DNA from: Thiomicrorhabdus immobilis
GTDB taxonomy: Bacteria; Pseudomonadota; Gammaproteobacteria; Thiomicrospirales; Thiomicrospiraceae
Direction of reading: 5' to 3'
Assembly: GCF_021654855.1 (NCBI RefSeq)
Contig: NZ_AP024202.1
Location: 2,046,001 to 2,110,000 of the forward strand
DNA length: 64,000 nucleotides
The position numbers and the translations under genes were made by a program. Within the stretch, counting starts at the first letter, position 1. Every line of letters starts with the position of its first letter. This document shows, piece by piece, positions 1 to 64,000 of the stretch. A model generated the notes under the pieces. The model made no database searches. It was given only the letters and a program-made list of their open reading frames with translations, and was not told where the DNA came from.

Positions 1-41
1 TTTAGTTCGTCTTTTTTATACACAGGTTGAAAAAAACGCCC

Positions 42-2309
42 ATGACTAATCAAAATATTCAAGTAACCAAACGCAATGGAACCCAAGAACCAATCGATTT
101 GGAAAAAATTCATAGAGTCATTTCATGGGCAGCCGAAGGATTAGAGAACGTTTCTGTTTCTGAAGTGGAATTACGCTCTCACATTCAATTCTACGATGGG
201 ATCACCACCTCTGACATTCACGAAACGATTGTTAAATCTGCCGCAGACTTAATCTCAGAAAACGCACCTGACTATCAACACTTATCTGCCCGTTTAGCCA
301 TTTTCCATTTACGTAAAAAAGCCTTTGACCGTTTTACCCCTCCAGCTTTATTTGAACACATCAATAAAATGGTACGTAGCGGTCATTATGATAGCCAGAT
401 TTTGGAAGACTTCACCAAAGCGGATATTGACGAACTCGATGCATACATCGACCACGCACGTGACCTGACATTCAGTTACGCCGCAGTGAAGCAGTTAGAA
501 GGTAAATACCTTGTTCAGAACCGTGTAACCGGCAAAATCTACGAGAGCCCACAGTTCATCTATATGCTGATTCCAATGTGCCTATTCGCACATTACCCTG
601 CTGAGACACGTCTACAGTATATTAAAGACTTCTACGATGCCTCATCACTGTTTAAACTATCTTTACCAACACCAATCATGTCAGGGGTTCGTACCCCAAC
701 ACGCCAATTCAGCTCTTGTGTGTTAATCGAGTGTGGTGATTCCTTAGACTCAATCAATGCAACCTCTTCGTCCATTGTTAAGTATGTGTCACAACGTGCC
801 GGGATTGGCGTCAATGTAGGTCGTATTCGTGCTTTAGGTAGTGAAATCCGTGGTGGTGAAGCCTATCACACCGGTATGATTCCATTTATCAAACACTTCC
901 AAACAGCGGTTAAGTCTTGCTCGCAAGGTGGGGTTCGTGGTGGCGCGGCAACCCTGTTCTACCCAATCTGGCACTTAGAAGTCGAATCGCTTATAGTGTT
1001 GAAAAACAACCGTGGGGTTGAAGAGAACCGTGCCCGTCACCTTGATTATGGTGTACAGATCAACAAGATGATGTATCAACGCATGATTGAAGGTGGTGAA
1101 ATCAGTCTGTTCAGCCCTTCTGATGTACCAGGCCTGTACGATGCGTTCTTTGAAGACCAGGTTGAGTTTGAACGTCTGTATAAAATTTACGAAGCCGATG
1201 AAAGCATCCGTAAGAAGAAAGTTAAAGCGATTGACCTATTCACCCAAGTCGCTCAAGAACGTGCGCAAACCGGCCGAATTTATATCCAGAACGTCGACCA
1301 CTGCAACACCCACAGCCCGTTCGACCCAAGTAAAGCACCTGTTCACCAATCCAACTTATGTTTAGAGATTGCTTTGCCGACCAAGCCATTAAACTCGGTT
1401 GAAGATCCAAATGGTGAAATTGCACTCTGTACCTTATCAGCCTTTAACCTGGGTGCCTTAGAGAACCTGGAAGAGTTGGAAATCCTATCTGAACTGATTG
1501 TACGTGCTTTAGACAGCTTGCTTGACTACCAAGACTACCCGGTTGAAGCGGCACGCCACTCAAGCATGGGACGCCGCACTTTAGGTGTAGGTGTGACCAA
1601 CATGGCATACTACTTGGCTAAAAACAAAACCAAATATTCTGATGGTTCAGCCAATAATTTGATGCACCGTACTTTTGAAGCTATCCAGTTCAACCTGCTT
1701 AAAGCCTCTAACAAATTGGCTCAAGAGCAAGGTGCATGTAGTTATTTTGCAGACACGACCTATTCACAAGGTATTCTGCCAATTGATACCTACAAAAAAG
1801 AGTTGGATGAAGTATGCAGTGAACCATTACATCTGGATTGGGAAGGTTTACGTGCTGATATCAAGGCTCATGGCTTACGTAACTCAACCTTAACCGCATT
1901 AATGCCATGTGAGACTTCATCGCAAATCACCAACTCAACCAACGGTATCGAGCCTCCACGAGGCTATGTTTCAGTTAAAGCATCTAAGGACGGGATTCTA
2001 AAACAGGTTGTTCCCGGCTTCAAAGAACACCGTAATGATTACGAATTACTGTGGCACATTCCAGACAACAAAGGTTACCTTCAGCTTGTGGGAATTATGC
2101 AGAAGTTTGTTGACCAAGCGATTTCAGCTAACACCAACTACGATCCAGCACGATTTAATGAAGATAAAGTACCGATTAAACTGGTTCTACAAGATTTGCT
2201 GTATGCCTACAAAATGGGCTTAAAAACACTGTATTATCATAATACACGTGATGGTGCGGATGATTCGCAAGAAGATGATGGCTGCGCAGGCGGGGCTTGT
2301 AAGCTTTAA
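42..2309 (+). CDS. nrdA: Class Ia ribonucleoside-diphosphate reductase, alpha subunit
   Basis: Large catalytic subunit of aerobic ribonucleotide reductase, which reduces NDPs to dNDPs with the NrdB radical subunit. The protein (755 aa from this ATG; E. coli NrdA is 761) has an N-terminal ATP-cone (about residues 1-95, allosteric activity site). The active-site cysteines are visible in SSCVLIEC, NLCLEIALP and ALCTLSAFN, and the C-terminal redox pair in CAGGACKL. The ATG at 42 aligns with the E. coli start (MNQN versus MTNQN); an in-frame TTG at 27 is possible but abuts its AGG. NrdB is not adjacent but lies 9 kb downstream on the same strand. The upstream promoter lies outside the window. Confidence 0.97.
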   Translation: MTNQNIQVTKRNGTQEPIDLEKIHRVISWAAEGLENVSVSEVELRSHIQFYDGITTSDIHETIVKSAADLISENAPDYQHLSARLAIFHLRKKAFDRFTPPALFEHINKMVRSGHYDSQILEDFTKADIDELDAYIDHARDLTFSYAAVKQLEGKYLVQNRVTGKIYESPQFIYMLIPMCLFAHYPAETRLQYIKDFYDASSLFKLSLPTPIMSGVRTPTRQFSSCVLIECGDSLDSINATSSSIVKYVSQRAGIGVNVGRIRALGSEIRGGEAYHTGMIPFIKHFQTAVKSCSQGGVRGGAATLFYPIWHLEVESLIVLKNNRGVEENRARHLDYGVQINKMMYQRMIEGGEISLFSPSDVPGLYDAFFEDQVEFERLYKIYEADESIRKKKVKAIDLFTQVAQERAQTGRIYIQNVDHCNTHSPFDPSKAPVHQSNLCLEIALPTKPLNSVEDPNGEIALCTLSAFNLGALENLEELEILSELIVRALDSLLDYQDYPVEAARHSSMGRRTLGVGVTNMAYYLAKNKTKYSDGSANNLMHRTFEAIQFNLLKASNKLAQEQGACSYFADTTYSQGILPIDTYKKELDEVCSEPLHLDWEGLRADIKAHGLRNSTLTALMPCETSSQITNSTNGIEPPRGYVSVKASKDGILKQVVPGFKEHRNDYELLWHIPDNKGYLQLVGIMQKFVDQAISANTNYDPARFNEDKVPIKLVLQDLLYAYKMGLKTLYYHNTRDGADDSQEDDGCAGGACKL

Positions 2310-2436
2310 AATGGTTGCATTACTCAATCTCCACGTTAGTTAAAGACTCGTTTACAACAGTAAACGTCGCCCTTAACGGCATTGACCTTGAGCAATACAC
2401 CCCATTTTAACCATAACAATGACTGACTTTTAAACA

Positions 2437-2469
2437 AGCGATTGGATTCTATAATTCAGTCGCTTTTTG
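2437..2469 (+). terminator. Probable intrinsic terminator after nrdA
   Basis: AGCGATTG (2437-2444) can pair with CAGTCGCT (2457-2464), with one G-U pair, followed by a run of five T. It lies 128 bp after the nrdA stop. A separate small hairpin, CGTTTAC/GTAAACG at 2349-2366, lies nearer the stop codon. The rest of this gap before the HDOD gene shows nothing clear. Confidence 0.55.
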
Positions 2470-2583
2470 GGTTTATACACTCTAAAGTTATCATTATTGA
2501 TTTACATCAAATAATATGAATACGATTAGTTTAAGCTGATTACAGCCATTTTTACATAACGTCATCGAATACTGAAATAACCC

Positions 2584-3405
2584 ATGTCCTATAAAACTCA
2601 AATTGATGTTGCAGAACAACTGGTACGCAAAATTAGCGCACCGGTTCTGCCTTCCGTTGTGGCGCAATTACAAACTTTGTTTGCAGAGAACGAAATCCCT
2701 TCTGCAAGCAAGATCAAAGAGTTACTGATTGTTAACCCGATACTCACTGCAGAAATTGTCGGTTTAGCGAACATTCCCGCTTTAACCAATTCTCCACACA
2801 TCAAAATCAAAGACATTGATACCGCCATTCTTCGCTTAGGCACCAAATACCTTAAGAATTATGTCATGGCGATTTCAGTTAAAGAGCTTTTAAACACCAG
2901 TAAAATCGCTGGCTTAAGTTACCACAGCCAAGTCATCGCCAATATTTCCATGGAAATCGCACGTTATAACAAATTTATTCGTCCTGATGAAGCTTATCTA
3001 TTGGGACTGATTCATGACATCGGGGCATTTATTCTTGCCGAGATAGATGAGAACTACGGTGCGACTTTTGTGGGTAAACAAACCAACCATTTTGGCCTTG
3101 AGGAGGATGAAGAGGCTCGATTTGGTACAACCCATTCTGCAATTGGCTATGTGCTTACGCATGGGTGGAACCTTCCGAACTATATCTCACAGACTTTGCT
3201 GTTACATCACTCCCCTTCACTGGATAAAGTGGAAAATGACAAACTGAAAAACATGATCGCCTTGATTGAGTTGGCTCATGCCTTGGCCATCAAGCATCAT
3301 CACGGAAAACAAGAGAACAAATCAAATGATGATATTTGTAAACTCAGCCAAAAGATACTGGGACTGAGCGACCAGGAGATTAGTCAGATACATAACAAAA
3401 TTTAG
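2584..3405 (+). CDS. HDOD-domain signalling protein
   Basis: A 273-aa cytoplasmic protein that is almost entirely one HDOD domain. HDOD is a degenerate HD-hydrolase fold found in bacterial signalling and often linked to c-di-GMP, chemotaxis or stress responses. Visible features are the early LPSVVAQL helix, the LIVNPILTAEIVGLAN segment, LLGLIHDIGAF and the LLLHHSP segment. The HD pair is still present in LIHDIG, but catalysis is unproven for this family. No output or receiver domain is attached. A 286-aa paralogue lies at 28914. The gene stands alone, convergent with cysQ, and no strong Shine-Dalgarno precedes the ATG. Confidence 0.85.
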   Translation: MSYKTQIDVAEQLVRKISAPVLPSVVAQLQTLFAENEIPSASKIKELLIVNPILTAEIVGLANIPALTNSPHIKIKDIDTAILRLGTKYLKNYVMAISVKELLNTSKIAGLSYHSQVIANISMEIARYNKFIRPDEAYLLGLIHDIGAFILAEIDENYGATFVGKQTNHFGLEEDEEARFGTTHSAIGYVLTHGWNLPNYISQTLLLHHSPSLDKVENDKLKNMIALIELAHALAIKHHHGKQENKSNDDICKLSQKILGLSDQEISQIHNKI

Positions 3406-3430
3406 TGTTTCCAACCTTGTTTTAAAACCG

Positions 3431-3442
3431 ACCAGGCCTGGT
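3431..3442. repeat. ACCAGGCCTGGT palindrome, convergent gap
   Basis: Perfect 12-bp copy in the 40-bp gap between the converging HDOD gene and cysQ. It is followed by CG rather than the AA seen at several other copies. Confidence 0.9.
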
Positions 3443-3445
3443 CGT

Positions 3446-4360
3446 TTACATGACTTCCGGAAAGTGAGGCCAATGATGGTTTTTATCACCGACCGCGATA
3501 AAGAATGGGTTTAACAAAGACTCGGTTTGAATATACTCTAAAGAGTGCCCTGCAGCATTGATTACCGCACCACCCGCCACTTCTAAAATGCATTGTGCGG
3601 CGCCGGTATCCCATAAGGATGTGGGCCCAAAACGTGGATAGACATCCGCCTTACCTTCCGCCACCAAACAGGTTTTCAAAGCCGAGCCCATTTTAACGGT
3701 AGTGCTATGCCCAAGCTCACCCATAAAACGTTGCAATCGGCTACCATGCCTACGACTTACCGCCACTCTAAATGGTTGGCCTTCACCATGCTGCTGCAAC
3801 GGTAAATCCGCAACCTGAATGGGTTTTGCCTTGTTGAGCTGGCATTGCCAATCACAATCCAAAGGTAATGAAGATGGAAATAACCCCTCCAACTTACCCA
3901 CGATTGAATCGACAGACTTCGAATCGGCACCATCTAAATCTTGATAGGCAAAATAGAAGTCGCCCAACTCGGTTCCATAAACCACCCCCATTACAGGATG
4001 GTGATTATGAATCAAAGCGATATTGACACTGTACTCTCCCGTTTCAGCGATGAACTCCTTGGTTCCATCCAACGGATCCACCAACCAATACGTTGACCAG
4101 GCCTGGCGTTCTGCAAAAGGGACATTACCGATACTCTCTTCAGTGACCAAAGGGATATCTGGCGTTAAATGTTTTAGCGCAATACAGATAAACTCATCAG
4201 CGGCCTTATCCGCTTCAGTCACAGGGCTACCATCAGACTTACGTTCAATATCAACCGCTTGGCTTTGATGATAGTAAGTCGATATCAACTGCCCAGCATC
4301 ATAAGCAATTTGGCAAACGGTGGGCAACCAAGTTTTTAATTGTAAAGTCTTATTCGACAT
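3446..4360 (-). CDS. cysQ: 3'(2'),5'-bisphosphate nucleotidase
   Basis: Inositol-monophosphatase-fold, Mg-dependent phosphatase that converts 3'-phosphoadenosine 5'-phosphate (PAP) to AMP during sulfate assimilation and recycling. Visible signatures are SPVTEADKAAD, VTEES, the metal-binding WLVDPLDGTKEF (about residues 93-104) and the C-terminal WDTGAAQCILEVAGG. The 304 aa are longer than E. coli CysQ (246 aa), mainly through a central insertion around residues 140-185. Its start lies 37 bp after the stop of nudE on the same strand, a common pairing, and suggests co-transcription. An 11/12 copy of the ACCAGGCCTGGT palindrome (4096-4107) is embedded in the codons for QAW. Confidence 0.92.
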   Translation of the reverse strand: MSNKTLQLKTWLPTVCQIAYDAGQLISTYYHQSQAVDIERKSDGSPVTEADKAADEFICIALKHLTPDIPLVTEESIGNVPFAERQAWSTYWLVDPLDGTKEFIAETGEYSVNIALIHNHHPVMGVVYGTELGDFYFAYQDLDGADSKSVDSIVGKLEGLFPSSLPLDCDWQCQLNKAKPIQVADLPLQQHGEGQPFRVAVSRRHGSRLQRFMGELGHSTTVKMGSALKTCLVAEGKADVYPRFGPTSLWDTGAAQCILEVAGGAVINAAGHSLEYIQTESLLNPFFIAVGDKNHHWPHFPEVM

Positions 4361-4397
4361 ATCGATTCACTACCTATATACATCATTTTAGAAAAAT

Positions 4398-4946
4398 CTA
4401 AATATAACCGCGTTCTTTCAATAACAACATCAATGCGGCGTAAGCCCTTCCCTCAGAAAATTCCGGATGCGCAAGTAACTTATGCCAATCGGAGAGATGC
4501 CATTTGATGACCTCTAAGGGTTCTGGCTCATCGCCTTCCGCCTCTTGGGGAGACAAACCTGTCGCCAATACGATGTGCGTGTAATGGGTCATATAACCCG
4601 CCGCCAAACTGACAGAATCCAGAAGACGAACCTCTTGCGGCAAATGCCCTACCTCTTCTTGGCTTTCGCGAATACTCGCCTCTTTCCAAGTTTCACCGGG
4701 GTCGACCTTACCTTTTGGAAAACCCAACTCATAACGACCTACGCCCGCACCATATTCTCGGATTAATAACACATGGTCATCATCCAATAACGGAATAATC
4801 AATACCGCACCATCCGTACTTCCCAATAAGCGCTCATAACTCACCTGTGTGCCATTGGCAAACTCAAGCTCTTGCTTTTGTACCGTAAAAATCCGTGACT
4901 TGGCGGCAATATTTTCAGCTAAAATGGTAGGCGTTTTCTTAGACAT
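4398..4946 (-). CDS. nudE: ADP-compounds Nudix hydrolase
   Basis: Nudix hydrolase of the NudE type, which cleaves ADP-ribose, NADH and related ADP-linked compounds to AMP. The 182-aa protein carries a complete Nudix box, GKVDPGETWKEASIRESQEE (REsqEEvG core, about residues 79-101), preceded by the LIREYGAGVGRYELGFPKG segment typical of NudE. The EGDEPEPL segment near residue 145 is also diagnostic. The ATG at 4946 gives MSKKTPTIL, matching the family N-terminus. The gene is transcribed away from yrfG and towards cysQ, reproducing a common gammaproteobacterial neighbourhood. Confidence 0.93.
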   Translation of the reverse strand: MSKKTPTILAENIAAKSRIFTVQKQELEFANGTQVSYERLLGSTDGAVLIIPLLDDDHVLLIREYGAGVGRYELGFPKGKVDPGETWKEASIRESQEEVGHLPQEVRLLDSVSLAAGYMTHYTHIVLATGLSPQEAEGDEPEPLEVIKWHLSDWHKLLAHPEFSEGRAYAALMLLLKERGYI

Positions 4947-5067
4947 GCAAGCTTACTCGAAAAGATTATCTGCTTAAATTGAGTTCTCTTTAAAGATGCG
5001 TATAAAAGCACCAACCGACTCAATGGTTTAATGGATTCATCATAACGCTACAGGATAAAAATTGCCA

Positions 5068-5745
5068 ATGACACAGACAACCTCAAACCACTTAATTGAC
5101 TGGTCAAAAATCGAAACCGTGCTACTCGATATGGATGGCACCCTGCTTGATTTGCACTTTGATTGGCATTTTTGGATGGATGTGATTCCGCAAGCTTACG
5201 CTGAAAAAAACCAGATGACAATTGAACAAGCCAAGGAACTGATTCACAGCAAGATTCACTCGCAAACCGGCACACTTAATTGGTACTGCCTGGACTACTG
5301 GAGCGAAACCTTGAATCTACCTATCGCTGCCTTAAAAAGAGAGTTACGCCATCAGATTAAAGTGCATCCAGAAGTCATGGAATTTTTGGCTTTTTTAAAA
5401 AAACACAACAAAACCGTGGTTATGGTGACCAATGCGCACCGTGATAGCTTGGCGATAAAACTGGAAATGACCGAGATTGAACCCTACTTCGATAAATTGA
5501 TTTCAGCACACGATTTCGGCATGCCAAAAGAAGACATTGCTATCTGGTCAGAAATCCAAAAAGTCATCGCCTATAATCCAGATAAAACCCTGTTGATTGA
5601 TGACAACACCCATGCGCTTAGCACCGCAAAAGAATATGGCATCAAGCACCTGTTATGCGCCACCTTCGTTAGCCCAAAACTCGATAAAATCGATCCAAAA
5701 GGCTTTGAGCACTTCAGTAGATACTCAGAGATTATGCCTTCATAA
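5068..5745 (+). CDS. yrfG: GMP/IMP 5'-nucleotidase of the HAD superfamily
   Basis: HAD-like phosphatase matching YrfG, which dephosphorylates GMP and IMP. HAD motif I is LLDMDGTLLD (about residues 19-28), motif II is MVTNAH, and motif IV is LLIDDN. The segment LNWYCLDYWSE is strongly YrfG-like. The product is 225 aa from the ATG at 5068. An in-frame TTG at 5062 is better spaced from the AGGA at 5052-5055, so the exact start is uncertain by two codons. The gene is divergent from nudE, as in many relatives. It is followed by the inverted-repeat element. Confidence 0.9.
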   Translation: MTQTTSNHLIDWSKIETVLLDMDGTLLDLHFDWHFWMDVIPQAYAEKNQMTIEQAKELIHSKIHSQTGTLNWYCLDYWSETLNLPIAALKRELRHQIKVHPEVMEFLAFLKKHNKTVVMVTNAHRDSLAIKLEMTEIEPYFDKLISAHDFGMPKEDIAIWSEIQKVIAYNPDKTLLIDDNTHALSTAKEYGIKHLLCATFVSPKLDKIDPKGFEHFSRYSEIMPS

Positions 5746-5834
5746 AATCTTCGAAAACCCATGGAAAGCTTCTGAAGTCCCCGGTATTCCACTTTGGTTT
5801 TATTAAAAAAACCAAAAGACACTAATTTAAGATG

Positions 5835-6502
5835 ACCAGGCCTGATTGTTTTTTTGGTTTTAAGGTTTATTTAATCTTAGAAATTGAGAAGCCTTTTATT
5901 AATGATATACCTTTAATTTTATCTAAAGGCTTCCCGTCACTTTATTTGCTTGTCCAAATAAAGTAACCAAACAAAAGACACCCTGCTGACACACTTGATT
6001 TCACTATGCTTGTCCGCTGACATTCCTGAACTCGCTATGCTCAAACAGCAGGAATGTTTAAACGCGTCCTTCACTAAGTTCAATAACAAGTGCTTACAGA
6101 AGGGAGTTTTTTTCTACGTTATCTCATTGTTTTATTGTTTGATTTATTTTGGGTTGAAAAATATAACCAGGCCTGGTTCATTTTGTTGTTCTGTAAACTC
6201 AGTCACAAACGCCAAAAGTCCCCATTGAACGAAAGCGTGTAAAGTTCTTAACGAAGTGAACGGTAAAAAAACGCTGCTGTTTGAGCGTAGCTTGCGAAGC
6301 GAGTTCAGCGTTTTCAGTGAATGAGTTTAGAACTTACCTATTGAGAGAGCGGGGTGTCCTTTTGTGGTTACTATTTTGGACAAGCAAAATAGTAACGGGA
6401 AGCCTAAAACTAATATTAAAGGTGTATAAATATACAAAAAGGCTTCTCAACAAAGAAGACTAATCAACTTTTAAAACTAAAAATAAAGCAACCAGGCCTG
6501 CT
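5835..6502. repeat. 668-bp composite inverted-repeat element centred on ACCAGGCCTGGT
   Basis: This fills most of the 782-bp gap between yrfG and uup. The left arm (5835-6165) aligns, with drift, to the reverse complement of the right arm (6178-6502). Matching landmarks include GAGAAGCCTTTT, GGCTTCCCGT, TTGCTTGTCCAAA, AAAGTAACC-type ends, GACACCC and GCTCAAACAGCAG. The palindrome is perfect at the centre (6166-6177), and ACCAGGCCTG/CAGGCCTGGT-type copies mark both ends (5835-5846 and 6491-6502). Each arm holds its own hairpin: ACTTTATTTG/CAAATAAAGT (5939-5964) and ACTATTTTG/CAAAATAGT (6370-6393). These differ in sequence yet both pair perfectly. Short ORFs here (for example 6281-6463) look spurious. 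It resembles non-coding repeats widespread in gammaproteobacteria rather than a transposon with a transposase. Confidence 0.8.
6166..6177. repeat. ACCAGGCCTGGT palindrome at the centre of the inverted-repeat element
   Basis: Perfect copy, flanked on the right by T. Its midpoint (6171.5) lies within 3 bp of the midpoint between the two terminal degenerate copies of the element. Confidence 0.9.
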
Positions 6503-6527
6503 AAGTTTTGCAAACGCTTTTAAAAAC

Positions 6528-8465
6528 TTAAGCCTCACCCATCACCATAGACTCTAAAATTTCCCAACGTTCAAATGCGGCTTCTAATTCACTTTCTTTA
6601 TCATTCAAGCTTTTCAAAGTCGCTTGCACCACTTCCTCACCTTGCTGGTAAAAGTCGGGTTGCGCGATTTGCTCGTTAAGCGCTTCCAATTCCGCCTCTA
6701 AACTCTCCAGCAATTCGGGTAACGCATCGTATTCACGTTGGTCGTTGTAGCTCAGTTTTTTAGGCTTTTTAGCCAGTGTCGTTTCAACGGCTGCCACTTG
6801 CGCTACTGGGCTGGGTTTTTCAGCTTCCGGCTGGCGGGTTCCGGTTATTTTGGTCACATCGCCATAATGCGCTGGACGTTGGCGTAACCAGTCGTCGTAA
6901 CCACCGACATATTCATTGACCACACCCGGAGCATCAAACACCAAACTGCTGGTACACACGTTGTTTAAGAACGCTCGGTCGTGGCTTACAATCAACACCG
7001 TGCCTTGATAGTTCATCAATAACTCTTCAAGCAGCTCTAAAGTTTCCACATCTAAATCGTTGGTGGGTTCATCCAATATCAAGAGGTTGGATGGTTTGGC
7101 AAATACGCGCGCCAATAAAAGGCGGTTACGTTCACCACCGGATAACGATTTGACCGGCTGACGAGCACGCTCTGGCAGGAATAAGAAATCCGCCAAATAA
7201 CTCATCACATGCTTACGTTGCCCGTTAATTTCCACATGGTCACTCTCTTCAAGCACACTTTCCACCACCGGCTTGTTTTCATCCAATTGCGCACGATGTT
7301 GGTCAAAATAGGCGATATCGATATTGGTACCGAGTTTGACCGTGCCTGAATCGGGTTGCTGTTTACCCAGCAACAGCGCCAGCAAAGTGGATTTACCACA
7401 GCCGTTTTCACCGATAATCCCCACCTTGTCGCCACGAATGATCATGGTGCTTAAATCGCTGACAATCGGTTTGTTTGGCCAGTTAAAGGTGAGGTGTTCA
7501 ATATCAAACACTTGCTTACCAGAAGCATCCGAGCGGTTAACTTGTAAGTTGGCGGTACCTTGCTGACTACGGCGCGCCTTGTGAGTTTCGCGCAGTTTTT
7601 CAAGCGCTCTCACGCGGCCTTCATTACGGGTACGACGTGCTTTGATGCCTTGGCGAATCCAAGTCTCTTCCTGCGCGAGCTTTTTATCAAACAGCGCATT
7701 TTGTTTGGCTTCCGCTTCCAGGGTTTCGGCCTTACGTTCTAAATAGGTGTGGTAATCGCAGTTCCAATTGCTCAGATTACCGCGATCCAGCTCAATGATA
7801 CGGGTGGCCAACGCTTGCAAAAAGGCACGGTCGTGGGTAATGAAAATTAGTGAACAGCGAATGTTCTTTAAAAAGCCCTCTAGCCATTGAATGGAGGGGA
7901 TATCCAAATGGTTAGTCGGCTCATCCAGCAACAGAATGTCCGGGTTTTGCACTAGGGCTTGTGCCAATAACACGCGGCGTTTCATCCCGCCAGAGAGTTT
8001 GGAGAACTCACTGTCCTCGGGTAAACCGAGTTTAGAGATGATGGTGTCCACACGTTGTTTCAACTCCCAACCGTTTTGCGCTTCGATGTCTTGCTGGGTT
8101 TTGGTGAATTTCTCTAAGACTTCATCACTGTAGTTTTGTTCAAGCGCCAAGCTGAGTTGATGGAACTCTTCCAATAGATGACCTATATTGCCCATACCAT
8201 CTGCAATGACATGAAACACGCTGCCAGTGGTGTCATGCGGCACTTCCTGCTGCAGTTTGGCGATTTTTACGCCATCTTGCACAATGCGGGTGCCGCCATC
8301 GGCTTGCACAATGCCTTCAATCACTTTCAATAATGTGGATTTGCCCTCGCCATTACGGCCAACGATACACACGCGTTCTTGCGGTTCGAGTTGAAAAGAG
8401 ACCTTATCAAGTAAAGGGGCGGCGCCATAGCTTAAAGAGATGTCGCGTAAAAAAAGTAGTGCCAT
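6528..8465 (-). CDS. uup: ABC-F family ATPase Uup
   Basis: Soluble tandem ATPase of the ABC-F class; Uup acts on ribosome function and affects precise excision of transposons. The 645-aa protein has two ATPase cassettes: Walker A VGRNGEGKST (near residue 36) with LSGGMKRRV and LLLDEPTNHLD, and Walker A GENGCGKST (near residue 350) with LSGGERNRL and LILDEPTNDLD. The linker contains the family block IRQGIKARRTRNEGRVRAL. A C-terminal DNA-binding coiled-coil extension (about 560-640) distinguishes Uup from EttA. No transmembrane segments are seen. The gene stands alone next to the inverted-repeat element. Confidence 0.95.
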   Translation of the reverse strand: MALLFLRDISLSYGAAPLLDKVSFQLEPQERVCIVGRNGEGKSTLLKVIEGIVQADGGTRIVQDGVKIAKLQQEVPHDTTGSVFHVIADGMGNIGHLLEEFHQLSLALEQNYSDEVLEKFTKTQQDIEAQNGWELKQRVDTIISKLGLPEDSEFSKLSGGMKRRVLLAQALVQNPDILLLDEPTNHLDIPSIQWLEGFLKNIRCSLIFITHDRAFLQALATRIIELDRGNLSNWNCDYHTYLERKAETLEAEAKQNALFDKKLAQEETWIRQGIKARRTRNEGRVRALEKLRETHKARRSQQGTANLQVNRSDASGKQVFDIEHLTFNWPNKPIVSDLSTMIIRGDKVGIIGENGCGKSTLLALLLGKQQPDSGTVKLGTNIDIAYFDQHRAQLDENKPVVESVLEESDHVEINGQRKHVMSYLADFLFLPERARQPVKSLSGGERNRLLLARVFAKPSNLLILDEPTNDLDVETLELLEELLMNYQGTVLIVSHDRAFLNNVCTSSLVFDAPGVVNEYVGGYDDWLRQRPAHYGDVTKITGTRQPEAEKPSPVAQVAAVETTLAKKPKKLSYNDQREYDALPELLESLEAELEALNEQIAQPDFYQQGEEVVQATLKSLNDKESELEAAFERWEILESMVMGEA

Positions 8466-8529
8466 AAAAATCGTCGCTTAGAGTTCAGTGAATTGAATGA
8501 GTTAAATTGTGCTTACAACAGATAGGAAG

Positions 8530-9243
8530 TCAGTCTTTTACCACTTCCAAAATCAAGTTTTGGCTGGACGAGATATTATAGCGATTTAATGTACAGTCGG
8601 TATTTTCATTCTCGATTGTCTGCCAAAATTCTACAACCTCCTGGGTTTCGGAGGTGGTTAACGGTTTGCCATTGGGCTGTTTTTTATCCCATTGATACCA
8701 AAGATTAAATACCACCAGGCCTGGCGAGCGTAAAGCTTGCCAGAGATTTTCTTGAAATTGCTGGTCACTGAGTTCGGAGGGTAAACCTTCGGCATTGAAT
8801 ATATCGACAATAATCACATCATAATCGTGTTCATTCTCTTTGATGAACTCGATAGCATTGGCTTGCACGGTTTCAATTTCAGGCTCATTCGGAAGCTGAA
8901 AGAATCGGTAAGCACAATCGATTACGGCTTGGCGCAACTCCACCACGGTGATTTGCAAATTAGGCTGGGTGTGGAACAGATGGGTGGCCATCGAGCCGCC
9001 GCCTAAGCCGAGCATTAACACTCTAATGGATTGGTTGGCTTTTTTGCCGGAAGCAAAAGCGTGAACCCGTTCAATGATTTTCTCTTGATACTCAAAATTC
9101 AACGTCATCGGCGCATTGAGGTATAAACAGCTCTGCTCAATGGGCGAATCAAAATGCAGTTTTCGAGTAACGCGATTATCCACCACCTCGATTAAGCCAA
9201 ATTCATCACGCGTGCTGTGAATAACCATGCCATCATATTTCAT
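8530..9243 (-). CDS. Spermidine-synthase-like (SpeE-fold) protein
   Basis: A 237-aa soluble protein with a Rossmann methyltransferase/aminopropyltransferase fold related to spermidine synthase. Visible motifs are the AdoMet-type VLMLGLGGGSMATHL (about residues 73-87), the acidic strand end VVELRQAVI and VIIVDIFNAEGLP, which replaces the canonical polyamine-synthase acidic region. The N-terminal tetramerisation strands are reduced and no membrane helices are present. The substrate cannot be assigned from sequence; many such short SpeE-like proteins are not true spermidine synthases. Its ATG overlaps the stop of the upstream thioredoxin-like gene (ATGA), so translation is probably coupled. An 11/12 palindrome copy lies at 8714-8725 within PGLV codons. 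Confidence 0.75.
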   Translation of the reverse strand: MKYDGMVIHSTRDEFGLIEVVDNRVTRKLHFDSPIEQSCLYLNAPMTLNFEYQEKIIERVHAFASGKKANQSIRVLMLGLGGGSMATHLFHTQPNLQITVVELRQAVIDCAYRFFQLPNEPEIETVQANAIEFIKENEHDYDVIIVDIFNAEGLPSELSDQQFQENLWQALRSPGLVVFNLWYQWDKKQPNGKPLTTSETQEVVEFWQTIENENTDCTLNRYNISSSQNLILEVVKD

Positions 9244-9866
9244 GGTTGAACCCCAGTAATCGGTGTATTTTTATCTACCAAACCTGCCCACCAAAGTCGT
9301 AAGCGTAAACCCCAAGCGGTAGTAAAGCCCACCTCAATGAATTTGATTTCACCGTTAGGCGCAACCACAAAATCCGCAGGTACCGCTTTGGCACCAAAGG
9401 TTTTGAGCCAATGGCCTTCTAAATCGTTGACGATAAAATCCGGATTCATCTGATTCTCTTGAGCGTAGGTCAGGAGTTGTTCATCGTCTGCCGACTGAGT
9501 CGCGATATTGATCACCGCATAGTCTTCGGCAACCGATTCAATACCGCCTTTGCTCACTTGGCAAATCGGACACCAGGTTGCCCAAATATGTACCAATACC
9601 GGTTTACCTTGTTGGTTCATCGCCTGCAAATCCAAGGTCTTACCGGTGATAGATGTGACGTGCATGATTGGCGCTTGACCGTGAATCACGTCACCTTGCA
9701 TAAAAGGGCGAACTGAAAGGAACACCCCAATAAAAATGACTACCGTCAGCAGGTTTTTAAACCAATTCTTTTGCCAGATTTTAAGCGCTGGTTGAGGATG
9801 GCTTGAGGGTGAAAACGTGTTGTGATTCTCGTCTTGATTTTTGTCGTGGTTTTTGTCGTGATTCAT
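9240..9866 (-). CDS. Membrane-anchored thioredoxin-like disulfide oxidoreductase (ScsD/TlpA type)
   Basis: A 208-aa protein with one N-terminal membrane anchor (LLTVVIFIGVFLSV, about residues 38-53) and a periplasmic thioredoxin fold with the CxxC site WATWCPICQ (about residues 92-100) and a cis-proline region KAVPADFVV. This matches the protein disulfide oxidoreductase family related to ScsD, which handles periplasmic thiols and is often linked to copper stress. The N-terminus before the anchor is a low-complexity H/D/N/K run built on a repeated NHDK unit. It overlaps the SpeE-like gene by 4 bp. The divergent tpm gene lies 116 bp upstream. Confidence 0.82.
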   Translation of the reverse strand: MNHDKNHDKNQDENHNTFSPSSHPQPALKIWQKNWFKNLLTVVIFIGVFLSVRPFMQGDVIHGQAPIMHVTSITGKTLDLQAMNQQGKPVLVHIWATWCPICQVSKGGIESVAEDYAVINIATQSADDEQLLTYAQENQMNPDFIVNDLEGHWLKTFGAKAVPADFVVAPNGEIKFIEVGFTTAWGLRLRLWWAGLVDKNTPITGVQP

Positions 9867-9982
9867 TGGATTTGGTTCTTGTTTTGAGAAAGCTCAGTTC
9901 GGCATCATTGATTAAGTGAAACCCGGCTCTGTGTTAATATATGCCCCATATTATAAAGGCTTAGCTATAAAGGAATGGATTA

Positions 9983-10612
9983 ATGGAAGCAAATTTTTGG
10001 CACGATATGTGGGCCAGTGGTGTTGTGGGGTTTCACCAGGCGGATATCAATGAGTATTTGAAAAGTCATTGGCCAAAACTGCAATTAGAGGGTGATGAAA
10101 AAGTGTTGGTGCCACTGTGTGGTAAAACGCTGGATATGTTGTGGTTGGCTCAACAAGGCCATGCGGTATTAGGGATTGAATTAAGCCCTAAAGCGTTGGA
10201 GGAGTTTTTGGCAGAAAACAATTTGCAAGCCGAAGCGATTCAACAAGCCAACCATTGTGGCTACAAAATGCCGGATATGACGTTATTGTGTGGTGATTTT
10301 TTTCATTTAACCGCTGAACAGTGTCAAGATATCAAACTGGTGTACGACCGTGCCGCTTTAGTGGCGTTGCCAGAAAAAATGCGCCAAGACTATGTCTCTC
10401 ATTTACAGGCAATCTTGCCCGCCAAAACCCAGTACTTATTGGTCACCATGGAATATGACCAATCAAAAATGCCTGGGCCGCCGTTTTCGGTCAGCGAACA
10501 AGAAGTCCGTTCACTATTCGAACCGTTTGCCAAAGTCACCAAAGTAGAAGAAAAGCCGTTTAGCCGAAAAGGTGTAGACGCGTTAGAAAAGGTGTTTATC
10601 ATTAACAGCTAG
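9983..10612 (+). CDS. tpm: Thiopurine S-methyltransferase
   Basis: AdoMet-dependent methyltransferase of the TPMT family. Bacterial members methylate thiols and can methylate selenium and tellurium oxyanions. The 209-aa protein has the family start FWHDMW, the AdoMet site VLVPLCGKTLDMLWLAQQGH (about residues 42-61), the acidic strand end VLGIELSPKA and the YDRAALVALP segment. The length matches the family (about 215 aa). AGGA at 9971-9974 is well placed 8 nt before the ATG. The gene is convergent with the degenerate-receiver gene. Confidence 0.93.
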   Translation: MEANFWHDMWASGVVGFHQADINEYLKSHWPKLQLEGDEKVLVPLCGKTLDMLWLAQQGHAVLGIELSPKALEEFLAENNLQAEAIQQANHCGYKMPDMTLLCGDFFHLTAEQCQDIKLVYDRAALVALPEKMRQDYVSHLQAILPAKTQYLLVTMEYDQSKMPGPPFSVSEQEVRSLFEPFAKVTKVEEKPFSRKGVDALEKVFIINS

Positions 10613-10649
10613 GTTTTTGCTGTTTTACAAACGCAAAAAATTTAAACCC

Positions 10650-10661
10650 ACCAGGCCTGGT
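10650..10661. repeat. ACCAGGCCTGGT palindrome, convergent gap
   Basis: Perfect copy in the 91-bp gap between the converging tpm and degenerate-receiver genes; it is followed by AA. Confidence 0.9.
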
Positions 10662-10703
10662 AATATCCAAAATCTTCATTGAAATAGCGAAATACCTTAA
10701 GGC

Positions 10704-11168
10704 TCATTTCGCCAAGATTGCTGCTGGCGTCGTATCACCTCGCATCGCGTTCCAGCGGTTTAGACGCCTTAAGACCCTTAACATTTCATGCGGGGAAATA
10801 GGATTGATTAGGCAGTGGGCAAAATAACCGGCTTTCATCAAATCCGCCGAATCACTTATTTGCTGGCTCGAGCCCATCAGAATTAACGGCGCTTTTAAAA
10901 TGCTCGGATTGACCTTAACGATTTCTGCCCAAGGCTGACTTAAATTATGAGCCAAATCAGCCGAGACAAACACCGCAAAAAAGACTCGATGTGTTGAATA
11001 ACGACGCGATTCTAAATCGGCCAACATCTCTTGAGCCGTTCTCATCCAAATCACATCAACACCATAATGTTGCAAAAAAGCTTTTATTTCAGCCGCACGG
11101 GTTTTATCGGTATCACATACCGCAACCTTCTTACCCTGTAACCAAATCAGCTTTTCTTTGAACGACAT
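10704..11168 (-). CDS. Degenerate response-regulator receiver-like protein
   Basis: A 154-aa stand-alone protein with the alternating strand/helix pattern of a CheY-like receiver: KKVAVCDTD (strand 1 and acidic pocket), then FFAVFVSADL, PLILMGSSQ and HCLINPISPHEML. The usual phospho-acceptor Asp at the end of strand 3 is not at the expected place (FVSADL), and the invariant Lys-Pro after strand 5 is replaced by Asn-Pro (INP). Phosphotransfer is therefore unlikely and it is better called a pseudo-receiver. I chose the ATG at 11168 because GAGAGG lies about 6 nt upstream; a longer form would start at 11213. No partner kinase is adjacent. Confidence 0.65.
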   Translation of the reverse strand: MSFKEKLIWLQGKKVAVCDTDKTRAAEIKAFLQHYGVDVIWMRTAQEMLADLESRRYSTHRVFFAVFVSADLAHNLSQPWAEIVKVNPSILKAPLILMGSSQQISDSADLMKAGYFAHCLINPISPHEMLRVLRRLNRWNAMRGDTTPAAILAK

Positions 11169-11419
11169 GCTTATCCTCTCTGATAGCACTTTGAAACCTA
11201 AATGAGATTTCATTATCTGAAATCACAGAGTTAAAGCCAAGCAAAATCGCTTGATTGAGAGTTCGCCATAAAACTTTTATCTTGTGGCATTAAAAAAAAC
11301 AACCACTATATAGGCGATATAAAGCACAAAAAGGCTCTTTGCGAACTGTTCATAAATACAAAACTGTACTACAATGTTTCGACTAAATTTATTCCCAATA
11401 CGTATTAGGTGAACAGTAC

Positions 11420-12553
11420 ATGAGCTGCCAAGATAAACACACTTATTCTACATTCTGTCGTTCAACTAACGATGCTTTGAAAGAGCCTATGTTCTTTGGG
11501 CAAAACGTTAACGTTGCACGTTATGACCAGCAAAAATACCCGTTTTTTGAAAAATTGATTGAAAAGCAATTGAGTTTTTTCTGGCGTCCTGAAGAAGTGG
11601 ATTTATCGAGCGACCGTACCGAATACTCGGAACTCCCTGAGAACGAAAAACATATTTTCATCAGCAACCTTAAATATCAAACCTTATTGGATTCGGTGCA
11701 AGGTCGTTCACCTAACGTGGCTTTATTACCGTTGGTTTCCTTACCGGAACTTGAAACCTGGATTGAAACCTGGGCGTTTTCGGAAACCATCCACAGCCGT
11801 TCTTACACCCACATTATCCGCAATATCGTGGCTGACCCATCGTTGGTGTTTGATGATATTGTCACCAATGAAGAGATTGTAAAACGCGCTAAAAGTGTCA
11901 CTGAGTATTACGATGAACTGATTGCCCTGACCAATCACATGTACGCTAATCAAATCGACATCGCTAAAGACCATGATTTCCGTAAAAAGATTAAGACCAT
12001 GCTTTACCTGACGATCGTATCGGTTAACGTATTGGAAGCGATTCGTTTTTACGTCTCGTTCGCTTGTAGCTTCTCGTTTGCCGAACGTTCATTGATGGAA
12101 GGTAACGCTAAGGTCATCAAGTTGATTGCCCGTGATGAGGCGCTACACCTATCAGGTACTCAAAATATGATTACCATGATGGCCGATGGTAGAGACGATC
12201 CGGAAATGGCGGAGATTGCGAAAGAACAATTAGAAGCCACTTACCAAATCTTCCGCGAAGCCGCGGAACAAGAGAAGCAGTGGGCGGAGTACCTGTTTAA
12301 AAACGGCTCGATGATTGGTCTGAATGCCAGCATATTGAAAGACTATGTGGAATACATCACCAATGTTCGTCTAAAAGCGATTGGCCTTGAGCCGATTTTC
12401 GATAGTAAAAGCAACCCATTACCGTGGATGAACAACTGGTTGGTCAGTGATAACGTACAAGTCGCGCCACAGGAATCAGAAATCAGTTCATACCTGGTTG
12501 GACAAGTGGATTCAAAAGTAGGCACTGACGACTTTAGCGATTTCTCCTTATAG
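11420..12553 (+). CDS. nrdB: Class Ia ribonucleoside-diphosphate reductase, beta subunit
   Basis: Radical-generating diiron subunit of ribonucleotide reductase. The 377-aa protein matches E. coli NrdB throughout. The radical tyrosine lies in [11 protein letters not shown], the Glu/His iron ligands in [10 protein letters not shown] and [12 protein letters not shown], and the C-terminal tail that docks on NrdA is [14 protein letters not shown] at 11407-11412 precedes the ATG at 8-nt spacing. It is monocistronic, with its own 251-bp upstream region and a strong terminator after it, unlike the usual nrdAB operon. A partial NrdR-box-like stretch, CCACTATATAGG, lies near 11302. Confidence 0.97.
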
Positions 12554-12576
12554 CCAACGACTGCAAATATTAAAAT

Positions 12577-12615
12577 AAAAACGGCCATTTAAGCTTATGC
12601 TAAATGGCCGTTTTT
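12577..12615 (+). terminator. Intrinsic terminator of nrdB
   Basis: A near-perfect stem, AACGGCCATTTA (ending at 12591) with TAAATGGCCGTT (starting at 12601), is flanked by A-rich and T-rich runs, so it could act in both directions. It lies 24 bp after the nrdB stop. Confidence 0.9.
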
Positions 12616-12668
12616 CATTGGTTTCAACTTGCGGTTTTCACTTCCTAACGGTCTTGAAAATGAATCCT

Positions 12669-12680
12669 AGCAGGCCTGGT
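12669..12680. repeat. Near-perfect copy (11/12) of the palindrome, AGCAGGCCTGGT
   Basis: Lies in the 212-bp convergent gap between nrdB and the Pat-like gene, just beyond the nrdB terminator; it differs from the consensus only at position 2. Confidence 0.7.
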
Positions 12681-12765
12681 AATTTTATAACCCAGCTATT
12701 TGCTTCTTTAATAAAACTTCAAACGCGTTAACGATTTAAGACTATTTAAGACCTTTTAGGGCTTT

Positions 12766-15459
12766 TTAGGCCTTATTCAGATTTAACTCTATCTCAACTA
12801 CGGTGGAGTCATCCGCCATGTTTTTAACGGTAAAGTTATGCTGCTTCACCAACTCTATCATTGAACCGTTTTCCGCTAAAACCTCCCCCATCATGATCTG
12901 CAGACCTTTTGATTTTGCATGCTGAATCAAACTCGCCAACAATGCGCTGGCCACCCCTTGATGCTGATAGTCATCACGCACCACAACCGCCATTTCACAG
13001 CTTTTACCATCTGGATTAGTGGTATAACGTGTTACGCCAATCTCAATATTTTTACCATTTTTGTCTTCCGTGGTGGCAATGAACGCCATTTCACGGTCAT
13101 AATCAATCTGAGTAAAGCGTGACAGCATCTGTGGTGACAAGGTTTGCAGGCTGTTCATAAAACGCAAATAACGGCTACGCTCCGAGAGGTTATGCACAAA
13201 ATCCAACTCCAGTTCAGCATCTTCAGGGCGGATTGGGCGCAGGGTAATCGCTAAACCACTATGGGTTTCAAGCGATTTAATCAATTCGCTGGGGTAAGGA
13301 TGGATCGCCATATGTTGATAGGGCTTGTGGTTAACAGGAGGAGCCTGCACCGTAATACGGGCATCAACGGCCATCACGCCATTCTCATCCGCAAACAGAG
13401 GATTAATGTCTAATTCAATAATCTCCGGTAGCTGCGCCACCATATCCGAAATTCTTAGCAACACACTGACAATGGCGGCATGGTCAACTTCCGGCAACCC
13501 TCTAAACGCCTTAAGCATTTTGGACACCTTAGTCTGCTTAATCATTTTTTGAGCTAAAAACTCATTTAGCGGCGGTAGCGCGACCGCATTGTCATTAATC
13601 ACCTCAACACTGGTACCCCCACTTCCAAAGGTAATTGCCGGACCAAAAACCGGGTCACGCATCACGCCAATCAACAACTCACGTACATGCGGGCGTTTAA
13701 ACATCGGTTCAACCGTCACCCCATGAATGGTGGCTTGCGGTTGCTCAGCTTGAATGCGCTTCACCATCTTGCTATATTCGCTACGCACTTCTTGAACCGT
13801 GCTTAAATTGAGCTTAACGCCCCCCACATCCGACTTATGGGTCAGGTCGGGCGAATTGATTTTTAAACTTACCGGAAACCCCAACGACTCTGCAGCAACC
13901 ATCGCTTGGCTGGGTGAGTTAACTTCTATTGCCGGTGTGATGGGCACGCCAAACGCATGCATGATGGCACGGGTTTCGGTACTGCTTAAAATACTGCGAT
14001 GTTCGCTCAATACCGTTTCAATAATCGCGCGCGCCCCCGACACATCCGATTGTTTACAACATTGGTCAGCTGGTGCGGGTGATTGCATCAATAACGCCTG
14101 GTTCTGATGGTAGGTCGAAATAAAGCTAAACGCCTCCACCGCGGATTCTGGAGTTCTAAAGGTCGGAATTTTGGCTTTACTAAACCGTTCACGCGCCTCA
14201 CTCACTAAAGACTCACCCAACCAAGCGGTGAAAATAGGCTTAGCGATGTTAGCGGCTTTGCTGTAGTCGATAATCGCTTGGGCTATTCCAGAAGGATCAC
14301 TCATCGCTTGCGGTGTTAGCAGAATCAAAGTGCCGTCAAATTGCTCATCGTTTTGCAAGACATCCAATGCTTGAACATAACGCTCAGCCGTAGCATCTCC
14401 CAAAATATCAACCGGGTTGCCATGCGACCAATGTGCGGGTAAGAACACATTGAGTTTCTGCATGCTCGATTCACTGATTTCCGGCATTTTCACACCCAGT
14501 TCAGCGGCACGGTCGGTTGCCATCACCCCAGGCCCGCCGCCATTGGTCAAAATGGCCAAACGGTTGCTCTTTATTTGGATATTATGGGATAGCGATTTCG
14601 CGGCGGCAAACAGCTGTGCAATCGATTGTGCACGCACCGCACCAGAACGTTCGATTGCGGCGCTGAATACCTCATCCCCGCCAACCAAAGCGCCCGTATG
14701 GGAAACCGCCGCTTTGGAGCCCTCTGGCATACGCCCGGACTTTAACAGCACCACGGGTTTCATTCGTGCAGCGGCTTTCAACCCACTCATAAATTGGCGA
14801 GAATTGGCTATACCTTCAATATAGAGCAAAATATTTTTGGTTTGCGGATCAAGTGCCAAAAAATCGAGGATTTCGCCAAAATCGATATCCGCCGCATCCC
14901 CGGTTGAAATAACCTGTGAAAAGCCCACTCCATTGGCTTCGGCCCAGTCTAGAACCGCGGTACAGATTGCACCCGATTGTGAAACCAGGGCGAGGTTTCC
15001 CGGAATGGCCTGGTTTTTACTGAAGGTGGCATTAAGACCAATTTCCGGACGCAAAATCCCCAAACAGTTGGGGCCGATCAGGCGCATGCCGTAGTTCCTG
15101 GCAATGGAAGTCATTTTTTGTTGCAGCACTTTGCCCGCTTTATCTTCAAAACCTGAAGATAAGATCACCGCATTGGCCACACCGCGCTCGCCACAGGCTT
15201 GGATAATGGCTGGAATACTTTTGGCTGGCGTGGCAATTACGGCAAGATCAGGGATTTCCGGAACCGACTCTATATTTGGATAACAGACTTGATTTTGTAC
15301 CCTATCATGCTTAGGATTGATAGGATAAATATCGCCTTTGAATCCCGCTTTAAGCAGATTTTGAAATGCATTACCGCCAACGGATTCCGGGCGTTCACTC
15401 GCGCCAAAAACGGCGATGCTACTCGGCTTAAACAATTTAGTCAGATAGTGTGGACCCAT
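12766..15459 (-). CDS. Pat-type protein acyltransferase (NDP-forming acyl-CoA synthetase plus GNAT)
   Basis: An 897-aa fusion with the architecture of bacterial lysine acetyltransferase Pat/PatZ (YfiQ). An NDP-forming acyl-CoA-synthetase-like region comes first: CoA-binding FGASERPESVGGNAF near residue 18, then LVSQSGAICTAVLDW, LKSGRMPEGSKAAVSHTGAL and an ATP-grasp part with PVSLKINSPDLTHKSDVGGV. A C-terminal GNAT domain follows (about 730-890; DDYQHQGVASALLASLIQHA is the acetyl-CoA loop). Such enzymes acetylate metabolic enzymes such as acetyl-CoA synthetase. Only 26 bp separate its start from the divergent HDAC-family gene, so their promoters must overlap coding sequence. It could alternatively retain acyl-CoA synthetase activity. 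Confidence 0.88.
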   Translation of the reverse strand: MGPHYLTKLFKPSSIAVFGASERPESVGGNAFQNLLKAGFKGDIYPINPKHDRVQNQVCYPNIESVPEIPDLAVIATPAKSIPAIIQACGERGVANAVILSSGFEDKAGKVLQQKMTSIARNYGMRLIGPNCLGILRPEIGLNATFSKNQAIPGNLALVSQSGAICTAVLDWAEANGVGFSQVISTGDAADIDFGEILDFLALDPQTKNILLYIEGIANSRQFMSGLKAAARMKPVVLLKSGRMPEGSKAAVSHTGALVGGDEVFSAAIERSGAVRAQSIAQLFAAAKSLSHNIQIKSNRLAILTNGGGPGVMATDRAAELGVKMPEISESSMQKLNVFLPAHWSHGNPVDILGDATAERYVQALDVLQNDEQFDGTLILLTPQAMSDPSGIAQAIIDYSKAANIAKPIFTAWLGESLVSEARERFSKAKIPTFRTPESAVEAFSFISTYHQNQALLMQSPAPADQCCKQSDVSGARAIIETVLSEHRSILSSTETRAIMHAFGVPITPAIEVNSPSQAMVAAESLGFPVSLKINSPDLTHKSDVGGVKLNLSTVQEVRSEYSKMVKRIQAEQPQATIHGVTVEPMFKRPHVRELLIGVMRDPVFGPAITFGSGGTSVEVINDNAVALPPLNEFLAQKMIKQTKVSKMLKAFRGLPEVDHAAIVSVLLRISDMVAQLPEIIELDINPLFADENGVMAVDARITVQAPPVNHKPYQHMAIHPYPSELIKSLETHSGLAITLRPIRPEDAELELDFVHNLSERSRYLRFMNSLQTLSPQMLSRFTQIDYDREMAFIATTEDKNGKNIEIGVTRYTTNPDGKSCEMAVVVRDDYQHQGVASALLASLIQHAKSKGLQIMMGEVLAENGSMIELVKQHNFTVKNMADDSTVVEIELNLNKA

Positions 15460-15485
15460 AACCAGCCTTAATCGAGAATTGATAA

Positions 15486-16409
15486 ATGAACTTGTATATT
15501 AGCAACTCTACATGTCTTTTGCATGACAATGGTTTTGCCCACCCCGAAATGGCTGAACGGCTGAATCGAATTCAAGACCAACTCATCTGTGCACAACTGT
15601 TCGATTGGTTTCATCACCATGAATCTAGAGCCGCCAGTGACGAGGAAATCGCCTTGGTTCACCACCCTAAACTTGTAGAACAGCTGGAGAGTTACCTCCC
15701 CAAAAAAGGCGTGGTTGAAATCGGTGAAGACGTCCACCTCTGCCCGGATTCAATTCTAGCGGCTCGACATGCGGTCGGTGCGGTTTTAGATGGTGTGGAT
15801 GCCGTTCATGGCGGAAAATTCAAGCGGGTATTCTGCAATGTCAGACCGCCCGGACATCATGCCGAATACGATGAACCCCAAGGATTTTGCCTGTTTAACA
15901 ATGTGGCCATTGGTGCGGCTTACGCCATTGAAAAGTACGGTTATGAAAAGGTAGCCATTGTCGATTTTGATGTTCATCACGGCAATGGCACCGAGTCTTA
16001 TGCGAGAAGACAGCCTAAGCTTTGGTTTGCCTCAAGTTTCGAGTACCCGCTATATCCGTTTACCGAACCCAAGTCAGATATTGAAAACATGGTCAAAATC
16101 CCTTTAGAGAAATATTCCAAAGGCGAGGTATTCCAGCTGGCCTGGTCCGAGATTGGCCTACCCGCACTTGCCAACTTTCAACCCGAACTGATTCTAATAT
16201 CCGCAGGATTTGATGGCCATGCCTTAGACCCTTTAGGCAACCTGTTGCTACACGAATCGGATTTTGTCTGGATTACTGCAGAAATTGGCAAGATTGCCGA
16301 TGAGTATTGCGACGGAAAAATAGTTTCCGTTCTTGAGGGCGGGTACGATTTAGGTGCGCTGAGTGTCTCAGCGCGTGAACACATTCGCACCCTTTTCGGT
16401 TTGGACTGA
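15486..16409 (+). CDS. Histone-deacetylase-family (AcuC-like) deacetylase
   Basis: A 307-aa zinc-dependent deacetylase of the HDAC superfamily. Motifs are RPPGHHAEYDEPQGFCLFNN (about residues 119-138), the zinc-binding DFDVHHGNGT (about 160-169), SAGFDGHALDPLG and LEGGYDLGAL. Bacterial members deacetylate protein lysines or small molecules such as acetylpolyamines. The start lies 26 bp from the start of the divergent Pat-like acyltransferase, putting a putative lysine acetylase and deacetylase in one locus. Whether they share substrates is inference. It converges on the anti-sigma gene. Confidence 0.9.
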   Translation: MNLYISNSTCLLHDNGFAHPEMAERLNRIQDQLICAQLFDWFHHHESRAASDEEIALVHHPKLVEQLESYLPKKGVVEIGEDVHLCPDSILAARHAVGAVLDGVDAVHGGKFKRVFCNVRPPGHHAEYDEPQGFCLFNNVAIGAAYAIEKYGYEKVAIVDFDVHHGNGTESYARRQPKLWFASSFEYPLYPFTEPKSDIENMVKIPLEKYSKGEVFQLAWSEIGLPALANFQPELILISAGFDGHALDPLGNLLLHESDFVWITAEIGKIADEYCDGKIVSVLEGGYDLGALSVSAREHIRTLFGLD

Positions 16410-16509
16410 TGTTTTAACGGTGTCACCTTGAACCATAGGATGATGAAGACACGCAGTTCGAACTATCAGCGAAGAGAGGTAGACTGCGAATCGTCACTTT
16501 TCATTAATT

Positions 16510-16521
16510 ACCAGGCCTGGT
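16510..16521. repeat. ACCAGGCCTGGT palindrome, convergent gap
   Basis: Perfect copy with TT before and AA after, giving a 16-bp palindrome. It lies between the converging HDAC-family and DUF3379-like genes. Confidence 0.9.
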
Positions 16522-16550
16522 AATGGTTCTTTCAACTAAAATCTAGTCTC

Positions 16551-17390
16551 TCAAACAAATCTTACCGCTTTGAAGAATCGAATCTGCGCCAGAGCCAACT
16601 GCTCCATCGAATTGGCAACAATGGCGACCACTCCGCCTTTAACAGGAATCAACTCGCCTTGATAGCCGCTTTTATGAAACGCCTCAATGGCCGAAACTTG
16701 CTGACCAGGTATGACGATAATGGTAATTGGCTGACCTTGCTCCTGCATTACGATATGCAACCCTTGTTGGCCTTCCACATCACACATACCCGCATAACTC
16801 ATTCCCTCTACCGGTTTGGCTAGTTGCGCCCCCACATTGGCAAACAGCTGCTGTAACTCTTGATTGCTGTTTGGCAATTTGACCGCCGTCATTAAGGTTG
16901 GATCTTCCTGGATATGTGCCAAAATGTGGTCAATCGTCGCCTCTCCCGAGAAAGCTTTGAGTGACTGCGGGGTTTGCCATAAACCTAATACAATGGCGAA
17001 TCCCAAAACACTTGCCGCCAAACCCCATTGCCAAGACCCTAAAGCTTGCGCACTAAACCAACCTCTCTCTGCGCCATTGGTTTCCGCCATTAAATCTGAG
17101 GCTTCTCCGCCACCAATCCCATCGGCAATAGCCTTCTTTTCAGCATTTTCTTCCGCTTGATGACTTTCTTGCGACTCATTGTTTTGCTGATTACTCTGAT
17201 TCAATAATAGACGTGCATGCAATCCCTCTGGCACATCCACCTCCAACACCCCTGCGATTTGTTGTTCAAACTCCCGAGCCTTTTCCAGCAACTGTTTTTT
17301 ATCTGGATTCTTTTCTATATACGCAAGGATTTCATCATCTAAGTTCTCTGGCTGAGTAAGCAATTTGCCATGGAATGTCATTTCATTCAT
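16551..17390 (-). CDS. Putative anti-sigma factor (DUF3379-like membrane protein)
   Basis: A 279-aa protein with a cytoplasmic N-terminal region (about 1-125, including LDDEILAYIEKNPDKKQLLE), a single membrane segment (LAASVLGFAIVLGLW, about 128-142) and a periplasmic C-terminal domain. Its ATG overlaps the stop of an ECF sigma gene by 4 bp, the standard sigma/anti-sigma arrangement. The layout resembles DUF3379 proteins, which I recall as regularly following such sigma genes. The periplasmic part has one cysteine near YAGMCDVEGQ. The signal sensed is unknown; the anti-sigma role is inferred from context. Confidence 0.68.
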   Translation of the reverse strand: MNEMTFHGKLLTQPENLDDEILAYIEKNPDKKQLLEKAREFEQQIAGVLEVDVPEGLHARLLLNQSNQQNNESQESHQAEENAEKKAIADGIGGGEASDLMAETNGAERGWFSAQALGSWQWGLAASVLGFAIVLGLWQTPQSLKAFSGEATIDHILAHIQEDPTLMTAVKLPNSNQELQQLFANVGAQLAKPVEGMSYAGMCDVEGQQGLHIVMQEQGQPITIIVIPGQQVSAIEAFHKSGYQGELIPVKGGVVAIVANSMEQLALAQIRFFKAVRFV

Positions 17391-17920
17391 TTTTTAGCTC
17401 CCTTCGGTTCCGGGCTGGAATTAAATGGGGTATTCTCATCGTTCATAATCAGTTTAAGTTGTTGCCTAGCTCTAAAGAGCCGCGTATTGACGGTGGCCAG
17501 CTCCAAACCCAATTCCTTGGCGATTTCTTCGCCGCTGAACCCCCACATAACCTGTAATATCAGGGGCTCTTTATACTCATCGGACAGCGTTAAAATCATA
17601 AGATGCAACTGCTCTTTTTCCAATTTCTGACTTGGCTCATTGCAATCATCGTCAGCGACTAAATTCTCATCAACTTCCAAAAATTGCGGTTGTTTTTTCT
17701 CATATAAGCGCGCATTTTCCCGCCTTAAAATCGTAATTAACCAAGCCTTGGCCGCCTTTTCATCCTTGAGTTTATCAATCGATTTCCAAGCACGGGCAAA
17801 CGTTTCTTGCACTAAATCCTCTGCTAATGGCGGCTGTTTACATAACCAATAAGCATAACGATAAAGATCGTTTGCATAAGCGGATACGAGCTGTTCGAAA
17901 AAAAACTGCTTATTCTGCAT
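17387..17920 (-). CDS. ECF-type sigma factor
   Basis: A 177-aa extracytoplasmic-function sigma factor. Region 2 is visible as DLYRYAYWLCKQPPLAEDLVQETFARAW (promoter melting and core binding), and region 4 as EPLILQVMWGFSGEEIAKEL with the helix-turn-helix LATVNTRLFRARQQL. A short acidic linker joins them; sigma regions 1 and 3 are absent. It heads a two-gene operon with the overlapping anti-sigma gene. The 296-bp upstream gap contains a small hairpin, ATTAGT/ACTAAT at 17976-17993, but I could not identify an autoregulatory ECF promoter. The regulon is unknown. Confidence 0.88.
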   Translation of the reverse strand: MQNKQFFFEQLVSAYANDLYRYAYWLCKQPPLAEDLVQETFARAWKSIDKLKDEKAAKAWLITILRRENARLYEKKQPQFLEVDENLVADDDCNEPSQKLEKEQLHLMILTLSDEYKEPLILQVMWGFSGEEIAKELGLELATVNTRLFRARQQLKLIMNDENTPFNSSPEPKGAKK

Positions 17921-18216
17921 GGAACTATCCCATTGGCCTTCGGAGCATAAAGCCTAGGTTAAAAAATCAAGGTCAGTGATTAGTAAGGCCACTAATAAAG
18001 ACCGCCATGTCGGCAAAAAATTTCAGGCTATCTAAAAAATCAAAACCTTGTTTTCAGCTATGGATTGAATTACAACAAAAGACAAATCAACCTACTCACA
18101 GCGAATGGATTGAGTGAATCGCTGACAATTTTTACGTTATTGCAACAAACACGGCAATGTTAATCCCATCAAGCCCTTTTCAAGCTCTTTAGCCAACACT
18201 TGGATTTGCCTAAATG

Positions 18217-19164
18217 TCAGATAGGTTCATCTTCTGTATTCGTAAAGTCAGCCACAATCATTGCCCGTTGATGCCCATCTATAGGCAAGGTTTTAACCTG
18301 TAAACCCAGGGTCAAATGAATATTGGGTGGCGTCAAGATACTTTCTGGCGAACCTTCCAGTATAAGATTGCCCTCTTGCAATATTTTGACATTGTCTGCA
18401 ATCTGGCTGGTGAGATTCAGGTCATGCAGCACCATCACGATACCCAGTCCTTGTTTGGCCCATTGTACGAACTTAGCCGCCAACTGTTGTTGGTGATGTA
18501 AATCCAAGCTGCTTGTCCACTCATCCAGGAACAACCACTTACCTAAAAACGGCTGTGCTTGCTGGCTAGCCAAAGCCTGTTGTGGCCAGATTTGAGCCAA
18601 GACACGAGCCAGTTGTGCCCGTTTTTGCTCTCCACCAGAAAGGCTCAGAACATCACGTCCGGCTAAATGCGTAATATCGCAAACCTGCATAACCTTTTGA
18701 GTGATTTTTTTTATATCTGTTGAATGGCTATGGATTTGTACTTCTGCACCCAATTCCACAAGCTGTTGCACACTAATCGGAAACACCAAGTTTTGTAATT
18801 GCGGCAATACAGCACGTTGTTGAGCCAATTCTGCAAATGACACCGAGTCAAGCGATTGATCCTGCCAAAGAACCTGTCCGCTTTGAGCTTCAACCTCCTT
18901 GCTTAAAAGTGAGATCAAGGTTGATTTACCCGCCCCGTTTTTGCCTAAGACAACACTGATTTCCCCAGCTTGAAAATCGGTATTTAACTTGTTCAACAAG
19001 AGATTGTCCTGGACTCGATAACTGAGGTTATGACAGAGTATCCGCGTCACATAGTGAGCATTATCTGGTTGTACTTTATCTGGGTGTGCCTTATCTGTTT
19101 GCGTATGATCCAATTGACCGCTAGCTGACGGCGCATGACGATGAGTAGTATGAGCAAAAGTCAT
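18217..19164 (-). CDS. hmuV: Haemin-type ABC transporter, ATP-binding protein
   Basis: ATPase of a FecCD-type ABC importer, closest in pattern to HmuV. Walker A is LGKNGAGKST, the signature is LSGGEQKRAQLARVLAQIW, and Walker B is FLDEWTSSLD, where the usual Pro after Asp-Glu is Trp; the switch His is in VLHDLN. The 315 aa exceed the usual HmuV length (about 260) because of a hydrophilic, repetitive N-terminal extension (about residues 1-40). It directly abuts the permease gene (no gap). No periplasmic binding protein or TonB receptor gene is nearby, so the substrate (haem, cobalamin or siderophore) is inferred only from resemblance. Confidence 0.78.
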   Translation of the reverse strand: MTFAHTTHRHAPSASGQLDHTQTDKAHPDKVQPDNAHYVTRILCHNLSYRVQDNLLLNKLNTDFQAGEISVVLGKNGAGKSTLISLLSKEVEAQSGQVLWQDQSLDSVSFAELAQQRAVLPQLQNLVFPISVQQLVELGAEVQIHSHSTDIKKITQKVMQVCDITHLAGRDVLSLSGGEQKRAQLARVLAQIWPQQALASQQAQPFLGKWLFLDEWTSSLDLHHQQQLAAKFVQWAKQGLGIVMVLHDLNLTSQIADNVKILQEGNLILEGSPESILTPPNIHLTLGLQVKTLPIDGHQRAMIVADFTNTEDEPI

Positions 19165-20187
19165 TTATCTGACCAAAAGCTTGCGCTGTTTTAACAGCAT
19201 CATTAAAAAAAAGGGACCACCGAGCAAAGCCATGAACAGACCAATCGGCAGTTCTGCTGGCGCAATCAGCGTTTTGGCAACCCAATCGGCAAACACCAAT
19301 AATGAACCTCCTGCTAAGGCACTTAATGGAATTAATTGGCGATGGTCTGAACCCACCCATAAACGCACGATATGCGGCACAATCAATCCCACAAAACCAA
19401 TCACTCCAACCGTGGCCACCGCCACACCTACCATCAAAGCCGTACCCCACATAATCTGCCATTTAATGCGTCTGGCATCAAATCCCATGTGTAGACTGAT
19501 GTTTTCACCCAACATAAAGGCGTTCAAAGGTCGTGCTAAACGCCATAAGGCTATCGAGGTCAACAAGGTCACACTGAAAACAATCGCCACCGAACTCCAA
19601 CTCACATTCGCGAAGGAACCCATCATCCAAAAGATAACACTACGCATCTGCAAATCGTTGGAAACACTGATCAACAATTGTGTACTGGCTCCGGCAATAG
19701 CGTTAATGGCAACCCCAGCCAACAACATCAAAGCCACATCGGTTTTACCATAGCGGCTGGCTAAAGCATAGATAAACCAAGTTGCCAGGCCTGCACTCGC
19801 AAACGCGGCCACACTCAGCTGCCAATAACTGATGGATTCGAATAACGCTGAACCCAATACAATCATGAACACCGCCCCTAAAGCGGCGCTGCTCGATACA
19901 CCAATCAACCCGGGTTCCGCCAGAGGATTTCTAAATAAAGCCTGTAAAGCCACTCCAGCGACGGCTAGACCTGCTCCTACAATAGCAACCACAAGCAAAC
20001 GAGGTAGACGGATTTGCCATAGCACCAAGGATTGTTGGGCGCTGAGCCCCTGTTGATAATCGTGCCAACCAATAGCGATGCTGCCTGAACTGATATGTAA
20101 CACCAGGCCTAATATCAAAAGCAGAATCAAAACACTGGCCACAAACCCAAACGACTTATACACTTTTTTCCGCTTCACATGACTCAC
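19165..20187 (-). CDS. hmuU: FecCD-family ABC transporter permease
   Basis: A 340-aa polytopic membrane permease with roughly ten helices, such as VASVLILLLILGLVLHIS and VAIVGAGLAVAGVALQALF. The block ALFRNPLAEPGLIGVSSSAA (about residues 83-102) and the C-terminal GFVGLIVPHIVRLWVGSDHR are diagnostic of iron-siderophore/haem/cobalamin permeases. The start overlaps the stop of yihY by 4 bp and the end abuts hmuV. Operon order yihY-hmuU-hmuV is unusual because the solute-binding gene normally precedes the permease. Confidence 0.85.
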   Translation of the reverse strand: MSHVKRKKVYKSFGFVASVLILLLILGLVLHISSGSIAIGWHDYQQGLSAQQSLVLWQIRLPRLLVVAIVGAGLAVAGVALQALFRNPLAEPGLIGVSSSAALGAVFMIVLGSALFESISYWQLSVAAFASAGLATWFIYALASRYGKTDVALMLLAGVAINAIAGASTQLLISVSNDLQMRSVIFWMMGSFANVSWSSVAIVFSVTLLTSIALWRLARPLNAFMLGENISLHMGFDARRIKWQIMWGTALMVGVAVATVGVIGFVGLIVPHIVRLWVGSDHRQLIPLSALAGGSLLVFADWVAKTLIAPAELPIGLFMALLGGPFFLMMLLKQRKLLVR

Positions 20188-21176
20188 TTGATATTGTCCA
20201 CATCATCAACAGACGTTGGCGTCAATCGGGGTGTCGAGGTTGCTCCATCGAATGAATTCTCTGTTTCAAGTTGGTTTTCCGCTTGGTGACGCGCATTTTT
20301 GTTTTCTCTAATCTGCATCTTGAGCAAAGTCACTACAACTGCACCGTTCCAAATAACAATGAACCACACTAAATACAACCATAATAAAAACAGTGGAACG
20401 GCGGCAAAAGCACCATACACAACAGCATAAGTCGGAAACCACTCAACATACAAAGCAAAGCCGGTTTTTAAGAGTTCAAGTTGTAGCATCGCAAATAAGC
20501 CGCTTAACAGAGCCACCTTAAAAGGCACTTTGGCAACTGGCACCAATTTATAGAGTGCGGTAAAACCAAGCCACGCCAAAACTAACGGCACAATTTTCAT
20601 GCCGGATGTCAACTTATCAATCAAAGGAGTCGTGTCGACAATTAGAGGTAAAGCTAATAAAGAGGAGCTTAATACCAAACTCATACCCAACAAGAGAGGG
20701 CCAAGCAAACTAATACCTAAATAGTGTAATAAACTGACCCACCATTTTCGTTCTAGGCGTTCTGACCACAGCCCATTCAGCTTTTGGTCGACTTTCCATA
20801 GCAACATCAAGGTGGTAAATAACATTACCACCAGGCCTGGTCCTTTTAAACTGGCTGCTTGCAATGAAAACTTGAAGAGATACTCCTCAATCACCGGTTG
20901 CGAATTAGGCATAAGATTTCGAACCACCTGCTCCATGACCAGGTTTTCAAACGAAGCAAAGTAACTCGACACCGAAAACAGACCCAGCATCACCGCCAAC
21001 ATAGGTACGATACCAACCAGTGAAGTATAGGCCAAAATCGCCACCGCATCCGTCCCCTGACGGTTTTTGAAATGTAAGAATACCTGCTTCCAGAAATGCC
21101 AATCGGCGACCTGCTTCAGTAACGCCAGCATAGTCATTGCTTGAGGTTTTTGCTTATAGGAAGACTTGGACGACAA
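20184..21176 (-). CDS. yihY: YihY/BrkB (UPF0761) family inner-membrane protein
   Basis: A 330-aa membrane protein of the YihY/BrkB family with about six helices. It was once thought to be RNase BN, an assignment since withdrawn; the function remains unknown. Family features are the early DAVAILAYTSLVGIVPMLAV (about residues 42-61), a central FTTLMLLWKVDQKLNGLW and YAVVYGAFAAVPLFLLWLYL near the end. The hydrophilic C-terminal tail (about 295-330) is variable. It leads the two transporter genes with a 4-bp overlap. A perfect palindrome copy lies in its codons at 20830-20841 (reads PGLV). Confidence 0.85.
   Translation of the reverse strand: MSSKSSYKQKPQAMTMLALLKQVADWHFWKQVFLHFKNRQGTDAVAILAYTSLVGIVPMLAVMLGLFSVSSYFASFENLVMEQVVRNLMPNSQPVIEEYLFKFSLQAASLKGPGLVVMLFTTLMLLWKVDQKLNGLWSERLERKWWVSLLHYLGISLLGPLLLGMSLVLSSSLLALPLIVDTTPLIDKLTSGMKIVPLVLAWLGFTALYKLVPVAKVPFKVALLSGLFAMLQLELLKTGFALYVEWFPTYAVVYGAFAAVPLFLLWLYLVWFIVIWNGAVVVTLLKMQIRENKNARHQAENQLETENSFDGATSTPRLTPTSVDDVDNIK
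20830..20841. repeat. ACCAGGCCTGGT palindrome inside yihY
   Basis: Perfect copy inside coding sequence; on the minus strand the yihY frame reads it as GPGLVV. Confidence 0.9.
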
Positions 21177-21642
21177 CAGAAACTCCCATGTTTTGAGCCA
21201 AAAAATAATTAATTCAATTATCGCATAATCATGAGAACAATAGTTAGTTAGTCACAAAGTTTGACGGGCACACCAAGGCAGCATTGAGCAAACATCAACC
21301 ATTAAAAAACGGCGTTGCTAAACAAACGGGATTAGAAAGAATGAGCGCTATCCAGAAAACCTAAACTAGCCCTGTTTGACAAGCCCTAAACTTTGAAAAT
21401 TCTGCAAGGTATGGTGAGCTGAATCAAGCAACTTGGATAGTTCGAAAGAGGGAATTTTGCTTTGCGAATTGCTTTGATTTTGGAAAATTTCCAATAATGC
21501 CTGTTTGGCAGAAACTGACTCATCTAAAAGATTGAGCCACTGATAGAGAAGCGGACTGAGCTCTATAAAAGCAATACGTTCAGCTTCGGTACTTTCCCGA
21601 TAAACCAATAATGAAGTGACCCCAAAAAGTTGGACATTTTAG

Positions 21643-22491
21643 TTAAGCGGCACTTAAGGCCTGATTTCGATATTCTATCGGAGTCAGGCCTTTTAGTTTC
21701 ACCTTGATTCGTTTTGTATTGTAATACTCAATATAATCTTTAATCTCTTCCATCAGATGCTCAGCACTATTGAATTTCTTGCGATGGTACATCTCTGTTT
21801 TTAAAATCCCAAAAAAGTTCTCAGCAACTGCATTATCTAAGCAGTTCCCTTTTCTTGACATACTCTGAGTTAATCCATTTTCTTTCAGTAGCTTCTGTAC
21901 ATCACTATGCTGATACTGCCAGCCTTGATCACTGTGGAATATGGGTTTGACTTTGCCTGTTAACTTATTGATTGCTTCTTTAAGCATGTCGGTCACCAGT
22001 GGTAGCCGTGCACTCTTGGCCACTCGATAACTAATCACTTCTTGGTTAAACAGGTCAATCACCGGGGATAAGTAAACTCGCTGTTCTCCGACTTTAAACT
22101 CCGTGACATCGGTTACCCATTTTTTATCCGGTGCATCAACACGGAAGTTTCTTTGAAGCACATTCTCGGCAATTCGGCCTACTTGACCTCTATAGGATCG
22201 GTAACGCTTTGGCCTGACGAATGACTTCAAGTTCAGTTCTTGCATTAAACGTTGAACGGCCTTCTTGTTTAAAAAGTGACCTAAGCGTCTTAACGCATAG
22301 GTCATGCGTCGATACCCATAACGACCTTTATGTTCATTAAAGAGTTGTTGAATCGCTCTTTTAACGTCCGCATAACGATCAGGCAGCGCACTGCGCGCCT
22401 GATGGTAATAAAACACACTTCGTGCAAGCCCTGCGGCCTTGAGAAGATGTTTAAGTGGATAGAACTTTCTAAGCTTATCTATGAGCCCTGC
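21643..22491 (-). CDS. IS3-family transposase OrfB (DDE integrase domain), frameshift product
   Basis: The catalytic half of the transposase, with an HTH_21-like start (YGYRRMTYALRRLGHFLNKK) and an rve integrase core. The DDE triad is visible in TDVTEFKV, HSDQGWQYQ and NAVAENFFGILKTE. The frame stays open upstream of the first possible start (GTG at 22416). Reading back one base at the A5G run (minus strand, about 22491-22496) inside the end of orfA gives KKAGLIDKLRKFYPLKHLL, a normal OrfAB junction. The full fusion would span 21643-22991. Confidence 0.9.
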   Translation of the reverse strand, partial: AGLIDKLRKFYPLKHLLKAAGLARSVFYYHQARSALPDRYADVKRAIQQLFNEHKGRYGYRRMTYALRRLGHFLNKKAVQRLMQELNLKSFVRPKRYRSYRGQVGRIAENVLQRNFRVDAPDKKWVTDVTEFKVGEQRVYLSPVIDLFNQEVISYRVAKSARLPLVTDMLKEAINKLTGKVKPIFHSDQGWQYQHSDVQKLLKENGLTQSMSRKGNCLDNAVAENFFGILKTEMYHRKKFNSAEHLMEEIKDYIEYYNTKRIKVKLKGLTPIEYRNQALSAA

Positions 22492-22991
22492 TTTTTCTTG
22501 CTTTGGCGTTCTTTTTCCTGAAGCAGGGCATCGAGCTTTTTTAAATAGGCATTCTCCGCTCGACGGTATTCGAGTTCTTCTCGTAACTCTTCTAGGCTCA
22601 TTTGTTCGGTTGGTTTAATGGTTTCTTGCTTTTGGTTTTTTTTCATTTTTCTACCCTGCTTTTTAGGTTGTAAGCCTGAAAGGCCGAACCGTTCGAATTG
22701 AGTGAGCCAAGTAGAAATCGTACCCGCAGAACTCATGTTATAGACAATACTGGTATAACTAATAGACCAGTGATTTTCACGCATGTGTTTTAGGATACGA
22801 TATTTGTCTTCAAAAGAGTATGGTGTGTTACGTTTGATAAACGCATTTTGACCATGGAAACGATAGACTTGTGTCCAGTAACGGATATAGCGATCTGGAA
22901 TACCGAGTCGCTTGGAAATGGACAGACTGGATTCATGAGAAAGGCACTGCTTAGCAATCGCCAGTTTAAATTCTCGATTGTATTTGGACAT
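22479..22991 (-). CDS. IS3-family OrfA (helix-turn-helix, leucine-zipper protein)
   Basis: A 170-aa protein with two helix-turn-helix segments, around LSISKRLGIPDRYIRYW and SAGTISTWLTQFERFG. A C-terminal coiled coil, SLEELREELEYRRAENAYLK, serves multimerisation. It binds the inverted repeats and regulates transposition. It ends in KKKQGS, over the probable frameshift site that produces OrfAB. Its length and two-HTH layout point to the IS150 group. Confidence 0.9.
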   Translation of the reverse strand: MSKYNREFKLAIAKQCLSHESSLSISKRLGIPDRYIRYWTQVYRFHGQNAFIKRNTPYSFEDKYRILKHMRENHWSISYTSIVYNMSSAGTISTWLTQFERFGLSGLQPKKQGRKMKKNQKQETIKPTEQMSLEELREELEYRRAENAYLKKLDALLQEKERQSKKKQGS

Positions 22992-23597
22992 GAAAAACCC
23001 CCAAAGTTGGTGTCCAACATTTGGGGGTCACTTCATAAGGTGGTTGCCTGCTGGCTTTTTTGCTTGATCTGATTTTCTTTAGATAACTGGTGCACCGGCC
23101 ATTCATAAGCCAGTAACCAAGCTAAAGGCGAAACTTTATACGGAGAATCTAAATCTATCGGATGTTGTGAATCTTTTTCAAACCCCAACTCTTCCGAGAC
23201 AGTTAACGCCAATTCTACCCACTCATAATGAGCAAGCTCCAATAAAAATTTCGGGTCTTCTTCCAACGGAGCGAATTCATTCTGTAAAAACGCTAAAAAC
23301 TCCTCTCCCAACTGGTGAAACAACGGTGTTTGCGCCTGGTGCTTGAACATGTATTCACGAATCAATAGCATCCATCTTGGCTCACCGAGAATGGATTTAC
23401 AAACAGGAAATATTTGACTGAAGATGTCTTGAATATTATTGAAAAACAGCTCTCCGTAAACTTTCAATCTGCGGTTTTCAATCTGCGGTTCATTTTCAGG
23501 TTGATAGGCATAACGTTGCGGATGACGCATATGTGCAGTAAATTGCAATTGCAACTGCTGGAAATAGGGCAAACTTTGATAGGATTTTGATATACCT

Positions 23598-23609
23598 ACC
23601 AGGCCTGGT
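23598..23609. repeat. ACCAGGCCTGGT palindrome inside the hvfC 5' fragment
   Basis: Perfect copy with T before and A after, giving a 14-bp palindrome; the hvfC frame reads it as LPGLVG. Confidence 0.9.
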
Positions 23610-23636
23610 AAAAGGTCTGACGTTAGATTTTCGGTT

Positions 23637-24488
23637 TTAGTTAACATAAGCTTGATTCCGCGCTTTTTGATAGGCCCGAATCAACTCAAGCTCTTGCAAT
23701 AACTCGCCTAAAGGCGGAATATTGAAGTCGCGCTCCAATAGAGTCGGTACTACTCCGTGAAATTGATATGTCTGCTCGAGAAGCTGCCAAACTTCGGCTT
23801 TGACAGGTTGACCATGGGTATCGATTTTTAAATCGTCCGCTTCATCAAAATGCCCCGCCATGTGGAAATAGAGCATGCGTTCAGTCGGCATTGCTTGCAT
23901 ATAATCTTGGGCGCTGTATTGATGGTTGATTGAATTGACATAAGTGTTGTTAACATCAAAAAGCAGATTACAATCAGCCTCTTCCAATACCGCTGTAACA
24001 AATTCTTGTTCACTCATCTGACTGCTCGGCATTGCGTAAAAAGAGACATTTTCAATACCGATTTTCTGTTCAAGAATGTCCTGCACTCGCTGGATTCTTT
24101 GTGAAACATAATGCACAGCCTCTTCGGTAAAAGGAATAGGCATCAAGTCATATAAATGTCCGCTGTCACCACAGTAACTAAGGTGTTCGGTATAAGCCCG
24201 AATCTGATGTTGTTCAAAGAACGCTTTAAGAGCGTATAGATAGTTTTCATCCAAAGGTCTAATGCCACCCAAATCCAAGGACAATCCATGACAAACAAAA
24301 GGGAAACGTTCGGTTAAAGTCCGTAACTGGCGACCTTGACGACCACCGAAATGCAACCAGTTTTCGGGGGCCATCTCCATAAAGTCAACCGCAAAATCAG
24401 GCGTGTTTAGAATTTCATCAAAAAATTTTCTTCTTAAACCTAAACCGACACCCTCAACCGGATAATGATTTGTATGCTGTATAGTCAT
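23637..24488 (-). CDS. hvfB: MNIO (DUF692) peptide-modifying iron oxidase, HvfB/BufB-like
   Basis: A 283-aa TIM-barrel protein of the multinuclear non-haem iron oxidase family. Family relatives (MbnB, TglH, HvfB, BufB) oxidise cysteines in precursor peptides to copper-binding heterocycles. Conserved metal-site segments are VDFMEMAPENW, HGLSLDLGG, AYTEHLSYC, IENVSFYA, LLFDVNNTYVN, YFHMAGH and LLERDFNIPP. I chose the ATG at 24488; the in-frame GTG at 24500 overlaps the AGGTG that would serve as its ribosome binding site. The gene lies 257 bp after the EGxCG-repeat precursor gene and overlaps the DUF2063 partner by 11 bp, so the three form an HvfABC-type locus. Confidence 0.9.
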   Translation of the reverse strand: MTIQHTNHYPVEGVGLGLRRKFFDEILNTPDFAVDFMEMAPENWLHFGGRQGRQLRTLTERFPFVCHGLSLDLGGIRPLDENYLYALKAFFEQHQIRAYTEHLSYCGDSGHLYDLMPIPFTEEAVHYVSQRIQRVQDILEQKIGIENVSFYAMPSSQMSEQEFVTAVLEEADCNLLFDVNNTYVNSINHQYSAQDYMQAMPTERMLYFHMAGHFDEADDLKIDTHGQPVKAEVWQLLEQTYQFHGVVPTLLERDFNIPPLGELLQELELIRAYQKARNQAYVN

Positions 24489-24552
24489 CGTTTCATTCAC
24501 CTATCAAATTCAACTAATTGTTAGTCAAATCAATATGAAACTTTTCAAAATG

Positions 24553-24564
24553 AACAGGCCTGCT
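24553..24564. repeat. Degenerate palindrome copy, AACAGGCCTGCT
   Basis: Keeps the 8-bp core CAGGCCTG; it lies in the gap between hvfB and hvfA. Confidence 0.55.
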
Positions 24565-24670
24565 AACTCCTCTAACTTATATTCTAGTAATTGAAGGTAA
24601 TAACTTAAGAGCTAGAACTTAAATACTAGCGCGTGATTTTAAAAAGCTCGATTTAAATCAAACCATGCAA

Positions 24671-24717
24671 GCATACAATAAGATTCTAGTCTTTCTAAAC
24701 CCAGCTTTATTGTATGC
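24671..24717 (-). other. Long-loop stem between hvfA and hvfB
   Basis: GCATACAATAA (24671-24681) pairs perfectly with TTATTGTATGC (24707-24717), giving an 11-bp stem and 25-nt loop just after the hvfA stop. It is not followed by a clean T run on the minus strand, so it may protect or attenuate the hvfA transcript rather than terminate it fully. That would give more precursor than enzyme, which is inference. Confidence 0.5.
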
Positions 24718-24745
24718 AAGCTGGTCTGGATAACGTATTTACAAT

Positions 24746-25033
24746 TTAACTTGTTAAGCCACCGCATCTAGCTTCAGGCTGCTTACCTCCGCAAGCTCCT
24801 TCAGGTTCTTTAGCACCACAAGTACCTTCTGGTTTTTTGACTCCACATCTACCCTCAGAATCATCTAATTTAGGCATAGCGCCACCATACTTACCTTTCA
24901 AAGAGACCTGAGAATAACCCGAATCAAGTTGCTTAAAACCAAATGCATTCTCAGCGGCTGAAGCAACACCTGTTACACTAACCATTGCAGCACCTGCAAG
25001 CTTTAAAAAATCTCTACGACTGTTCGATTTCAT
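24746..25033 (-). CDS. hvfA: HvfA/bufferin-like RiPP precursor with four EGxCG-type repeats
   Basis: A 95-aa precursor. Residues 1-30 form a twin-arginine signal, with SRRDFLKLAGAAMVSVTG and an AxA-type site near SAA. The mature part ends in four 9-residue repeats: EGRCGVKKP, EGTCGAKEP, EGACGGKQP and EARCGGLTS. Cysteines are at 63, 72, 81 and 90, exactly nine apart, with no others. EGxCG motifs are the substrate of HvfB/BufB-type MNIO enzymes, which turn the cysteines into copper-binding groups. AGGAG lies 7 nt before the ATG, a strong ribosome binding site. A Tat export route would allow export after cytoplasmic modification. The last repeat has EA in place of EG. Confidence 0.88.
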   Translation of the reverse strand: MKSNSRRDFLKLAGAAMVSVTGVASAAENAFGFKQLDSGYSQVSLKGKYGGAMPKLDDSEGRCGVKKPEGTCGAKEPEGACGGKQPEARCGGLTS

Positions 25034-25193
25034 AAGTTATCTCCTCTTATTGTTAAGTTAAAAATTAACCCTTCAATAATATAAGACCGTTATGAATCCT
25101 ATTTGTTTCAAAATTAAAACAAAGCTAAATAAATAAGCGGATTTTTTTCACATTGCTTGATTGCTTAATGTTCAACCTAAAAAATGACGTGCT

Positions 25194-25754
25194 TTAGATT
25201 TTTAGCAAACCCTGTTCAACATTGATTCTTTTCTCTTTACCCTTTAACTGCTCCAAAAGTGTCAAAGCAAATTCCATTGCTGTTGCAGGCCCTTGAGAAG
25301 TCACCACCTGGCCGTCCTTTACCACGGGCAAATTGATATAATGCATATTTTTAGCAGGCAGTTTATCAATTACACCGGGATAACTGGTCGCATTTTTGCC
25401 ATCTAACAGCCCTGCGCTTACCAAGACTTTTGGAGCCGCGCAAATGGCGGCCGCAACGCCATTATTGGCAACGGTTGTTTGTAAGATATCGATGACTCGT
25501 CTATCGGCATTCAAATAATCTGCACCAGGTAATCCGCCAGGCAAAGCCACCATCGCAAAATGTTCATTTTTAATCTCATCTAAGGTAACTTGGGCAACTA
25601 ACTGCACTCCGCGACTAGCGGTAATGATTTTATTGTCATCTAAGCTCGCGGTAATAACCTCGACACCACCACGCACTAAAATATCAATTATGGTTACGGC
25701 CTCTAATTCTTCACAACCTTGTGCTAAAGGCACCAACACTCTTATCGCATCCAT
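25194..25754 (-). CDS. DJ-1/PfpI family protein (YajL-like)
   Basis: A 186-aa protein of the DJ-1/YajL family, linked to glyoxalase, chaperone and oxidative-stress roles. The nucleophilic cysteine lies in VAAAICAAPKVLVSAGLL (about residue 106). The acidic partner is in QGCEELEAVTIIDILVRGG, and ALPGGLPGADYL follows the usual pattern. It is followed 160 bp later by hvfA on the same strand, and separated from ctpA upstream by a strong terminator, so it probably has its own promoter. The exact biochemical role is uncertain within this family. Confidence 0.88.
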   Translation of the reverse strand: MDAIRVLVPLAQGCEELEAVTIIDILVRGGVEVITASLDDNKIITASRGVQLVAQVTLDEIKNEHFAMVALPGGLPGADYLNADRRVIDILQTTVANNGVAAAICAAPKVLVSAGLLDGKNATSYPGVIDKLPAKNMHYINLPVVKDGQVVTSQGPATAMEFALTLLEQLKGKEKRINVEQGLLKI

Positions 25755-25807
25755 TTCCTTTCTCCTTACTTTGAACCACTGCAGATTATTTTATTCACCC
25801 AAAACAA

Positions 25808-25844
25808 AAAAGCCGCCTATTGAATTGTTCAATAGGCGGCTTTT
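25808..25844 (-). terminator. Strong bidirectional terminator after ctpA
   Basis: A perfect 17-bp stem (25808-25824 with 25828-25844, core AAGCCGCCTATTGAA) closes a 3-nt loop. On the minus strand a six-T run follows. It lies just past the ctpA stop and upstream of the DJ-1-like gene. Confidence 0.95.
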
Positions 25845-25875
25845 AATTTAACTTAAAAGACTTTTCATCAAGAGT

Positions 25876-27234
25876 CTATTTAGCCATTTTTTGAGCCAAG
25901 GCCATCGCTTTTACCATGCGTAAGGCTTCATTCAATTCATAGTCCTTGTCCAACAATTTATCCAGTTCAGCAGCCTTTTTTGAATCTTTGGATTCAGGAT
26001 TGGTTTTGCTGTCTGCATCACCATTCTCTAGATGGCCGGCTAAATCGCTCTCTTTAATATTGGTGACATTATCCTTTTCGACCTTTTCAACCTTAACCAA
26101 ATCGATATCCAAGTCAGGTTTAATGCCTTCAGCCTGGATTGAACGACCTGACGGAGTATAGTAACGGGCAGTGGTTACTTTGATCGCAGCGCCGTTGTTC
26201 AACTGCAACAAGGTCTGCACCGAACCTTTACCAAAACTGGTTCTTCCTGCAATAAGAGCACGTTTTTGATCTTGCAAAGCACCTGCAACGATCTCCGACG
26301 CTGATGCTGAACCTTCATTGATCAATACCACAATCGGCTTACCATTCATGATATCGCCCTTCTCAGCTTCAAAGCGCATCTTAGAGTTTTTGATACGACC
26401 TTCAGTGTAAACAATTAATCCATCATCCAAAAACGCATCCGACACTTGAACTGCCGCATTTAACACACCACCTGGATTATTTCGTAAATCAAGCACTAAA
26501 CCTTCTAAAGGACCGCCATTCTCTTTTTCCAGTTTAGCAATCGCCTTAACCAAATCTGGTCCGGTTCTCACTTGGAACTGGCTTATCCTTGCATAACCGA
26601 CATGGTCTTTTAGCAGACGTTGCTTAAGGCTCTTAACCTTGATTACCGCTCTGGTAATTTCAATTTCCAATGGTGCGTCAGCGCCTTTACGAACAATGGT
26701 AAGATTTAACTTTGTTCCTGGTTTTCCACGCATGATTTTAACGGCTTCGCTTAAAGTCTTACCTTTAACAGGCTCTTTACCCAACTTGATAATCAAGTCA
26801 CCCGCTTTCACACCAGCTTGTTGTGCAGGGGTATCGTCAATTGGAGAGATGACCTTGACAAAGCCGTCTTCCATCCCGACTTCCATTCCCAGACCACCAA
26901 ACTCACCACGCGTATGCTCTTCCATTTCTTTAAAGTCAGAAGGAGGGAGATAGGCCGAGTGAGGATCTAAATTTGAAAGCATCCCGCTAATCGCACCTTC
27001 TAAAAGTTTCTTATCATCAATTTCATCTACATAATCATGAGAGACACGTTCAAACACTTCTACAAAAGCGCGTAGCTCCTGAAGAGGCAAGGTAATTTGG
27101 TCTGTTTTAGGCTCTACAGCGACTTCTTTATCGGCCCAAACGGTGGTGCCAACTGCAATTAATGCCCCTAATACAGCCCCGGTTCCGATTAACATGACTT
27201 TTTTTATTCCAGATGTGCTCACACCACTCTCCAT
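25876..27234 (-). CDS. ctpA: C-terminal processing peptidase (S41 family)
   Basis: A 452-aa periplasmic serine protease that trims or degrades proteins from their C-termini. It begins with an uncleaved or cleaved signal segment (VMLIGTGAVLGALIAVG). The N-terminal helical region contains LEGAISGMLSNLDPHSAYL, followed by a PDZ domain (FGGLGMEVGMEDG to GDLIIKLG) and the S41 catalytic domain. The catalytic Ser lies in NEGSASASEIVAGAL and the Lys in TSFGKGSVQTLL. The C-terminus is a charged tail. I prefer the ATG at 27234 because the signal segment then lies near the N-terminus; an ATG at 27264 and a longer form to 27363 are also open. It is divergent from an ArsR-family regulator. Confidence 0.92.
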   Translation of the reverse strand: MESGVSTSGIKKVMLIGTGAVLGALIAVGTTVWADKEVAVEPKTDQITLPLQELRAFVEVFERVSHDYVDEIDDKKLLEGAISGMLSNLDPHSAYLPPSDFKEMEEHTRGEFGGLGMEVGMEDGFVKVISPIDDTPAQQAGVKAGDLIIKLGKEPVKGKTLSEAVKIMRGKPGTKLNLTIVRKGADAPLEIEITRAVIKVKSLKQRLLKDHVGYARISQFQVRTGPDLVKAIAKLEKENGGPLEGLVLDLRNNPGGVLNAAVQVSDAFLDDGLIVYTEGRIKNSKMRFEAEKGDIMNGKPIVVLINEGSASASEIVAGALQDQKRALIAGRTSFGKGSVQTLLQLNNGAAIKVTTARYYTPSGRSIQAEGIKPDLDIDLVKVEKVEKDNVTNIKESDLAGHLENGDADSKTNPESKDSKKAAELDKLLDKDYELNEALRMVKAMALAQKMAK

Positions 27235-27360
27235 GGATAAATTGATTTTCTTTTTTACAATCATAATGTTAATTGATTTGTAAAATACATTCCCAAAAAT
27301 AATTTGTTCATTATAAGTGAACTTTAGGTGACAGATTAGATGGATTTCATTAGAATTTAA

Positions 27361-27387
27361 CACTAATTAATATATCGTTATATAGTG
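27361..27387. promoter_or_regulatory. Candidate ArsR-family operator in the ctpA/arsR-like gap
   Basis: An AT-rich dyad bounded by CACTA and TAGTG, with ATATA and TATAT halves around TCGT, ends 11 nt before the regulator's ATG. Position and AT-rich dyad symmetry fit autoregulation by an ArsR/SmtB protein. No binding data are implied. Confidence 0.35.
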
Positions 27388-27398
27388 AAATCATAAGC

Positions 27399-27719
27399 AT
27401 GGCAATCCAAGACAGCTCATTTTTTGAAATGAAAGAAGACAATATCAACAAAGCATCCAAAGCGCTCAAAGCAATGGGGCACCCTCTAAGACTCAAAATT
27501 TTGTGCGTGATTGGTGAGCAAGAATTACCCGTTATGGAAATCGTAAAACAAGTTGGAACAACCCAAAGCAATATCTCTCAGCATATTGATATTTTGCGTG
27601 AAAAAGACATCATTACCTCTCGTAGAGAAGGCAGTAAGATTTTATGTAAGGTTCGCGACCATAACATCTTAGTGTTGATGAATGCGATGCAACAAACTTT
27701 CTGCCCGGTTAAACAATAA
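27399..27719 (+). CDS. ArsR/SmtB-family transcriptional regulator
   Basis: A 106-aa winged-helix repressor. The fold is visible as ALKAMGHPLRLKILCVIGEQ, with recognition helix TTQSNISQHIDILREKDI and the wing REGSKILCKVRD. The canonical metal site ELCVCDL is absent, replaced by ILCVIGEQELPV. Only three scattered cysteines remain (in ILCV, ILCK and TFCP), so a metal sensor of the classic alpha-3 type is unlikely; a redox or sulfide sensor is possible but unproven. It is divergent from ctpA. The adjacent dyad may be its own operator. Confidence 0.85.
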   Translation: MAIQDSSFFEMKEDNINKASKALKAMGHPLRLKILCVIGEQELPVMEIVKQVGTTQSNISQHIDILREKDIITSRREGSKILCKVRDHNILVLMNAMQQTFCPVKQ

Positions 27720-27810
27720 AATCCGTCACAAAACAAAGCTTCCAATAAACTCTGTTTTCATTAGATAGGTTTTCATTAAGTAAGTTTTGAATAGAAAGCT
27801 ATTTTAAATT

Positions 27811-28629
27811 TTACTCTATGATGGAAGACGGTGATAACTGCATTCTTAAATCAAATTGCTGTCTTTGTGGATTAATTGAGCCAGAAGAATCATCCGGCTC
27901 TCTTCGCTCAATTCTGTTGCTTGACTCTTCACCAGAATTCATCTCGCCTGTTGCATCACTTTTATTGCCATCGCTGCCCTTACCCTCTTCAACTTTGGCA
28001 GATGCTATTTCAACTCTAGCTTGCACCATCATTTGTGAGGCAGCCTGCGCCACTTTTAAATCTTGTGACGAAGGTTCTGCTGGAGCCAAAGCAGCCCTTT
28101 GAATAACCATCGCCTTTTGCAGAGTCGCTTGCGGATCACCAGGTATTGGAGAAGTATCTATGCCGACCTCACCGCCTATTGCATAACGCTTTCCATCGGG
28201 GCCTGTCTGGTAGGTAAAACTCATACCACCCGTAGAATAGCCGCCAGACGCGCTGAGATGAGCCATTTCATGGGCTTTTACTTCTGTATCACGCGCTTTA
28301 AGCTGAGCAATAACTTGCTGAACATTTTGCTCTTGTTTGGCTTGTTCACGTTCGAGGCGGGAGTCCTCACTAATTTTTTGAAAACTTTGTTGACCATCCG
28401 AACTTGAATCTGGCTTAGATAATACACCTGGCTGTGAACCATTTATTGAACGGTTATCATAAGGAATGTTGACAGGTTTAGCAGACTGGGTTTGCAAAGC
28501 AACGGAATTATTCACATTAAATTTTGTGGTTGTTGCCGACTCTGAATTCAGCACAGCACTCGTTGAGGTATTTAACCCTGTTGTATATGCATTATGTGAA
28601 ACAGGTGGAAACCCATGTATTCCATTCAT
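27811..28629 (-). CDS. SprA-related putative metalloprotease
   Basis: A 272-aa protein with a low-complexity N-terminal half and a compact domain containing the zinc motif HEMAH in TEVKAHEMAHLSASGGYS (about residues 120-137). GGMSFTYQTGPDGKRYAIGGEVGID and DPQATLQKAMVIQRAALAPA follow. This is the SprA-related family pattern (putative metalloprotease). The C-terminus is Ser/Glu/Arg-rich and disordered. No signal peptide is seen. I prefer the ATG at 28629 to an upstream TTG at 28647. Neighbours give no functional hint. Confidence 0.75.
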   Translation of the reverse strand: MNGIHGFPPVSHNAYTTGLNTSTSAVLNSESATTTKFNVNNSVALQTQSAKPVNIPYDNRSINGSQPGVLSKPDSSSDGQQSFQKISEDSRLEREQAKQEQNVQQVIAQLKARDTEVKAHEMAHLSASGGYSTGGMSFTYQTGPDGKRYAIGGEVGIDTSPIPGDPQATLQKAMVIQRAALAPAEPSSQDLKVAQAASQMMVQARVEIASAKVEEGKGSDGNKSDATGEMNSGEESSNRIERREPDDSSGSINPQRQQFDLRMQLSPSSIIE

Positions 28630-28789
28630 AATAAAGACACCCAACAAACCACTAAAACGAGAACCAACTTCAGTATAACAAAATAACTTTTTTAATCAAT
28701 AAGTTACCTATTAACAAGGCTTTTCAAAATCACCCCATATTGCAAACAACTTTCGGTCACTAAATATCACGGCTATTTTTTGAGTTACT

Positions 28790-28814
28790 TAATAATAATT
28801 TTCAGTTATTATTA
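28790..28814. other. AT-only hairpin upstream of the second HDOD gene
   Basis: TAATAATAA (28790-28798) and TTATTATTA (28806-28814) form a perfect 9-bp dyad with a 7-nt spacer, about 100 bp before the HDOD start. It may be an operator or simply AT-rich spacer. Confidence 0.3.
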
Positions 28815-28913
28815 ATTCTAGACGCAATAAGTATTTTTAAGCCCTCCCTTCAGGACACCAGGAAATTACAGCTTACAAATACCCTCTCACAATCTTTTAA
28901 GGCCCATTAGTCC

Positions 28914-29774
28914 ATGCAAGAAAAACTCGCTTTAGCCGCAAAAATTTTTTCTAAAGTAAATATTCCGACCATCCCTGAAGAAATTATCTGTTTAAAGGAA
29001 GAGTTAAATAAAAAATACCCAAACACCGTGACGATTGCTAATTTGATTAGCCATAATCCTGAACTACTGGGTGATTTTTTAACCTTGGTGAACACCAACA
29101 TCACCAATGAAAAAACTGAAATAAAAGATGCCAAAGCGGCGGTGAATGTTTTGGGACTAGATGAAATATACAACATATTCCTCTCCAGCAGCCTAACTAA
29201 AATCATTGCTCAATCCCCAGATGAAAAAGCGATTCTTACTCATGGCGCTCAATCTGGTTTAGCTGCCGCAGAACTCTCTTACTGGGTATTTGATGTCTCT
29301 CGTTCTGAAGCTTATATGGCAGGGTTGATGCAGAATATAGGTGCGATCTATTTTGCTAGATCAGAACCCGAAAGCTATATGGAAATATATAAAGCACAAT
29401 TATCCAACCCAATTTCCGCCTATGACAAGGAACTTGAAACCTACCATACGACCCATGCCTATTTAGGAACCTTTATTGCAAAAAAATGGCATATCAACCC
29501 CGATGTTTATAAATCCATCCTGCTACATCACGACACCAATTTTGCGTCAAAATTAGCCAACGACCAAAAAGTCCGCCATATCGTTTCTTTGATCATGCTA
29601 TCTAACTATGTTGTCAGCACCAACTCTGGAGAGCAATATATTACTCAAGAACTGAAAGAGTACCGGGATTTGGGTAAACATCAATTAAGCCTACCAGATA
29701 ATGCTCTCAAGGCGGCGAATGCAGCCGTCATCAAATGGGGTAACTCAGTGGGTCTATCGACAGGAAGTCATTAA
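28914..29774 (+). CDS. HDOD-domain signalling protein (paralogue)
   Basis: A 286-aa HDOD protein paralogous to the one at 2584, with the same order of landmarks: NIPTIPEEIICLKEEL, ISHNPELLGDFLTLVN, YMAGLMQNIGAIYF and SILLHHDTNF. Here the HD dipeptide is replaced by QNIG, so it has lost metal-hydrolase residues, as most HDOD domains have. No attached output domain is present. It stands alone, divergent from the SprA-like gene and converging on a tRNA gene. Confidence 0.83.
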   Translation: MQEKLALAAKIFSKVNIPTIPEEIICLKEELNKKYPNTVTIANLISHNPELLGDFLTLVNTNITNEKTEIKDAKAAVNVLGLDEIYNIFLSSSLTKIIAQSPDEKAILTHGAQSGLAAAELSYWVFDVSRSEAYMAGLMQNIGAIYFARSEPESYMEIYKAQLSNPISAYDKELETYHTTHAYLGTFIAKKWHINPDVYKSILLHHDTNFASKLANDQKVRHIVSLIMLSNYVVSTNSGEQYITQELKEYRDLGKHQLSLPDNALKAANAAVIKWGNSVGLSTGSH

Positions 29775-29843
29775 ATGAGTTCAAAGCACAGTGAGTCGTG
29801 CAATAAGATTCATTCAATATTTAAACGGTAAAAACAACAAAGA

Positions 29844-29920
29844 TGGTGGGCCCTCACGGACTTGAACCGTGGACCTATCGATTATGAGTCGAGTGCTCTA
29901 ACCAACTGAGCTAAGGGCCC
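29844..29920 (-). tRNA. tRNA with CAU anticodon, probably tRNA-Ile2
   Basis: A complete 77-nt tRNA including an encoded CCA. The acceptor stem is GGGCCCT/AGGGCCC, the D-arm is AGCTCAGTTGGTTAGAGC, the anticodon loop is CTCATAA and the T-loop TTCAAGT. Anticodon CAU could be Met or Ile2. C4-G69 and C5-G68 in the acceptor stem and the CGACTCATAATCG anticodon arm resemble E. coli ileX, whose C34 becomes lysidine via TilS, and differ from elongator tRNA-Met (U4, A5). Hence Ile2 is favoured. Confidence 0.85.
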
Positions 29921-29941
29921 CAAATATGGAAATCTATTATT

Positions 29942-29953
29942 ACCAGGCCTGGT
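29942..29953. repeat. ACCAGGCCTGGT palindrome upstream of the tRNA gene
   Basis: Perfect copy with TT before and AA after (16-bp palindrome), 22 bp upstream of the tRNA 5' end. Confidence 0.9.
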
Positions 29954-30043
29954 AACTTCTAGGTGGCGCTTATTATAGCGAGAGCCATTCGCTTTGTGAA
30001 TTGTTAAAGCCTAAATTTACAAGAATTAACCGCTTTATATTAA

Positions 30044-30078
30044 AAAGGCCACGTTTTAATTCATAAAACGCGGCCTTT
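30044..30078. terminator. Intrinsic terminator downstream of rpoD
   Basis: AAAGGCC-ACGTTTTA pairs with TAAAACG-CGGCCTTT around a 5-nt loop. One small bulge interrupts a roughly 15-bp stem. It lies about 25 bp after the rpoD stop and before the tRNA. Confidence 0.88.
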
Positions 30079-30103
30079 CTATCATCGACTATGGTCAATT
30101 CAA

Positions 30104-31888
30104 TCAGTCAAGAAAGCTTTTTAAACGCTCCGCACGACTTGGATGGCGCAGTTTACGCAACGCCTTCGCTTCAATCTGACGAATACGCTCACGGGTAACA
30201 TCAAACTGCTTACCAACCTCTTCAAGAGTGTGGTCGGTATTCATGCTTAAACCAAAACGCATACGTAGCACTTTCGCTTCACGAGGTGTCAAGGTGTTTA
30301 GCATCTCACGAACCGTTTCACTCATGCCTTCTGAATCAGCTGCATCCTGCGGAGACAGGATGTTTGAATCTTCAATAAAATCTCCCAATGATGAATCTTC
30401 ATCATCACCGATTGGTGTTTCCATAGAGATCGGTTCTTTGGCGATTTTCATTACCTTACGAATCTTATCTTCAGGCATTTCCATCTCTTCAGCCAACTCT
30501 TCAGGAGTAGGTTCACGTCCCATTTTTTGTAGCAACTGGCGTTGAATACGGTTCAATTTATTGATGGTTTCAATCATATGAACTGGGATACGGATGGTAC
30601 GAGCCTGGTCGGCGATAGAACGTGTAATCGCCTGACGAATCCACCAGGTCGCATAAGTTGAGAACTTATAACCACGACGGTATTCGAACTTATCCACCGC
30701 TTTCATCAAACCGATGTTACCTTCCTGAATCAGGTCAAGGAACTGCAATCCGCGGTTGGTGTATTTTTTAGCAATAGAAATTACCAAACGTAGGTTGGCT
30801 TCAATCATTTCACGCTTAGCAAGACGGGCATTATTTTCCGCCTTACTCAAGCCTTTATAAACGCTCTTATAAAGAGAAATTGGCATTTTTTCTGATTTCT
30901 GAATCATCGCCAAACGCTTTTGAGCGCGCGATACTTCAGGTCGAGCCAGTTCAAGCGCTTCAGCTTGTGCAGGTGCCGCAGCGATTAGACGATCGATTAA
31001 ATCCGGAGCCGTTTCTGAACCGATAAACGTTTCCAAAAAGATAGGACGAGGAACTTTAACCGTACGTAAAACCAAATCGACAATCACTTTCTCTTGTTCA
31101 CGAATCGCTTTGATTTTTTCTTTGATATTGCGGATTACGCGGTTAGAGAACAAAGGAGTAATCTTGACCCCTCTTAAATGCTCAACTACGGCTTGACGTT
31201 TTTTAACCGCTTTATCATCTTCAGAACCGTATTTAGCTTCGGCTTCTAAGGCTGCGGTGCTCAGCTTTTCAAGTGTCGCCAAAAAGGCATCAAGCTCTTC
31301 TTGGTTAATACCGTCTTCTTTCGGTTCATTGTTATCACTATCTGGTGATAATTCTTCAACAGGTACGTCAATTAGATCTTCTGGACGGATAAACCCTTGA
31401 ACCACATCCGCGACTTTACCTTCACCGTCATCCATCTTAGAAAACGTATCAAGAATAGAAACTGAGAAGTTTGGATACTGAGCCAAAGCATCAAGCATAT
31501 CGCGGATTCCCCACTCGATACGCTTGGCGATTTCAATCTCACCATGACGGGTAAGCAGTTCAACAGAGCCCATTTCACGCATATACATACGAACCGGGTC
31601 AGTAGTACGACCAAACTCACCATCAACTTCAGATAAAGCACTTAATGCCGCTTCAGCTGCCGCGTCATCAAAAGCTCCGCCTTCCTGAGTAAGAAGTTCA
31701 TCCTCATCAGGTGCTGAGTCAAATAATCGAATCCCAAAATCTTTAAGAATGGTAAGAACTTGACCTAACTGGTCTTCTTCAATATCGTCCGGCAAAACAT
31801 CGTTTACATCAGCAAACGTAAGGTAACCTAACTCTTTCGCTCGCTCAATCAAATCTATTAGCTGTTGCTTTCTTTCGACTTTTGTCAT
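30104..31888 (-). CDS. rpoD: Primary sigma factor sigma-70
   Basis: Housekeeping sigma factor, 594 aa (E. coli 613). Region 1.1 occupies about residues 1-70, followed by region 1.2 ([20 protein letters not shown]) and a shortened acidic non-conserved region. Region 2 has [20 protein letters not shown] and [15 protein letters not shown]; region 3 follows, then region 4 with [18 protein letters not shown]. The ATG at 31888 is preceded by GAGG at 6-nt spacing, which favours it over a TTG at 31900. It is the last gene of the rpsU-yqeY-dnaG-rpoD cluster. Confidence 0.97.
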
Positions 31889-32072
31889 GTTTTGCCTCAA
31901 ATAATGTTTCTATAATTCATTTTTTTCTAAAAATCTGTCTAATGCAATTGAACCGATTCAATATGAATGCCGACAGAAAAAACGGAACACGCGATTATAC
32001 TAAATTTCCGTTTGGTTTTGGTAGTATTATTCTTTTTAAATTAGTCAGTTAGGCTTTTACCACCAAGCTTCT

Positions 32073-33854
32073 TTACTTGCTTTGCACCAGAGCCTGCAAC
32101 TTAAGCATTTCATCTGCACTCCAACCCGATTTACCCAAATTACGCTCATCCAATGCGGTGGCTAAAGCAATCACACACACATCAAATTCAGCTTGGATAA
32201 AAGCCTCATCATCAGGTATTTCCGACTGCATGACTAAATCCATTTCGGCCTGATAACCTGCATCCAAAACAACTTGAGTGGCGATTTGTGGATTAAAATC
32301 ATTAGCCTGCAAGGTTTTGATAAAACCACCTAAAGTTACATAGTCACGCTGTTTCGATTTTACAAGGTCTTGTATGAATTCTTTTGCAAAAACCACACTC
32401 CACTGAGGACGCTTAAGCAGTAATCGCACCATCTTAAGTGGCATGGTAACCACTTTACTCACCACAACCTGAGCACTCTGCCCCTTACCGTGCCTGTCAC
32501 CATCTTTCTTGAACTGCGCAAAACCCGATTTTACATTCATCTGTTTCTCCACACGCCAAGTAGGTAAATCCACCAGATTTGCCACCCCCTCAGCCAATAG
32601 AAATTGGTACAGGCCATGTGCCGACTGCACATAAGGCTCAGCCAAGGACACAAACTGTTGACGCCCTTCGATGCTATTCACAGGAAAAGATAACCTTCCT
32701 TGCAAACCTTGCATCAAAAATTCAGATAACGACAGCGATTTGGCGACACGATTTTTAAAGCCATCCATGCCATCCTTGCGTACCATTGAATCAGGATCTT
32801 CACCTTGCGGTAAAAACAAGAACTTAACCGAACGCTCTTTCTCCATCATCGGCAAAGCCAGTTCCAATGCTTTCCACGCTGCTTTCAAACCGGCTGAATC
32901 ACCGTCAAAACAGAACACCACCTCATTCACTTGCCTAAACAGTAAATCAAGATGCTCTATGGTTGTAGCGGTACCCAAGGTGGCCACCGCATTACGAATA
33001 CCGTATTGCGCCAAAGCCACCACGTCCATATAACCTTCCACCACCAGGATATTATCGAACTTCTGGCGTGACTGGCGCATTTCAAACAGGCCATACAAGG
33101 TGTAACTTTTATGGAATATCGGGGTTTCCGGTGAATTCAGATATTTTGGCTGTTCATCACCTAAAACACGCCCCCCGAAAGCGATTACCCGGCCTCGGCC
33201 ATCACGAATCGGAAACATGATTCGATGACGGAAACGGTCATACTGCTTACCGTCCTCTTTTTCAACCAGTAAACCCACCTCAACCAACTGTTGTTGTAGT
33301 TTTTTATCGGCAGACAAACCTTTTACTAAACTATCCCAACCGGGTGGGGCAAAACCAATCACGAATTCTTTGGCAATATCGGCACTCAACCCACGTTCTT
33401 TAAGATAGGTCTTAGCTTCTTGAGATTGAGGGTGGTCACGTAATTGATGACGATAGAATTTGGCCGCAAGATGCATGACATCGTACAAATCGCGTTGTTT
33501 TTCTTGTTTGATTTGCTGGGCTTTTTGCTGTGCAGGAGTGCGTTGTTCACGCGGCACGACCATACCATATTGAGCGGCCAGCGCTTCAACCGCTTCTACG
33601 AATGACAGACCATCATATTCCATAAGGAATTTAAGGGCGTCACCACTCGCTCCACAGCCAAAGCAGTGATAGAACTGCTTGGTTGGACTGACGTTAAAAG
33701 AGGGGCTTTTCTCGTCATGAAATGGACAGCAAGCCTTATAGGAAGTACCGGCTTTTTTGAGCGGAACACGTTGATTTATGACTTGCACAACATCGGCTCG
33801 AGCCAATAATGTCTCGATAAATGAACGTGGAATACTTCCACCCTGTTCAGCCAT
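32073..33854 (-). CDS. dnaG: DNA primase
   Basis: Primase that makes RNA primers for replication; 593 aa. The CHC2 zinc finger is CCPFHDEKSPSF with FYHCFGCGASGDA (about residues 37-70). The catalytic core includes FPIRDGRGRVIAFGGRVL and the TOPRIM segment ILVVEGYMDVVAL with FCFDGDSAG. The C-terminal helicase-binding domain follows. The ATG at 33854 has AAGG 7 nt upstream; an in-frame GTG lies two codons earlier. A strong terminator lies in the gap upstream. Confidence 0.96.
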   Translation of the reverse strand: MAEQGGSIPRSFIETLLARADVVQVINQRVPLKKAGTSYKACCPFHDEKSPSFNVSPTKQFYHCFGCGASGDALKFLMEYDGLSFVEAVEALAAQYGMVVPREQRTPAQQKAQQIKQEKQRDLYDVMHLAAKFYRHQLRDHPQSQEAKTYLKERGLSADIAKEFVIGFAPPGWDSLVKGLSADKKLQQQLVEVGLLVEKEDGKQYDRFRHRIMFPIRDGRGRVIAFGGRVLGDEQPKYLNSPETPIFHKSYTLYGLFEMRQSRQKFDNILVVEGYMDVVALAQYGIRNAVATLGTATTIEHLDLLFRQVNEVVFCFDGDSAGLKAAWKALELALPMMEKERSVKFLFLPQGEDPDSMVRKDGMDGFKNRVAKSLSLSEFLMQGLQGRLSFPVNSIEGRQQFVSLAEPYVQSAHGLYQFLLAEGVANLVDLPTWRVEKQMNVKSGFAQFKKDGDRHGKGQSAQVVVSKVVTMPLKMVRLLLKRPQWSVVFAKEFIQDLVKSKQRDYVTLGGFIKTLQANDFNPQIATQVVLDAGYQAEMDLVMQSEIPDDEAFIQAEFDVCVIALATALDERNLGKSGWSADEMLKLQALVQSK

Positions 33855-33896
33855 ACTCACACCTTATCCACAGAAAAATACACAGGTCTTGAAAGC

Positions 33897-33928
33897 AAAA
33901 AAACCCGTTAGCACAAGACTAACGGGTT
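33897..33928 (-). terminator. Internal terminator/attenuator between yqeY and dnaG
   Basis: AACCCGTTAG (33902-33911) and CTAACGGGTT (33919-33928) form a perfect 10-bp stem with a 7-nt loop. On the minus strand, the direction of transcription, a T7 run follows. It stands within the cluster, so readthrough would set the ratio of S21 to primase and sigma, as known for the E. coli operon. Confidence 0.9.
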
Positions 33929-33980
33929 CTTTAAGGAAGAGTCAGTTTCAATGAAACTAAACCAGACTAAATTGAATAGC

Positions 33981-34430
33981 TTAGCCTAACTTTGCTTTAA
34001 TCAACTTGCTGACTTCACCCATATCTGCACGACCTTGCATCTCAGGTTTTAACAAGCCCATAACTTTACCCATGTCTTGCATGGTGCTGGCGCCTGTTTT
34101 TGTCATTGCATCGTCAATTAATGCATTAATTTCATCTTCAGTTAAGGCTTGTGGCATGAAATCCTGAATGACGCTCATCTCGTAGGCTTCTTGCTCAGCT
34201 AAGTCTGGACGATCTGCATCCGTAAACTGCTGATGAGAATCACGACGCTGTTTCATAGCTTTATCTAAAATCGCTAGAACACCTGCATCATCTACTGTGA
34301 TTTGATTATCAATCTCAACCTGTTTAATGGCGGCTAAAAGAGAACGCACTACTTGTAGACGCTCCTTATCTTTAGCTTTCATACAGGCTTTCATTTCAGC
34401 CGTTAGTTGTTCTTTCATTGTTGCTGACAC
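33981..34430 (-). CDS. yqeY: GatB/YqeY-domain protein
   Basis: A 149-aa helical protein of the YqeY family, similar to the tRNA-binding tail of GatB. Typical segments are KACMKAKDKERLQVVRSLLA, DAGVLAILDKAMKQRRDS, FMPQALTEDEI and GKVMGLLKPEMQGRADMG. Its function is unproven; a role in tRNA-dependent amidation has been proposed. A GTG at 34430 has AGG at about 9-nt spacing; the ATG at 34418 lacks a clear ribosome binding site, so the start is uncertain. It lies between rpsU and dnaG, a conserved position. Confidence 0.93.
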   Translation of the reverse strand: MSATMKEQLTAEMKACMKAKDKERLQVVRSLLAAIKQVEIDNQITVDDAGVLAILDKAMKQRRDSHQQFTDADRPDLAEQEAYEMSVIQDFMPQALTEDEINALIDDAMTKTGASTMQDMGKVMGLLKPEMQGRADMGEVSKLIKAKLG

Positions 34431-34446
34431 TAACTTTTACCTAACC

Positions 34447-34662
34447 TTAGTACATACGAGTTGTACGACGGTTTTCACGAGATAAACGTTTTGCTAAACG
34501 CTTAACTGCTGCAGCCTTCATACGCTTCTTAGCCCAAGTAGGCTTCTCGTAATACTCACGCTTACGAGTTTCAGTTAACACACCTGCTTTTTCGCAAGCA
34601 CGTTTAAAACGACGTAAAGCTACGTCAAATGGTTCAGTATCTCTGATTTTTACGCTTGGCAT
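34447..34662 (-). CDS. rpsU: 30S ribosomal protein S21
   Basis: A 71-aa basic protein that matches S21 end to end ([20 protein letters not shown] and the basic tail [17 protein letters not shown]). S21 helps base-pair mRNA leaders with 16S rRNA during initiation. It heads the macromolecular-synthesis cluster and is divergent from tsaD, the arrangement also seen in E. coli. AGGTTG lies about 7 nt upstream of the ATG. Confidence 0.98.
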
Positions 34663-34840
34663 AATTTCAACCTATTACAAAATTTAGAATTCATTGCATC
34701 TTTCTCACGCAAGAAATGAGAAATAGCAGAAAGGGTGGATTATAAATTTCCTACTACCTATTTGCAAACCTTTTTCAGATAATTTTTAAGATTATTTGTT
34801 AAAATTCAGCCACTTTGAATTTAAATAGAAGAATTTAGAA

Positions 34841-35866
34841 ATGCTGGTATTAGGAATAGAGAGCTCTTGTGATGAAACAGGCGTGGCGATTTACGACACC
34901 GATAAAGGCTTGATTGCCCACACTCTATATACTCAAGTAGAGTTGCATGCTCAATATGGAGGGGTCGTTCCCGAGCTCGCCTCCCGTGACCATATCCGTA
35001 AACTCACACCGCTGATTTTACAGACTCTTGAAGAGGCCAATATCGAGCGTACTGAATTGGATGGCATTGCTTACACCGCCGGCCCTGGGTTGATTGGCGC
35101 CTTACTCGCAGGCAGTTCGGTGGCACGCAGCCTAGCCTATGCATTGAAAATACCGGCGGTCGGTGTCCACCACATGGAAGGCCATCTACTCGCCCCCATG
35201 CTGGAAGACAACCAACCCGACTTTCCATTTATCTGTCTGTTGGTATCAGGCGGTCATAGCATGTTGATTCGGGTTGACGGGATTGGCGAATATAAACTGC
35301 TGGGCGACACTTTGGATGATGCCGCTGGTGAGGCTTTTGATAAAACCGCTAAACTTTTGGAACTGGGGTATCCGGGGGGGCCGAACGTGTCTAATTTAGC
35401 GTTAAAAGGCAATGCAGAGCGTTATAAATTCCCTCGCCCCATGGTAGACCGACCAGGCCTGGACATGAGCTTTAGTGGGTTGAAAACCTACACGTTAAAC
35501 ACTTGGCAAGCGGCCATCAAAGAAGATGATGCCAGCGAACAAACCAAAGCGGATATTTGCCGTGCTTTTGAATTGGCGGTAGCCGACACGTTAACCATAA
35601 AATGTAAACGTGCGTTAGAACAAGAAAATCTGAATCGTTTAGTGGTGGCCGGAGGCGTCAGCGCCAACCGTGAGATTCGTAGCAAGCTGGATGCCTTGAT
35701 GAAAAAACGCAAAGGCGAGGTTTTTTATCCAAGACTGGAGTTCTGCACGGATAATGGCGCGATGATTGCCTATGCCGGAGCACAGCGTTTATTGGCAGGA
35801 CAAAGTAATGATTTAAACTTTGCCGCAACCCCTAGATGGTCTTTGGAAGAATTACCAAAGATTTAG
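34841..35866 (+). CDS. tsaD: tRNA N6-threonylcarbamoyladenosine transferase
   Basis: Kae1/YgjD-family enzyme that transfers the threonylcarbamoyl group to A37 of ANN-reading tRNAs; 341 aa, normal length. ASKHA-fold motifs include [15 protein letters not shown], the metal-binding [12 protein letters not shown] (about residues 110-121), [19 protein letters not shown] and [13 protein letters not shown]. It is divergent from rpsU across a 178-bp region. An 11/12 palindrome copy (35452-35463) reads RPGLD in its frame. Confidence 0.97.
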
Positions 35867-35979
35867 CCGTAGTCTATGGTCGTTAGTCACTAGCAGGACT
35901 TTCGACCAAAGACACACTACTGACGACTCTCTTCATTATTCAACATTAAACAATGTTGATATTAAATGCCAACTATCGA

Positions 35980-36597
35980 CTATTGACCATCTTCAGATTT
36001 GACTTTGATCAAACTCTCTTCACCGTTCAATAAACGCTGGATATTGCCTCGGTGACGCCAAAACAGAATCAAGGTCATCAGCGCAGTCACCCATACCCAA
36101 TCCATCTGAGCGGATAAAAACCAAATGTAAATCGGCGCTAAAATTGTGGCTATCAAAGCAGATAAAGAAGAGATCTTCAATACCTTGGCCACAAACAACC
36201 AAGTTCCCGCCACGGCCAAACCAATAGGCAAAGACAAACCAAACATCACACCCAACATGGTCGCCACCCCTTTTCCACCTTTAAAGCCAAAGAAAAGTGG
36301 ATACAAATGACCAATAAATGCCGCAAAACCAACCAACACGACCACCAACGGTGAAAAACCTAAAACTTGCGCAACCGCAACCGGAACCAAGCCCTTTAAC
36401 ATATCGCCAAACAGGGTGATTGCTGCCGCTTTCTTACCTTTCTCACCCCCGATACGTAATACATTGGTCGCACCTGGATTCCCCGAACCGCCTTCACGAG
36501 GATCTGGCAAGCCCATTAAGCGACAAACGATAATTGCCGTAGAAACCGAACCCAACAAATAAGCCCCAACAATCATTAATATGGCTTGTAATTCCAT
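35980..36597 (-). CDS. plsY: Acyl-phosphate:glycerol-3-phosphate acyltransferase
   Basis: A 205-aa inner-membrane enzyme that acylates glycerol-3-phosphate from acyl-phosphate, the first step of phospholipid synthesis. The three catalytic loops are visible: GSVSTAI with DPREGGSGNPGATNVLR (about residues 33-49), GHLYPLFFGFKGGKGVATM (about 96-114) and the C-terminal FWRHRGNIQRLLNGEE. About five hydrophobic helices separate them. The gap to tsaD (113 bp) holds a small hairpin, CAACATT/AATGTTG near 35941-35958. Confidence 0.96.
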   Translation of the reverse strand: MELQAILMIVGAYLLGSVSTAIIVCRLMGLPDPREGGSGNPGATNVLRIGGEKGKKAAAITLFGDMLKGLVPVAVAQVLGFSPLVVVLVGFAAFIGHLYPLFFGFKGGKGVATMLGVMFGLSLPIGLAVAGTWLFVAKVLKISSLSALIATILAPIYIWFLSAQMDWVWVTALMTLILFWRHRGNIQRLLNGEESLIKVKSEDGQ

Positions 36598-36610
36598 CTA
36601 CTTTCCTTCT

Positions 36611-36622
36611 ACCAGGCCTGGT
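36611..36622. repeat. ACCAGGCCTGGT palindrome between plsY and folB
   Basis: Perfect copy in a divergent gap, 14 bp upstream of the plsY start; T before and A after extend it to 14 bp. It falls where the plsY 5' leader or ribosome binding site would lie. Confidence 0.9.
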
Positions 36623-36734
36623 AAGTTTACAGTTTAAATAATTGCATGATTTTACAAGAAGTAGATAATAAGCGTTAACTTAATCAACCCATATCAGCGA
36701 TTAAACCCTGACATTCCCCACTAGGAACGACCAT

Positions 36735-37121
36735 ATGAGCCACACTCCATCCACCCAACCAATGGACACCGTATTTATTGAAGGCTTAAAAACCCAAGCG
36801 ATTATTGGAATCTATGACTGGGAAAGAGAAAACCGCCAGCCCCTTATTTTTGATATCGATATGGACTTACCGATTGCACAAGCGGCAAAAAGTGACGATA
36901 TTAACGATACCGTCGATTACAAACAGGTCTCCGATGAAGTGATTGCTATAGTAGAACAAAGCCGCCATGAGTTACTAGAGACGCTTTGTGAAGAAATTTG
37001 CCAACATATCTTAAAAAACCACCTGGCGGTGCAGATGGTTCGTTTAAAGGTAAGCAAACCGCAAGCGGTTGCAGAAACCGATACGGTTGGTTTAAAGATT
37101 ACCCGTCACCGAGTCCTCTGA
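36735..37121 (+). CDS. folB: Dihydroneopterin aldolase
   Basis: Folate-pathway aldolase converting 7,8-dihydroneopterin to 6-hydroxymethyl-dihydropterin; 128 aa. The family start DTVFIEGLKTQAIIGIYDWE, the DTVDYKQVSDEVI segment (about residues 60-72), LLETLCEEIC with the conserved Glu, and the catalytic-lysine block VRLKVSKPQA are all visible. AGGA at 36723-36726 lies 8 nt before the ATG. It is convergent with the FliG-like pair. Confidence 0.95.
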   Translation: MSHTPSTQPMDTVFIEGLKTQAIIGIYDWERENRQPLIFDIDMDLPIAQAAKSDDINDTVDYKQVSDEVIAIVEQSRHELLETLCEEICQHILKNHLAVQMVRLKVSKPQAVAETDTVGLKITRHRVL

Positions 37122-37135
37122 AGCTCTCAGGTAAA

Positions 37136-37600
37136 TCACCTCATAGATTCAAGCAATTCTTTTTGTTCTTGAGCTGCACTTTTTATCAAAGGTACGAGTT
37201 GTTCCATATGTAAACACGCATTGTGTTCGGTGATTTTATCCATCGCCTCATAGTCCTCTTCAAACTGTCGGCGATTCTGCTTGGATAAATTTTTGACGAT
37301 TTTTTGATAAAGTCCGTCACCCTCCGCCATACGAACAATCGTCACCAACTGTTCAGGCGTCACTTTAGGGGCAAACTTTTGTACGATGCGATCATCGACA
37401 CCGGTCATTTTGGAGGCTAAAACCCGGTAGGCCACTAATTTACGCTTAAGGTTTTCATCATCCGCAGAGCTGTTTTGGTTTAAACGTTGATCCACGACTT
37501 GCTGCAAGGCACTGATTACATCTACAGGTAAAGTAAATGTAACCGGACCAATTTCCAACAGATATTCACCGGTATGATTTCGACTTGCTGAAATTTCCAT
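37136..37600 (-). CDS. FliG C-terminal-domain-like small protein (second of tandem pair)
   Basis: A 154-aa soluble protein. After a short N-terminal beta-rich part (TGEYLLEIGPVTFTLPVDVI), residues 70-150 follow the FliG C-domain pattern: DDRIVQKFAPKVTPEQLVTI, then YQKIVKNLSKQNRRQFEEDY and EQLVPLIKSAAQEQKELL. The ATG at 37600 has AAGGT upstream and follows the preceding gene by 16 bp; the longer open frame to 37675 overlaps that gene and is rejected. The neighbour is a same-length paralogue. No flagellar genes are near; the function is unknown. Confidence 0.65.
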   Translation of the reverse strand: MEISASRNHTGEYLLEIGPVTFTLPVDVISALQQVVDQRLNQNSSADDENLKRKLVAYRVLASKMTGVDDRIVQKFAPKVTPEQLVTIVRMAEGDGLYQKIVKNLSKQNRRQFEEDYEAMDKITEHNACLHMEQLVPLIKSAAQEQKELLESMR

Positions 37601-37616
37601 AACTCTACCTTTAGCC

Positions 37617-38081
37617 CTAAATATAACGCGTTTGTTCAGAAGTGAATTCAATCTGCCCAAGCGATTCCAGTTCAAAAATTTTCTCTACGATTCTTCTAAT
37701 GGCCTGTTTGGCCAACGAATCTACCGGAATCTTTGCGGTAACCAAATCCGCTTCCAACTGTTTGGATAAGATTCCACCGATATTAGACATGATTGTTGTA
37801 TTTAGCTCATTATCTTCCGCCAACAACATCATGACCAACAGGTCTTTGGAATCCAAAACGCGTAGCAACTTTTGCAGATTGACGGATGAAAGCGACTTCA
37901 TACGCAAACCCAGCTTCACGTAGCTGTCCAAAGTGGAATGTTGAGCACCCGCTTCCAGCGCTAATAGATGCTCTAGAGTGATATTCAGCAAAGCAACCGA
38001 AAACTGGTCCATCTTCACCGCACCGCAACCAATATGCACCAGCCACTCATTTTCTTGTAACTTCTTTATTCCAACTTTCAT
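37617..38081 (-). CDS. FliG C-terminal-domain-like small protein (first of tandem pair)
   Basis: A 154-aa protein with the same layout as its downstream neighbour: an N-terminal strand-rich part (ENEWLVHIGCGAVKMDQFSV), then a FliG-C-like helical block, VNLQKLLRVLDSKDLLVMML, TTIMSNIGGILSKQLEADL and RRIVEKIFELESLGQIEF. The last segment closely matches the FliG ending that binds the motor/stator interface. FliG N and middle domains are absent. Tandem duplication with strong divergence is inferred. It may regulate a motor switch in trans or serve another assembly. Confidence 0.65.
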   Translation of the reverse strand: MKVGIKKLQENEWLVHIGCGAVKMDQFSVALLNITLEHLLALEAGAQHSTLDSYVKLGLRMKSLSSVNLQKLLRVLDSKDLLVMMLLAEDNELNTTIMSNIGGILSKQLEADLVTAKIPVDSLAKQAIRRIVEKIFELESLGQIEFTSEQTRYI

Positions 38082-38371
38082 TCCACTCTCACAAAATCCA
38101 GTAACTTTAGCGATTCTCTCTATCGGCTTGATTGCATAAAAACGACATAGTCAACAGCCACACATGCCATCAATCTTAAGCAAAAATTCTTCCAAAACCA
38201 ACCATAAATACACCCTATAAGCTTAATTTCGGCAAACCGCCAAGCGAAAAAAGCCCTAACAAAGCACCTATTAACGCCTTACTAAGGTCGTTTAAGTCGC
38301 CGACTTGGGTAGCCGACTTGGGCGCTTTAATGCATAATATCACATACTTCAACAAACTCATTTAGAACACC

Positions 38372-39592
38372 ATGAAATCAGTGAACAATCGAAATGCAAA
38401 CGGCAAAAACAGCGCTAAATCCTTACCTGAACCTAACGAAGAAGCCATTGCACATAGTAAAAAGCTCTCAGACAACATCAAGCGTTTTTTAAGCCGCCAT
38501 AAAAACCTACCATTCTCTAAGTTTATGGAGATGGCGCTCTATACCCCACAACTGGGTTACTATGCCGGAGGTTTACCTAAAATCGGTAAAAGTGGAGATT
38601 TCATTACCGCACCTGAAGTATCGAATATTTTTTCACGCTGTTTAGCCCGTCAAGCCGCTCAAGTGTTATCACAATTAGATGAAGCCAACATTGTCGAATT
38701 TGGTGCCGGCCAAGGCACGATGGCTAAAGACATATTGCTTGAACTTGAAAACCTACAACAGCCGTTGCACCGCTACTATATTGTAGAAATCAGTGCCGAT
38801 TTACGGCAGCGTCAAAAGCAAACCTTTGAACAACACCTACCTGCAGAAATCGTTAAAAAGGTTGTTTGGCTAGACAAGTTACCTAGCACACCTATTTCTG
38901 CCGTGGTTTTAGCCAATGAAGTATTGGATGCCATGCCTTTTGAACGGCTCCGTATTGAACCTGAACGCGCTTTACAAGGCTATGTGGTGTTCAATGAAAA
39001 GACCCAACAATTCGACTGGGACTTTCAAACCATCACCGATGCCAAGCTCCAAAAGTTCGCCAACCAGTTAATTAAGCACATCGGCAAAGTCTCAGATTTA
39101 GGTTATGAAACCGAAATAAACCTAAACTTAAAACCATGGCTGAAGAGCTTAAACGACATTCTGGCAGAGGGTGCGGTATTCTTGATTGATTACGGCTACA
39201 GCCGTCACGAATATTATCAACCGGCAAGGGTCATGGGTACACTTCGCTGCCATTACCAACATCGCGCGCATAACAATCCATTTTTCTATCCCGGTTTACA
39301 GGACATCACCGCGCATGTTGATTTTACCGCGGTGGCTGAAGACGCCTTTGATAGCGGATTTAAAATCGCCGGTTTTACCACTCAGGCGCATTTTTTGATG
39401 GGCAGCGGCTTACTGGAAATGTCCGCTGATCTGGATGCCGATATCACCGAGCAGATACAGATTGCCCAACAAATCAAAACCCTCACCTTACCGGATGAGA
39501 TGGGCGAAACCTTTAAGGCCATTGCTTTGACTAAAAACTTTAACCAACCTTTAATCGGGTTCAATGTTAGAGATTTACGCCATCAGCTTTAA
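38372..39592 (+). CDS. MidA/NDUFAF7-family SAM-dependent methyltransferase
   Basis: A 406-aa class I methyltransferase of the DUF185/MidA family, whose mitochondrial member NDUFAF7 methylates an arginine of complex I. Visible are GDFITAPEVSNIFSRCLARQ (about residues 71-90), the AdoMet motif NIVEFGAGQGTMAKDIL, VVLANEVLDAMPFERLR and FLIDYGYSRHEYYQPAR with GTLRCHYQHRAHNNPF. The bacterial substrate is not established. The 290-bp gap upstream holds two direct copies of GCCGACTTGGG near 38300-38325. uppP follows after 71 bp. Confidence 0.88.
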   Translation: MKSVNNRNANGKNSAKSLPEPNEEAIAHSKKLSDNIKRFLSRHKNLPFSKFMEMALYTPQLGYYAGGLPKIGKSGDFITAPEVSNIFSRCLARQAAQVLSQLDEANIVEFGAGQGTMAKDILLELENLQQPLHRYYIVEISADLRQRQKQTFEQHLPAEIVKKVVWLDKLPSTPISAVVLANEVLDAMPFERLRIEPERALQGYVVFNEKTQQFDWDFQTITDAKLQKFANQLIKHIGKVSDLGYETEINLNLKPWLKSLNDILAEGAVFLIDYGYSRHEYYQPARVMGTLRCHYQHRAHNNPFFYPGLQDITAHVDFTAVAEDAFDSGFKIAGFTTQAHFLMGSGLLEMSADLDADITEQIQIAQQIKTLTLPDEMGETFKAIALTKNFNQPLIGFNVRDLRHQL

Positions 39593-39663
39593 CGAAAGAC
39601 TTAGAATCAAATCAAACAAAAAAATTTTAAAACACTTATTAACCATCACTATCAGGACTGACC

Positions 39664-40431
39664 ATGGATATTTTTCAAGCCGCCATTTTAGGTATTATTG
39701 AAGGGCTTACCGAGTTTCTACCGATCTCATCAACCGGACACTTAATTGTTGTGAGTGAGTGGTTAGGACTGAAACAAACCGATCAGAACATGGCGTTTGA
39801 AGTGATTATTCAAGTCGCAGCGATTTTGGCCATATTTTCGCATTACAGCTCAAAATTCAGCTTAGAACATATCCGGCTGTGGATTAATGTCTTGATTGCC
39901 TTTTTGCCGATTGCGGCGATAGGATTTCTATTTCACAATCAAATCAAAGAATTCTTTACTCTAACTGTCGTGGCGTGGATGTTCATTCTTGGCGGCCTGG
40001 TATTTTTGGTCATGGAAAAACTCTACAATGAAGGCACTCACCGCACTCGTGACATTGACGATTTAAGCATCACCCAGGCCTTTTGGATTGGGATTATACA
40101 AATGTTCGCCTTGATTCCAGGAACCAGCCGAGCAGGCGCATCGATTGTCGGTGGTGTGATGATGGGGCTAGATAGAAAAACCTCGGCTGAATTCTCTTTC
40201 CTATTGGCCCTACCGGTTCTCGCGGCCGCCTCGGGTTTGGATTTACTAAAAAACTATTCCGAATTTGCCAATAGCTCTTGGCTTCCGCTCATTGTTGGCT
40301 TTATTATGGCTTACATTGTTGCTTACTTAACCATGAGCCTATTCCTGCGATTTTTAGATAGATTCACTTTTAACGCCTTTGGTATTTATCGCATTATTTT
40401 TGGAATTGTTTTACTGGTTTGGTTTGTTTAA
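39664..40431 (+). CDS. uppP: Undecaprenyl-diphosphatase
   Basis: Polytopic membrane phosphatase (BacA) that recycles undecaprenyl pyrophosphate for cell-wall synthesis; 255 aa. The two diagnostic motifs are [17 protein letters not shown] (about residues 13-29) and [19 protein letters not shown] (about 150-168). AGGA at 39653-39656 is well spaced. It lies between a methyltransferase gene and nnrD/nnrE on the same strand. Confidence 0.96.
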
Positions 40432-40486
40432 CACTCACGTCGATCTTTAATCAGCCCCCATATCGTTTAAAGAAAAAGGTAACCAT

Positions 40487-41971
40487 ATGAAACTCTACAG
40501 TGCCCAAAGTTCTCAAGCGATAGACCGAAACGCCATACAGAACCTTGGCATACCTGGCATCTTACTGATGAAACGAGCCGGTTTCTTTGCGTTTGACGTT
40601 TTACAAGACACTTGGCCAGAGAGCAAACTCATTCACGTTATCTGTGGAACCGGCAACAATGGTGGTGATGGTTTCATCATCGCTCAATATGCCTACCTGG
40701 CAGGTTTTAAAGTGCAAGTCAGCCTGATTGGTAATGAACAAAAAATCCACGGCGATGCTGCCATCGCCCTGCAAGAGCTCAAACAGCTTGGCATCACTCC
40801 AAGCCGCTTCTCAAAAACCGATATCCAGCAGAGTGACCTCATTGTCGATGCGATTTTTGGTACCGGTTTGAATCAACCTGTTAGTGGTGAGATCGCCCAA
40901 ATCATTGAACAGATCAATCAAGCCGAAAAACCCGTTTTGGCGGTGGATATACCCAGTGGACTCGATGCCAACACCGGACAGATCTTAGGTATTGCCGTGC
41001 ATGCTCAAGTCACCTGCAGTTTTATCACTCAAAAATTCGGCTTTTATACTTTCCAAGGGCCAGAAGTGTGCGGAAAAATTCATTTCAGTTCGCTATTTAT
41101 TCCCAAAGAACTCTACAAATCAGAAACGCCACTGGCCAAAAACCACCCACTTAAACATTGGTTAAACAAACTCCCCCTCCGACTCGCCACTCATCATAAA
41201 GGGGTTTCTGGCACCGTCTGCCTAGTAGGTGGCAATAAGACCATGATGGGAGCGATACAACTAGCAGGCCTGGCAAGTTTAAAAACCGGAGCAGGCCTGG
41301 TTAAAATCATCACCCATACAGAGCATGGCATCGCCATCACCCAAGCGATTCCGGAAGTCATGTGTTACCCAACTGAAGAACTGTTGAATCAAGCAGGCCT
41401 GGCCAATGTGATTGGCATCGGCCCAGGTTTGGGGCTTGATAGCTGGGGAAAAGAACTGTTTTCACAAGCGATGGATTTGCCGCTTGATAAGGTGATTGAT
41501 GCCGACGCCTTAAAACACCTTGCCGCCTTAACAAAAGAACAAGAGATGCCGCAGAACAACTGGGTACTCACTCCACATCCTGGTGAAGCCGCCCAGCTAC
41601 TTGAAACCGATACCGCCAGCATTCAAAAAGACCGCATTGGCGCCATCAAAAAACTGCAGCAAAAATATGGTGGTGTGATTGTACTTAAAGGCAATGGCAC
41701 CCTTATTTATGATGGAAACAATATGGAAATCTGTTTGGCGGGTAATCCGGGCATGGCGGTTGGTGGCATGGGGGATATATTGACCGGAACCATTGCCACC
41801 TTTATTGCGCAAGGCTTATCGCTGTGGAACGCGGCCTGTTTGGGGGTTTCGTTGCATGCACATGCGGGCGACGTATTAGCCAATCAAAGCGGACAACCCG
41901 GGATTTTGCCATCGGAAGTGGCACATGTAATGAGCCAGTTGTTGAGCTATAGCGATAGCCCAACATCTTAA
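40487..41971 (+). CDS. nnr: Bifunctional NAD(P)H-hydrate epimerase / ADP-dependent dehydratase
   Basis: YjeF-type fusion that repairs hydrated NADH and NADPH; 494 aa. The N-terminal epimerase has VICGTGNNGGDGFIIAQYAY and DAIFGTGLNQP with VDIPSGLDANTG (about residues 1-215). The C-terminal ribokinase-like dehydratase has VCLVGGNKTMMGAIQLAGLA, IGPGLGLDSWG, VIDADALKHL and the closing NPGMAVGGMGDILTGTIATF. Three near-copies of the palindrome fall inside it (41263, 41290, 41392), read as LAGLA, GAGLV and QAGLA. It converges on the N-ATPase operon. Confidence 0.96.
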   Translation: MKLYSAQSSQAIDRNAIQNLGIPGILLMKRAGFFAFDVLQDTWPESKLIHVICGTGNNGGDGFIIAQYAYLAGFKVQVSLIGNEQKIHGDAAIALQELKQLGITPSRFSKTDIQQSDLIVDAIFGTGLNQPVSGEIAQIIEQINQAEKPVLAVDIPSGLDANTGQILGIAVHAQVTCSFITQKFGFYTFQGPEVCGKIHFSSLFIPKELYKSETPLAKNHPLKHWLNKLPLRLATHHKGVSGTVCLVGGNKTMMGAIQLAGLASLKTGAGLVKIITHTEHGIAITQAIPEVMCYPTEELLNQAGLANVIGIGPGLGLDSWGKELFSQAMDLPLDKVIDADALKHLAALTKEQEMPQNNWVLTPHPGEAAQLLETDTASIQKDRIGAIKKLQQKYGGVIVLKGNGTLIYDGNNMEICLAGNPGMAVGGMGDILTGTIATFIAQGLSLWNAACLGVSLHAHAGDVLANQSGQPGILPSEVAHVMSQLLSYSDSPTS

Positions 41972-42041
41972 GCCGACACCCTAACCGCATAGTTATTTTA
42001 ACCATAACCATTAGCATCCAAACCTTGCCACTTCAAGTCCA

Positions 42042-42965
42042 TTAAGCACTTGACTGGTTTAACAGGATGATTTCTATCTCTTCAATAATCTCTTCTTGAC
42101 GTAAGGCATTGCTTTTAATCAGCAGCTCTTCGTTTTTTTTATCGAGATGACGAGTGGCGTTTTCTAAATGCTGGATGCGTGATTGGTTCTCGGCCATCAA
42201 CGAACTGGTCAGGATACGTTGTATACTCTGCGCGACAAATTGCTCGGTGAGTTCAAGGTAAAAATCGACGGGATTTAGGTTGAGTATCGGCTGTTGTGTG
42301 GCTCGACCTTTTGAACTTGTGATTGCACTGGAATCTGGCTGCTCCACCAATCCCTTAAAGGGGGGCAAAAGTGGCTCGGTGATTATGCGTTGTTTGAGAG
42401 GCTCATGATAGATGGCGACCAATTCAACTGGTTGCGATCGCTCGTTTGCAGCTTCTAAGATGTTCGCAATCGACTCAACAACGTGCGCAATCTCTTCGGT
42501 CACATCGGCACCTTGCAAGTAGCGGACGGTTGAACTGAATCGGTCGGGTTCGGAAGATACAACACCACTTAAAAAAGTCTGTAACTTACCACCGATGGCG
42601 ATGACTTGTGGCTCACTGCTTGACTCACTTTCCAACTTAAGCGACTTCTCAGCGTACTGGTCAAATTGGGCTTGGAACGTCTGCCAGATCTGGCCGTTAA
42701 AATCACCACAAAAGCCGCGTTCTGAACCGATTAACAACACGACATTTAGAGCTGATTGAAGAGGTGTGACCGGCAACCCTTGTGGATAGGCATCCAAAAA
42801 GTCTTTGGCCATCTGATTGATATTTTCGGCAATCGCTTGTTGAGCCCTGATACGCCGTTCCAACTTATGGGTTTCCATATTCGCCAAGGTTTTCATGGAG
42901 TGCATAATGCTGCGGATATCTTGTAGCTTACTGCGATGCAACTCAAGATCGTGTCGAAACGCCAT
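42042..42965 (-). CDS. atpG: N-ATPase gamma subunit
   Basis: Central-stalk gamma subunit of the F-type ATPase; 307 aa. The N-terminal coiled coil contains [20 protein letters not shown], which replaces the usual gamma N-terminus. The central [20 protein letters not shown] matches the SDrGLCGgfN block of gamma, and a C-terminal helix with [20 protein letters not shown] packs in the barrel. The start overlaps the alpha gene by 23 bp. It is the last gene of the operon, the position expected for N-ATPases. Confidence 0.9.
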
Positions 42966-44553
42966 AATCGGCTTCCTCAGACGATAGGCTGGTGTTTGCC
43001 GTGCGGTCAGACCAATCCTTCAACCAGCCTGTTAAAGCGGTCAACCAATCGGCTCTTGGACTGTCTAAGGTTAAGGCACTCTTGACCACTTGCTCTTCGA
43101 ATTCATCTAAGATTGCCTCTAACGATTCTACCGGCTTGTTCAGTAATAAGTCGTCGTTAAAGGCGATAAGCCAAGCGAGATGAAATTCTATCGACTTGGG
43201 CGAAAGGTGTTTCTGTTTTAGCAGTTCACGCAACATACGACCACGATGAATGGTCTTTTCCATACTGCCCTCTAGGCGTGCGCCAAAACGGGTGAACACT
43301 TCCAACTCAAGGTATTGCAGGTAACCGAGTTTCATGCGCCCCGCCTCTTCTTTGATGCGCCCGTGCTGCGCTCGTCCACCAATTCGCGAGACAGATCGCC
43401 CGATGTCAATCGCCGGACGAAACCCCGATACGAACAGATCGCGGGTTAAATAGATTTGTCCATCGGTAATGGAAATCAAATTGGTTGGGATATAGGCGGC
43501 GATTTCACCTTGTTGGGTTTCAATAATTGGCAGAGCGGTCATACTGCCACCGCCATGAGCGGAGTTGAGCACCGTGGCTCTCTCTAACAACCGAGCATGC
43601 AGATAGAAGATGTCACCCGGATAGGCTTCACGGCCAGGCGGACGGCGCAACAATAACGACAATTCACGGTAAATTTTGGCGTGAGTTGAGAGGTCGTCAT
43701 ACACCACCAATACGTCTTTACCTTGCTCCATCCAATGCTCGGCAATGGTGCAACCGGCAAATGGCGCAAGGTACTGCAAACCAGGTAAAGCGCTTGCCTC
43801 GGCAGTCACAATCGTGGTGTAACTCAAAGCGTTATGTTTAGTGAGCAATTCAATGGTATTGAGTGCGGTGGAGCGTTTTTGCCCAATCAACACATACACG
43901 CAATAAACGTCTTTACCCTGTTGATTCAAAATGGTGTCCATGGCCAATGTGCTACGCCCCAAACCTTCATCACCGACAATTAACTGGCGCTGACCTTTAC
44001 CAATCGGCACCATAGTGTCGATGATTTTACTGCCGGTATAAAGTGGTTTATGTACCGCATCACGGGCGATAATCGGTGGAGACCTGTTTTCTAACGGGCG
44101 TTTGATGGAGGTGCTGGGTGTTGGCTTGCCATCCAGGGGCAAGCCAAGAGGATTCACGACCCGTCCGAGCAGAGTATCTCCCACCGGAACATCCAGCATT
44201 TTTTTAGTACGGTAGGCGCTATTACCGGCAGTAAGCGTGGGTTGCTCCAACAGTAAAATCACCCCGATTAGATTATCAGTGAGTTCAAACACAAAACCAT
44301 AACTTCCGTCTTCAAACAGAATGGTCTCGTCCATCATAGTGGTCGCCAAACCCCTTACCCAACAAATACCGTCACCCACCGAAACCACACTGCCGAGTTC
44401 TGAGAACAGTATATCCAATTGATAGTGAGTCAACCAATCGTCAATATGATTCAGCAAGTTGTGTGAACCACCAGCTGCCTGCTGATTTTGCACTGTTTTT
44501 GCGGTTTGTCCGGGTCGCTTGGTTTGCGGAACTTGAGTTTGATTTAACGTCAT
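42943..44553 (-). CDS. atpA: N-ATPase alpha subunit (variant Walker A)
   Basis: Alpha subunit of the F1 hexamer; 536 aa, slightly longer than usual. [20 protein letters not shown] marks the P-loop region, which in canonical alpha reads GDRQTGKT. Here the invariant Lys is Arg (GLGRST), so nucleotide binding at the non-catalytic site may be altered. [20 protein letters not shown] and [14 protein letters not shown] (arginine finger) are conserved. A non-homologous N-terminal stretch (about 1-30) contains Gln/Lys repeats. It is placed between b and gamma genes. Confidence 0.93.
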
Positions 44554-44560
44554 CGCACGC

Positions 44561-45433
44561 TCACTGGGTTACCGATTTTGAATCAACCGCTTCGCTCGAT
44601 TCATTCGACTCATTCGAGTCTTCCAAATCATCGAATTGCGTCTCTGTCGGCGCGATATTAATCGCGCTTGCAAGCGTTAAATTGGTAAACCCGGACAGCT
44701 CATCTTGCAGATTAATCCCCAACGCCAAATCGCCCAAACAAATGCGCAGGCCTGCTAATAAAGACGGCTCTTCAACAAATGACCAATGTTCAGAGTCCTC
44801 ACAGATGGGGCTTAATGCTCTTTGCAATTGCTGTTGTTGCTCTGACGTCAAAGGGAAAGCACTCTGTACTTTAAGCGGGGTATTGGTTTGCAAGCTTTTT
44901 TCACAGGCTTGACGCAACGGTAACAAAACCGAGTCGACATCGGCTTGTTGCTGCATATGGGTCAACTGTGCAATAAACAGCTCGATCAGCTTGCCTTGCA
45001 TCTCCAAACAAGCGGCTCCCTTCAATAATTTTGCGGCAAACCGAGCCGCTTGTTGATGCGCTTGTTGTTGCGTACGCTTTAATAACTCGGCTTGTTCATG
45101 TTGCTGAATGACCTCGGCACGCTCTTGCGCTAAGGTTAAGTCGGCTTGCAACTTCTGCATTTTTTGCGCACGTTCAGTTTCGATCTCCTGCAAAAAGGCA
45201 TCTCGCAACCGTTGTTTGTCTTGCTCCCAAGCGTTTAAGCGGTTTTGATACGATTGTTGCAAGGCATTCGCATCCTCGTTGAGTTTTTCGGCTTTCAAAG
45301 TCGCCTGCTCAATCTTAAGACGACGTTTTTCTATCACCTCTAACACGGGACGATAGAAGAAGTGCTTCAACACCCACATCAAAACCAGGAAGTTGATAAT
45401 CTCTAAGATAAAAGTTGAGGTGTTAAATTCCAC
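44561..45433 (-). CDS. atpF: N-ATPase b subunit with C-terminal delta-like domain
   Basis: Peripheral-stalk subunit; 290 aa, much longer than ordinary b (about 156 aa). Residues 5-30 form the membrane anchor ([20 protein letters not shown]). Residues 30-150 are a charged, Gln-rich coiled coil. The C-terminal part contains [19 protein letters not shown] and [19 protein letters not shown], which resemble the C-terminal signature of the delta subunit (AtpH). No separate atpH exists in the operon, so a b-delta fusion is inferred. The extreme C-terminus is acidic and serine-rich. Confidence 0.85.
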
Positions 45434-45481
45434 CGAAGTCTCTCCCTAGCGAAGACATCATAAAATACGTTATAGCGTTAT

Positions 45482-45751
<270 letters not shown>

Positions 45752-46642
45752 TTACTCCGATGAATGATGTTTAGGGTTGTTTTTGGATTGTATCGTTTCG
45801 GTTTGCCTGATTTTAATGGCGGAGGCATCCGCCTGTTCAATCCTGGATGGCTCGGCTTGATGTTCGGTTTGAGGCTCTGTTTTAGAATCAGCTTGTTCAA
45901 CCTGTTGACGTTGATGTGATTGAATTCCACCAGCGATATACACCAACGCTAAAATACCGAAAATATAGGCTTGAACCAAGGCCTCGATAATGTGCAACAT
46001 CAAGATTGGCACAGGTGCCAAGAAACCGGCCACCATCAAAATCAACAATGCGGTCATTTCTAGGCTCATCATATTGCCGAACAAACGCACCGAAAGCGCA
46101 ATGGTGCGTGAAATTTCACTGATGAGGTTAAATGGTAACAATATCGGGCTGGGGCTCAGATAGTGTTTCAAATAGGCTTTCCAACCCAAAATTCGTACAC
46201 CAAACCAGTGCACCGATAGAAACACCAGTACCGCTAAAGCGGCGGTGGCTGAAAAATCTCGGGTAGGCGAGTGCAACCCGGGAATCAGGCCAATCAGATT
46301 GGCGCAGAGAATAAACAACCATAGACTACCAATAAACGGGGTAAGTTCTTTAACATGCTGAGGTGCAACGCTGGCAACCGCCGATTGAATAGTGGTGACA
46401 ATTCCCTCAATAAAAGTTTGTAAACCGGTTTGCGGCAATCGATAAGTTCCGGCTTGATTGGCTGAGATTCGCTCTGTAATAGGCTGCTCGATCGACGATT
46501 CAGGTGTTTTCCATAACCGATTGGCCAACCATACACACACCCCCAAAAAAAGCATAATACCCCACGTGGTGGCTACGGTATTGGTCACCTGAATACCTGC
46601 AAACTCAAAAAGAATGCTAATGTCTAAACCGGACGATTGCAT
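45752..46642 (-). CDS. atpB: N-ATPase a subunit with hydrophilic C-terminal tail
   Basis: Stator channel subunit; 296 aa with five or six membrane helices. The essential arginine lies in [20 protein letters not shown] (about residues 160-179), and [20 protein letters not shown] marks the last helix. After residue 242 there is a tail of about 55 residues rich in Gln, Glu and Ser with repeated [10 protein letters not shown]-like units; ordinary a subunits end near the last helix. Whether the tail is functional is unknown. It precedes atpE by 3 bp. Confidence 0.92.
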
Positions 46643-46678
46643 AATTGATTAAACCTTCTTAAGCCTTGTTCAGCCTTG

Positions 46679-47038
46679 CTAAGCCTTCTTAAAAAACAGA
46701 TAAACATTCATCACACCGACGAATACCCCAACGAAAATTAAGCTGATTGTCCAACTGATAGAGTAGTCCATCGTCTGCTGACTGTCTAGCCACAAACCTA
46801 AATAAGCCCCTGCAATCACCGGCAACACAAACAACAAACCCACCATACCCAAATAAACGGTTTGCGCCATTAATGTTGGCCGTTCTCTTTCGGCTTTTTG
46901 AATACGTTTGGCCTGCCGCTCCAGTTGCTGCTGAAGGTGTTTTCCCGCATGATTCCGTTCATGTTCTTGCTGAGATTTGTCCAAGCGTTTTTTGATTTTA
47001 CCGCCAATACGCTTGTGTTCAGAGTGCGATTCCCCCAT
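46679..47038 (-). CDS. atpQ: AtpQ (AtpZ/AtpI-family) assembly protein
   Basis: A 119-aa protein with a long, basic, coiled N-terminal half (about 1-55, many Lys/Gln/Arg) and two membrane helices (YLGMVGLLFVLPVIAGAYLG and SLIFVGVFVGVMNVYLFF). This is the AtpZ/ATPase_gene1 pattern of AtpQ in N-ATPase operons. The usual companion atpR is not found: only 36 bp separate this gene from atpB. It is 13 bp after atpC. Confidence 0.8.
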   Translation of the reverse strand: MGESHSEHKRIGGKIKKRLDKSQQEHERNHAGKHLQQQLERQAKRIQKAERERPTLMAQTVYLGMVGLLFVLPVIAGAYLGLWLDSQQTMDYSISWTISLIFVGVFVGVMNVYLFFKKA

Positions 47039-47051
47039 CCTCTTCCCCCGT

Positions 47052-47468
47052 TTAGTCAGCTTTATTACGATTCAGTTCCCAAACCCGTTTTAAAACTTCC
47101 TCTTCAATATGGCGAAAGCTCTGTTTTTGTTCGGTTAACTGCTCGGCCTCTTTACGCATGATTTCTTGCAATGAGCGGCTGATGGTTTGATAGTCGCTAT
47201 CCACCAGAAAATGTTGGGTCGAAATCGTAAGCTGATTCTCTCTAAAATCCAGTAAAGCACTGGATGTTCCTAAATACAGCCATCTAGAATCGGAGGCCTG
47301 CTCATCTTGTTTAAAGCGAGACAACCCCAATTGTAACGCCGTCATAAAGCGCGCGTGCCCAGCACGAATACCAAAACTGCCACTGGCGTCTTCCCCTACA
47401 AACGACATGACGTTATCGAACTGTGTAACTTGTGTGGGATCTTGTATGACCAGCGTAAAGGTTTTCAT
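47052..47468 (-). CDS. atpC: N-ATPase epsilon subunit
   Basis: Rotor-stalk epsilon subunit; 138 aa. The N-terminal beta sandwich is recognisable by GSFGIRAGHARFMTAL (canonical GeiGIlpgHapllt). A C-terminal helix (about 85-135, charged, with KEAEQLTEQKQ) follows. It directly follows atpD (7-bp gap), as expected for the N-ATPase order. Confidence 0.9.
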   Translation of the reverse strand: MKTFTLVIQDPTQVTQFDNVMSFVGEDASGSFGIRAGHARFMTALQLGLSRFKQDEQASDSRWLYLGTSSALLDFRENQLTISTQHFLVDSDYQTISRSLQEIMRKEAEQLTEQKQSFRHIEEEVLKRVWELNRNKAD

Positions 47469-47475
47469 GCTCCCC

Positions 47476-48906
<1,431 letters not shown>

Positions 48907-48957
48907 TCAGACCTTGATACAGCGCGTTTAAAAAGAAAACGCTTCACGATTTGATTC

Positions 48958-48985
48958 ATTATAGGCGTCTTATGCGCTAGTGCAA
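48958..48985 (-). promoter_or_regulatory. Sigma-70-like promoter for the N-ATPase operon
   Basis: On the minus strand TTGCAC, a 16-nt spacer and a perfect TATAAT precede atpD. The predicted transcript would start about 47 nt before the atpD ATG. Confidence 0.6.
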
Positions 48986-49453
48986 TTCCCCAATCGTTTT
49001 TTTAAAAAAACCATGAATCAAACACGCTAGATGGAAAGGTAAAAACCTCAAAGCAGAATAGACCGCAACAGAAAAAAATAGCCATAGGTCAGACACATTG
49101 ATTCAGAATGACCAATTGATGACAGCCTTCAGATTCAAATATTAGTGAGGGAGAAACCCAAATGGTGGAACTTTACCATCCATTCAGAAGATATCTACAT
49201 GGTACTAAAGCAAATATAACCGTTTGTGGTAAACCGACAACAAGCGGTTGATAACCAATGTTTGATAATCGATATTTATCGATTTAGCAGGCATAACTTA
49301 AGCACAAACGGTCTGGCTTGATTAGGGAGAAAAGTAATAAGGGAGGGTCGGGGCGGTTGAAATAGCGATGAGTTATGTTTTCACATTAAGCTCGCTTGCA
49401 ACTCGACCCCTCTCCAAAAAGCTTGTTTTTCAGTCGTAAAATCAGCTATTGAC
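48986..49453. other. Intergenic region between the N-ATPase operon and purK
   Basis: Part of a 550-bp gap without a convincing gene. A perfect dyad, AATCGATA-TT-TATCGATT (49267-49284), could be an operator. A 29-codon open frame with a good ribosome binding site (49162-49251, plus strand) is possible but unsupported. A T-rich stretch follows near 49420-49440. Nothing else is recognised. Confidence 0.5.
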
Positions 49454-50566
49454 TCATTTAGCTTTTGGCAAAAAATCAGATAACGCTTGGATGGTTTTGT
49501 ATAAAGAATCTTCATCCACCGCCAAGACATTGATATGCCCTAACTTACGCCCTGCTCTTTCCGCTTTATCGTACAGATGTAAAAACGCATTGGGCATCGT
49601 TAAAACCTTATCTACCGGCCCGGTTTCACCAATGATGTTGATCATGGCAGCAATCGGTTGGCGAGGGGACGTATCGCCCAACGGCAAACCGGTGATGGCT
49701 CTGACGTGGTTCTCAAACTGTGAGGTGTAAGCGCCTTCAATCGTCCAATGCCCTGAGTTGTGTACCCGTGGCGCCATCTCGTTGGCGACCAAGCCATCAA
49801 CCGTTTCGAACAATTCAAGCGTCAACACCCCAACATGATCCAACTCATCCAGCAAGCTGTGCATATACTCCTCGGCTTGCTGCTGAATCTCGGCTGAAAC
49901 CTGTCTTGCAGGTGCGATGGTGTATCGCAAAATACCTTCGTGGTGAACGTTTTGTACTAGCGGATAATAGACATGTTCGTTATTGGCGTTACGCACAGCC
50001 ACAATAGATAGCTCACGTTGAAAATCGACAAAACCTTCTAAAATCAATTCACGGTTACCGATTTCCGACCAGGCCTGGTCAACTTGCGATTCCTCTTTGA
50101 TGACAAACTGACCTTTCCCGTCATAACCTTCAGTGGTGGTTTTCAACACAGCAGGCAAGCCAATCTCCTCAACCGCAATCTTTAGACTTTCTAAAGAATC
50201 GACGACCTGATAAGGCGCACAAGGAATGCTCAACTGGTCAAACATCGCTTTTTCACGGCCACGGTGCTGTGAAACAAACAGGGATTTTTCCGCAGGATAA
50301 ACCGGCGTGGTTTTGGCGATTTCCCTGACCTGTTCCACAGAGGTATTTTCGCTTTCATAAGTGATGACATCGGCAAATTCCACCAACTGATTCAATGAAT
50401 TGGTGTCGTCGGATTGGTTATACATATGCCCCAATAATGCAGAGGGTTCATCATGACTGGTTCCATAAAAACCAAACTTTTGCCCTAACGGATAGCCGGC
50501 AATTGCCAACATACGTCCAAGTTGACCTGCACCTAATACACCAATGCGTTTTGTAATCGGGGTCAT
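49454..50566 (-). CDS. purK: N5-carboxyaminoimidazole ribonucleotide synthase
   Basis: ATP-grasp enzyme of purine biosynthesis that makes N5-CAIR from AIR, bicarbonate and ATP; 370 aa. The start MTPITKRIGVLGAGQLGRML (nucleotide-binding), central LKTTTEGYDGKGQFVI (about residues 138-153) and the ligand block NEMAPRVHNSGHWTIEGAYT are conserved. The ATG at 50566 has GGAG 6 nt upstream and aligns with the family start; the frame is open to 50611. It follows purE on the same strand after 158 bp. A perfect palindrome copy reads DQAWS in its frame. Confidence 0.96.
   Translation of the reverse strand: MTPITKRIGVLGAGQLGRMLAIAGYPLGQKFGFYGTSHDEPSALLGHMYNQSDDTNSLNQLVEFADVITYESENTSVEQVREIAKTTPVYPAEKSLFVSQHRGREKAMFDQLSIPCAPYQVVDSLESLKIAVEEIGLPAVLKTTTEGYDGKGQFVIKEESQVDQAWSEIGNRELILEGFVDFQRELSIVAVRNANNEHVYYPLVQNVHHEGILRYTIAPARQVSAEIQQQAEEYMHSLLDELDHVGVLTLELFETVDGLVANEMAPRVHNSGHWTIEGAYTSQFENHVRAITGLPLGDTSPRQPIAAMINIIGETGPVDKVLTMPNAFLHLYDKAERAGRKLGHINVLAVDEDSLYKTIQALSDFLPKAK
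50068..50079. repeat. ACCAGGCCTGGT palindrome inside purK
   Basis: Perfect copy within coding sequence; the minus-strand frame reads DQAWS. Confidence 0.9.
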
Positions 50567-50686
50567 CACCTTCTCCAAATAAAAAAACCGTAATGGTGGG
50601 CATTTTATCAAACAACCACCAAAACGGTTTTAAAAAACCTTGTATTCAATCTGCTTAATGATTTACCAAAGGATTGGTATTAAGCG

Positions 50687-50722
50687 GTTAACGATATGCT
50701 GTTAACGATATGCTGTTAACGA
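50687..50722. repeat. 14-bp tandem repeat in the purE-purK gap
   Basis: GTTAACGATATGCT occurs twice in tandem (50687-50700, 50701-50714) and a third time for eight bases (50715-50722), ending 2 bp before the purE stop. Confidence 0.9.
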
Positions 50723-50724
50723 AT

Positions 50725-51228
50725 TTATTCCACACGAGGGTCTGGATTTTCTAATACGAAATCCGTTTGCTCTTCTCTAAAGTTAGTCACCGCGGTACGG
50801 ATAGCGGGATTAGAGTTACCCACGATTTGCGATGCTAAAATCCCGGCGTTTTTTGCACCCGCATCACCAATCGCTAAAGTTCCAACTGGAATGCCGCCTG
50901 GCATTTGCACTATAGACAACAAAGAATCTTGGCCGCTCAAGGCACGAGACTGAACCGGCACCCCCAATACAGGCACAACCGTTTTTGCGGCAACCATGCC
51001 TGGAAGATGGGCCGCCCCACCCGCTCCGGCAATGATCACTTGCAAACCACGCTGTTCGGCTTGCTCTGCATATTCAAACATTAAATCAGGCGTTCTATGT
51101 GCAGATACCACTTTAACTTCATGAGGCACACCAAAAAGCTCCAACATATCTACGGCATGCTTCATGGTCGGCCAATCCGATTTTGAACCCATAATAACGC
51201 CAACTAAAGGCTGAACTGCATCAGTCAT
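50725..51228 (-). CDS. purE: N5-carboxyaminoimidazole ribonucleotide mutase
   Basis: Class I PurE that rearranges N5-CAIR to CAIR in purine synthesis, working after PurK; 167 aa. [35 protein letters not shown] (catalytic His) and [18 protein letters not shown] are diagnostic. It stands first in a purE-purK pair on the minus strand. The gap to purK holds a 14-bp tandem repeat. Confidence 0.97.
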
Positions 51229-51435
51229 ATTTACACCAAAAGATTTTAGAAAAGCGAGCTATTTTACCTTTTTAGAAACAAAGGTCAATAGAACAACAAA
51301 TACAACTATATGAATAATCTCATAAATCTATTCATAAATAATTTTAGGCATGAATAACAACTTTTATTTATAACACCTCTGCTAGAATGCTTAAAATCAC
51401 ACTAAATTTTTCAATCGAAACGAGCAGGTGAAGGC

Positions 51436-52377
51436 GTGAAGTTTTTTTATGCTTTTTTAATTTTAATATTATCTCTAGTAGGTGTAACTGGCTGTTCCCA
51501 GCAGGATCAAGACCCGCCAAAACCGATATTAGCGGCTAAAGCCGCCTCTGAAAAACACCAATACCAGTTTGCGGTACACCCTCTACACAACCCTTCACGC
51601 CTCTTTGATGTATTCAACCCCTTATTAGAATATTTAAACCAAAACATCCCTGAAGCGGAATTTACTCTTGAGGCATCCAGGGATTATGCGGTTTTTGACC
51701 AAAAACTGATTGATCAAACCGTGGATTTTGCGTTACCCAACCCTTTTCAAACCCTCATTGCAATTGAGCATAACTATCGTGTCATAGCAAAAATGGGCGA
51801 TGACTTTAACTTCAAGGGGATTATCTTGGTGCCGAAAGACAGCCCCATCAAAACCCCTAAAGATCTTAAAGGATACAGCGTTAGCTATCCTGCTCCGACC
51901 GCTTTAGCCGGAACAATTCTTCCGCAGTATTATCTGCAAACGCATGGTTTGGATATCAACAAAGACATCAAAAACGTTTATGTAGGTTCACAGGAGTCAT
52001 CCATTATGAGTGTTTACCTTGGCACCACCATGGCTGGAGCGACTTGGCCACCACCATGGGAAGCACTCTCTAAAGAACGTCCAGAACTCAAAGAAAAATT
52101 GAAAGTGATTTGGCAAACGCAGTCTTTGCCTAATAATAGTGTAGTGGCCGGTAAAAACGTCCCAGTGGAAATTTCTGACAAGGTACAAATTCTACTGGCC
52201 AACTTGCACACTACGGCAGAAGGGCAGAAAATTCTGAATAAAATGTATTTATCGAAATATGAAAAAGCCGATAATAGTACTTATGCCCCAGTTAAACAAT
52301 TTATCAACCAATTTCAAAAGACGGTAAGGCCATTGGAATTACACGCTCATACAGAAAATAAGACTGCCAAAGAATAA
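51436..52377 (+). CDS. PhnD-like periplasmic binding lipoprotein
   Basis: A 313-aa solute-binding protein with a lipoprotein signal (LILILSLVGVTGC, Cys near residue 20) and a type 2 periplasmic-binding fold of the phosphate/phosphite/phosphonate PhnD group. Landmarks are YQFAVHPLHNPSRLFDVFNP, AKMGDDFNFKGIILVPKDSP and DLKGYSVSYPAPTALAGTIL. A GTG start with purine-rich upstream sequence is used. No ABC permease or ATPase is nearby. It is separated by only 2 bp from a GGDEF/EAL protein, so it most likely delivers a ligand signal to that sensor rather than to a transporter. Confidence 0.82.
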   Translation: MKFFYAFLILILSLVGVTGCSQQDQDPPKPILAAKAASEKHQYQFAVHPLHNPSRLFDVFNPLLEYLNQNIPEAEFTLEASRDYAVFDQKLIDQTVDFALPNPFQTLIAIEHNYRVIAKMGDDFNFKGIILVPKDSPIKTPKDLKGYSVSYPAPTALAGTILPQYYLQTHGLDINKDIKNVYVGSQESSIMSVYLGTTMAGATWPPPWEALSKERPELKEKLKVIWQTQSLPNNSVVAGKNVPVEISDKVQILLANLHTTAEGQKILNKMYLSKYEKADNSTYAPVKQFINQFQKTVRPLELHAHTENKTAKE

Positions 52378-52379
52378 GT

Positions 52380-54791
52380 ATGCTTAAACAACTCTATTTA
52401 AAATCCATAAAATTTAAGCTTATCGTAGCCATCGCTCTACTACATGCGATTTTGATGTCTATTTTTGTATTGGACTTGGTCAATCGTCAACAAACATTTT
52501 TACTAGAAGAGTCTAAGCAAGCGACCACAGGTATAGCGAAAACACTCGCGGCTAACAGCATACCGTGGGTACTTTCCAAAGATTTAGCAGGCCTGGAAGA
52601 AATCCTCAACACCCAAGCGCAACAGTCAAACCTTGTCTTTACCATGATCACCAATAGCAAGGGAAAAATCCTGGCGTATTACCATAGAACGGAACCGACC
52701 ACTGATGTCATTGGTAAAAGCATTGAGTTCCCAGCCCCACAACCCGACAACGACATTCTGACTTTTACAGACTCTAAGAGCGCTCTGGATATTGCCGTGC
52801 CTATAAAAATAGAAAGCACCGTTATCGGCTGGGCGAGAATCCACATGAGCCGAGCCAACATTGATAAAAGTGTGCAACTTGTTACCTTAGAAGGTTTGGT
52901 GTATGCACTGATTGCCATCTTAATCGGTACTTTTTTTGCATGGCGCATGGGTCGAAACCTCACAAAAGACATTAACACCTTGGTTGAAGCAACACACCGT
53001 GTCCGCTCTGGAGAAAGGGACATTACCCTGTCATTAAAAAGAGAGGATGAGCTACAAATCCTTTCAGAAAACTTTCAAGACATGCTTGGTAATTTAAACA
53101 ATAAAGAGAAAGAGCTGCATTCGGAAAAGGAGCTTTTGGAAACCACACTAAAATCGATTGGCGATGGCGTCATCTCAACCAACAAAGATGGTTTGATAAC
53201 CTATTTAAACCCTGCCGCTGAAACACTTACCGGGTGGAGTAACTCTCAAGCTTATGGCCTGCATATAGAGCAGGTATTTAAAATTCACCATGAAACAAGC
53301 ATGGAGAAAGTGGCTAATCCGGCATTATTGGGAATGGAAAAGCGAAAAACCATTAACCTACCTCAGCACACTATCCTAATCGACCGCCATGAGCAAAAAA
53401 TTTCTATCGAAGACTCTGGAGCCCCTATCATTGATAAAGCCGGCAACATCGTTGGCTCGGTGCTGGTTTTTCATGACGCCACCGAAGAGCGAGACCTCAA
53501 AAAACGCTTAACCTGGCAGGCATTACATGACAGCTTAACCAGTCTAAAAAACCGCCAAGCATTTGAAAACGAACTGGATGAACTGATTGAGCGTAGCGTT
53601 CACCAGCAAACCCAGAACCACTGCCTACTCTATATTGACCTTGACCAATTTAAAATCATCAATGATACCGTTGGCCACTCGGCCGGAGATGAACAACTCA
53701 AACAAGTGGCCTCGATTCTTCGCGAACATGTTCGTGAAACCGACTTATTGGCGCGCATCGGTGGTGATGAGTTTGCCATACTGTTAGAAAACTGTAGTTT
53801 GGAGAATGCGCTTAGAATCGCAGAAAATATCCGTGTTGCTGTCCATCAGCACCGTTTCCTATGGAAGGACCGAATTTTTGATATTGGAACCAGCATAGGT
53901 ATCACCCAAATGCGCGGTTTTTTCAATCGGGCTACCGCCATGAGCCAAGCGGATATCGCATGTTATATCGCTAAAGACTCCGGGCGAAATCGAATCCATG
54001 TCTATAACGAAGAGAATCAAGCTTTCTCAAACTTAGATTGGGCTAACCGCATCAAACGCTCTTTAGAAGATGAAAAATTCATCCTTTACGCCCAAAAAAT
54101 CATTCCATTACAAAACAAGGGCAACCACATTTATGAGGTTTTGGTTCGTTTACAAGATGGTGAAAACATCATTACTCCAGACCAATTCCTGCCTGCTGCC
54201 GAACGCTTTAACTTGATGTCCGATCTGGATTTATACATAGTAAGACATGCCTATAAATGGTTAGAGGAACACTTCACTCAAGTTGACCGTATCAACATTA
54301 ATATTTCAGGGCAATCACTCAGCAACCCGGACTTCAGTAACAAACTATTGGCAATCTTAGAAAACTACGACCACCTGAACCGCAAGATTTGCTTTGAAGT
54401 ATTGGAGACCACCGCAATCACTCATATGTCTGCGAGCATCAGCTTCCTTCAGCGCATTAAGACTCATGGTTGCCAACTCGCCTTAGATGATTTTGGTTCA
54501 GGATTCTCTTCGTTTGGCTGGTTAAAAACCCTACCGGTGGATTATGTCAAAATCGATGGTGCCTTCATTTTAGATATATTGAACGACCCTATTGATGCCG
54601 CAATGGTTAAAGCCATCCATCAAATCAGTGACCACATGAATATAGAAACCATTGCCGAGTTTGTTGAAAACCAAGAGGTTGCTGATTGGCTGACCAATAT
54701 GGGCATCGATTACGCCCAAGGTTACCATTTCCACAAACCCAGCCCACTAAACACTATCTTAGAGAGTTCTGGTGCTGTCGATATAGACTAA
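52380..54791 (+). CDS. HAMP-PAS-GGDEF-EAL c-di-GMP signalling protein
   Basis: An 803-aa inner-membrane protein with two membrane helices (about 13-33 and 165-185) bounding a periplasmic domain. HAMP (about 185-240), PAS (about 252-380; SIGDGVISTNKDGLITYLNP), GGDEF (about 390-540) and EAL (about 555-800) follow. The cyclase motif is intact (LARIGGDEFAIL). The EAL motif reads YEVLVRL (EVL), while DDFGSGFSS is kept. It can thus make and possibly degrade c-di-GMP. It begins 2 bp after the PhnD-like gene, suggesting a binding-protein-fed sensor. Its stop overlaps that of the next gene on the opposite strand by 4 bp. Confidence 0.9.
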   Translation: MLKQLYLKSIKFKLIVAIALLHAILMSIFVLDLVNRQQTFLLEESKQATTGIAKTLAANSIPWVLSKDLAGLEEILNTQAQQSNLVFTMITNSKGKILAYYHRTEPTTDVIGKSIEFPAPQPDNDILTFTDSKSALDIAVPIKIESTVIGWARIHMSRANIDKSVQLVTLEGLVYALIAILIGTFFAWRMGRNLTKDINTLVEATHRVRSGERDITLSLKREDELQILSENFQDMLGNLNNKEKELHSEKELLETTLKSIGDGVISTNKDGLITYLNPAAETLTGWSNSQAYGLHIEQVFKIHHETSMEKVANPALLGMEKRKTINLPQHTILIDRHEQKISIEDSGAPIIDKAGNIVGSVLVFHDATEERDLKKRLTWQALHDSLTSLKNRQAFENELDELIERSVHQQTQNHCLLYIDLDQFKIINDTVGHSAGDEQLKQVASILREHVRETDLLARIGGDEFAILLENCSLENALRIAENIRVAVHQHRFLWKDRIFDIGTSIGITQMRGFFNRATAMSQADIACYIAKDSGRNRIHVYNEENQAFSNLDWANRIKRSLEDEKFILYAQKIIPLQNKGNHIYEVLVRLQDGENIITPDQFLPAAERFNLMSDLDLYIVRHAYKWLEEHFTQVDRININISGQSLSNPDFSNKLLAILENYDHLNRKICFEVLETTAITHMSASISFLQRIKTHGCQLALDDFGSGFSSFGWLKTLPVDYVKIDGAFILDILNDPIDAAMVKAIHQISDHMNIETIAEFVENQEVADWLTNMGIDYAQGYHFHKPSPLNTILESSGAVDID

Positions 54792-56635
54792 GCCTGTTTT
54801 GAGTCGACAATGAAATAAGTATTGCCGCCAGCCTGTTTCGCACCTTTTTTAGCTTTCGTTGCATAAGAGGCCAATCTTTGGGTATGTTCAAAAATTTCCG
54901 GGTGCACCAGCAAGATGCCGATAGACAAGGTCATTAAAGGATAAAACTGTGATTCATTTCTGCGGTTTTCAGCCTCTATACCTCCTCGTTGTTGGTCCTC
55001 TTCTAGATAAAACTCAACGATCTGCTGCTGAAATTTTTTGAGAATGGCTTCAGCACGCTCACGAGATTCTTCAACAAAAGTACTCATCACCACAAAATCA
55101 TCGCCACCAATATGGCCGATAAAACTTTCGCCAAGAAAAACCTCCTCTTCCGGCACCACCTTTTTCAGTATCTCGGCAATCAAGCTGATTACCCCATCAC
55201 CCTCTTCAAAGCTATAGCAATCGTTAAAGGGTTTAAAGTTATCCACATCGATGTACATGAGCATAAAATGGCGCTTTGCCTTGAGTAATTTATTGAGCTT
55301 TTTCTGAATAGGTACATTGCCTGGCAGCCCGGACAACGGATTGGCATATTGGGCGCTTTGAACCTTTAAATCGGTGATTTTTCGCAGTAGATCCCTAAAA
55401 TCGCCACAACCTAAATATTTTTTCTTTTTTTCAACAATGAAGGCATCTCGGCTTCCAAACTCCCTGCTCTCGGTAACCAACCGGCTTAACTCAACCAAAG
55501 AGGTTTTAGAATCAACGATAATAGGCTCCCTATCCATCACATGCTTTACCGTTTTTCTTGCATGCAGCTCCTGTCCAAATTTCCTAGCCAACAAATCCAT
55601 CAAGTCGCGTCGCCAAACCATCCCTAAAACATGCCCCTTTTGAACGACCGGAAAGTAATCTAACTGCGGGTGCTGTAAAAACATCTCGGAAACCGAATTG
55701 ACTCTCTGCCCCGGTTCAACAACAGGATGCTCAAAGGCAATTTCTGCAACTGTTTCGCCTTTTTCACTTTTCACGCTAAATTGATTTTCCGGCCACTCGT
55801 ACAGCAACTCTTCAGAAATTTTCTCTTCCGGTTTTTTGAACAAATACCCTTGAACCAAATCGATCCCCAACTTCATCAAGACTTCGAGTTCCTGTTCGGT
55901 TTCCACCCCCTCGGCGACCACCCGAGTATTGGTGCTTTTTGCCAAAGTCATCAGCGTTTCCATGAAATATCGCTTGTCCTCATGCAGGTGGATATCAGAG
56001 ACAAAATGGCGATCAATTTTCACGAAGTCCGGTCTAACCTCCGACCAAATCCTCAAACCGTTATAACCGCTGCCTAAATCATCAATCGCCACTTTAAACC
56101 CTATGGAGCGGTAATAATTAATTGCGGAAACAAAGGCTTCAAAATTATCTACCGGTTGAAGTTCGGTTATCTCAATGACCACTCTATCAGGAGGAATCCC
56201 AAAAACCTCCAACGCTTCGAGCGTCAGACCTTTTTGATGCGCAGGATTCATTACCGCATTGATGGAGATATTGAGGAACAGATGTAAATGCTCGTCTTGA
56301 GAAACCTGCTTGGCAAAGGCTTGGATGGTTGAGATTCGTGCAAAGGTATCCATTTCATAAAGCACGCCCTGCTCTTCCGCCACTTTGAATAGGTTCAACG
56401 GATGGTATAAAACCGATTTGAAAGGGCCTCTCACCAAGCCTTCAAATGCACAAACTTTTTTGCGTTTTAAATCCACAATCGGTTGAAAAACACACTGTAG
56501 TTTTCGATTATCGACAATGTCCAATAGTTCAGAACCGAATCCGGTTTCTTTCAACATTAATTTTTGACTTGCGTCAAAAACCGAGATTTCTTTTTTATCA
56601 ACTCCAGTTTCATCAACCGTACTGAATAATGGCAT
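54788..56635 (-). CDS. EAL-CBS-GGDEF c-di-GMP signalling protein
   Basis: A 615-aa soluble protein with an N-terminal EAL domain (FEGLVRGPFKSVLYHP, with IDDLGSGYNGL and GVETEQELEVL), a CBS pair (about 280-410) and a C-terminal GGDEF domain (LSGLPGNVPIQKKLNKLL, and the signature HIGGDDFVVMS). EGL and GGDDF are variants of EAL and GGDEF, so which activities remain is uncertain. CBS domains often bind adenosine nucleotides and could link energy state to c-di-GMP. The ATG at 56635 is favoured over a TTG at 56689. It converges with the preceding gene, stops overlapping by 4 bp. Confidence 0.88.
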   Translation of the reverse strand: MPLFSTVDETGVDKKEISVFDASQKLMLKETGFGSELLDIVDNRKLQCVFQPIVDLKRKKVCAFEGLVRGPFKSVLYHPLNLFKVAEEQGVLYEMDTFARISTIQAFAKQVSQDEHLHLFLNISINAVMNPAHQKGLTLEALEVFGIPPDRVVIEITELQPVDNFEAFVSAINYYRSIGFKVAIDDLGSGYNGLRIWSEVRPDFVKIDRHFVSDIHLHEDKRYFMETLMTLAKSTNTRVVAEGVETEQELEVLMKLGIDLVQGYLFKKPEEKISEELLYEWPENQFSVKSEKGETVAEIAFEHPVVEPGQRVNSVSEMFLQHPQLDYFPVVQKGHVLGMVWRRDLMDLLARKFGQELHARKTVKHVMDREPIIVDSKTSLVELSRLVTESREFGSRDAFIVEKKKKYLGCGDFRDLLRKITDLKVQSAQYANPLSGLPGNVPIQKKLNKLLKAKRHFMLMYIDVDNFKPFNDCYSFEEGDGVISLIAEILKKVVPEEEVFLGESFIGHIGGDDFVVMSTFVEESRERAEAILKKFQQQIVEFYLEEDQQRGGIEAENRRNESQFYPLMTLSIGILLVHPEIFEHTQRLASYATKAKKGAKQAGGNTYFIVDSKQA

Positions 56636-56845
56636 TACTTTTACAACCCTTGTTAAAATCAGACCGGGCAATATAAAGAATTCCACCAATGAAAACTAAG
56701 AACTCTTATTTACAATCACATTACATTAAAATGACATTCAAGCTTGAACCGAGATATAACCCTATATAAATAAAGGTGAAATCCAAAGGCAAAACCCATC
56801 ACCTTAACTTGAACCAAAATATAAAATAAGCCATAATATATGAAT

Positions 56846-56898
56846 GCGCCGATTTGATATCAGCTTGCGGGCGCTTAAAAAGTACGGCTAAAGCGAGG
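56846..56898 (+). ncRNA. SAM-II-like (SAM-V-related) riboswitch upstream of metK
   Basis: The leader forms an H-type pseudoknot. Stem 1 pairs GCGCC (56846-56850) with GGCGC (56870-56874). Stem 2 pairs CTTGC (56864-56868), inside the loop, with GCGAG (56893-56897). The loop begins GATTT, and GGCTAAA precedes the stem-2 3' strand. GAUUU and GCUAAA at these places are hallmarks of the SAM-II class, which bind S-adenosylmethionine and usually repress. Sitting 86 bp before metK, the SAM synthetase gene, it makes biological sense. The remaining gap back to 56636 shows nothing clear. Confidence 0.8.
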
Positions 56899-56942
56899 AA
56901 CCCTCCATGATTTATTCTCTAAGTTCCCAGCACTGCCCCGTA

Positions 56943-56975
56943 CCTCGTTTTTAATAAACATCATTCTTCTCGAGG
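56943..56975 (+). promoter_or_regulatory. metK: Candidate riboswitch expression platform over the metK ribosome binding site
   Basis: CCTCG (56943-56947) can pair with CGAGG at the metK ribosome binding site (56971-56975) or with the identical CGAGG at the pseudoknot's 3' edge (56894-56898). The two pairings exclude each other, a typical sequestor/anti-sequestor layout. The T5 run after CCTCG could also support termination. Confidence 0.5.
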
Positions 56976-56983
56976 AACAAAAC

Positions 56984-58144
56984 ATGACTAAAACAACTGT
57001 ATTTACTTCTGAATCTGTATCTGAAGGTCACCCAGATAAAATTGCTGACCAAATTTCCGATGCGATGCTTGACGCCATTCTTGAACAAGACCCGCGTGCA
57101 CGTGTTGCCTGTGAAACTTTTGTAAAAACCGGTATGGTAATGCTAGGCGGTGAAATCACCACAGAAGCTTGGGTTGACCAAGAAGAGTTGGTGCGTAAAG
57201 TGGTTAAAGACATTGGCTACAACCACGGTGATTTAGGGTTTGACGGCGAAACTTGTGCGGTTCTGTCTTCTATTGGTAAACAATCTCCTGAAATCGCGAT
57301 GGGGGTTGATGATACCGCCGAGCATGAACAAGGTGCCGGTGACCAAGGATTGATGTTTGGATATGCGTCTAATGAAACCGATGTGTTAATGCCTGCACCG
57401 ATCTATTACGCACACCGTTTAATGGAACGCCAAGCCTATGTGCGTAAATCGGGTCAGCTAGACTGGTTACGCCCTGATGCAAAAAGCCAGATTACTTTAC
57501 GTTATGAAGACGGTCAGCCTGTTGCCATTGATGCGGTGGTACTTTCCACTCAGCACGGCCCGGAAGTGGACAACAACACGTTACGTGAAGCGATTATGGA
57601 AGAGATCATCAAACCGGTTCTACCTGCCGAGTGGTTACACAAAGAAACGCAATACCACATCAACCCAACGGGTCGTTTTGTGATTGGTGGACCGGTAGGT
57701 GATGCAGGCCTAACCGGCCGTAAAATCATTGTCGATACCTACGGCGGCATGGCTCGTCACGGCGGTGGAGCTTTCTCTGGTAAAGATCCATCAAAAGTCG
57801 ATCGCTCTGCAGCTTATGCTGGGCGTTATGTGGCAAAAAACATCGTAGCCGCTGGCCTGGCTGACAAGTGTGAGATTCAAGTGTCTTACGCTATCGGGGT
57901 TGCAGAACCGACTTCAATCAGCTTGGAAACATTTGGTACAGAAAAAGTCGACATCACCTTGATTGAAAAATTAGTGCGTGAACACTTTGACTTACGTCCT
58001 AAAGGGTTAATTGCGATGCTGGATTTATACCGTCCTATCTACCAAAAAACCGCTTCTTACGGTCACTTTGGTCGTGAATTACCTGAGTTCACTTGGGAAA
58101 AAACGGACAAAGCAGATGCGTTAAGAGCGGATGCTGGACTATAA
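56984..58144 (+). CDS. metK: S-adenosylmethionine synthetase
   Basis: Makes S-adenosylmethionine from methionine and ATP; 386 aa, standard length. [20 protein letters not shown] (about residues 8-27) is the ATP-binding start, followed by [12 protein letters not shown] (signature hexapeptide GAGDQG) and [24 protein letters not shown] at 56972-56976 is at 7-nt spacing. The leader carries a SAM-II-like riboswitch, so the product would repress its own synthesis. metF follows after 93 bp. Confidence 0.98.
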
Positions 58145-58182
58145 AGCTGTTTAGTTTGGTCAATTCTTAAATTCAAGATTTA

Positions 58183-58217
58183 ACCAGGCCTGGTAAAATT
58201 TCAATACCAGGCCTGGT
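58183..58217. repeat. Two perfect ACCAGGCCTGGT palindromes in tandem
   Basis: Copies at 58183-58194 and 58206-58217 are 23 bp apart start to start, about two DNA turns, in the metK-metF gap. The first is followed by AA, the second by CG. Confidence 0.9.
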
Positions 58218-58237
58218 CGCTTTAAAAGAGAGACAAA

Positions 58238-59095
58238 ATGAAATCTCAACAAAAATACCCTCAAAAATTCAGTTTGGAGTTTTTCCCCCCGAGAACCGAA
58301 CCGGGCATGGAAAAACTTAAAACCGTCATTAATGAATTAGGCACTTTGAACCCTGAATATATGTCTGTTACATACGGTGCTGGCGGAACCACTCAAGAAA
58401 GAACCCTTGAAACCGTACGCTATATCCAAGAGCAGACAGACCAAGAAGCCGCTCCTCACTTAACCTGTATTGGCGCCTGCCAAGAGAGTGTCACGGAACT
58501 TTTGGATACTTATGAAGCTTTGGGAATCAAACGCATCGTAGCGCTTAGAGGTGACTTGCCTTCTGGGATGATGGACCCAGGTGAATTCAAATATGCCAGT
58601 GATTTAGTCAAGTTCATCAAAGACCAACGTGGTGACAAGTTTCATTTAGAAGTCGCGGCTTACCCTGAAACCCACCCTCAAGCACGTAATTGCGATATCG
58701 GTATAAAATGGTTCAAACACAAAGTTGACCAAGGCGCTGACTCGGCGATTACGCAGTACTTCTTCAACTTCGATAGTTATCGTTATTTTATTGATAATTG
58801 TGAACGTAACGGCATCGATATTCCGATTATTCCAGGAATTATGCCTATCACCAACTATGAGAACCTAATCCGTTTTTCGGAAGGTTGTGGTGCCGAAGTG
58901 CCTCGTTGGTTGAAGTGCCGCTTAGAAAGCTTTGAAGACGACAATGAAAGCCTACTCGCTTTTGGTAAGGATGTTGTTCAAGAACTGTCACAAAAACTGT
59001 TGGATGCCGGTGCGCCAGGCGTACATTTTTACAGCATGAACAGTGTTGAACCTACCTTGGAAATTGTTAAGAACCTGACCTTTAAGTCAAATTAA
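58238..59095 (+). CDS. metF: 5,10-methylenetetrahydrofolate reductase
   Basis: FAD enzyme that makes 5-methyl-THF, the methyl donor for methionine synthesis; 285 aa. SLEFFPPRTEPGMEKL, VTYGAGGTTQERTLET, HLTCIGA, RGDLPSGM and the TQYFFNFDSYRYFIDNC block are conserved. It lies downstream of metK and two palindromes, so its transcription may be partly independent. The AGAGAG ribosome binding site is weak but close to the ATG. It supplies the same methyl cycle as metK. Confidence 0.97.
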   Translation: MKSQQKYPQKFSLEFFPPRTEPGMEKLKTVINELGTLNPEYMSVTYGAGGTTQERTLETVRYIQEQTDQEAAPHLTCIGACQESVTELLDTYEALGIKRIVALRGDLPSGMMDPGEFKYASDLVKFIKDQRGDKFHLEVAAYPETHPQARNCDIGIKWFKHKVDQGADSAITQYFFNFDSYRYFIDNCERNGIDIPIIPGIMPITNYENLIRFSEGCGAEVPRWLKCRLESFEDDNESLLAFGKDVVQELSQKLLDAGAPGVHFYSMNSVEPTLEIVKNLTFKSN

Positions 59096-59106
59096 AGAAC
59101 TCGATT

Positions 59107-59859
59107 ATGCGTATCTCTCGTCTGTTTTTAGAAGGCAATTACCAAGCCAAGCAAACCATTGCTTTACCGAAAGAGCAGGCGCACTATGTTTTAACGGTGT
59201 TACGCCTTAAAAACAACTATACGATTGAAGCCTTCAACGGCCACGGTTTGTTGGCTAGAGGCAAGCTGATCGTGACTAGCCGACGAACGGCTGATTTTGA
59301 AATTGAATCGGTCGAACAAACCCATAGCGAATCACCGTTAAACACGATTTTAGTTCAAGGGATCTCAAAGGGTGATCGTATGGATTACTCTATACAGAAA
59401 GCCGTAGAGCTTGGCGTCACCGCCATCCAGCCGGTTTTTACCGAACGCTGTGATGTCAAATTACAAGACGAGAAACGTGAAAAACGTCAGCAGCAATGGC
59501 AAGCCATTGTTATCAATGCTTGTGAACAGAGTGGGCGCACCGTCGTTCCGAAAGTTCTGCCTATCCTAACTTACCAGGCCTGGTTGGAATCTCTACAAAA
59601 CGCTGAGAGCAAACCTTTCGGTTTGGTTTTAGACCCTTACGCCAAAGACAGTTTAGCTACGGTTAATCAGCCTTTGCAAGAAGTTCCTATCAACCTGTTA
59701 ATTGGTCCTGAAGGCGGTTTAACCGAGGCCGAAGTGGATGCAGCGAAAACCGCCGGATTAACTCCCGTACAACTTGGCCCAAGAGTATTGCGTACCGAAA
59801 CAGCCGGGCCGGCGATTTTAGCGATATTACAAACACTTTGGGGAGATTTTGGTGTTTAG
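59107..59859 (+). CDS. rsmE: 16S rRNA (uracil(1498)-N(3))-methyltransferase
   Basis: SPOUT-class methyltransferase that modifies U1498 in 16S rRNA; 250 aa. An N-terminal PUA-like part (RISRLFLEG, then HYVLTVLRLKNN) precedes the knotted domain with QGISKGDRMDYSIQKAVELG (about residues 86-105), LLIGPEGGLTEAEVDAA and LGPRVLRTETAGPAILAIL. It starts 11 bp after metF, suggesting one transcript. A perfect palindrome copy (59573-59584) reads YQAWL. Confidence 0.97.
   Translation: MRISRLFLEGNYQAKQTIALPKEQAHYVLTVLRLKNNYTIEAFNGHGLLARGKLIVTSRRTADFEIESVEQTHSESPLNTILVQGISKGDRMDYSIQKAVELGVTAIQPVFTERCDVKLQDEKREKRQQQWQAIVINACEQSGRTVVPKVLPILTYQAWLESLQNAESKPFGLVLDPYAKDSLATVNQPLQEVPINLLIGPEGGLTEAEVDAAKTAGLTPVQLGPRVLRTETAGPAILAILQTLWGDFGV
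59573..59584. repeat. ACCAGGCCTGGT palindrome inside rsmE
   Basis: Perfect copy in coding sequence, read as YQAWL in frame. Confidence 0.9.
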
Positions 59860-59976
59860 ATGCTAGAATATATATCTTTCAATCCTATCCCTACCAAGGA
59901 ATACTGAATTGCAAAATATTGCTCTTAATTTAAAATCATCAGGAACCATCCTTTTCACGCATAAAAAGGGCCTTCT

Positions 59977-62394
59977 GTGAGAGCAAAGCTATCCAAACCG
60001 CCACTGTTGTTTGCCATTTTTCTGATTTGCTTATTCACTAACCGTTTGACCCTGGCAAATACCGATACCATGACGCCATCGGATACAACGCCGAGCACCA
60101 CTCAACAACTTGAGCCTATCTCTTTACAATTGAAATGGCAGAACCAGTTTCAGTTTGCCGGTTATTATGCGGCGAAAATCAAAGGTTATTATGCGGCAGA
60201 AGGTTTAGATGTCACCATAAAACCTAGAGATCCTTTCAAAAACAATATTCAGCAAGTGATTGATGGCGAATCCGAATACGGTATAGCGGACAGCATGATG
60301 ATGCTCTACCAAGCTAAAGGAGCACCAATAACCATTGTTGCGCCTATCTTCCAACATTCACCGCAAGTTATCATCACCTTAAAATCCAGTGGTATAGACA
60401 GCCTTTTTGATTTAACGGGTAAAAACATCGCCTTTTATCAAAAGGACACCGATGGTTTCCCTCTGCTTGCGATGATGAAACACAATCACATCACCCCCAA
60501 CCTAGATCGAATGATTATCAAAGCCGGCCCGGACATGCTGACAAAAGGCCAGATTCAAGCGTACCCGGCTTATCTTTCCAATGAACCCTATTTTTTTTAT
60601 AAAAACGGTATTGAAATCAATATCTTTCATCCGATGAACTATGGGGTTGACCTCTATGGAGACCTCATCTTCACGCATAACGATGAATTAAAGAATCACC
60701 CTGAAAGGGTACTGGCATTCAAACGTGCATCCATCAAGGGTTGGGACTACGCTTTAAAGCACAAAGAAGAGATCATCAATTACCTGATTAATGAACTGAA
60801 AGTCAATAAAAGCTATGAACACCTGATGTATGAAGCCAGAGTGATTGAAGAAGCTATTCAGCCGAACACAATGCCGATTGGCACCTTGGATAAGGGGCGT
60901 TTAGACTTTATTCATCGCCTATTTGTTGACCACCAACTGATTGACAAAGATTTCGACGTATCCAAAGGCATCTACCAAAAAGAGGTGCATCGCTTAACCC
61001 TGACCGAAAAAGAAACCGCTTGGATTAGAGAGCACCCGGTGGTGCACGTTGCCGTTGACAACAACTGGGCTCCCATCGAGTTTGTAGATAATAAAGGTCA
61101 ATATACGGGCATCGCTAACGAATATTTTATCTATCTAAAATCCCTAACGGGAATCGAGTTTAAACCCGCTGCCGAACTCAGTTGGCAAGAGGCTGTACAA
61201 CAGGTCAAAGATAATAAACTTGATATGTATTCTGCGGTTATCAATACCCCCGAACGCGGTCGATACGTCAACTTCACGCAACCTTACCTGAACTTCCCAA
61301 TGGTTATCGCCACCCAAAAAGGCGAAAACTTTATAAAAGATTTATCGACCCTCAGTGACAAAACCATTGCCGTTGTAGATGGCTATGCGGCACATGAGTT
61401 ACTGAAAACCCACTTCCCTAAGTTGAATTTATACCTTGTCGATAACCCTCAGAAAGGTCTTGAAGCGGTTTCTCAGGGACTGGCTTATGGTTACGTTGAC
61501 AATGTTGCGGTTATTGGCTATCTCATTCGCTCAACAGGCTTACCCAACTTGCAGATTAGCGGTGAAACCCCTTTTAAAGCCGATGTTTCGATGGCAATCC
61601 GTAAAGATTGGCCAGAATTGCATTCTATTTTAAACAAAGCGTTAGCCAGCATAGACTCCCAAACCCAAACCAAACTCAACAACCCATGGTTACAAGTCGA
61701 CTATAAACAGGAAATAGAATGGAATCGGGTTTTTCTGATTCTCACACCCATCGTCATTGGTTTACTGATAATCCTACTTTACAATCGTAAGCTGAGGAAC
61801 TTGAACCAACAGTTAACCACGAGCAACAAGCAACTCGTCAACACCCAAAAAACCTTAGAAATCACCAATGATAAGCTGGCTCAATTAAATATCACTGACT
61901 TCTTAACGGGTGCATACAACCGCAGTCATATCGACCATATACTCAATACCGAAATCAATCGCAGTAACCGACAGCTGAGTCCTGTCAGCATTATGTTGAT
62001 CGACTTGGATAATTTCAAAAAAATCAACGATACCTACGGACATCTAACCGGTGATGAAGTCTTGAAAGCGATTAGCCACGACATCAAGCAACATATCCGC
62101 TCATCGGATACATTTGGTCGCTGGGGCGGTGAAGAGTTTATGCTTATTTGCCCGGCAACCGATTCACAACAAGCCCAGGTCATTGCAGATAAGGTTCTAC
62201 ATTCCGTTAAAAAAATCGGCTTTAGGGAAGGTTTCACACAAACATTAAGCATTGGGGTTGCAACCTACTCTCTTGACGAACCGCTACTCAAGTTTGTGGC
62301 TCGCGCGGATGATGCTCTCTACCAAGCAAAAAACACCGGAAAGGATAAAGTCGTTTCTGCCGAAAGCCTGCAAGAACTTCCAGAGTTCGAATAA
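59977..62394 (+). CDS. Diguanylate cyclase with two periplasmic substrate-binding-type sensor domains
   Basis: An 805-aa sensor. After a signal segment (FAIFLICLFTNRLTLA), an NMT1/THI5-like domain (about 45-325; QFAGYYAAKIKGYYAAEGLD) and then a SBP_bac_3-type domain (about 348-570; VDNNWAPIEFVDNKGQYTGI) lie in the periplasm. One membrane helix (FLILTPIVIGLLIILLY, about 588-604) leads to a short coiled coil and a GGDEF domain with intact RWGGEEFML. It should sense small ligands outside and make c-di-GMP inside. The GTG start has AAGGG about 7 nt upstream. No ABC transporter genes are nearby, so the binding domains are sensors. Confidence 0.88.
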   Translation: MRAKLSKPPLLFAIFLICLFTNRLTLANTDTMTPSDTTPSTTQQLEPISLQLKWQNQFQFAGYYAAKIKGYYAAEGLDVTIKPRDPFKNNIQQVIDGESEYGIADSMMMLYQAKGAPITIVAPIFQHSPQVIITLKSSGIDSLFDLTGKNIAFYQKDTDGFPLLAMMKHNHITPNLDRMIIKAGPDMLTKGQIQAYPAYLSNEPYFFYKNGIEINIFHPMNYGVDLYGDLIFTHNDELKNHPERVLAFKRASIKGWDYALKHKEEIINYLINELKVNKSYEHLMYEARVIEEAIQPNTMPIGTLDKGRLDFIHRLFVDHQLIDKDFDVSKGIYQKEVHRLTLTEKETAWIREHPVVHVAVDNNWAPIEFVDNKGQYTGIANEYFIYLKSLTGIEFKPAAELSWQEAVQQVKDNKLDMYSAVINTPERGRYVNFTQPYLNFPMVIATQKGENFIKDLSTLSDKTIAVVDGYAAHELLKTHFPKLNLYLVDNPQKGLEAVSQGLAYGYVDNVAVIGYLIRSTGLPNLQISGETPFKADVSMAIRKDWPELHSILNKALASIDSQTQTKLNNPWLQVDYKQEIEWNRVFLILTPIVIGLLIILLYNRKLRNLNQQLTTSNKQLVNTQKTLEITNDKLAQLNITDFLTGAYNRSHIDHILNTEINRSNRQLSPVSIMLIDLDNFKKINDTYGHLTGDEVLKAISHDIKQHIRSSDTFGRWGGEEFMLICPATDSQQAQVIADKVLHSVKKIGFREGFTQTLSIGVATYSLDEPLLKFVARADDALYQAKNTGKDKVVSAESLQELPEFE

Positions 62395-62447
62395 CAAAGA
62401 CTTAATATTTTAAATAAGAATCGCTCTTAACTAGATTGAAATCTGAG

Positions 62448-62453
62448 TATAAT
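62448..62453 (+). promoter_or_regulatory. gshA: Perfect -10 element (TATAAT) upstream of gshA
   Basis: TATAAT at 62448-62453 overlaps the first possible ATG of the gshA frame (62452). No good -35 is seen at 17 bp (TCTTAA). A transcript from here would begin about 62460, so translation from 62452 is unlikely and the ATG at 62494 is favoured. Confidence 0.4.
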
Positions 62454-62493
62454 GGTGTTCTTAAAATACCGCGCAAACATAAGAGATGTATCG

Positions 62494-63804
62494 ATGTCAT
62501 CAACCAGCCAAGTGCCACATTTACAAACTGCGTTAAAAGGGCCTCTTTTAGAACTAGAAAAGCACCTTTTAGCCAATAACACCGCCATTGAATCCTGGTT
62601 TAGAAAACAGTTTAAAAACACCCCAGCGCCATTTTACGGCTCGGTTGATTTGCGCAATGCTGGCTACAAACTTGCCCCGGTCGATACCAATCTATTCCCT
62701 GCAGGTTTCAATAACCTACATCCGGATTTACGCTCTCTGGCGGTGCATGCGGCACAAAACGCGGTAACTCAAGTATGCCCGATTGCCGATGGGGTTCTGA
62801 TTATTCCTGAAAACCACACCCGCAATCTCTACTATCTTGAGAACGTCTACGCTCTGCAAACTATTTTGGAAAGCGCGGGCTACGAAGTCCACATTGGTTC
62901 TTTGATTCCTGAATTGAATGCGCCGATGGTGATTGAACTACCTTCAGGTAACGCCCTGACCCTAAAACCGATTGTCAAAAAGGACAACCGTGTCGGTGTC
63001 GATGACTTTTTTCCATGCGCGGTGCTGCTTAACAATGATTTATCGGGCGGACGCCCGGAAATACTGGAAGGTATCGAACAGACCTTATTACCCCCTATGG
63101 AACTTGGTTGGGCCAACCGTTATAAAACGGAACATTTTGCGCATTATTCAGATGTGACCGAAGCGTTTGCCAAATTGATTGATATCGATCAATGGTTGAT
63201 CAACCCGACATCGATTCCTTGCGGACCGATAAACTTTAAAGACCAAACAGGACTGGAAGATCTTGCAGAGGCCGTAAACAAGGTTTTGGAAGAGACTCAA
63301 ACCTACTACAAAACCCACGATATCAAGTGTAAACCTTTTGTGATTGTTAAGTCGGATAGTGGAACTTACGGCATGGCGATCATGTCGGTCAACAGCCCAG
63401 AAGACATCTTGAACCTCAACCGCAAACAGCGTAATAAAATGGCCTCGGTTAAAGAGGGGTTACAAGTTGAGCAGATGTTGGTTCAGGAAGGCGTCTATAC
63501 CTATGAAACCATCAATGAAGCCGTAGCCGAGCCGGTTGTCTATATGATTGGCAGCCAAGTCATTGGCGGTTTTTATCGTGTCCATACCGGTAAGACTGCG
63601 ACGGACAACCTAAACTCACCGGGGATGCACTTTGAGCCACTCTCTTTTGAAGAGGCCTGTGTATTACCTGACGAAACGCAAAACCCGGATGCGAGTCCGA
63701 ACCGTTTTTATGCTTACGGCGTGATTGCACGTTTAGCGCTATTAGCCGCAGCCCGTGAAATTGCCGCTGCCAAAGGCAACCTTCCGGCTATCGATGCAAT
63801 CTAA
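62494..63804 (+). CDS. gshA: Glutamate-cysteine ligase, ferrooxidans type
   Basis: First enzyme of glutathione synthesis; 436 aa from this ATG. It matches the ATP-grasp-like GshA group typified by Acidithiobacillus, not the E. coli type. Landmarks are FYGSVDLRNAGYKLAPVDTN (about residues 46-65), VDTNLFPAGFNNL, VIVKSDSGTYGMAIMSV and SQVIGGFYRVHTGKTATDN. The frame is open to an ATG at 62452 but that codon overlaps a TATAAT. gshB begins 25 bp after the stop, so both enzymes of the pathway are co-transcribed. Confidence 0.92.
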   Translation: MSSTSQVPHLQTALKGPLLELEKHLLANNTAIESWFRKQFKNTPAPFYGSVDLRNAGYKLAPVDTNLFPAGFNNLHPDLRSLAVHAAQNAVTQVCPIADGVLIIPENHTRNLYYLENVYALQTILESAGYEVHIGSLIPELNAPMVIELPSGNALTLKPIVKKDNRVGVDDFFPCAVLLNNDLSGGRPEILEGIEQTLLPPMELGWANRYKTEHFAHYSDVTEAFAKLIDIDQWLINPTSIPCGPINFKDQTGLEDLAEAVNKVLEETQTYYKTHDIKCKPFVIVKSDSGTYGMAIMSVNSPEDILNLNRKQRNKMASVKEGLQVEQMLVQEGVYTYETINEAVAEPVVYMIGSQVIGGFYRVHTGKTATDNLNSPGMHFEPLSFEEACVLPDETQNPDASPNRFYAYGVIARLALLAAAREIAAAKGNLPAIDAI

Positions 63805-63829
63805 AACAGCTCACTCAAAAGGAAATAAA

Positions 63830-64000
63830 ATGGCTTATCGTGTTGGCATCGTGATGGATCCAATCTCTGGAATCAAACCACATAAAGACAGTTCTTTTGC
63901 CATGCTTTTAGAAGCTCAGCGTCGCGGCCATGAGCTGGTTTACATGCAACCCGAAGACCTCTACCTAAAGAATGGCCAGGCCTATGCCATCGCCAGCGAA
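63830..64000 (+). CDS. gshB: Glutathione synthetase, 5' part only
   Basis: The first 57 codons of GshB, which joins gamma-glutamylcysteine to glycine. RVGIVMDPISGIKPHKDSSF and FAMLLEAQRRGHEL match the family N-terminus. AAAGGA lies 6-7 nt before the ATG. The gene runs off the window. A degenerate palindrome copy, GCCAGGCCTATG, lies at 63975-63986. Confidence 0.93.
   Translation, partial: MAYRVGIVMDPISGIKPHKDSSFAMLLEAQRRGHELVYMQPEDLYLKNGQAYAIASE

Follow-up and report, generated by a model that had tools for sequence, protein, structure and literature searches.

The window, a 64,000-nucleotide stretch of the Thiomicrorhabdus immobilis chromosome, carries a 12-bp palindrome, ACCAGGCCTGGT, scattered within and between genes. 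We located 12 perfect and 7 one-mismatch copies (Table 1) against an expectation of 0.04, and none of 100 dinucleotide shuffles of the window reached this total of 19. The twelve perfect copies listed in the initial annotation were all recovered, and its figure of about 25 for the core CAGGCCTG was close to our count of 26 (zero-order expectation, 0.56). Eight perfect copies lie between open reading frames (ORFs) of at least 120 amino acids and four inside one, as had been claimed; convergent gaps hold the copies at 3431, 6166, 10650 and 16510, in agreement with the several reported earlier. The description of many copies as extended by TT...AA was overstated, since exact TT..AA flanks occur in only 2 of the 12 perfect copies and 16-bp palindromes in 3; 14-bp palindromes account for 7.

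Table 1. Copies of the palindrome in the window; gap types were set by ORFs of at least 120 amino acids
Copy	Position	Strand	Context	Aligned place in relatives
perfect ACCAGGCCTGGT, 16-bp palindrome CGACCAGGCCTGGTCG	3431..3442	.	convergent gap	
one mismatch, outer position	4096..4107	+	inside ORF	
one mismatch	5835..5846	+	between ORFs	
perfect ACCAGGCCTGGT	6166..6177	.	convergent gap	
one mismatch	6491..6502	+	between ORFs	perfect in G032
one mismatch	8714..8725	+	inside ORF	perfect in G032 and G049
perfect ACCAGGCCTGGT	10650..10661	.	convergent gap	not conserved in G049
one mismatch	12669..12680	+	between ORFs	
perfect ACCAGGCCTGGT, TT..AA, 16-bp palindrome	16510..16521	.	convergent gap	
perfect ACCAGGCCTGGT	20830..20841	.	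coding	identical in G032
perfect ACCAGGCCTGGT	23598..23609	.	coding	identical in G032
perfect ACCAGGCCTGGT, TT..AA, 16-bp palindrome	29942..29953	.	gap adjoining tRNA-Met gene	identical in G032
one mismatch	35452..35463	+	inside ORF	
perfect ACCAGGCCTGGT	36611..36622	.	divergent gap	identical in G032
one mismatch	41290..41301	+	inside ORF	
perfect ACCAGGCCTGGT	50068..50079	.	coding	identical in G032
perfect ACCAGGCCTGGT, close pair with 58206 copy	58183..58194	.	tandem gap	not conserved in G032
perfect ACCAGGCCTGGT, close pair with 58183 copy	58206..58217	.	tandem gap	identical in G032
perfect ACCAGGCCTGGT	59573..59584	.	coding	identical in G032

The whole genome (2.54 Mb) holds 446 copies of ACCAGGCCTGGT and none of the reversed control. 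There was no sign that copies are confined to one part of the chromosome; the first 536 kb (21% of the genome) contains 100 of them, where about 94 are expected under uniformity, and twenty 20-kb stretches carry a mean of 2.8 copies with a variance of 2.3, which indicates an even distribution. When a copy deviates by one base, the change falls at outer positions 1, 2, 11 or 12 in 51 of 56 cases. The first 100 sites show no significant evenness of spacing (P 0.25); P falls to 0.019 once the largest gap is trimmed. In genome G006, spacing of the first 64 sites is more regular than random (CV 0.64 vs 0.98±0.12). A phage-borne origin was also considered: among 2.9 million viral contigs, the 14-mer ACCAGGCCTGGTAA matches 46 stretches, four of which arise from a palindromic place being hit twice; one contig is counted twice.

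Copies are conserved in place. Of 13 copies that could be aligned to G032, a relative of 77% identity, 10 are identical; other relatives offer few aligned sites, the identical ones being 5 of 8 for G027, 0 of 1 for G031, 1 of 2 for G049 and 1 of 1 for G048. Whole-site alignments may favor intergenic stretches that retain the motif, a bias avoided by a test restricted to coding sites. There, 6 of 7 alignable sites are identical in G032, compared with 5.9% of coding 12-mers (P 2.8e-7), and 3 of 6 in G027, compared with 7.8% (P 0.008). The initial annotation had named a background-level density, or a lack of conservation between close relatives, as evidence against its proposal. Neither was found, because the genome-wide count stands far from background (446 vs 0 in the control) and most alignable copies are identical in G032.

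Placement relative to genes was analyzed for 83 sites in 25 stretches of the host genome, four of them selected because they hold pilin genes and one because it holds ComEC. Gene calls came from ORF heuristics, as they did in the coding-site test and in the orientation counts. Coding sites number 43, where 72.0 are expected. Tandem gaps hold 21 sites (6.9 expected, a 3-fold excess) and convergent gaps 17 (1.6 expected, 10-fold), whereas divergent gaps, with 1 site against 1.6 expected, are not enriched. The control hexamer TGGCCA is coding at 173 of 191 places (165.6 expected). Reading of coding copies as QAW or PGL, as annotated, was borne out; PGL accounts for 22 of the 43, QAW for 19 and the third frame for the other 2.

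The element recurs across the family, in dialects that differ between lineages. Among the 62 genomes of the family, which are also the 62 of the order, ACCAGGCCTGGT occurs in 80–718 copies in 27, the host included; many genomes of the same genus have 0–2. Other genomes use the alternative spelling ACCGGCCGGT (1025 copies in G026). An asymmetric dialect, ACCCCA(A/G)CCTGG(C/T)AGATTTT, is found in three genomes (G007, 179 copies; G008, 257; G013, 304), and a second, ACCCGGCCTGTTGAGTTTT, in one (G023, 588 copies). We scored a genome as motif-bearing when the main motif reached at least 80 copies or a different one at least 150. By this measure a dominant spelling is present in 37 of the 60 genomes searched for all patterns; in G041 (38 copies) and G043 (0), only the main motif was counted. 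For the 23 motif-less genomes an unrelated motif could be missed, as 59–80 kb was inspected of 8, 6–20 kb of 14 and none of G020. In a ComEC tree of 55 genomes, a single gene with long branches that lacks G036, the AGATTTT dialect of G007, G008 and G013 forms one clade; the CCTGTT dialects form one clade of four (G023, G024, G046 and G047), with G033 elsewhere. The dialects agree with phylogeny and keep an inner core, as those of uptake signals do.

With its flanks, the motif of the window genome reads AAANYT-ACCAGGCCTGGT-ARNTTT, a palindrome with a T-tract on either flank that starts four bases past GGT. In 184 half-sites of this genome, T occupies positions +4/+5/+6 after GGT or its equivalent at frequencies of 0.60/0.58/0.54. 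The same positions are sharper in the asymmetric dialects: 0.95/0.93/0.92, with 0.92 at +7, in G007, G008 and G013 (60 sites), and 0.77/0.87/0.83 in G023 (30 sites). In G026 the T's begin one base later, from +5. Half-site and T-tract are common to several dialects. Flank composition nears background beyond about 24 bp. The Pasteurellaceae USS likewise has an AT-rich tract set at a constant distance downstream of its core, and the published extended Haemophilus uptake signal, AAAGTGCGGTCAATTTT, has the spacing GGT-N3-TTTT.

Import genes were sought across the same genomes. Of the 37 motif-bearing genomes, 35 have ComEC and 36 ComEA, and those that lack one are fragmented drafts; the host ComEA scores 52.4 bits, just below the curated cut-off of 53.1. 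Competence genes do not separate the groups, because most motif-less genomes have them too (ComEC in 20 of 23, ComEA in 16 of 23). PilM (PF11104) proved a poor yardstick for type IV pili, as its results in this genus comprise nothing beyond weak matches of about 420 amino acids, taken for FtsA; the pilus would therefore have to be another, perhaps MSHA-like one. An orphan minor pilin of 176 amino acids (G000:C1:553215) was considered as reader of the motif and rejected, as its distribution does not follow the motif: just 8 of 59 other genomes have near full-length matches (53–80%), motif-less G029 among them, and high-copy G021 and G022 and the Thiomicrospira group have only weak ones. It was the sole pilin profiled over the genomes, and no receptor was found.

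The initial annotation was right that the element is a highly iterated, dispersed palindrome; the two readings it offered, a HIP1-like repeat or sites for a dimeric organizing protein, fit less well than an uptake sequence. Sites of a dimeric intracellular DNA-binding protein (a nucleoid organizer or global regulator) distributed over the chromosome would account for a 24-bp site that is two-sided and bears a T-tract at each end, for the even distribution and for conservation in place. Set against this, the strongly asymmetric motifs of about 20 bp in sister lineages, present at hundreds of sites, are hard to explain by a symmetric dimer, roughly half of the host copies are inside genes, the divergent gaps of the host show no enrichment, and near-absence of the motif is common within the genus. 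The longest copy-free gap seen, 35 kb, covers core operons, though such a length is not rare by chance (P 0.12). The chromosome-organizer reading is weakened, and we consider such a protein unlikely. KOPS- and matS-type segregation sites are skewed by strand according to replichore or restricted to part of the chromosome. Neither feature is seen here: the palindrome is strandless and not concentrated in the first fifth of the chromosome, and the dialect of G007, G008 and G013 is split between strands 79:100, 115:142 and 150:154, with the plus-strand copies listed for G007 spanning 28 kb to 1.86 Mb.

Cyanobacterial HIP1 and the alternate HIPs resemble our motif in being iterated and GC-rich palindromes, in having alternate palindromes in relatives and in deviating by one base mainly at the ends, as reported for HIP1. 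An origin by DNA methyltransferase and methylation-dependent repair fits poorly, because two of the dialects here are asymmetric and span about 20 bp and because no C5 methyltransferase (PF00145), which would be required by a form of HIP based on GGCC methylation, was found in the host. Nor did any exceed the cut-off in 27 of 37 motif-bearing genomes, so that an enzyme of the C5 class, the class to which this evidence applies, is rejected as common cause. T-tracts are moreover conserved outside the core, and we regard a HIP1-like origin as very improbable. Slightly less probable still is a transcription terminator or other 3'-end RNA element. The excess in convergent and tandem gaps speaks for it, as do the mostly inverted close pairs of the asymmetric dialects and the 6 to 1 bias of G023 tandem-gap sites to face with the genes; as a main function it is disfavored by the 43 coding copies and by the tandem-gap sites of G007, G008 and G013, which face both ways (6 with the genes and 8 opposite). 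By inspection, the 12-mer could fold into no more than a short hairpin, and a lone asymmetric copy into none. Hundreds of dispersed copies might also suggest a mobile or REP-like repeat, an explanation strongly disfavored by flanks that approach background so near the site, by the location of half the sampled sites within genes and by the identity in place of most alignable copies in G032; we give it almost no credence.

We infer uptake, a receptor and a drive from what is observed: the copy numbers (446 in the host, up to 718, and 1025 for ACCGGCCGGT), which lie within the published range of hundreds or thousands per genome, the dialects and their clades, two of them asymmetric, the T's at fixed distance, the inverted close pairs (8 of 8 neighbors less than 150 bp apart in G007, G008 and G013, 3 of 4 in G023), the gap enrichment, the invariant inner core, conservation, the presence of ComEC and ComEA, and the even spacing in G006. 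Judged from sequence, AAANYT-ACCAGGCCTGGT-ARNTTT is probably the form that an uptake signal sequence used across the Thiomicrorhabdus/Hydrogenovibrio/Thiomicrospira family takes as its local dialect. The initial annotation had set an uptake sequence aside because the palindrome is symmetric; symmetry is not a fixed property of the element, since asymmetric dialects, with one half-site and its T-tract retained, occur in sister lineages. Several observations count against uptake, among them the failure to find a receptor, the competence genes that do not separate the groups, the lack of a convincing PilM and the spacing in the host, which is not significantly even. Gap preference varies, with no excess in convergent gaps in G023, and divergent gaps are enriched 1.5–3.7-fold in samples of 4 of 5 relatives, on small numbers. 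The orientation bias of G023 tandem-gap sites belongs here too. The T-tract is weak in Thiomicrospira (0.53 at +3, 0.45 at +4, no T excess beyond), and at Hydrogenovibrio-group ACCAGGCCTGGT sites it starts only from +5. In the window genome the T-tracts of the two flanks occur independently or slightly together, which counts against uptake because a dimeric binder would also produce such a pattern.

In the proposed uptake mechanism, free motif-bearing DNA would be bound at the surface by a receptor, which is most likely a minor type IV pilin or pseudopilin, and the T-tract may aid bending or melting of the duplex at the outer membrane. One strand would be imported by ComEA and ComEC and then recombine into the chromosome. 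Motif-bearing alleles would therefore replace motif-less ones, and the motif would accumulate wherever host sequence tolerates it. A shift in receptor preference would let the whole genome drift to a new dialect, two-sided or one-sided; loss of the preference would let the motif decay.

Both known systems resemble this one. The Pasteurellaceae USS, with its Hin-USS and Apl-USS dialects, likewise has hundreds of copies, dialects that follow clades, a conserved inner core that is GC-rich, a downstream T-tract at the same spacing and inverted pairs; its receptor is a prediction. The core sequence differs, and the window dialect, a putative signal, is palindromic with two-sided T-tracts. The Neisseriaceae DUS (eight dialects, ComP receptor) shares dialects with an invariant inner core that match phylogeny, permissive intergenic regions, inverted pairs, which are reported for both DUS and USS, and some motif-less relatives. 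DUS differ in being continuous and asymmetric and in lacking the AT-rich regions of USS; no ComP was identified in our analysis. In open-licence PMC papers we found neither the exact ACCAGGCCTGGT nor an uptake sequence in Thiomicrospira or Piscirickettsiaceae, and the open-licence PMC matches listed included none whose title concerns an uptake motif of this family and no report of natural transformation in these bacteria. In the passages found in PMC6501319, "palindrom" occurs only within the spelled-out CRISPR name.

The balance of evidence tilts, with less assurance than for uptake itself, toward a third, independently evolved uptake-signal system, which would have switched between symmetric and one-sided forms and converged on the core-N3-T-tract architecture of Haemophilus. 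To our knowledge, uptake tags have so far been described in only two other bacterial families. If the reading is true, these sulfur oxidizers would be the third, and they would combine four or more dialects and a symmetric form with several losses within one genus. They would offer a natural experiment on how uptake specificity arises, switches dialect and disappears, and the receptor could be sought comparatively, by asking which pilin changes coincide with changes of dialect. With the right motif added, these bacteria could then become transformable.

The 12-bp palindrome ACCAGGCCTGGT was found in the window in 12 perfect and seven one-mismatch copies, against an expectation of 0.04, and none of 100 shuffles of the window reached these 19 copies. 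The core, CAGGCCTG, is present 26 times (0.56 expected). The whole genome (2,539,444 bases) contains 446 copies of the palindrome and none of the reversed pattern used as a control.

Among 62 family genomes, which are also the 62 that make up the order, 27 genomes spanning four genera carry 80–718 copies of this main spelling; the remaining 35, many from the window's own genus, have 0–38. The window's glutamate-cysteine ligase is 91% identical to a protein of Thiomicrorhabdus sp. Milos-T2, and its next matches are labeled mostly Thiomicrorhabdus, Hydrogenovibrio, and Thiomicrospira, which places the window in this family. Around this gene, the palindrome is absent from 59 loci of other bacteria (L062–L120). 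Stretches of copy-poor relatives were read with no motif presupposed, and several of these genomes proved to have another spelling. Relative G026 holds 1025 copies of ACCGGCCGGT, which occurs 0–15 times in the other 59 genomes. The dialect of G007, G008, and G013 is asymmetric (CCAGGYTGGGG; 179, 257, and 304 copies, 0–7 elsewhere). A further form, AACAGGCC(T/G)G(G/T), reaches 588 copies in G023, 441 in G047, 408 in G046, 341 in G036, 181 in G024, and 159 in G033, with 0–84 elsewhere; these counts sum both strands, so palindromic copies are counted twice. Near ComEC in G052 and G053 (20 kb each; L194 and L189), GCAGGCCTGC outnumbers CCAGGCCTGG by six places to one and three to two, respectively. 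Every pattern was searched in 60 genomes, and 37 of these have a dominant spelling, defined as at least 80 copies of the main one or at least 150 of any other. When 55 genomes are placed on a tree of ComEC proteins, the non-main dialects mostly form clades and dialect-free genomes are scattered. Separately, the palindrome GCCATGGC is mildly over-represented in G026 (L003; four copies in 20 kb, 0.15 expected) and G029 (L005, L025, and L026; four in 60 kb, 0.46 expected).

Placement was assessed in 544 kb of the window's genome (25 stretches, five of them picked for pilin or competence genes). Only 43 of 83 copies are coding, where 72.0 were expected. Tandem gaps hold 21 (6.9 expected) and convergent gaps 17 (1.6 expected); one lies at an edge (0.9 expected). 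Divergent gaps, with one copy (1.6 expected), are not enriched, yet there is no general avoidance of them. The control hexamer TGGCCA was unshifted (173 of 191 coding, 165.6 expected). The other dialects also favor gaps, with 29/47 coding copies in G026, 5/25 in G008, 2/12 in G007, 9/16 in G013, and 8/23 in G023 (about 83%–87% expected), and the favored kind of gap differs between dialects. In tandem gaps, the G007/G008/G013 dialect takes both orientations relative to the genes (six same, eight opposite), and the G023 dialect is mostly gene-wise (six to one). Close pairs are inverted in 8/8 and 3/4 cases, respectively.

Spacing of the first 64 sites in relative G006 is more even than random (P below 0.001); for the first 100 in the window's genome, it is only marginally so (P 0.25; 0.019 trimmed). 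The longest copy-free gap among the latter spans 35 kb, a length that is not unusual for random placement (P 0.12). It encodes EF-Tu, NusG, L1, RpoB, EF-G, L2, L5, SecY, and RpoA. These are core genes that tolerate little change; the gap is no island.

The sites are conserved. In relative G032 (77.0% identity, 70.9 kb aligned), 10 of 13 alignable sites are identical, compared with 11% of flanking 12-mers. For coding sites only, 6/7 are identical in G032 (5.9% of coding 12-mers; P 2.8e-7), 3/6 in G027 (P 0.008), and 1/1 in G049; relatives beyond G032 offer few alignable sites. Viewed in reverse, G032 has 17 sites within aligned stretches; 10 of them are identical in the window's genome and three more are one base off, which indicates that turnover also occurs.

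ComEC was found in 55 of the 60 genomes and ComEA in 52, of which 39 score above the curated cut-off; ComEA of the window's genome falls narrowly below it. Motif-bearing genomes have ComEC in 35/37 cases and ComEA in 36/37. Genus g5 (four genomes) lacks both motif and ComEA, but most motif-less genomes outside it have both proteins, so ComEC and ComEA permit the motif but leave it unexplained. Pilin-like genes number 14 in the window's genome and include a type II secretion set; one cluster encodes a secretin together with an MshE-like ATPase and a T2SSF protein. One pilin was considered as a candidate receptor and rejected, as its distribution over genomes does not track the motif. The PF11104 profile gave no convincing PilM in the window's genus.

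Coordinates of individual features in the window's genome (G000) and its relatives
Feature	Position	Loci	Observation
Loci of longest copy-free gap	G000:C1:409001-447000	L277, L278	
MSHA-like pilus cluster	G000:C1:2350001-2389999	L161-L162	Several unusual large pilins of the GFTLVEM...SIGKDLQRDA type; adjoins type II secretion set
Orphan pilin gene	G024:C1:598145-598666		One internal TAG
Repeated unit containing CATCCGCGGCTA	G007:C1:1-20000	L010	28 copies; resembles CRISPR or other repeat array
Second repeated unit, AGGGGTAAGGCGAGAAA	G013:C1:1-20000	L012	About 6 copies in 20 kb; distinct from uptake-like motif

Aligned on GGT, the right half of the motif in the window's genome reads CCTGGT-A-R-N-TTT (purine 94%, T's 54%–60%). 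Of 56 one-mismatch copies, 51 deviate at position 1, 2, 11, or 12. Between the left and right flanks, the T-tracts show independence or a slight correlation (intraclass 0.19, P 0.05), so the motif is genuinely two-sided in this genome. The main rival explanation, recognition by a cytoplasmic dimeric DNA binder, is hit hardest by the asymmetric dialects. Aligned consensuses of the G007/G008/G013 dialect, ACCCCA(A/G)CCTGG(C/T)AGATTTT (T's 92%–95%), and the G023 dialect, ACCCGGCCTGTTGAGTTTT (first three T's 77%–87%), indicate that these retain one palindrome half and the T-tract and alter the other half. The tract begins one base later in G026, a shift also seen in some main-dialect genomes, and is weak in Thiomicrospira. 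The asymmetric dialects also weaken a second rival, a highly iterated palindrome of the HIP kind, as does the lack of a C5 methyltransferase, the one class covered by the search.

The DNA uptake sequences of Neisseriaceae and uptake signal sequences of Pasteurellaceae offer a closer likeness. The analysis as a whole drew on PMC12616744, PMC3630211, PMC1939737, PMC6501319, and PMC4390886. In the literature compared, the uptake sequences of both families are described as having hundreds to thousands of copies, clade-wise dialects that share a fixed inner core, pairs in inverted orientation, and permissive intergenic regions, and the Pasteurellaceae signal also downstream AT-rich regions. All of these features apply here as well; the GGT-N3-TTTT spacing, too, is that of the extended Haemophilus signal described there. 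Given these likenesses, we take the motif to be an uptake signal sequence, and we infer uptake, a receptor, and drive.
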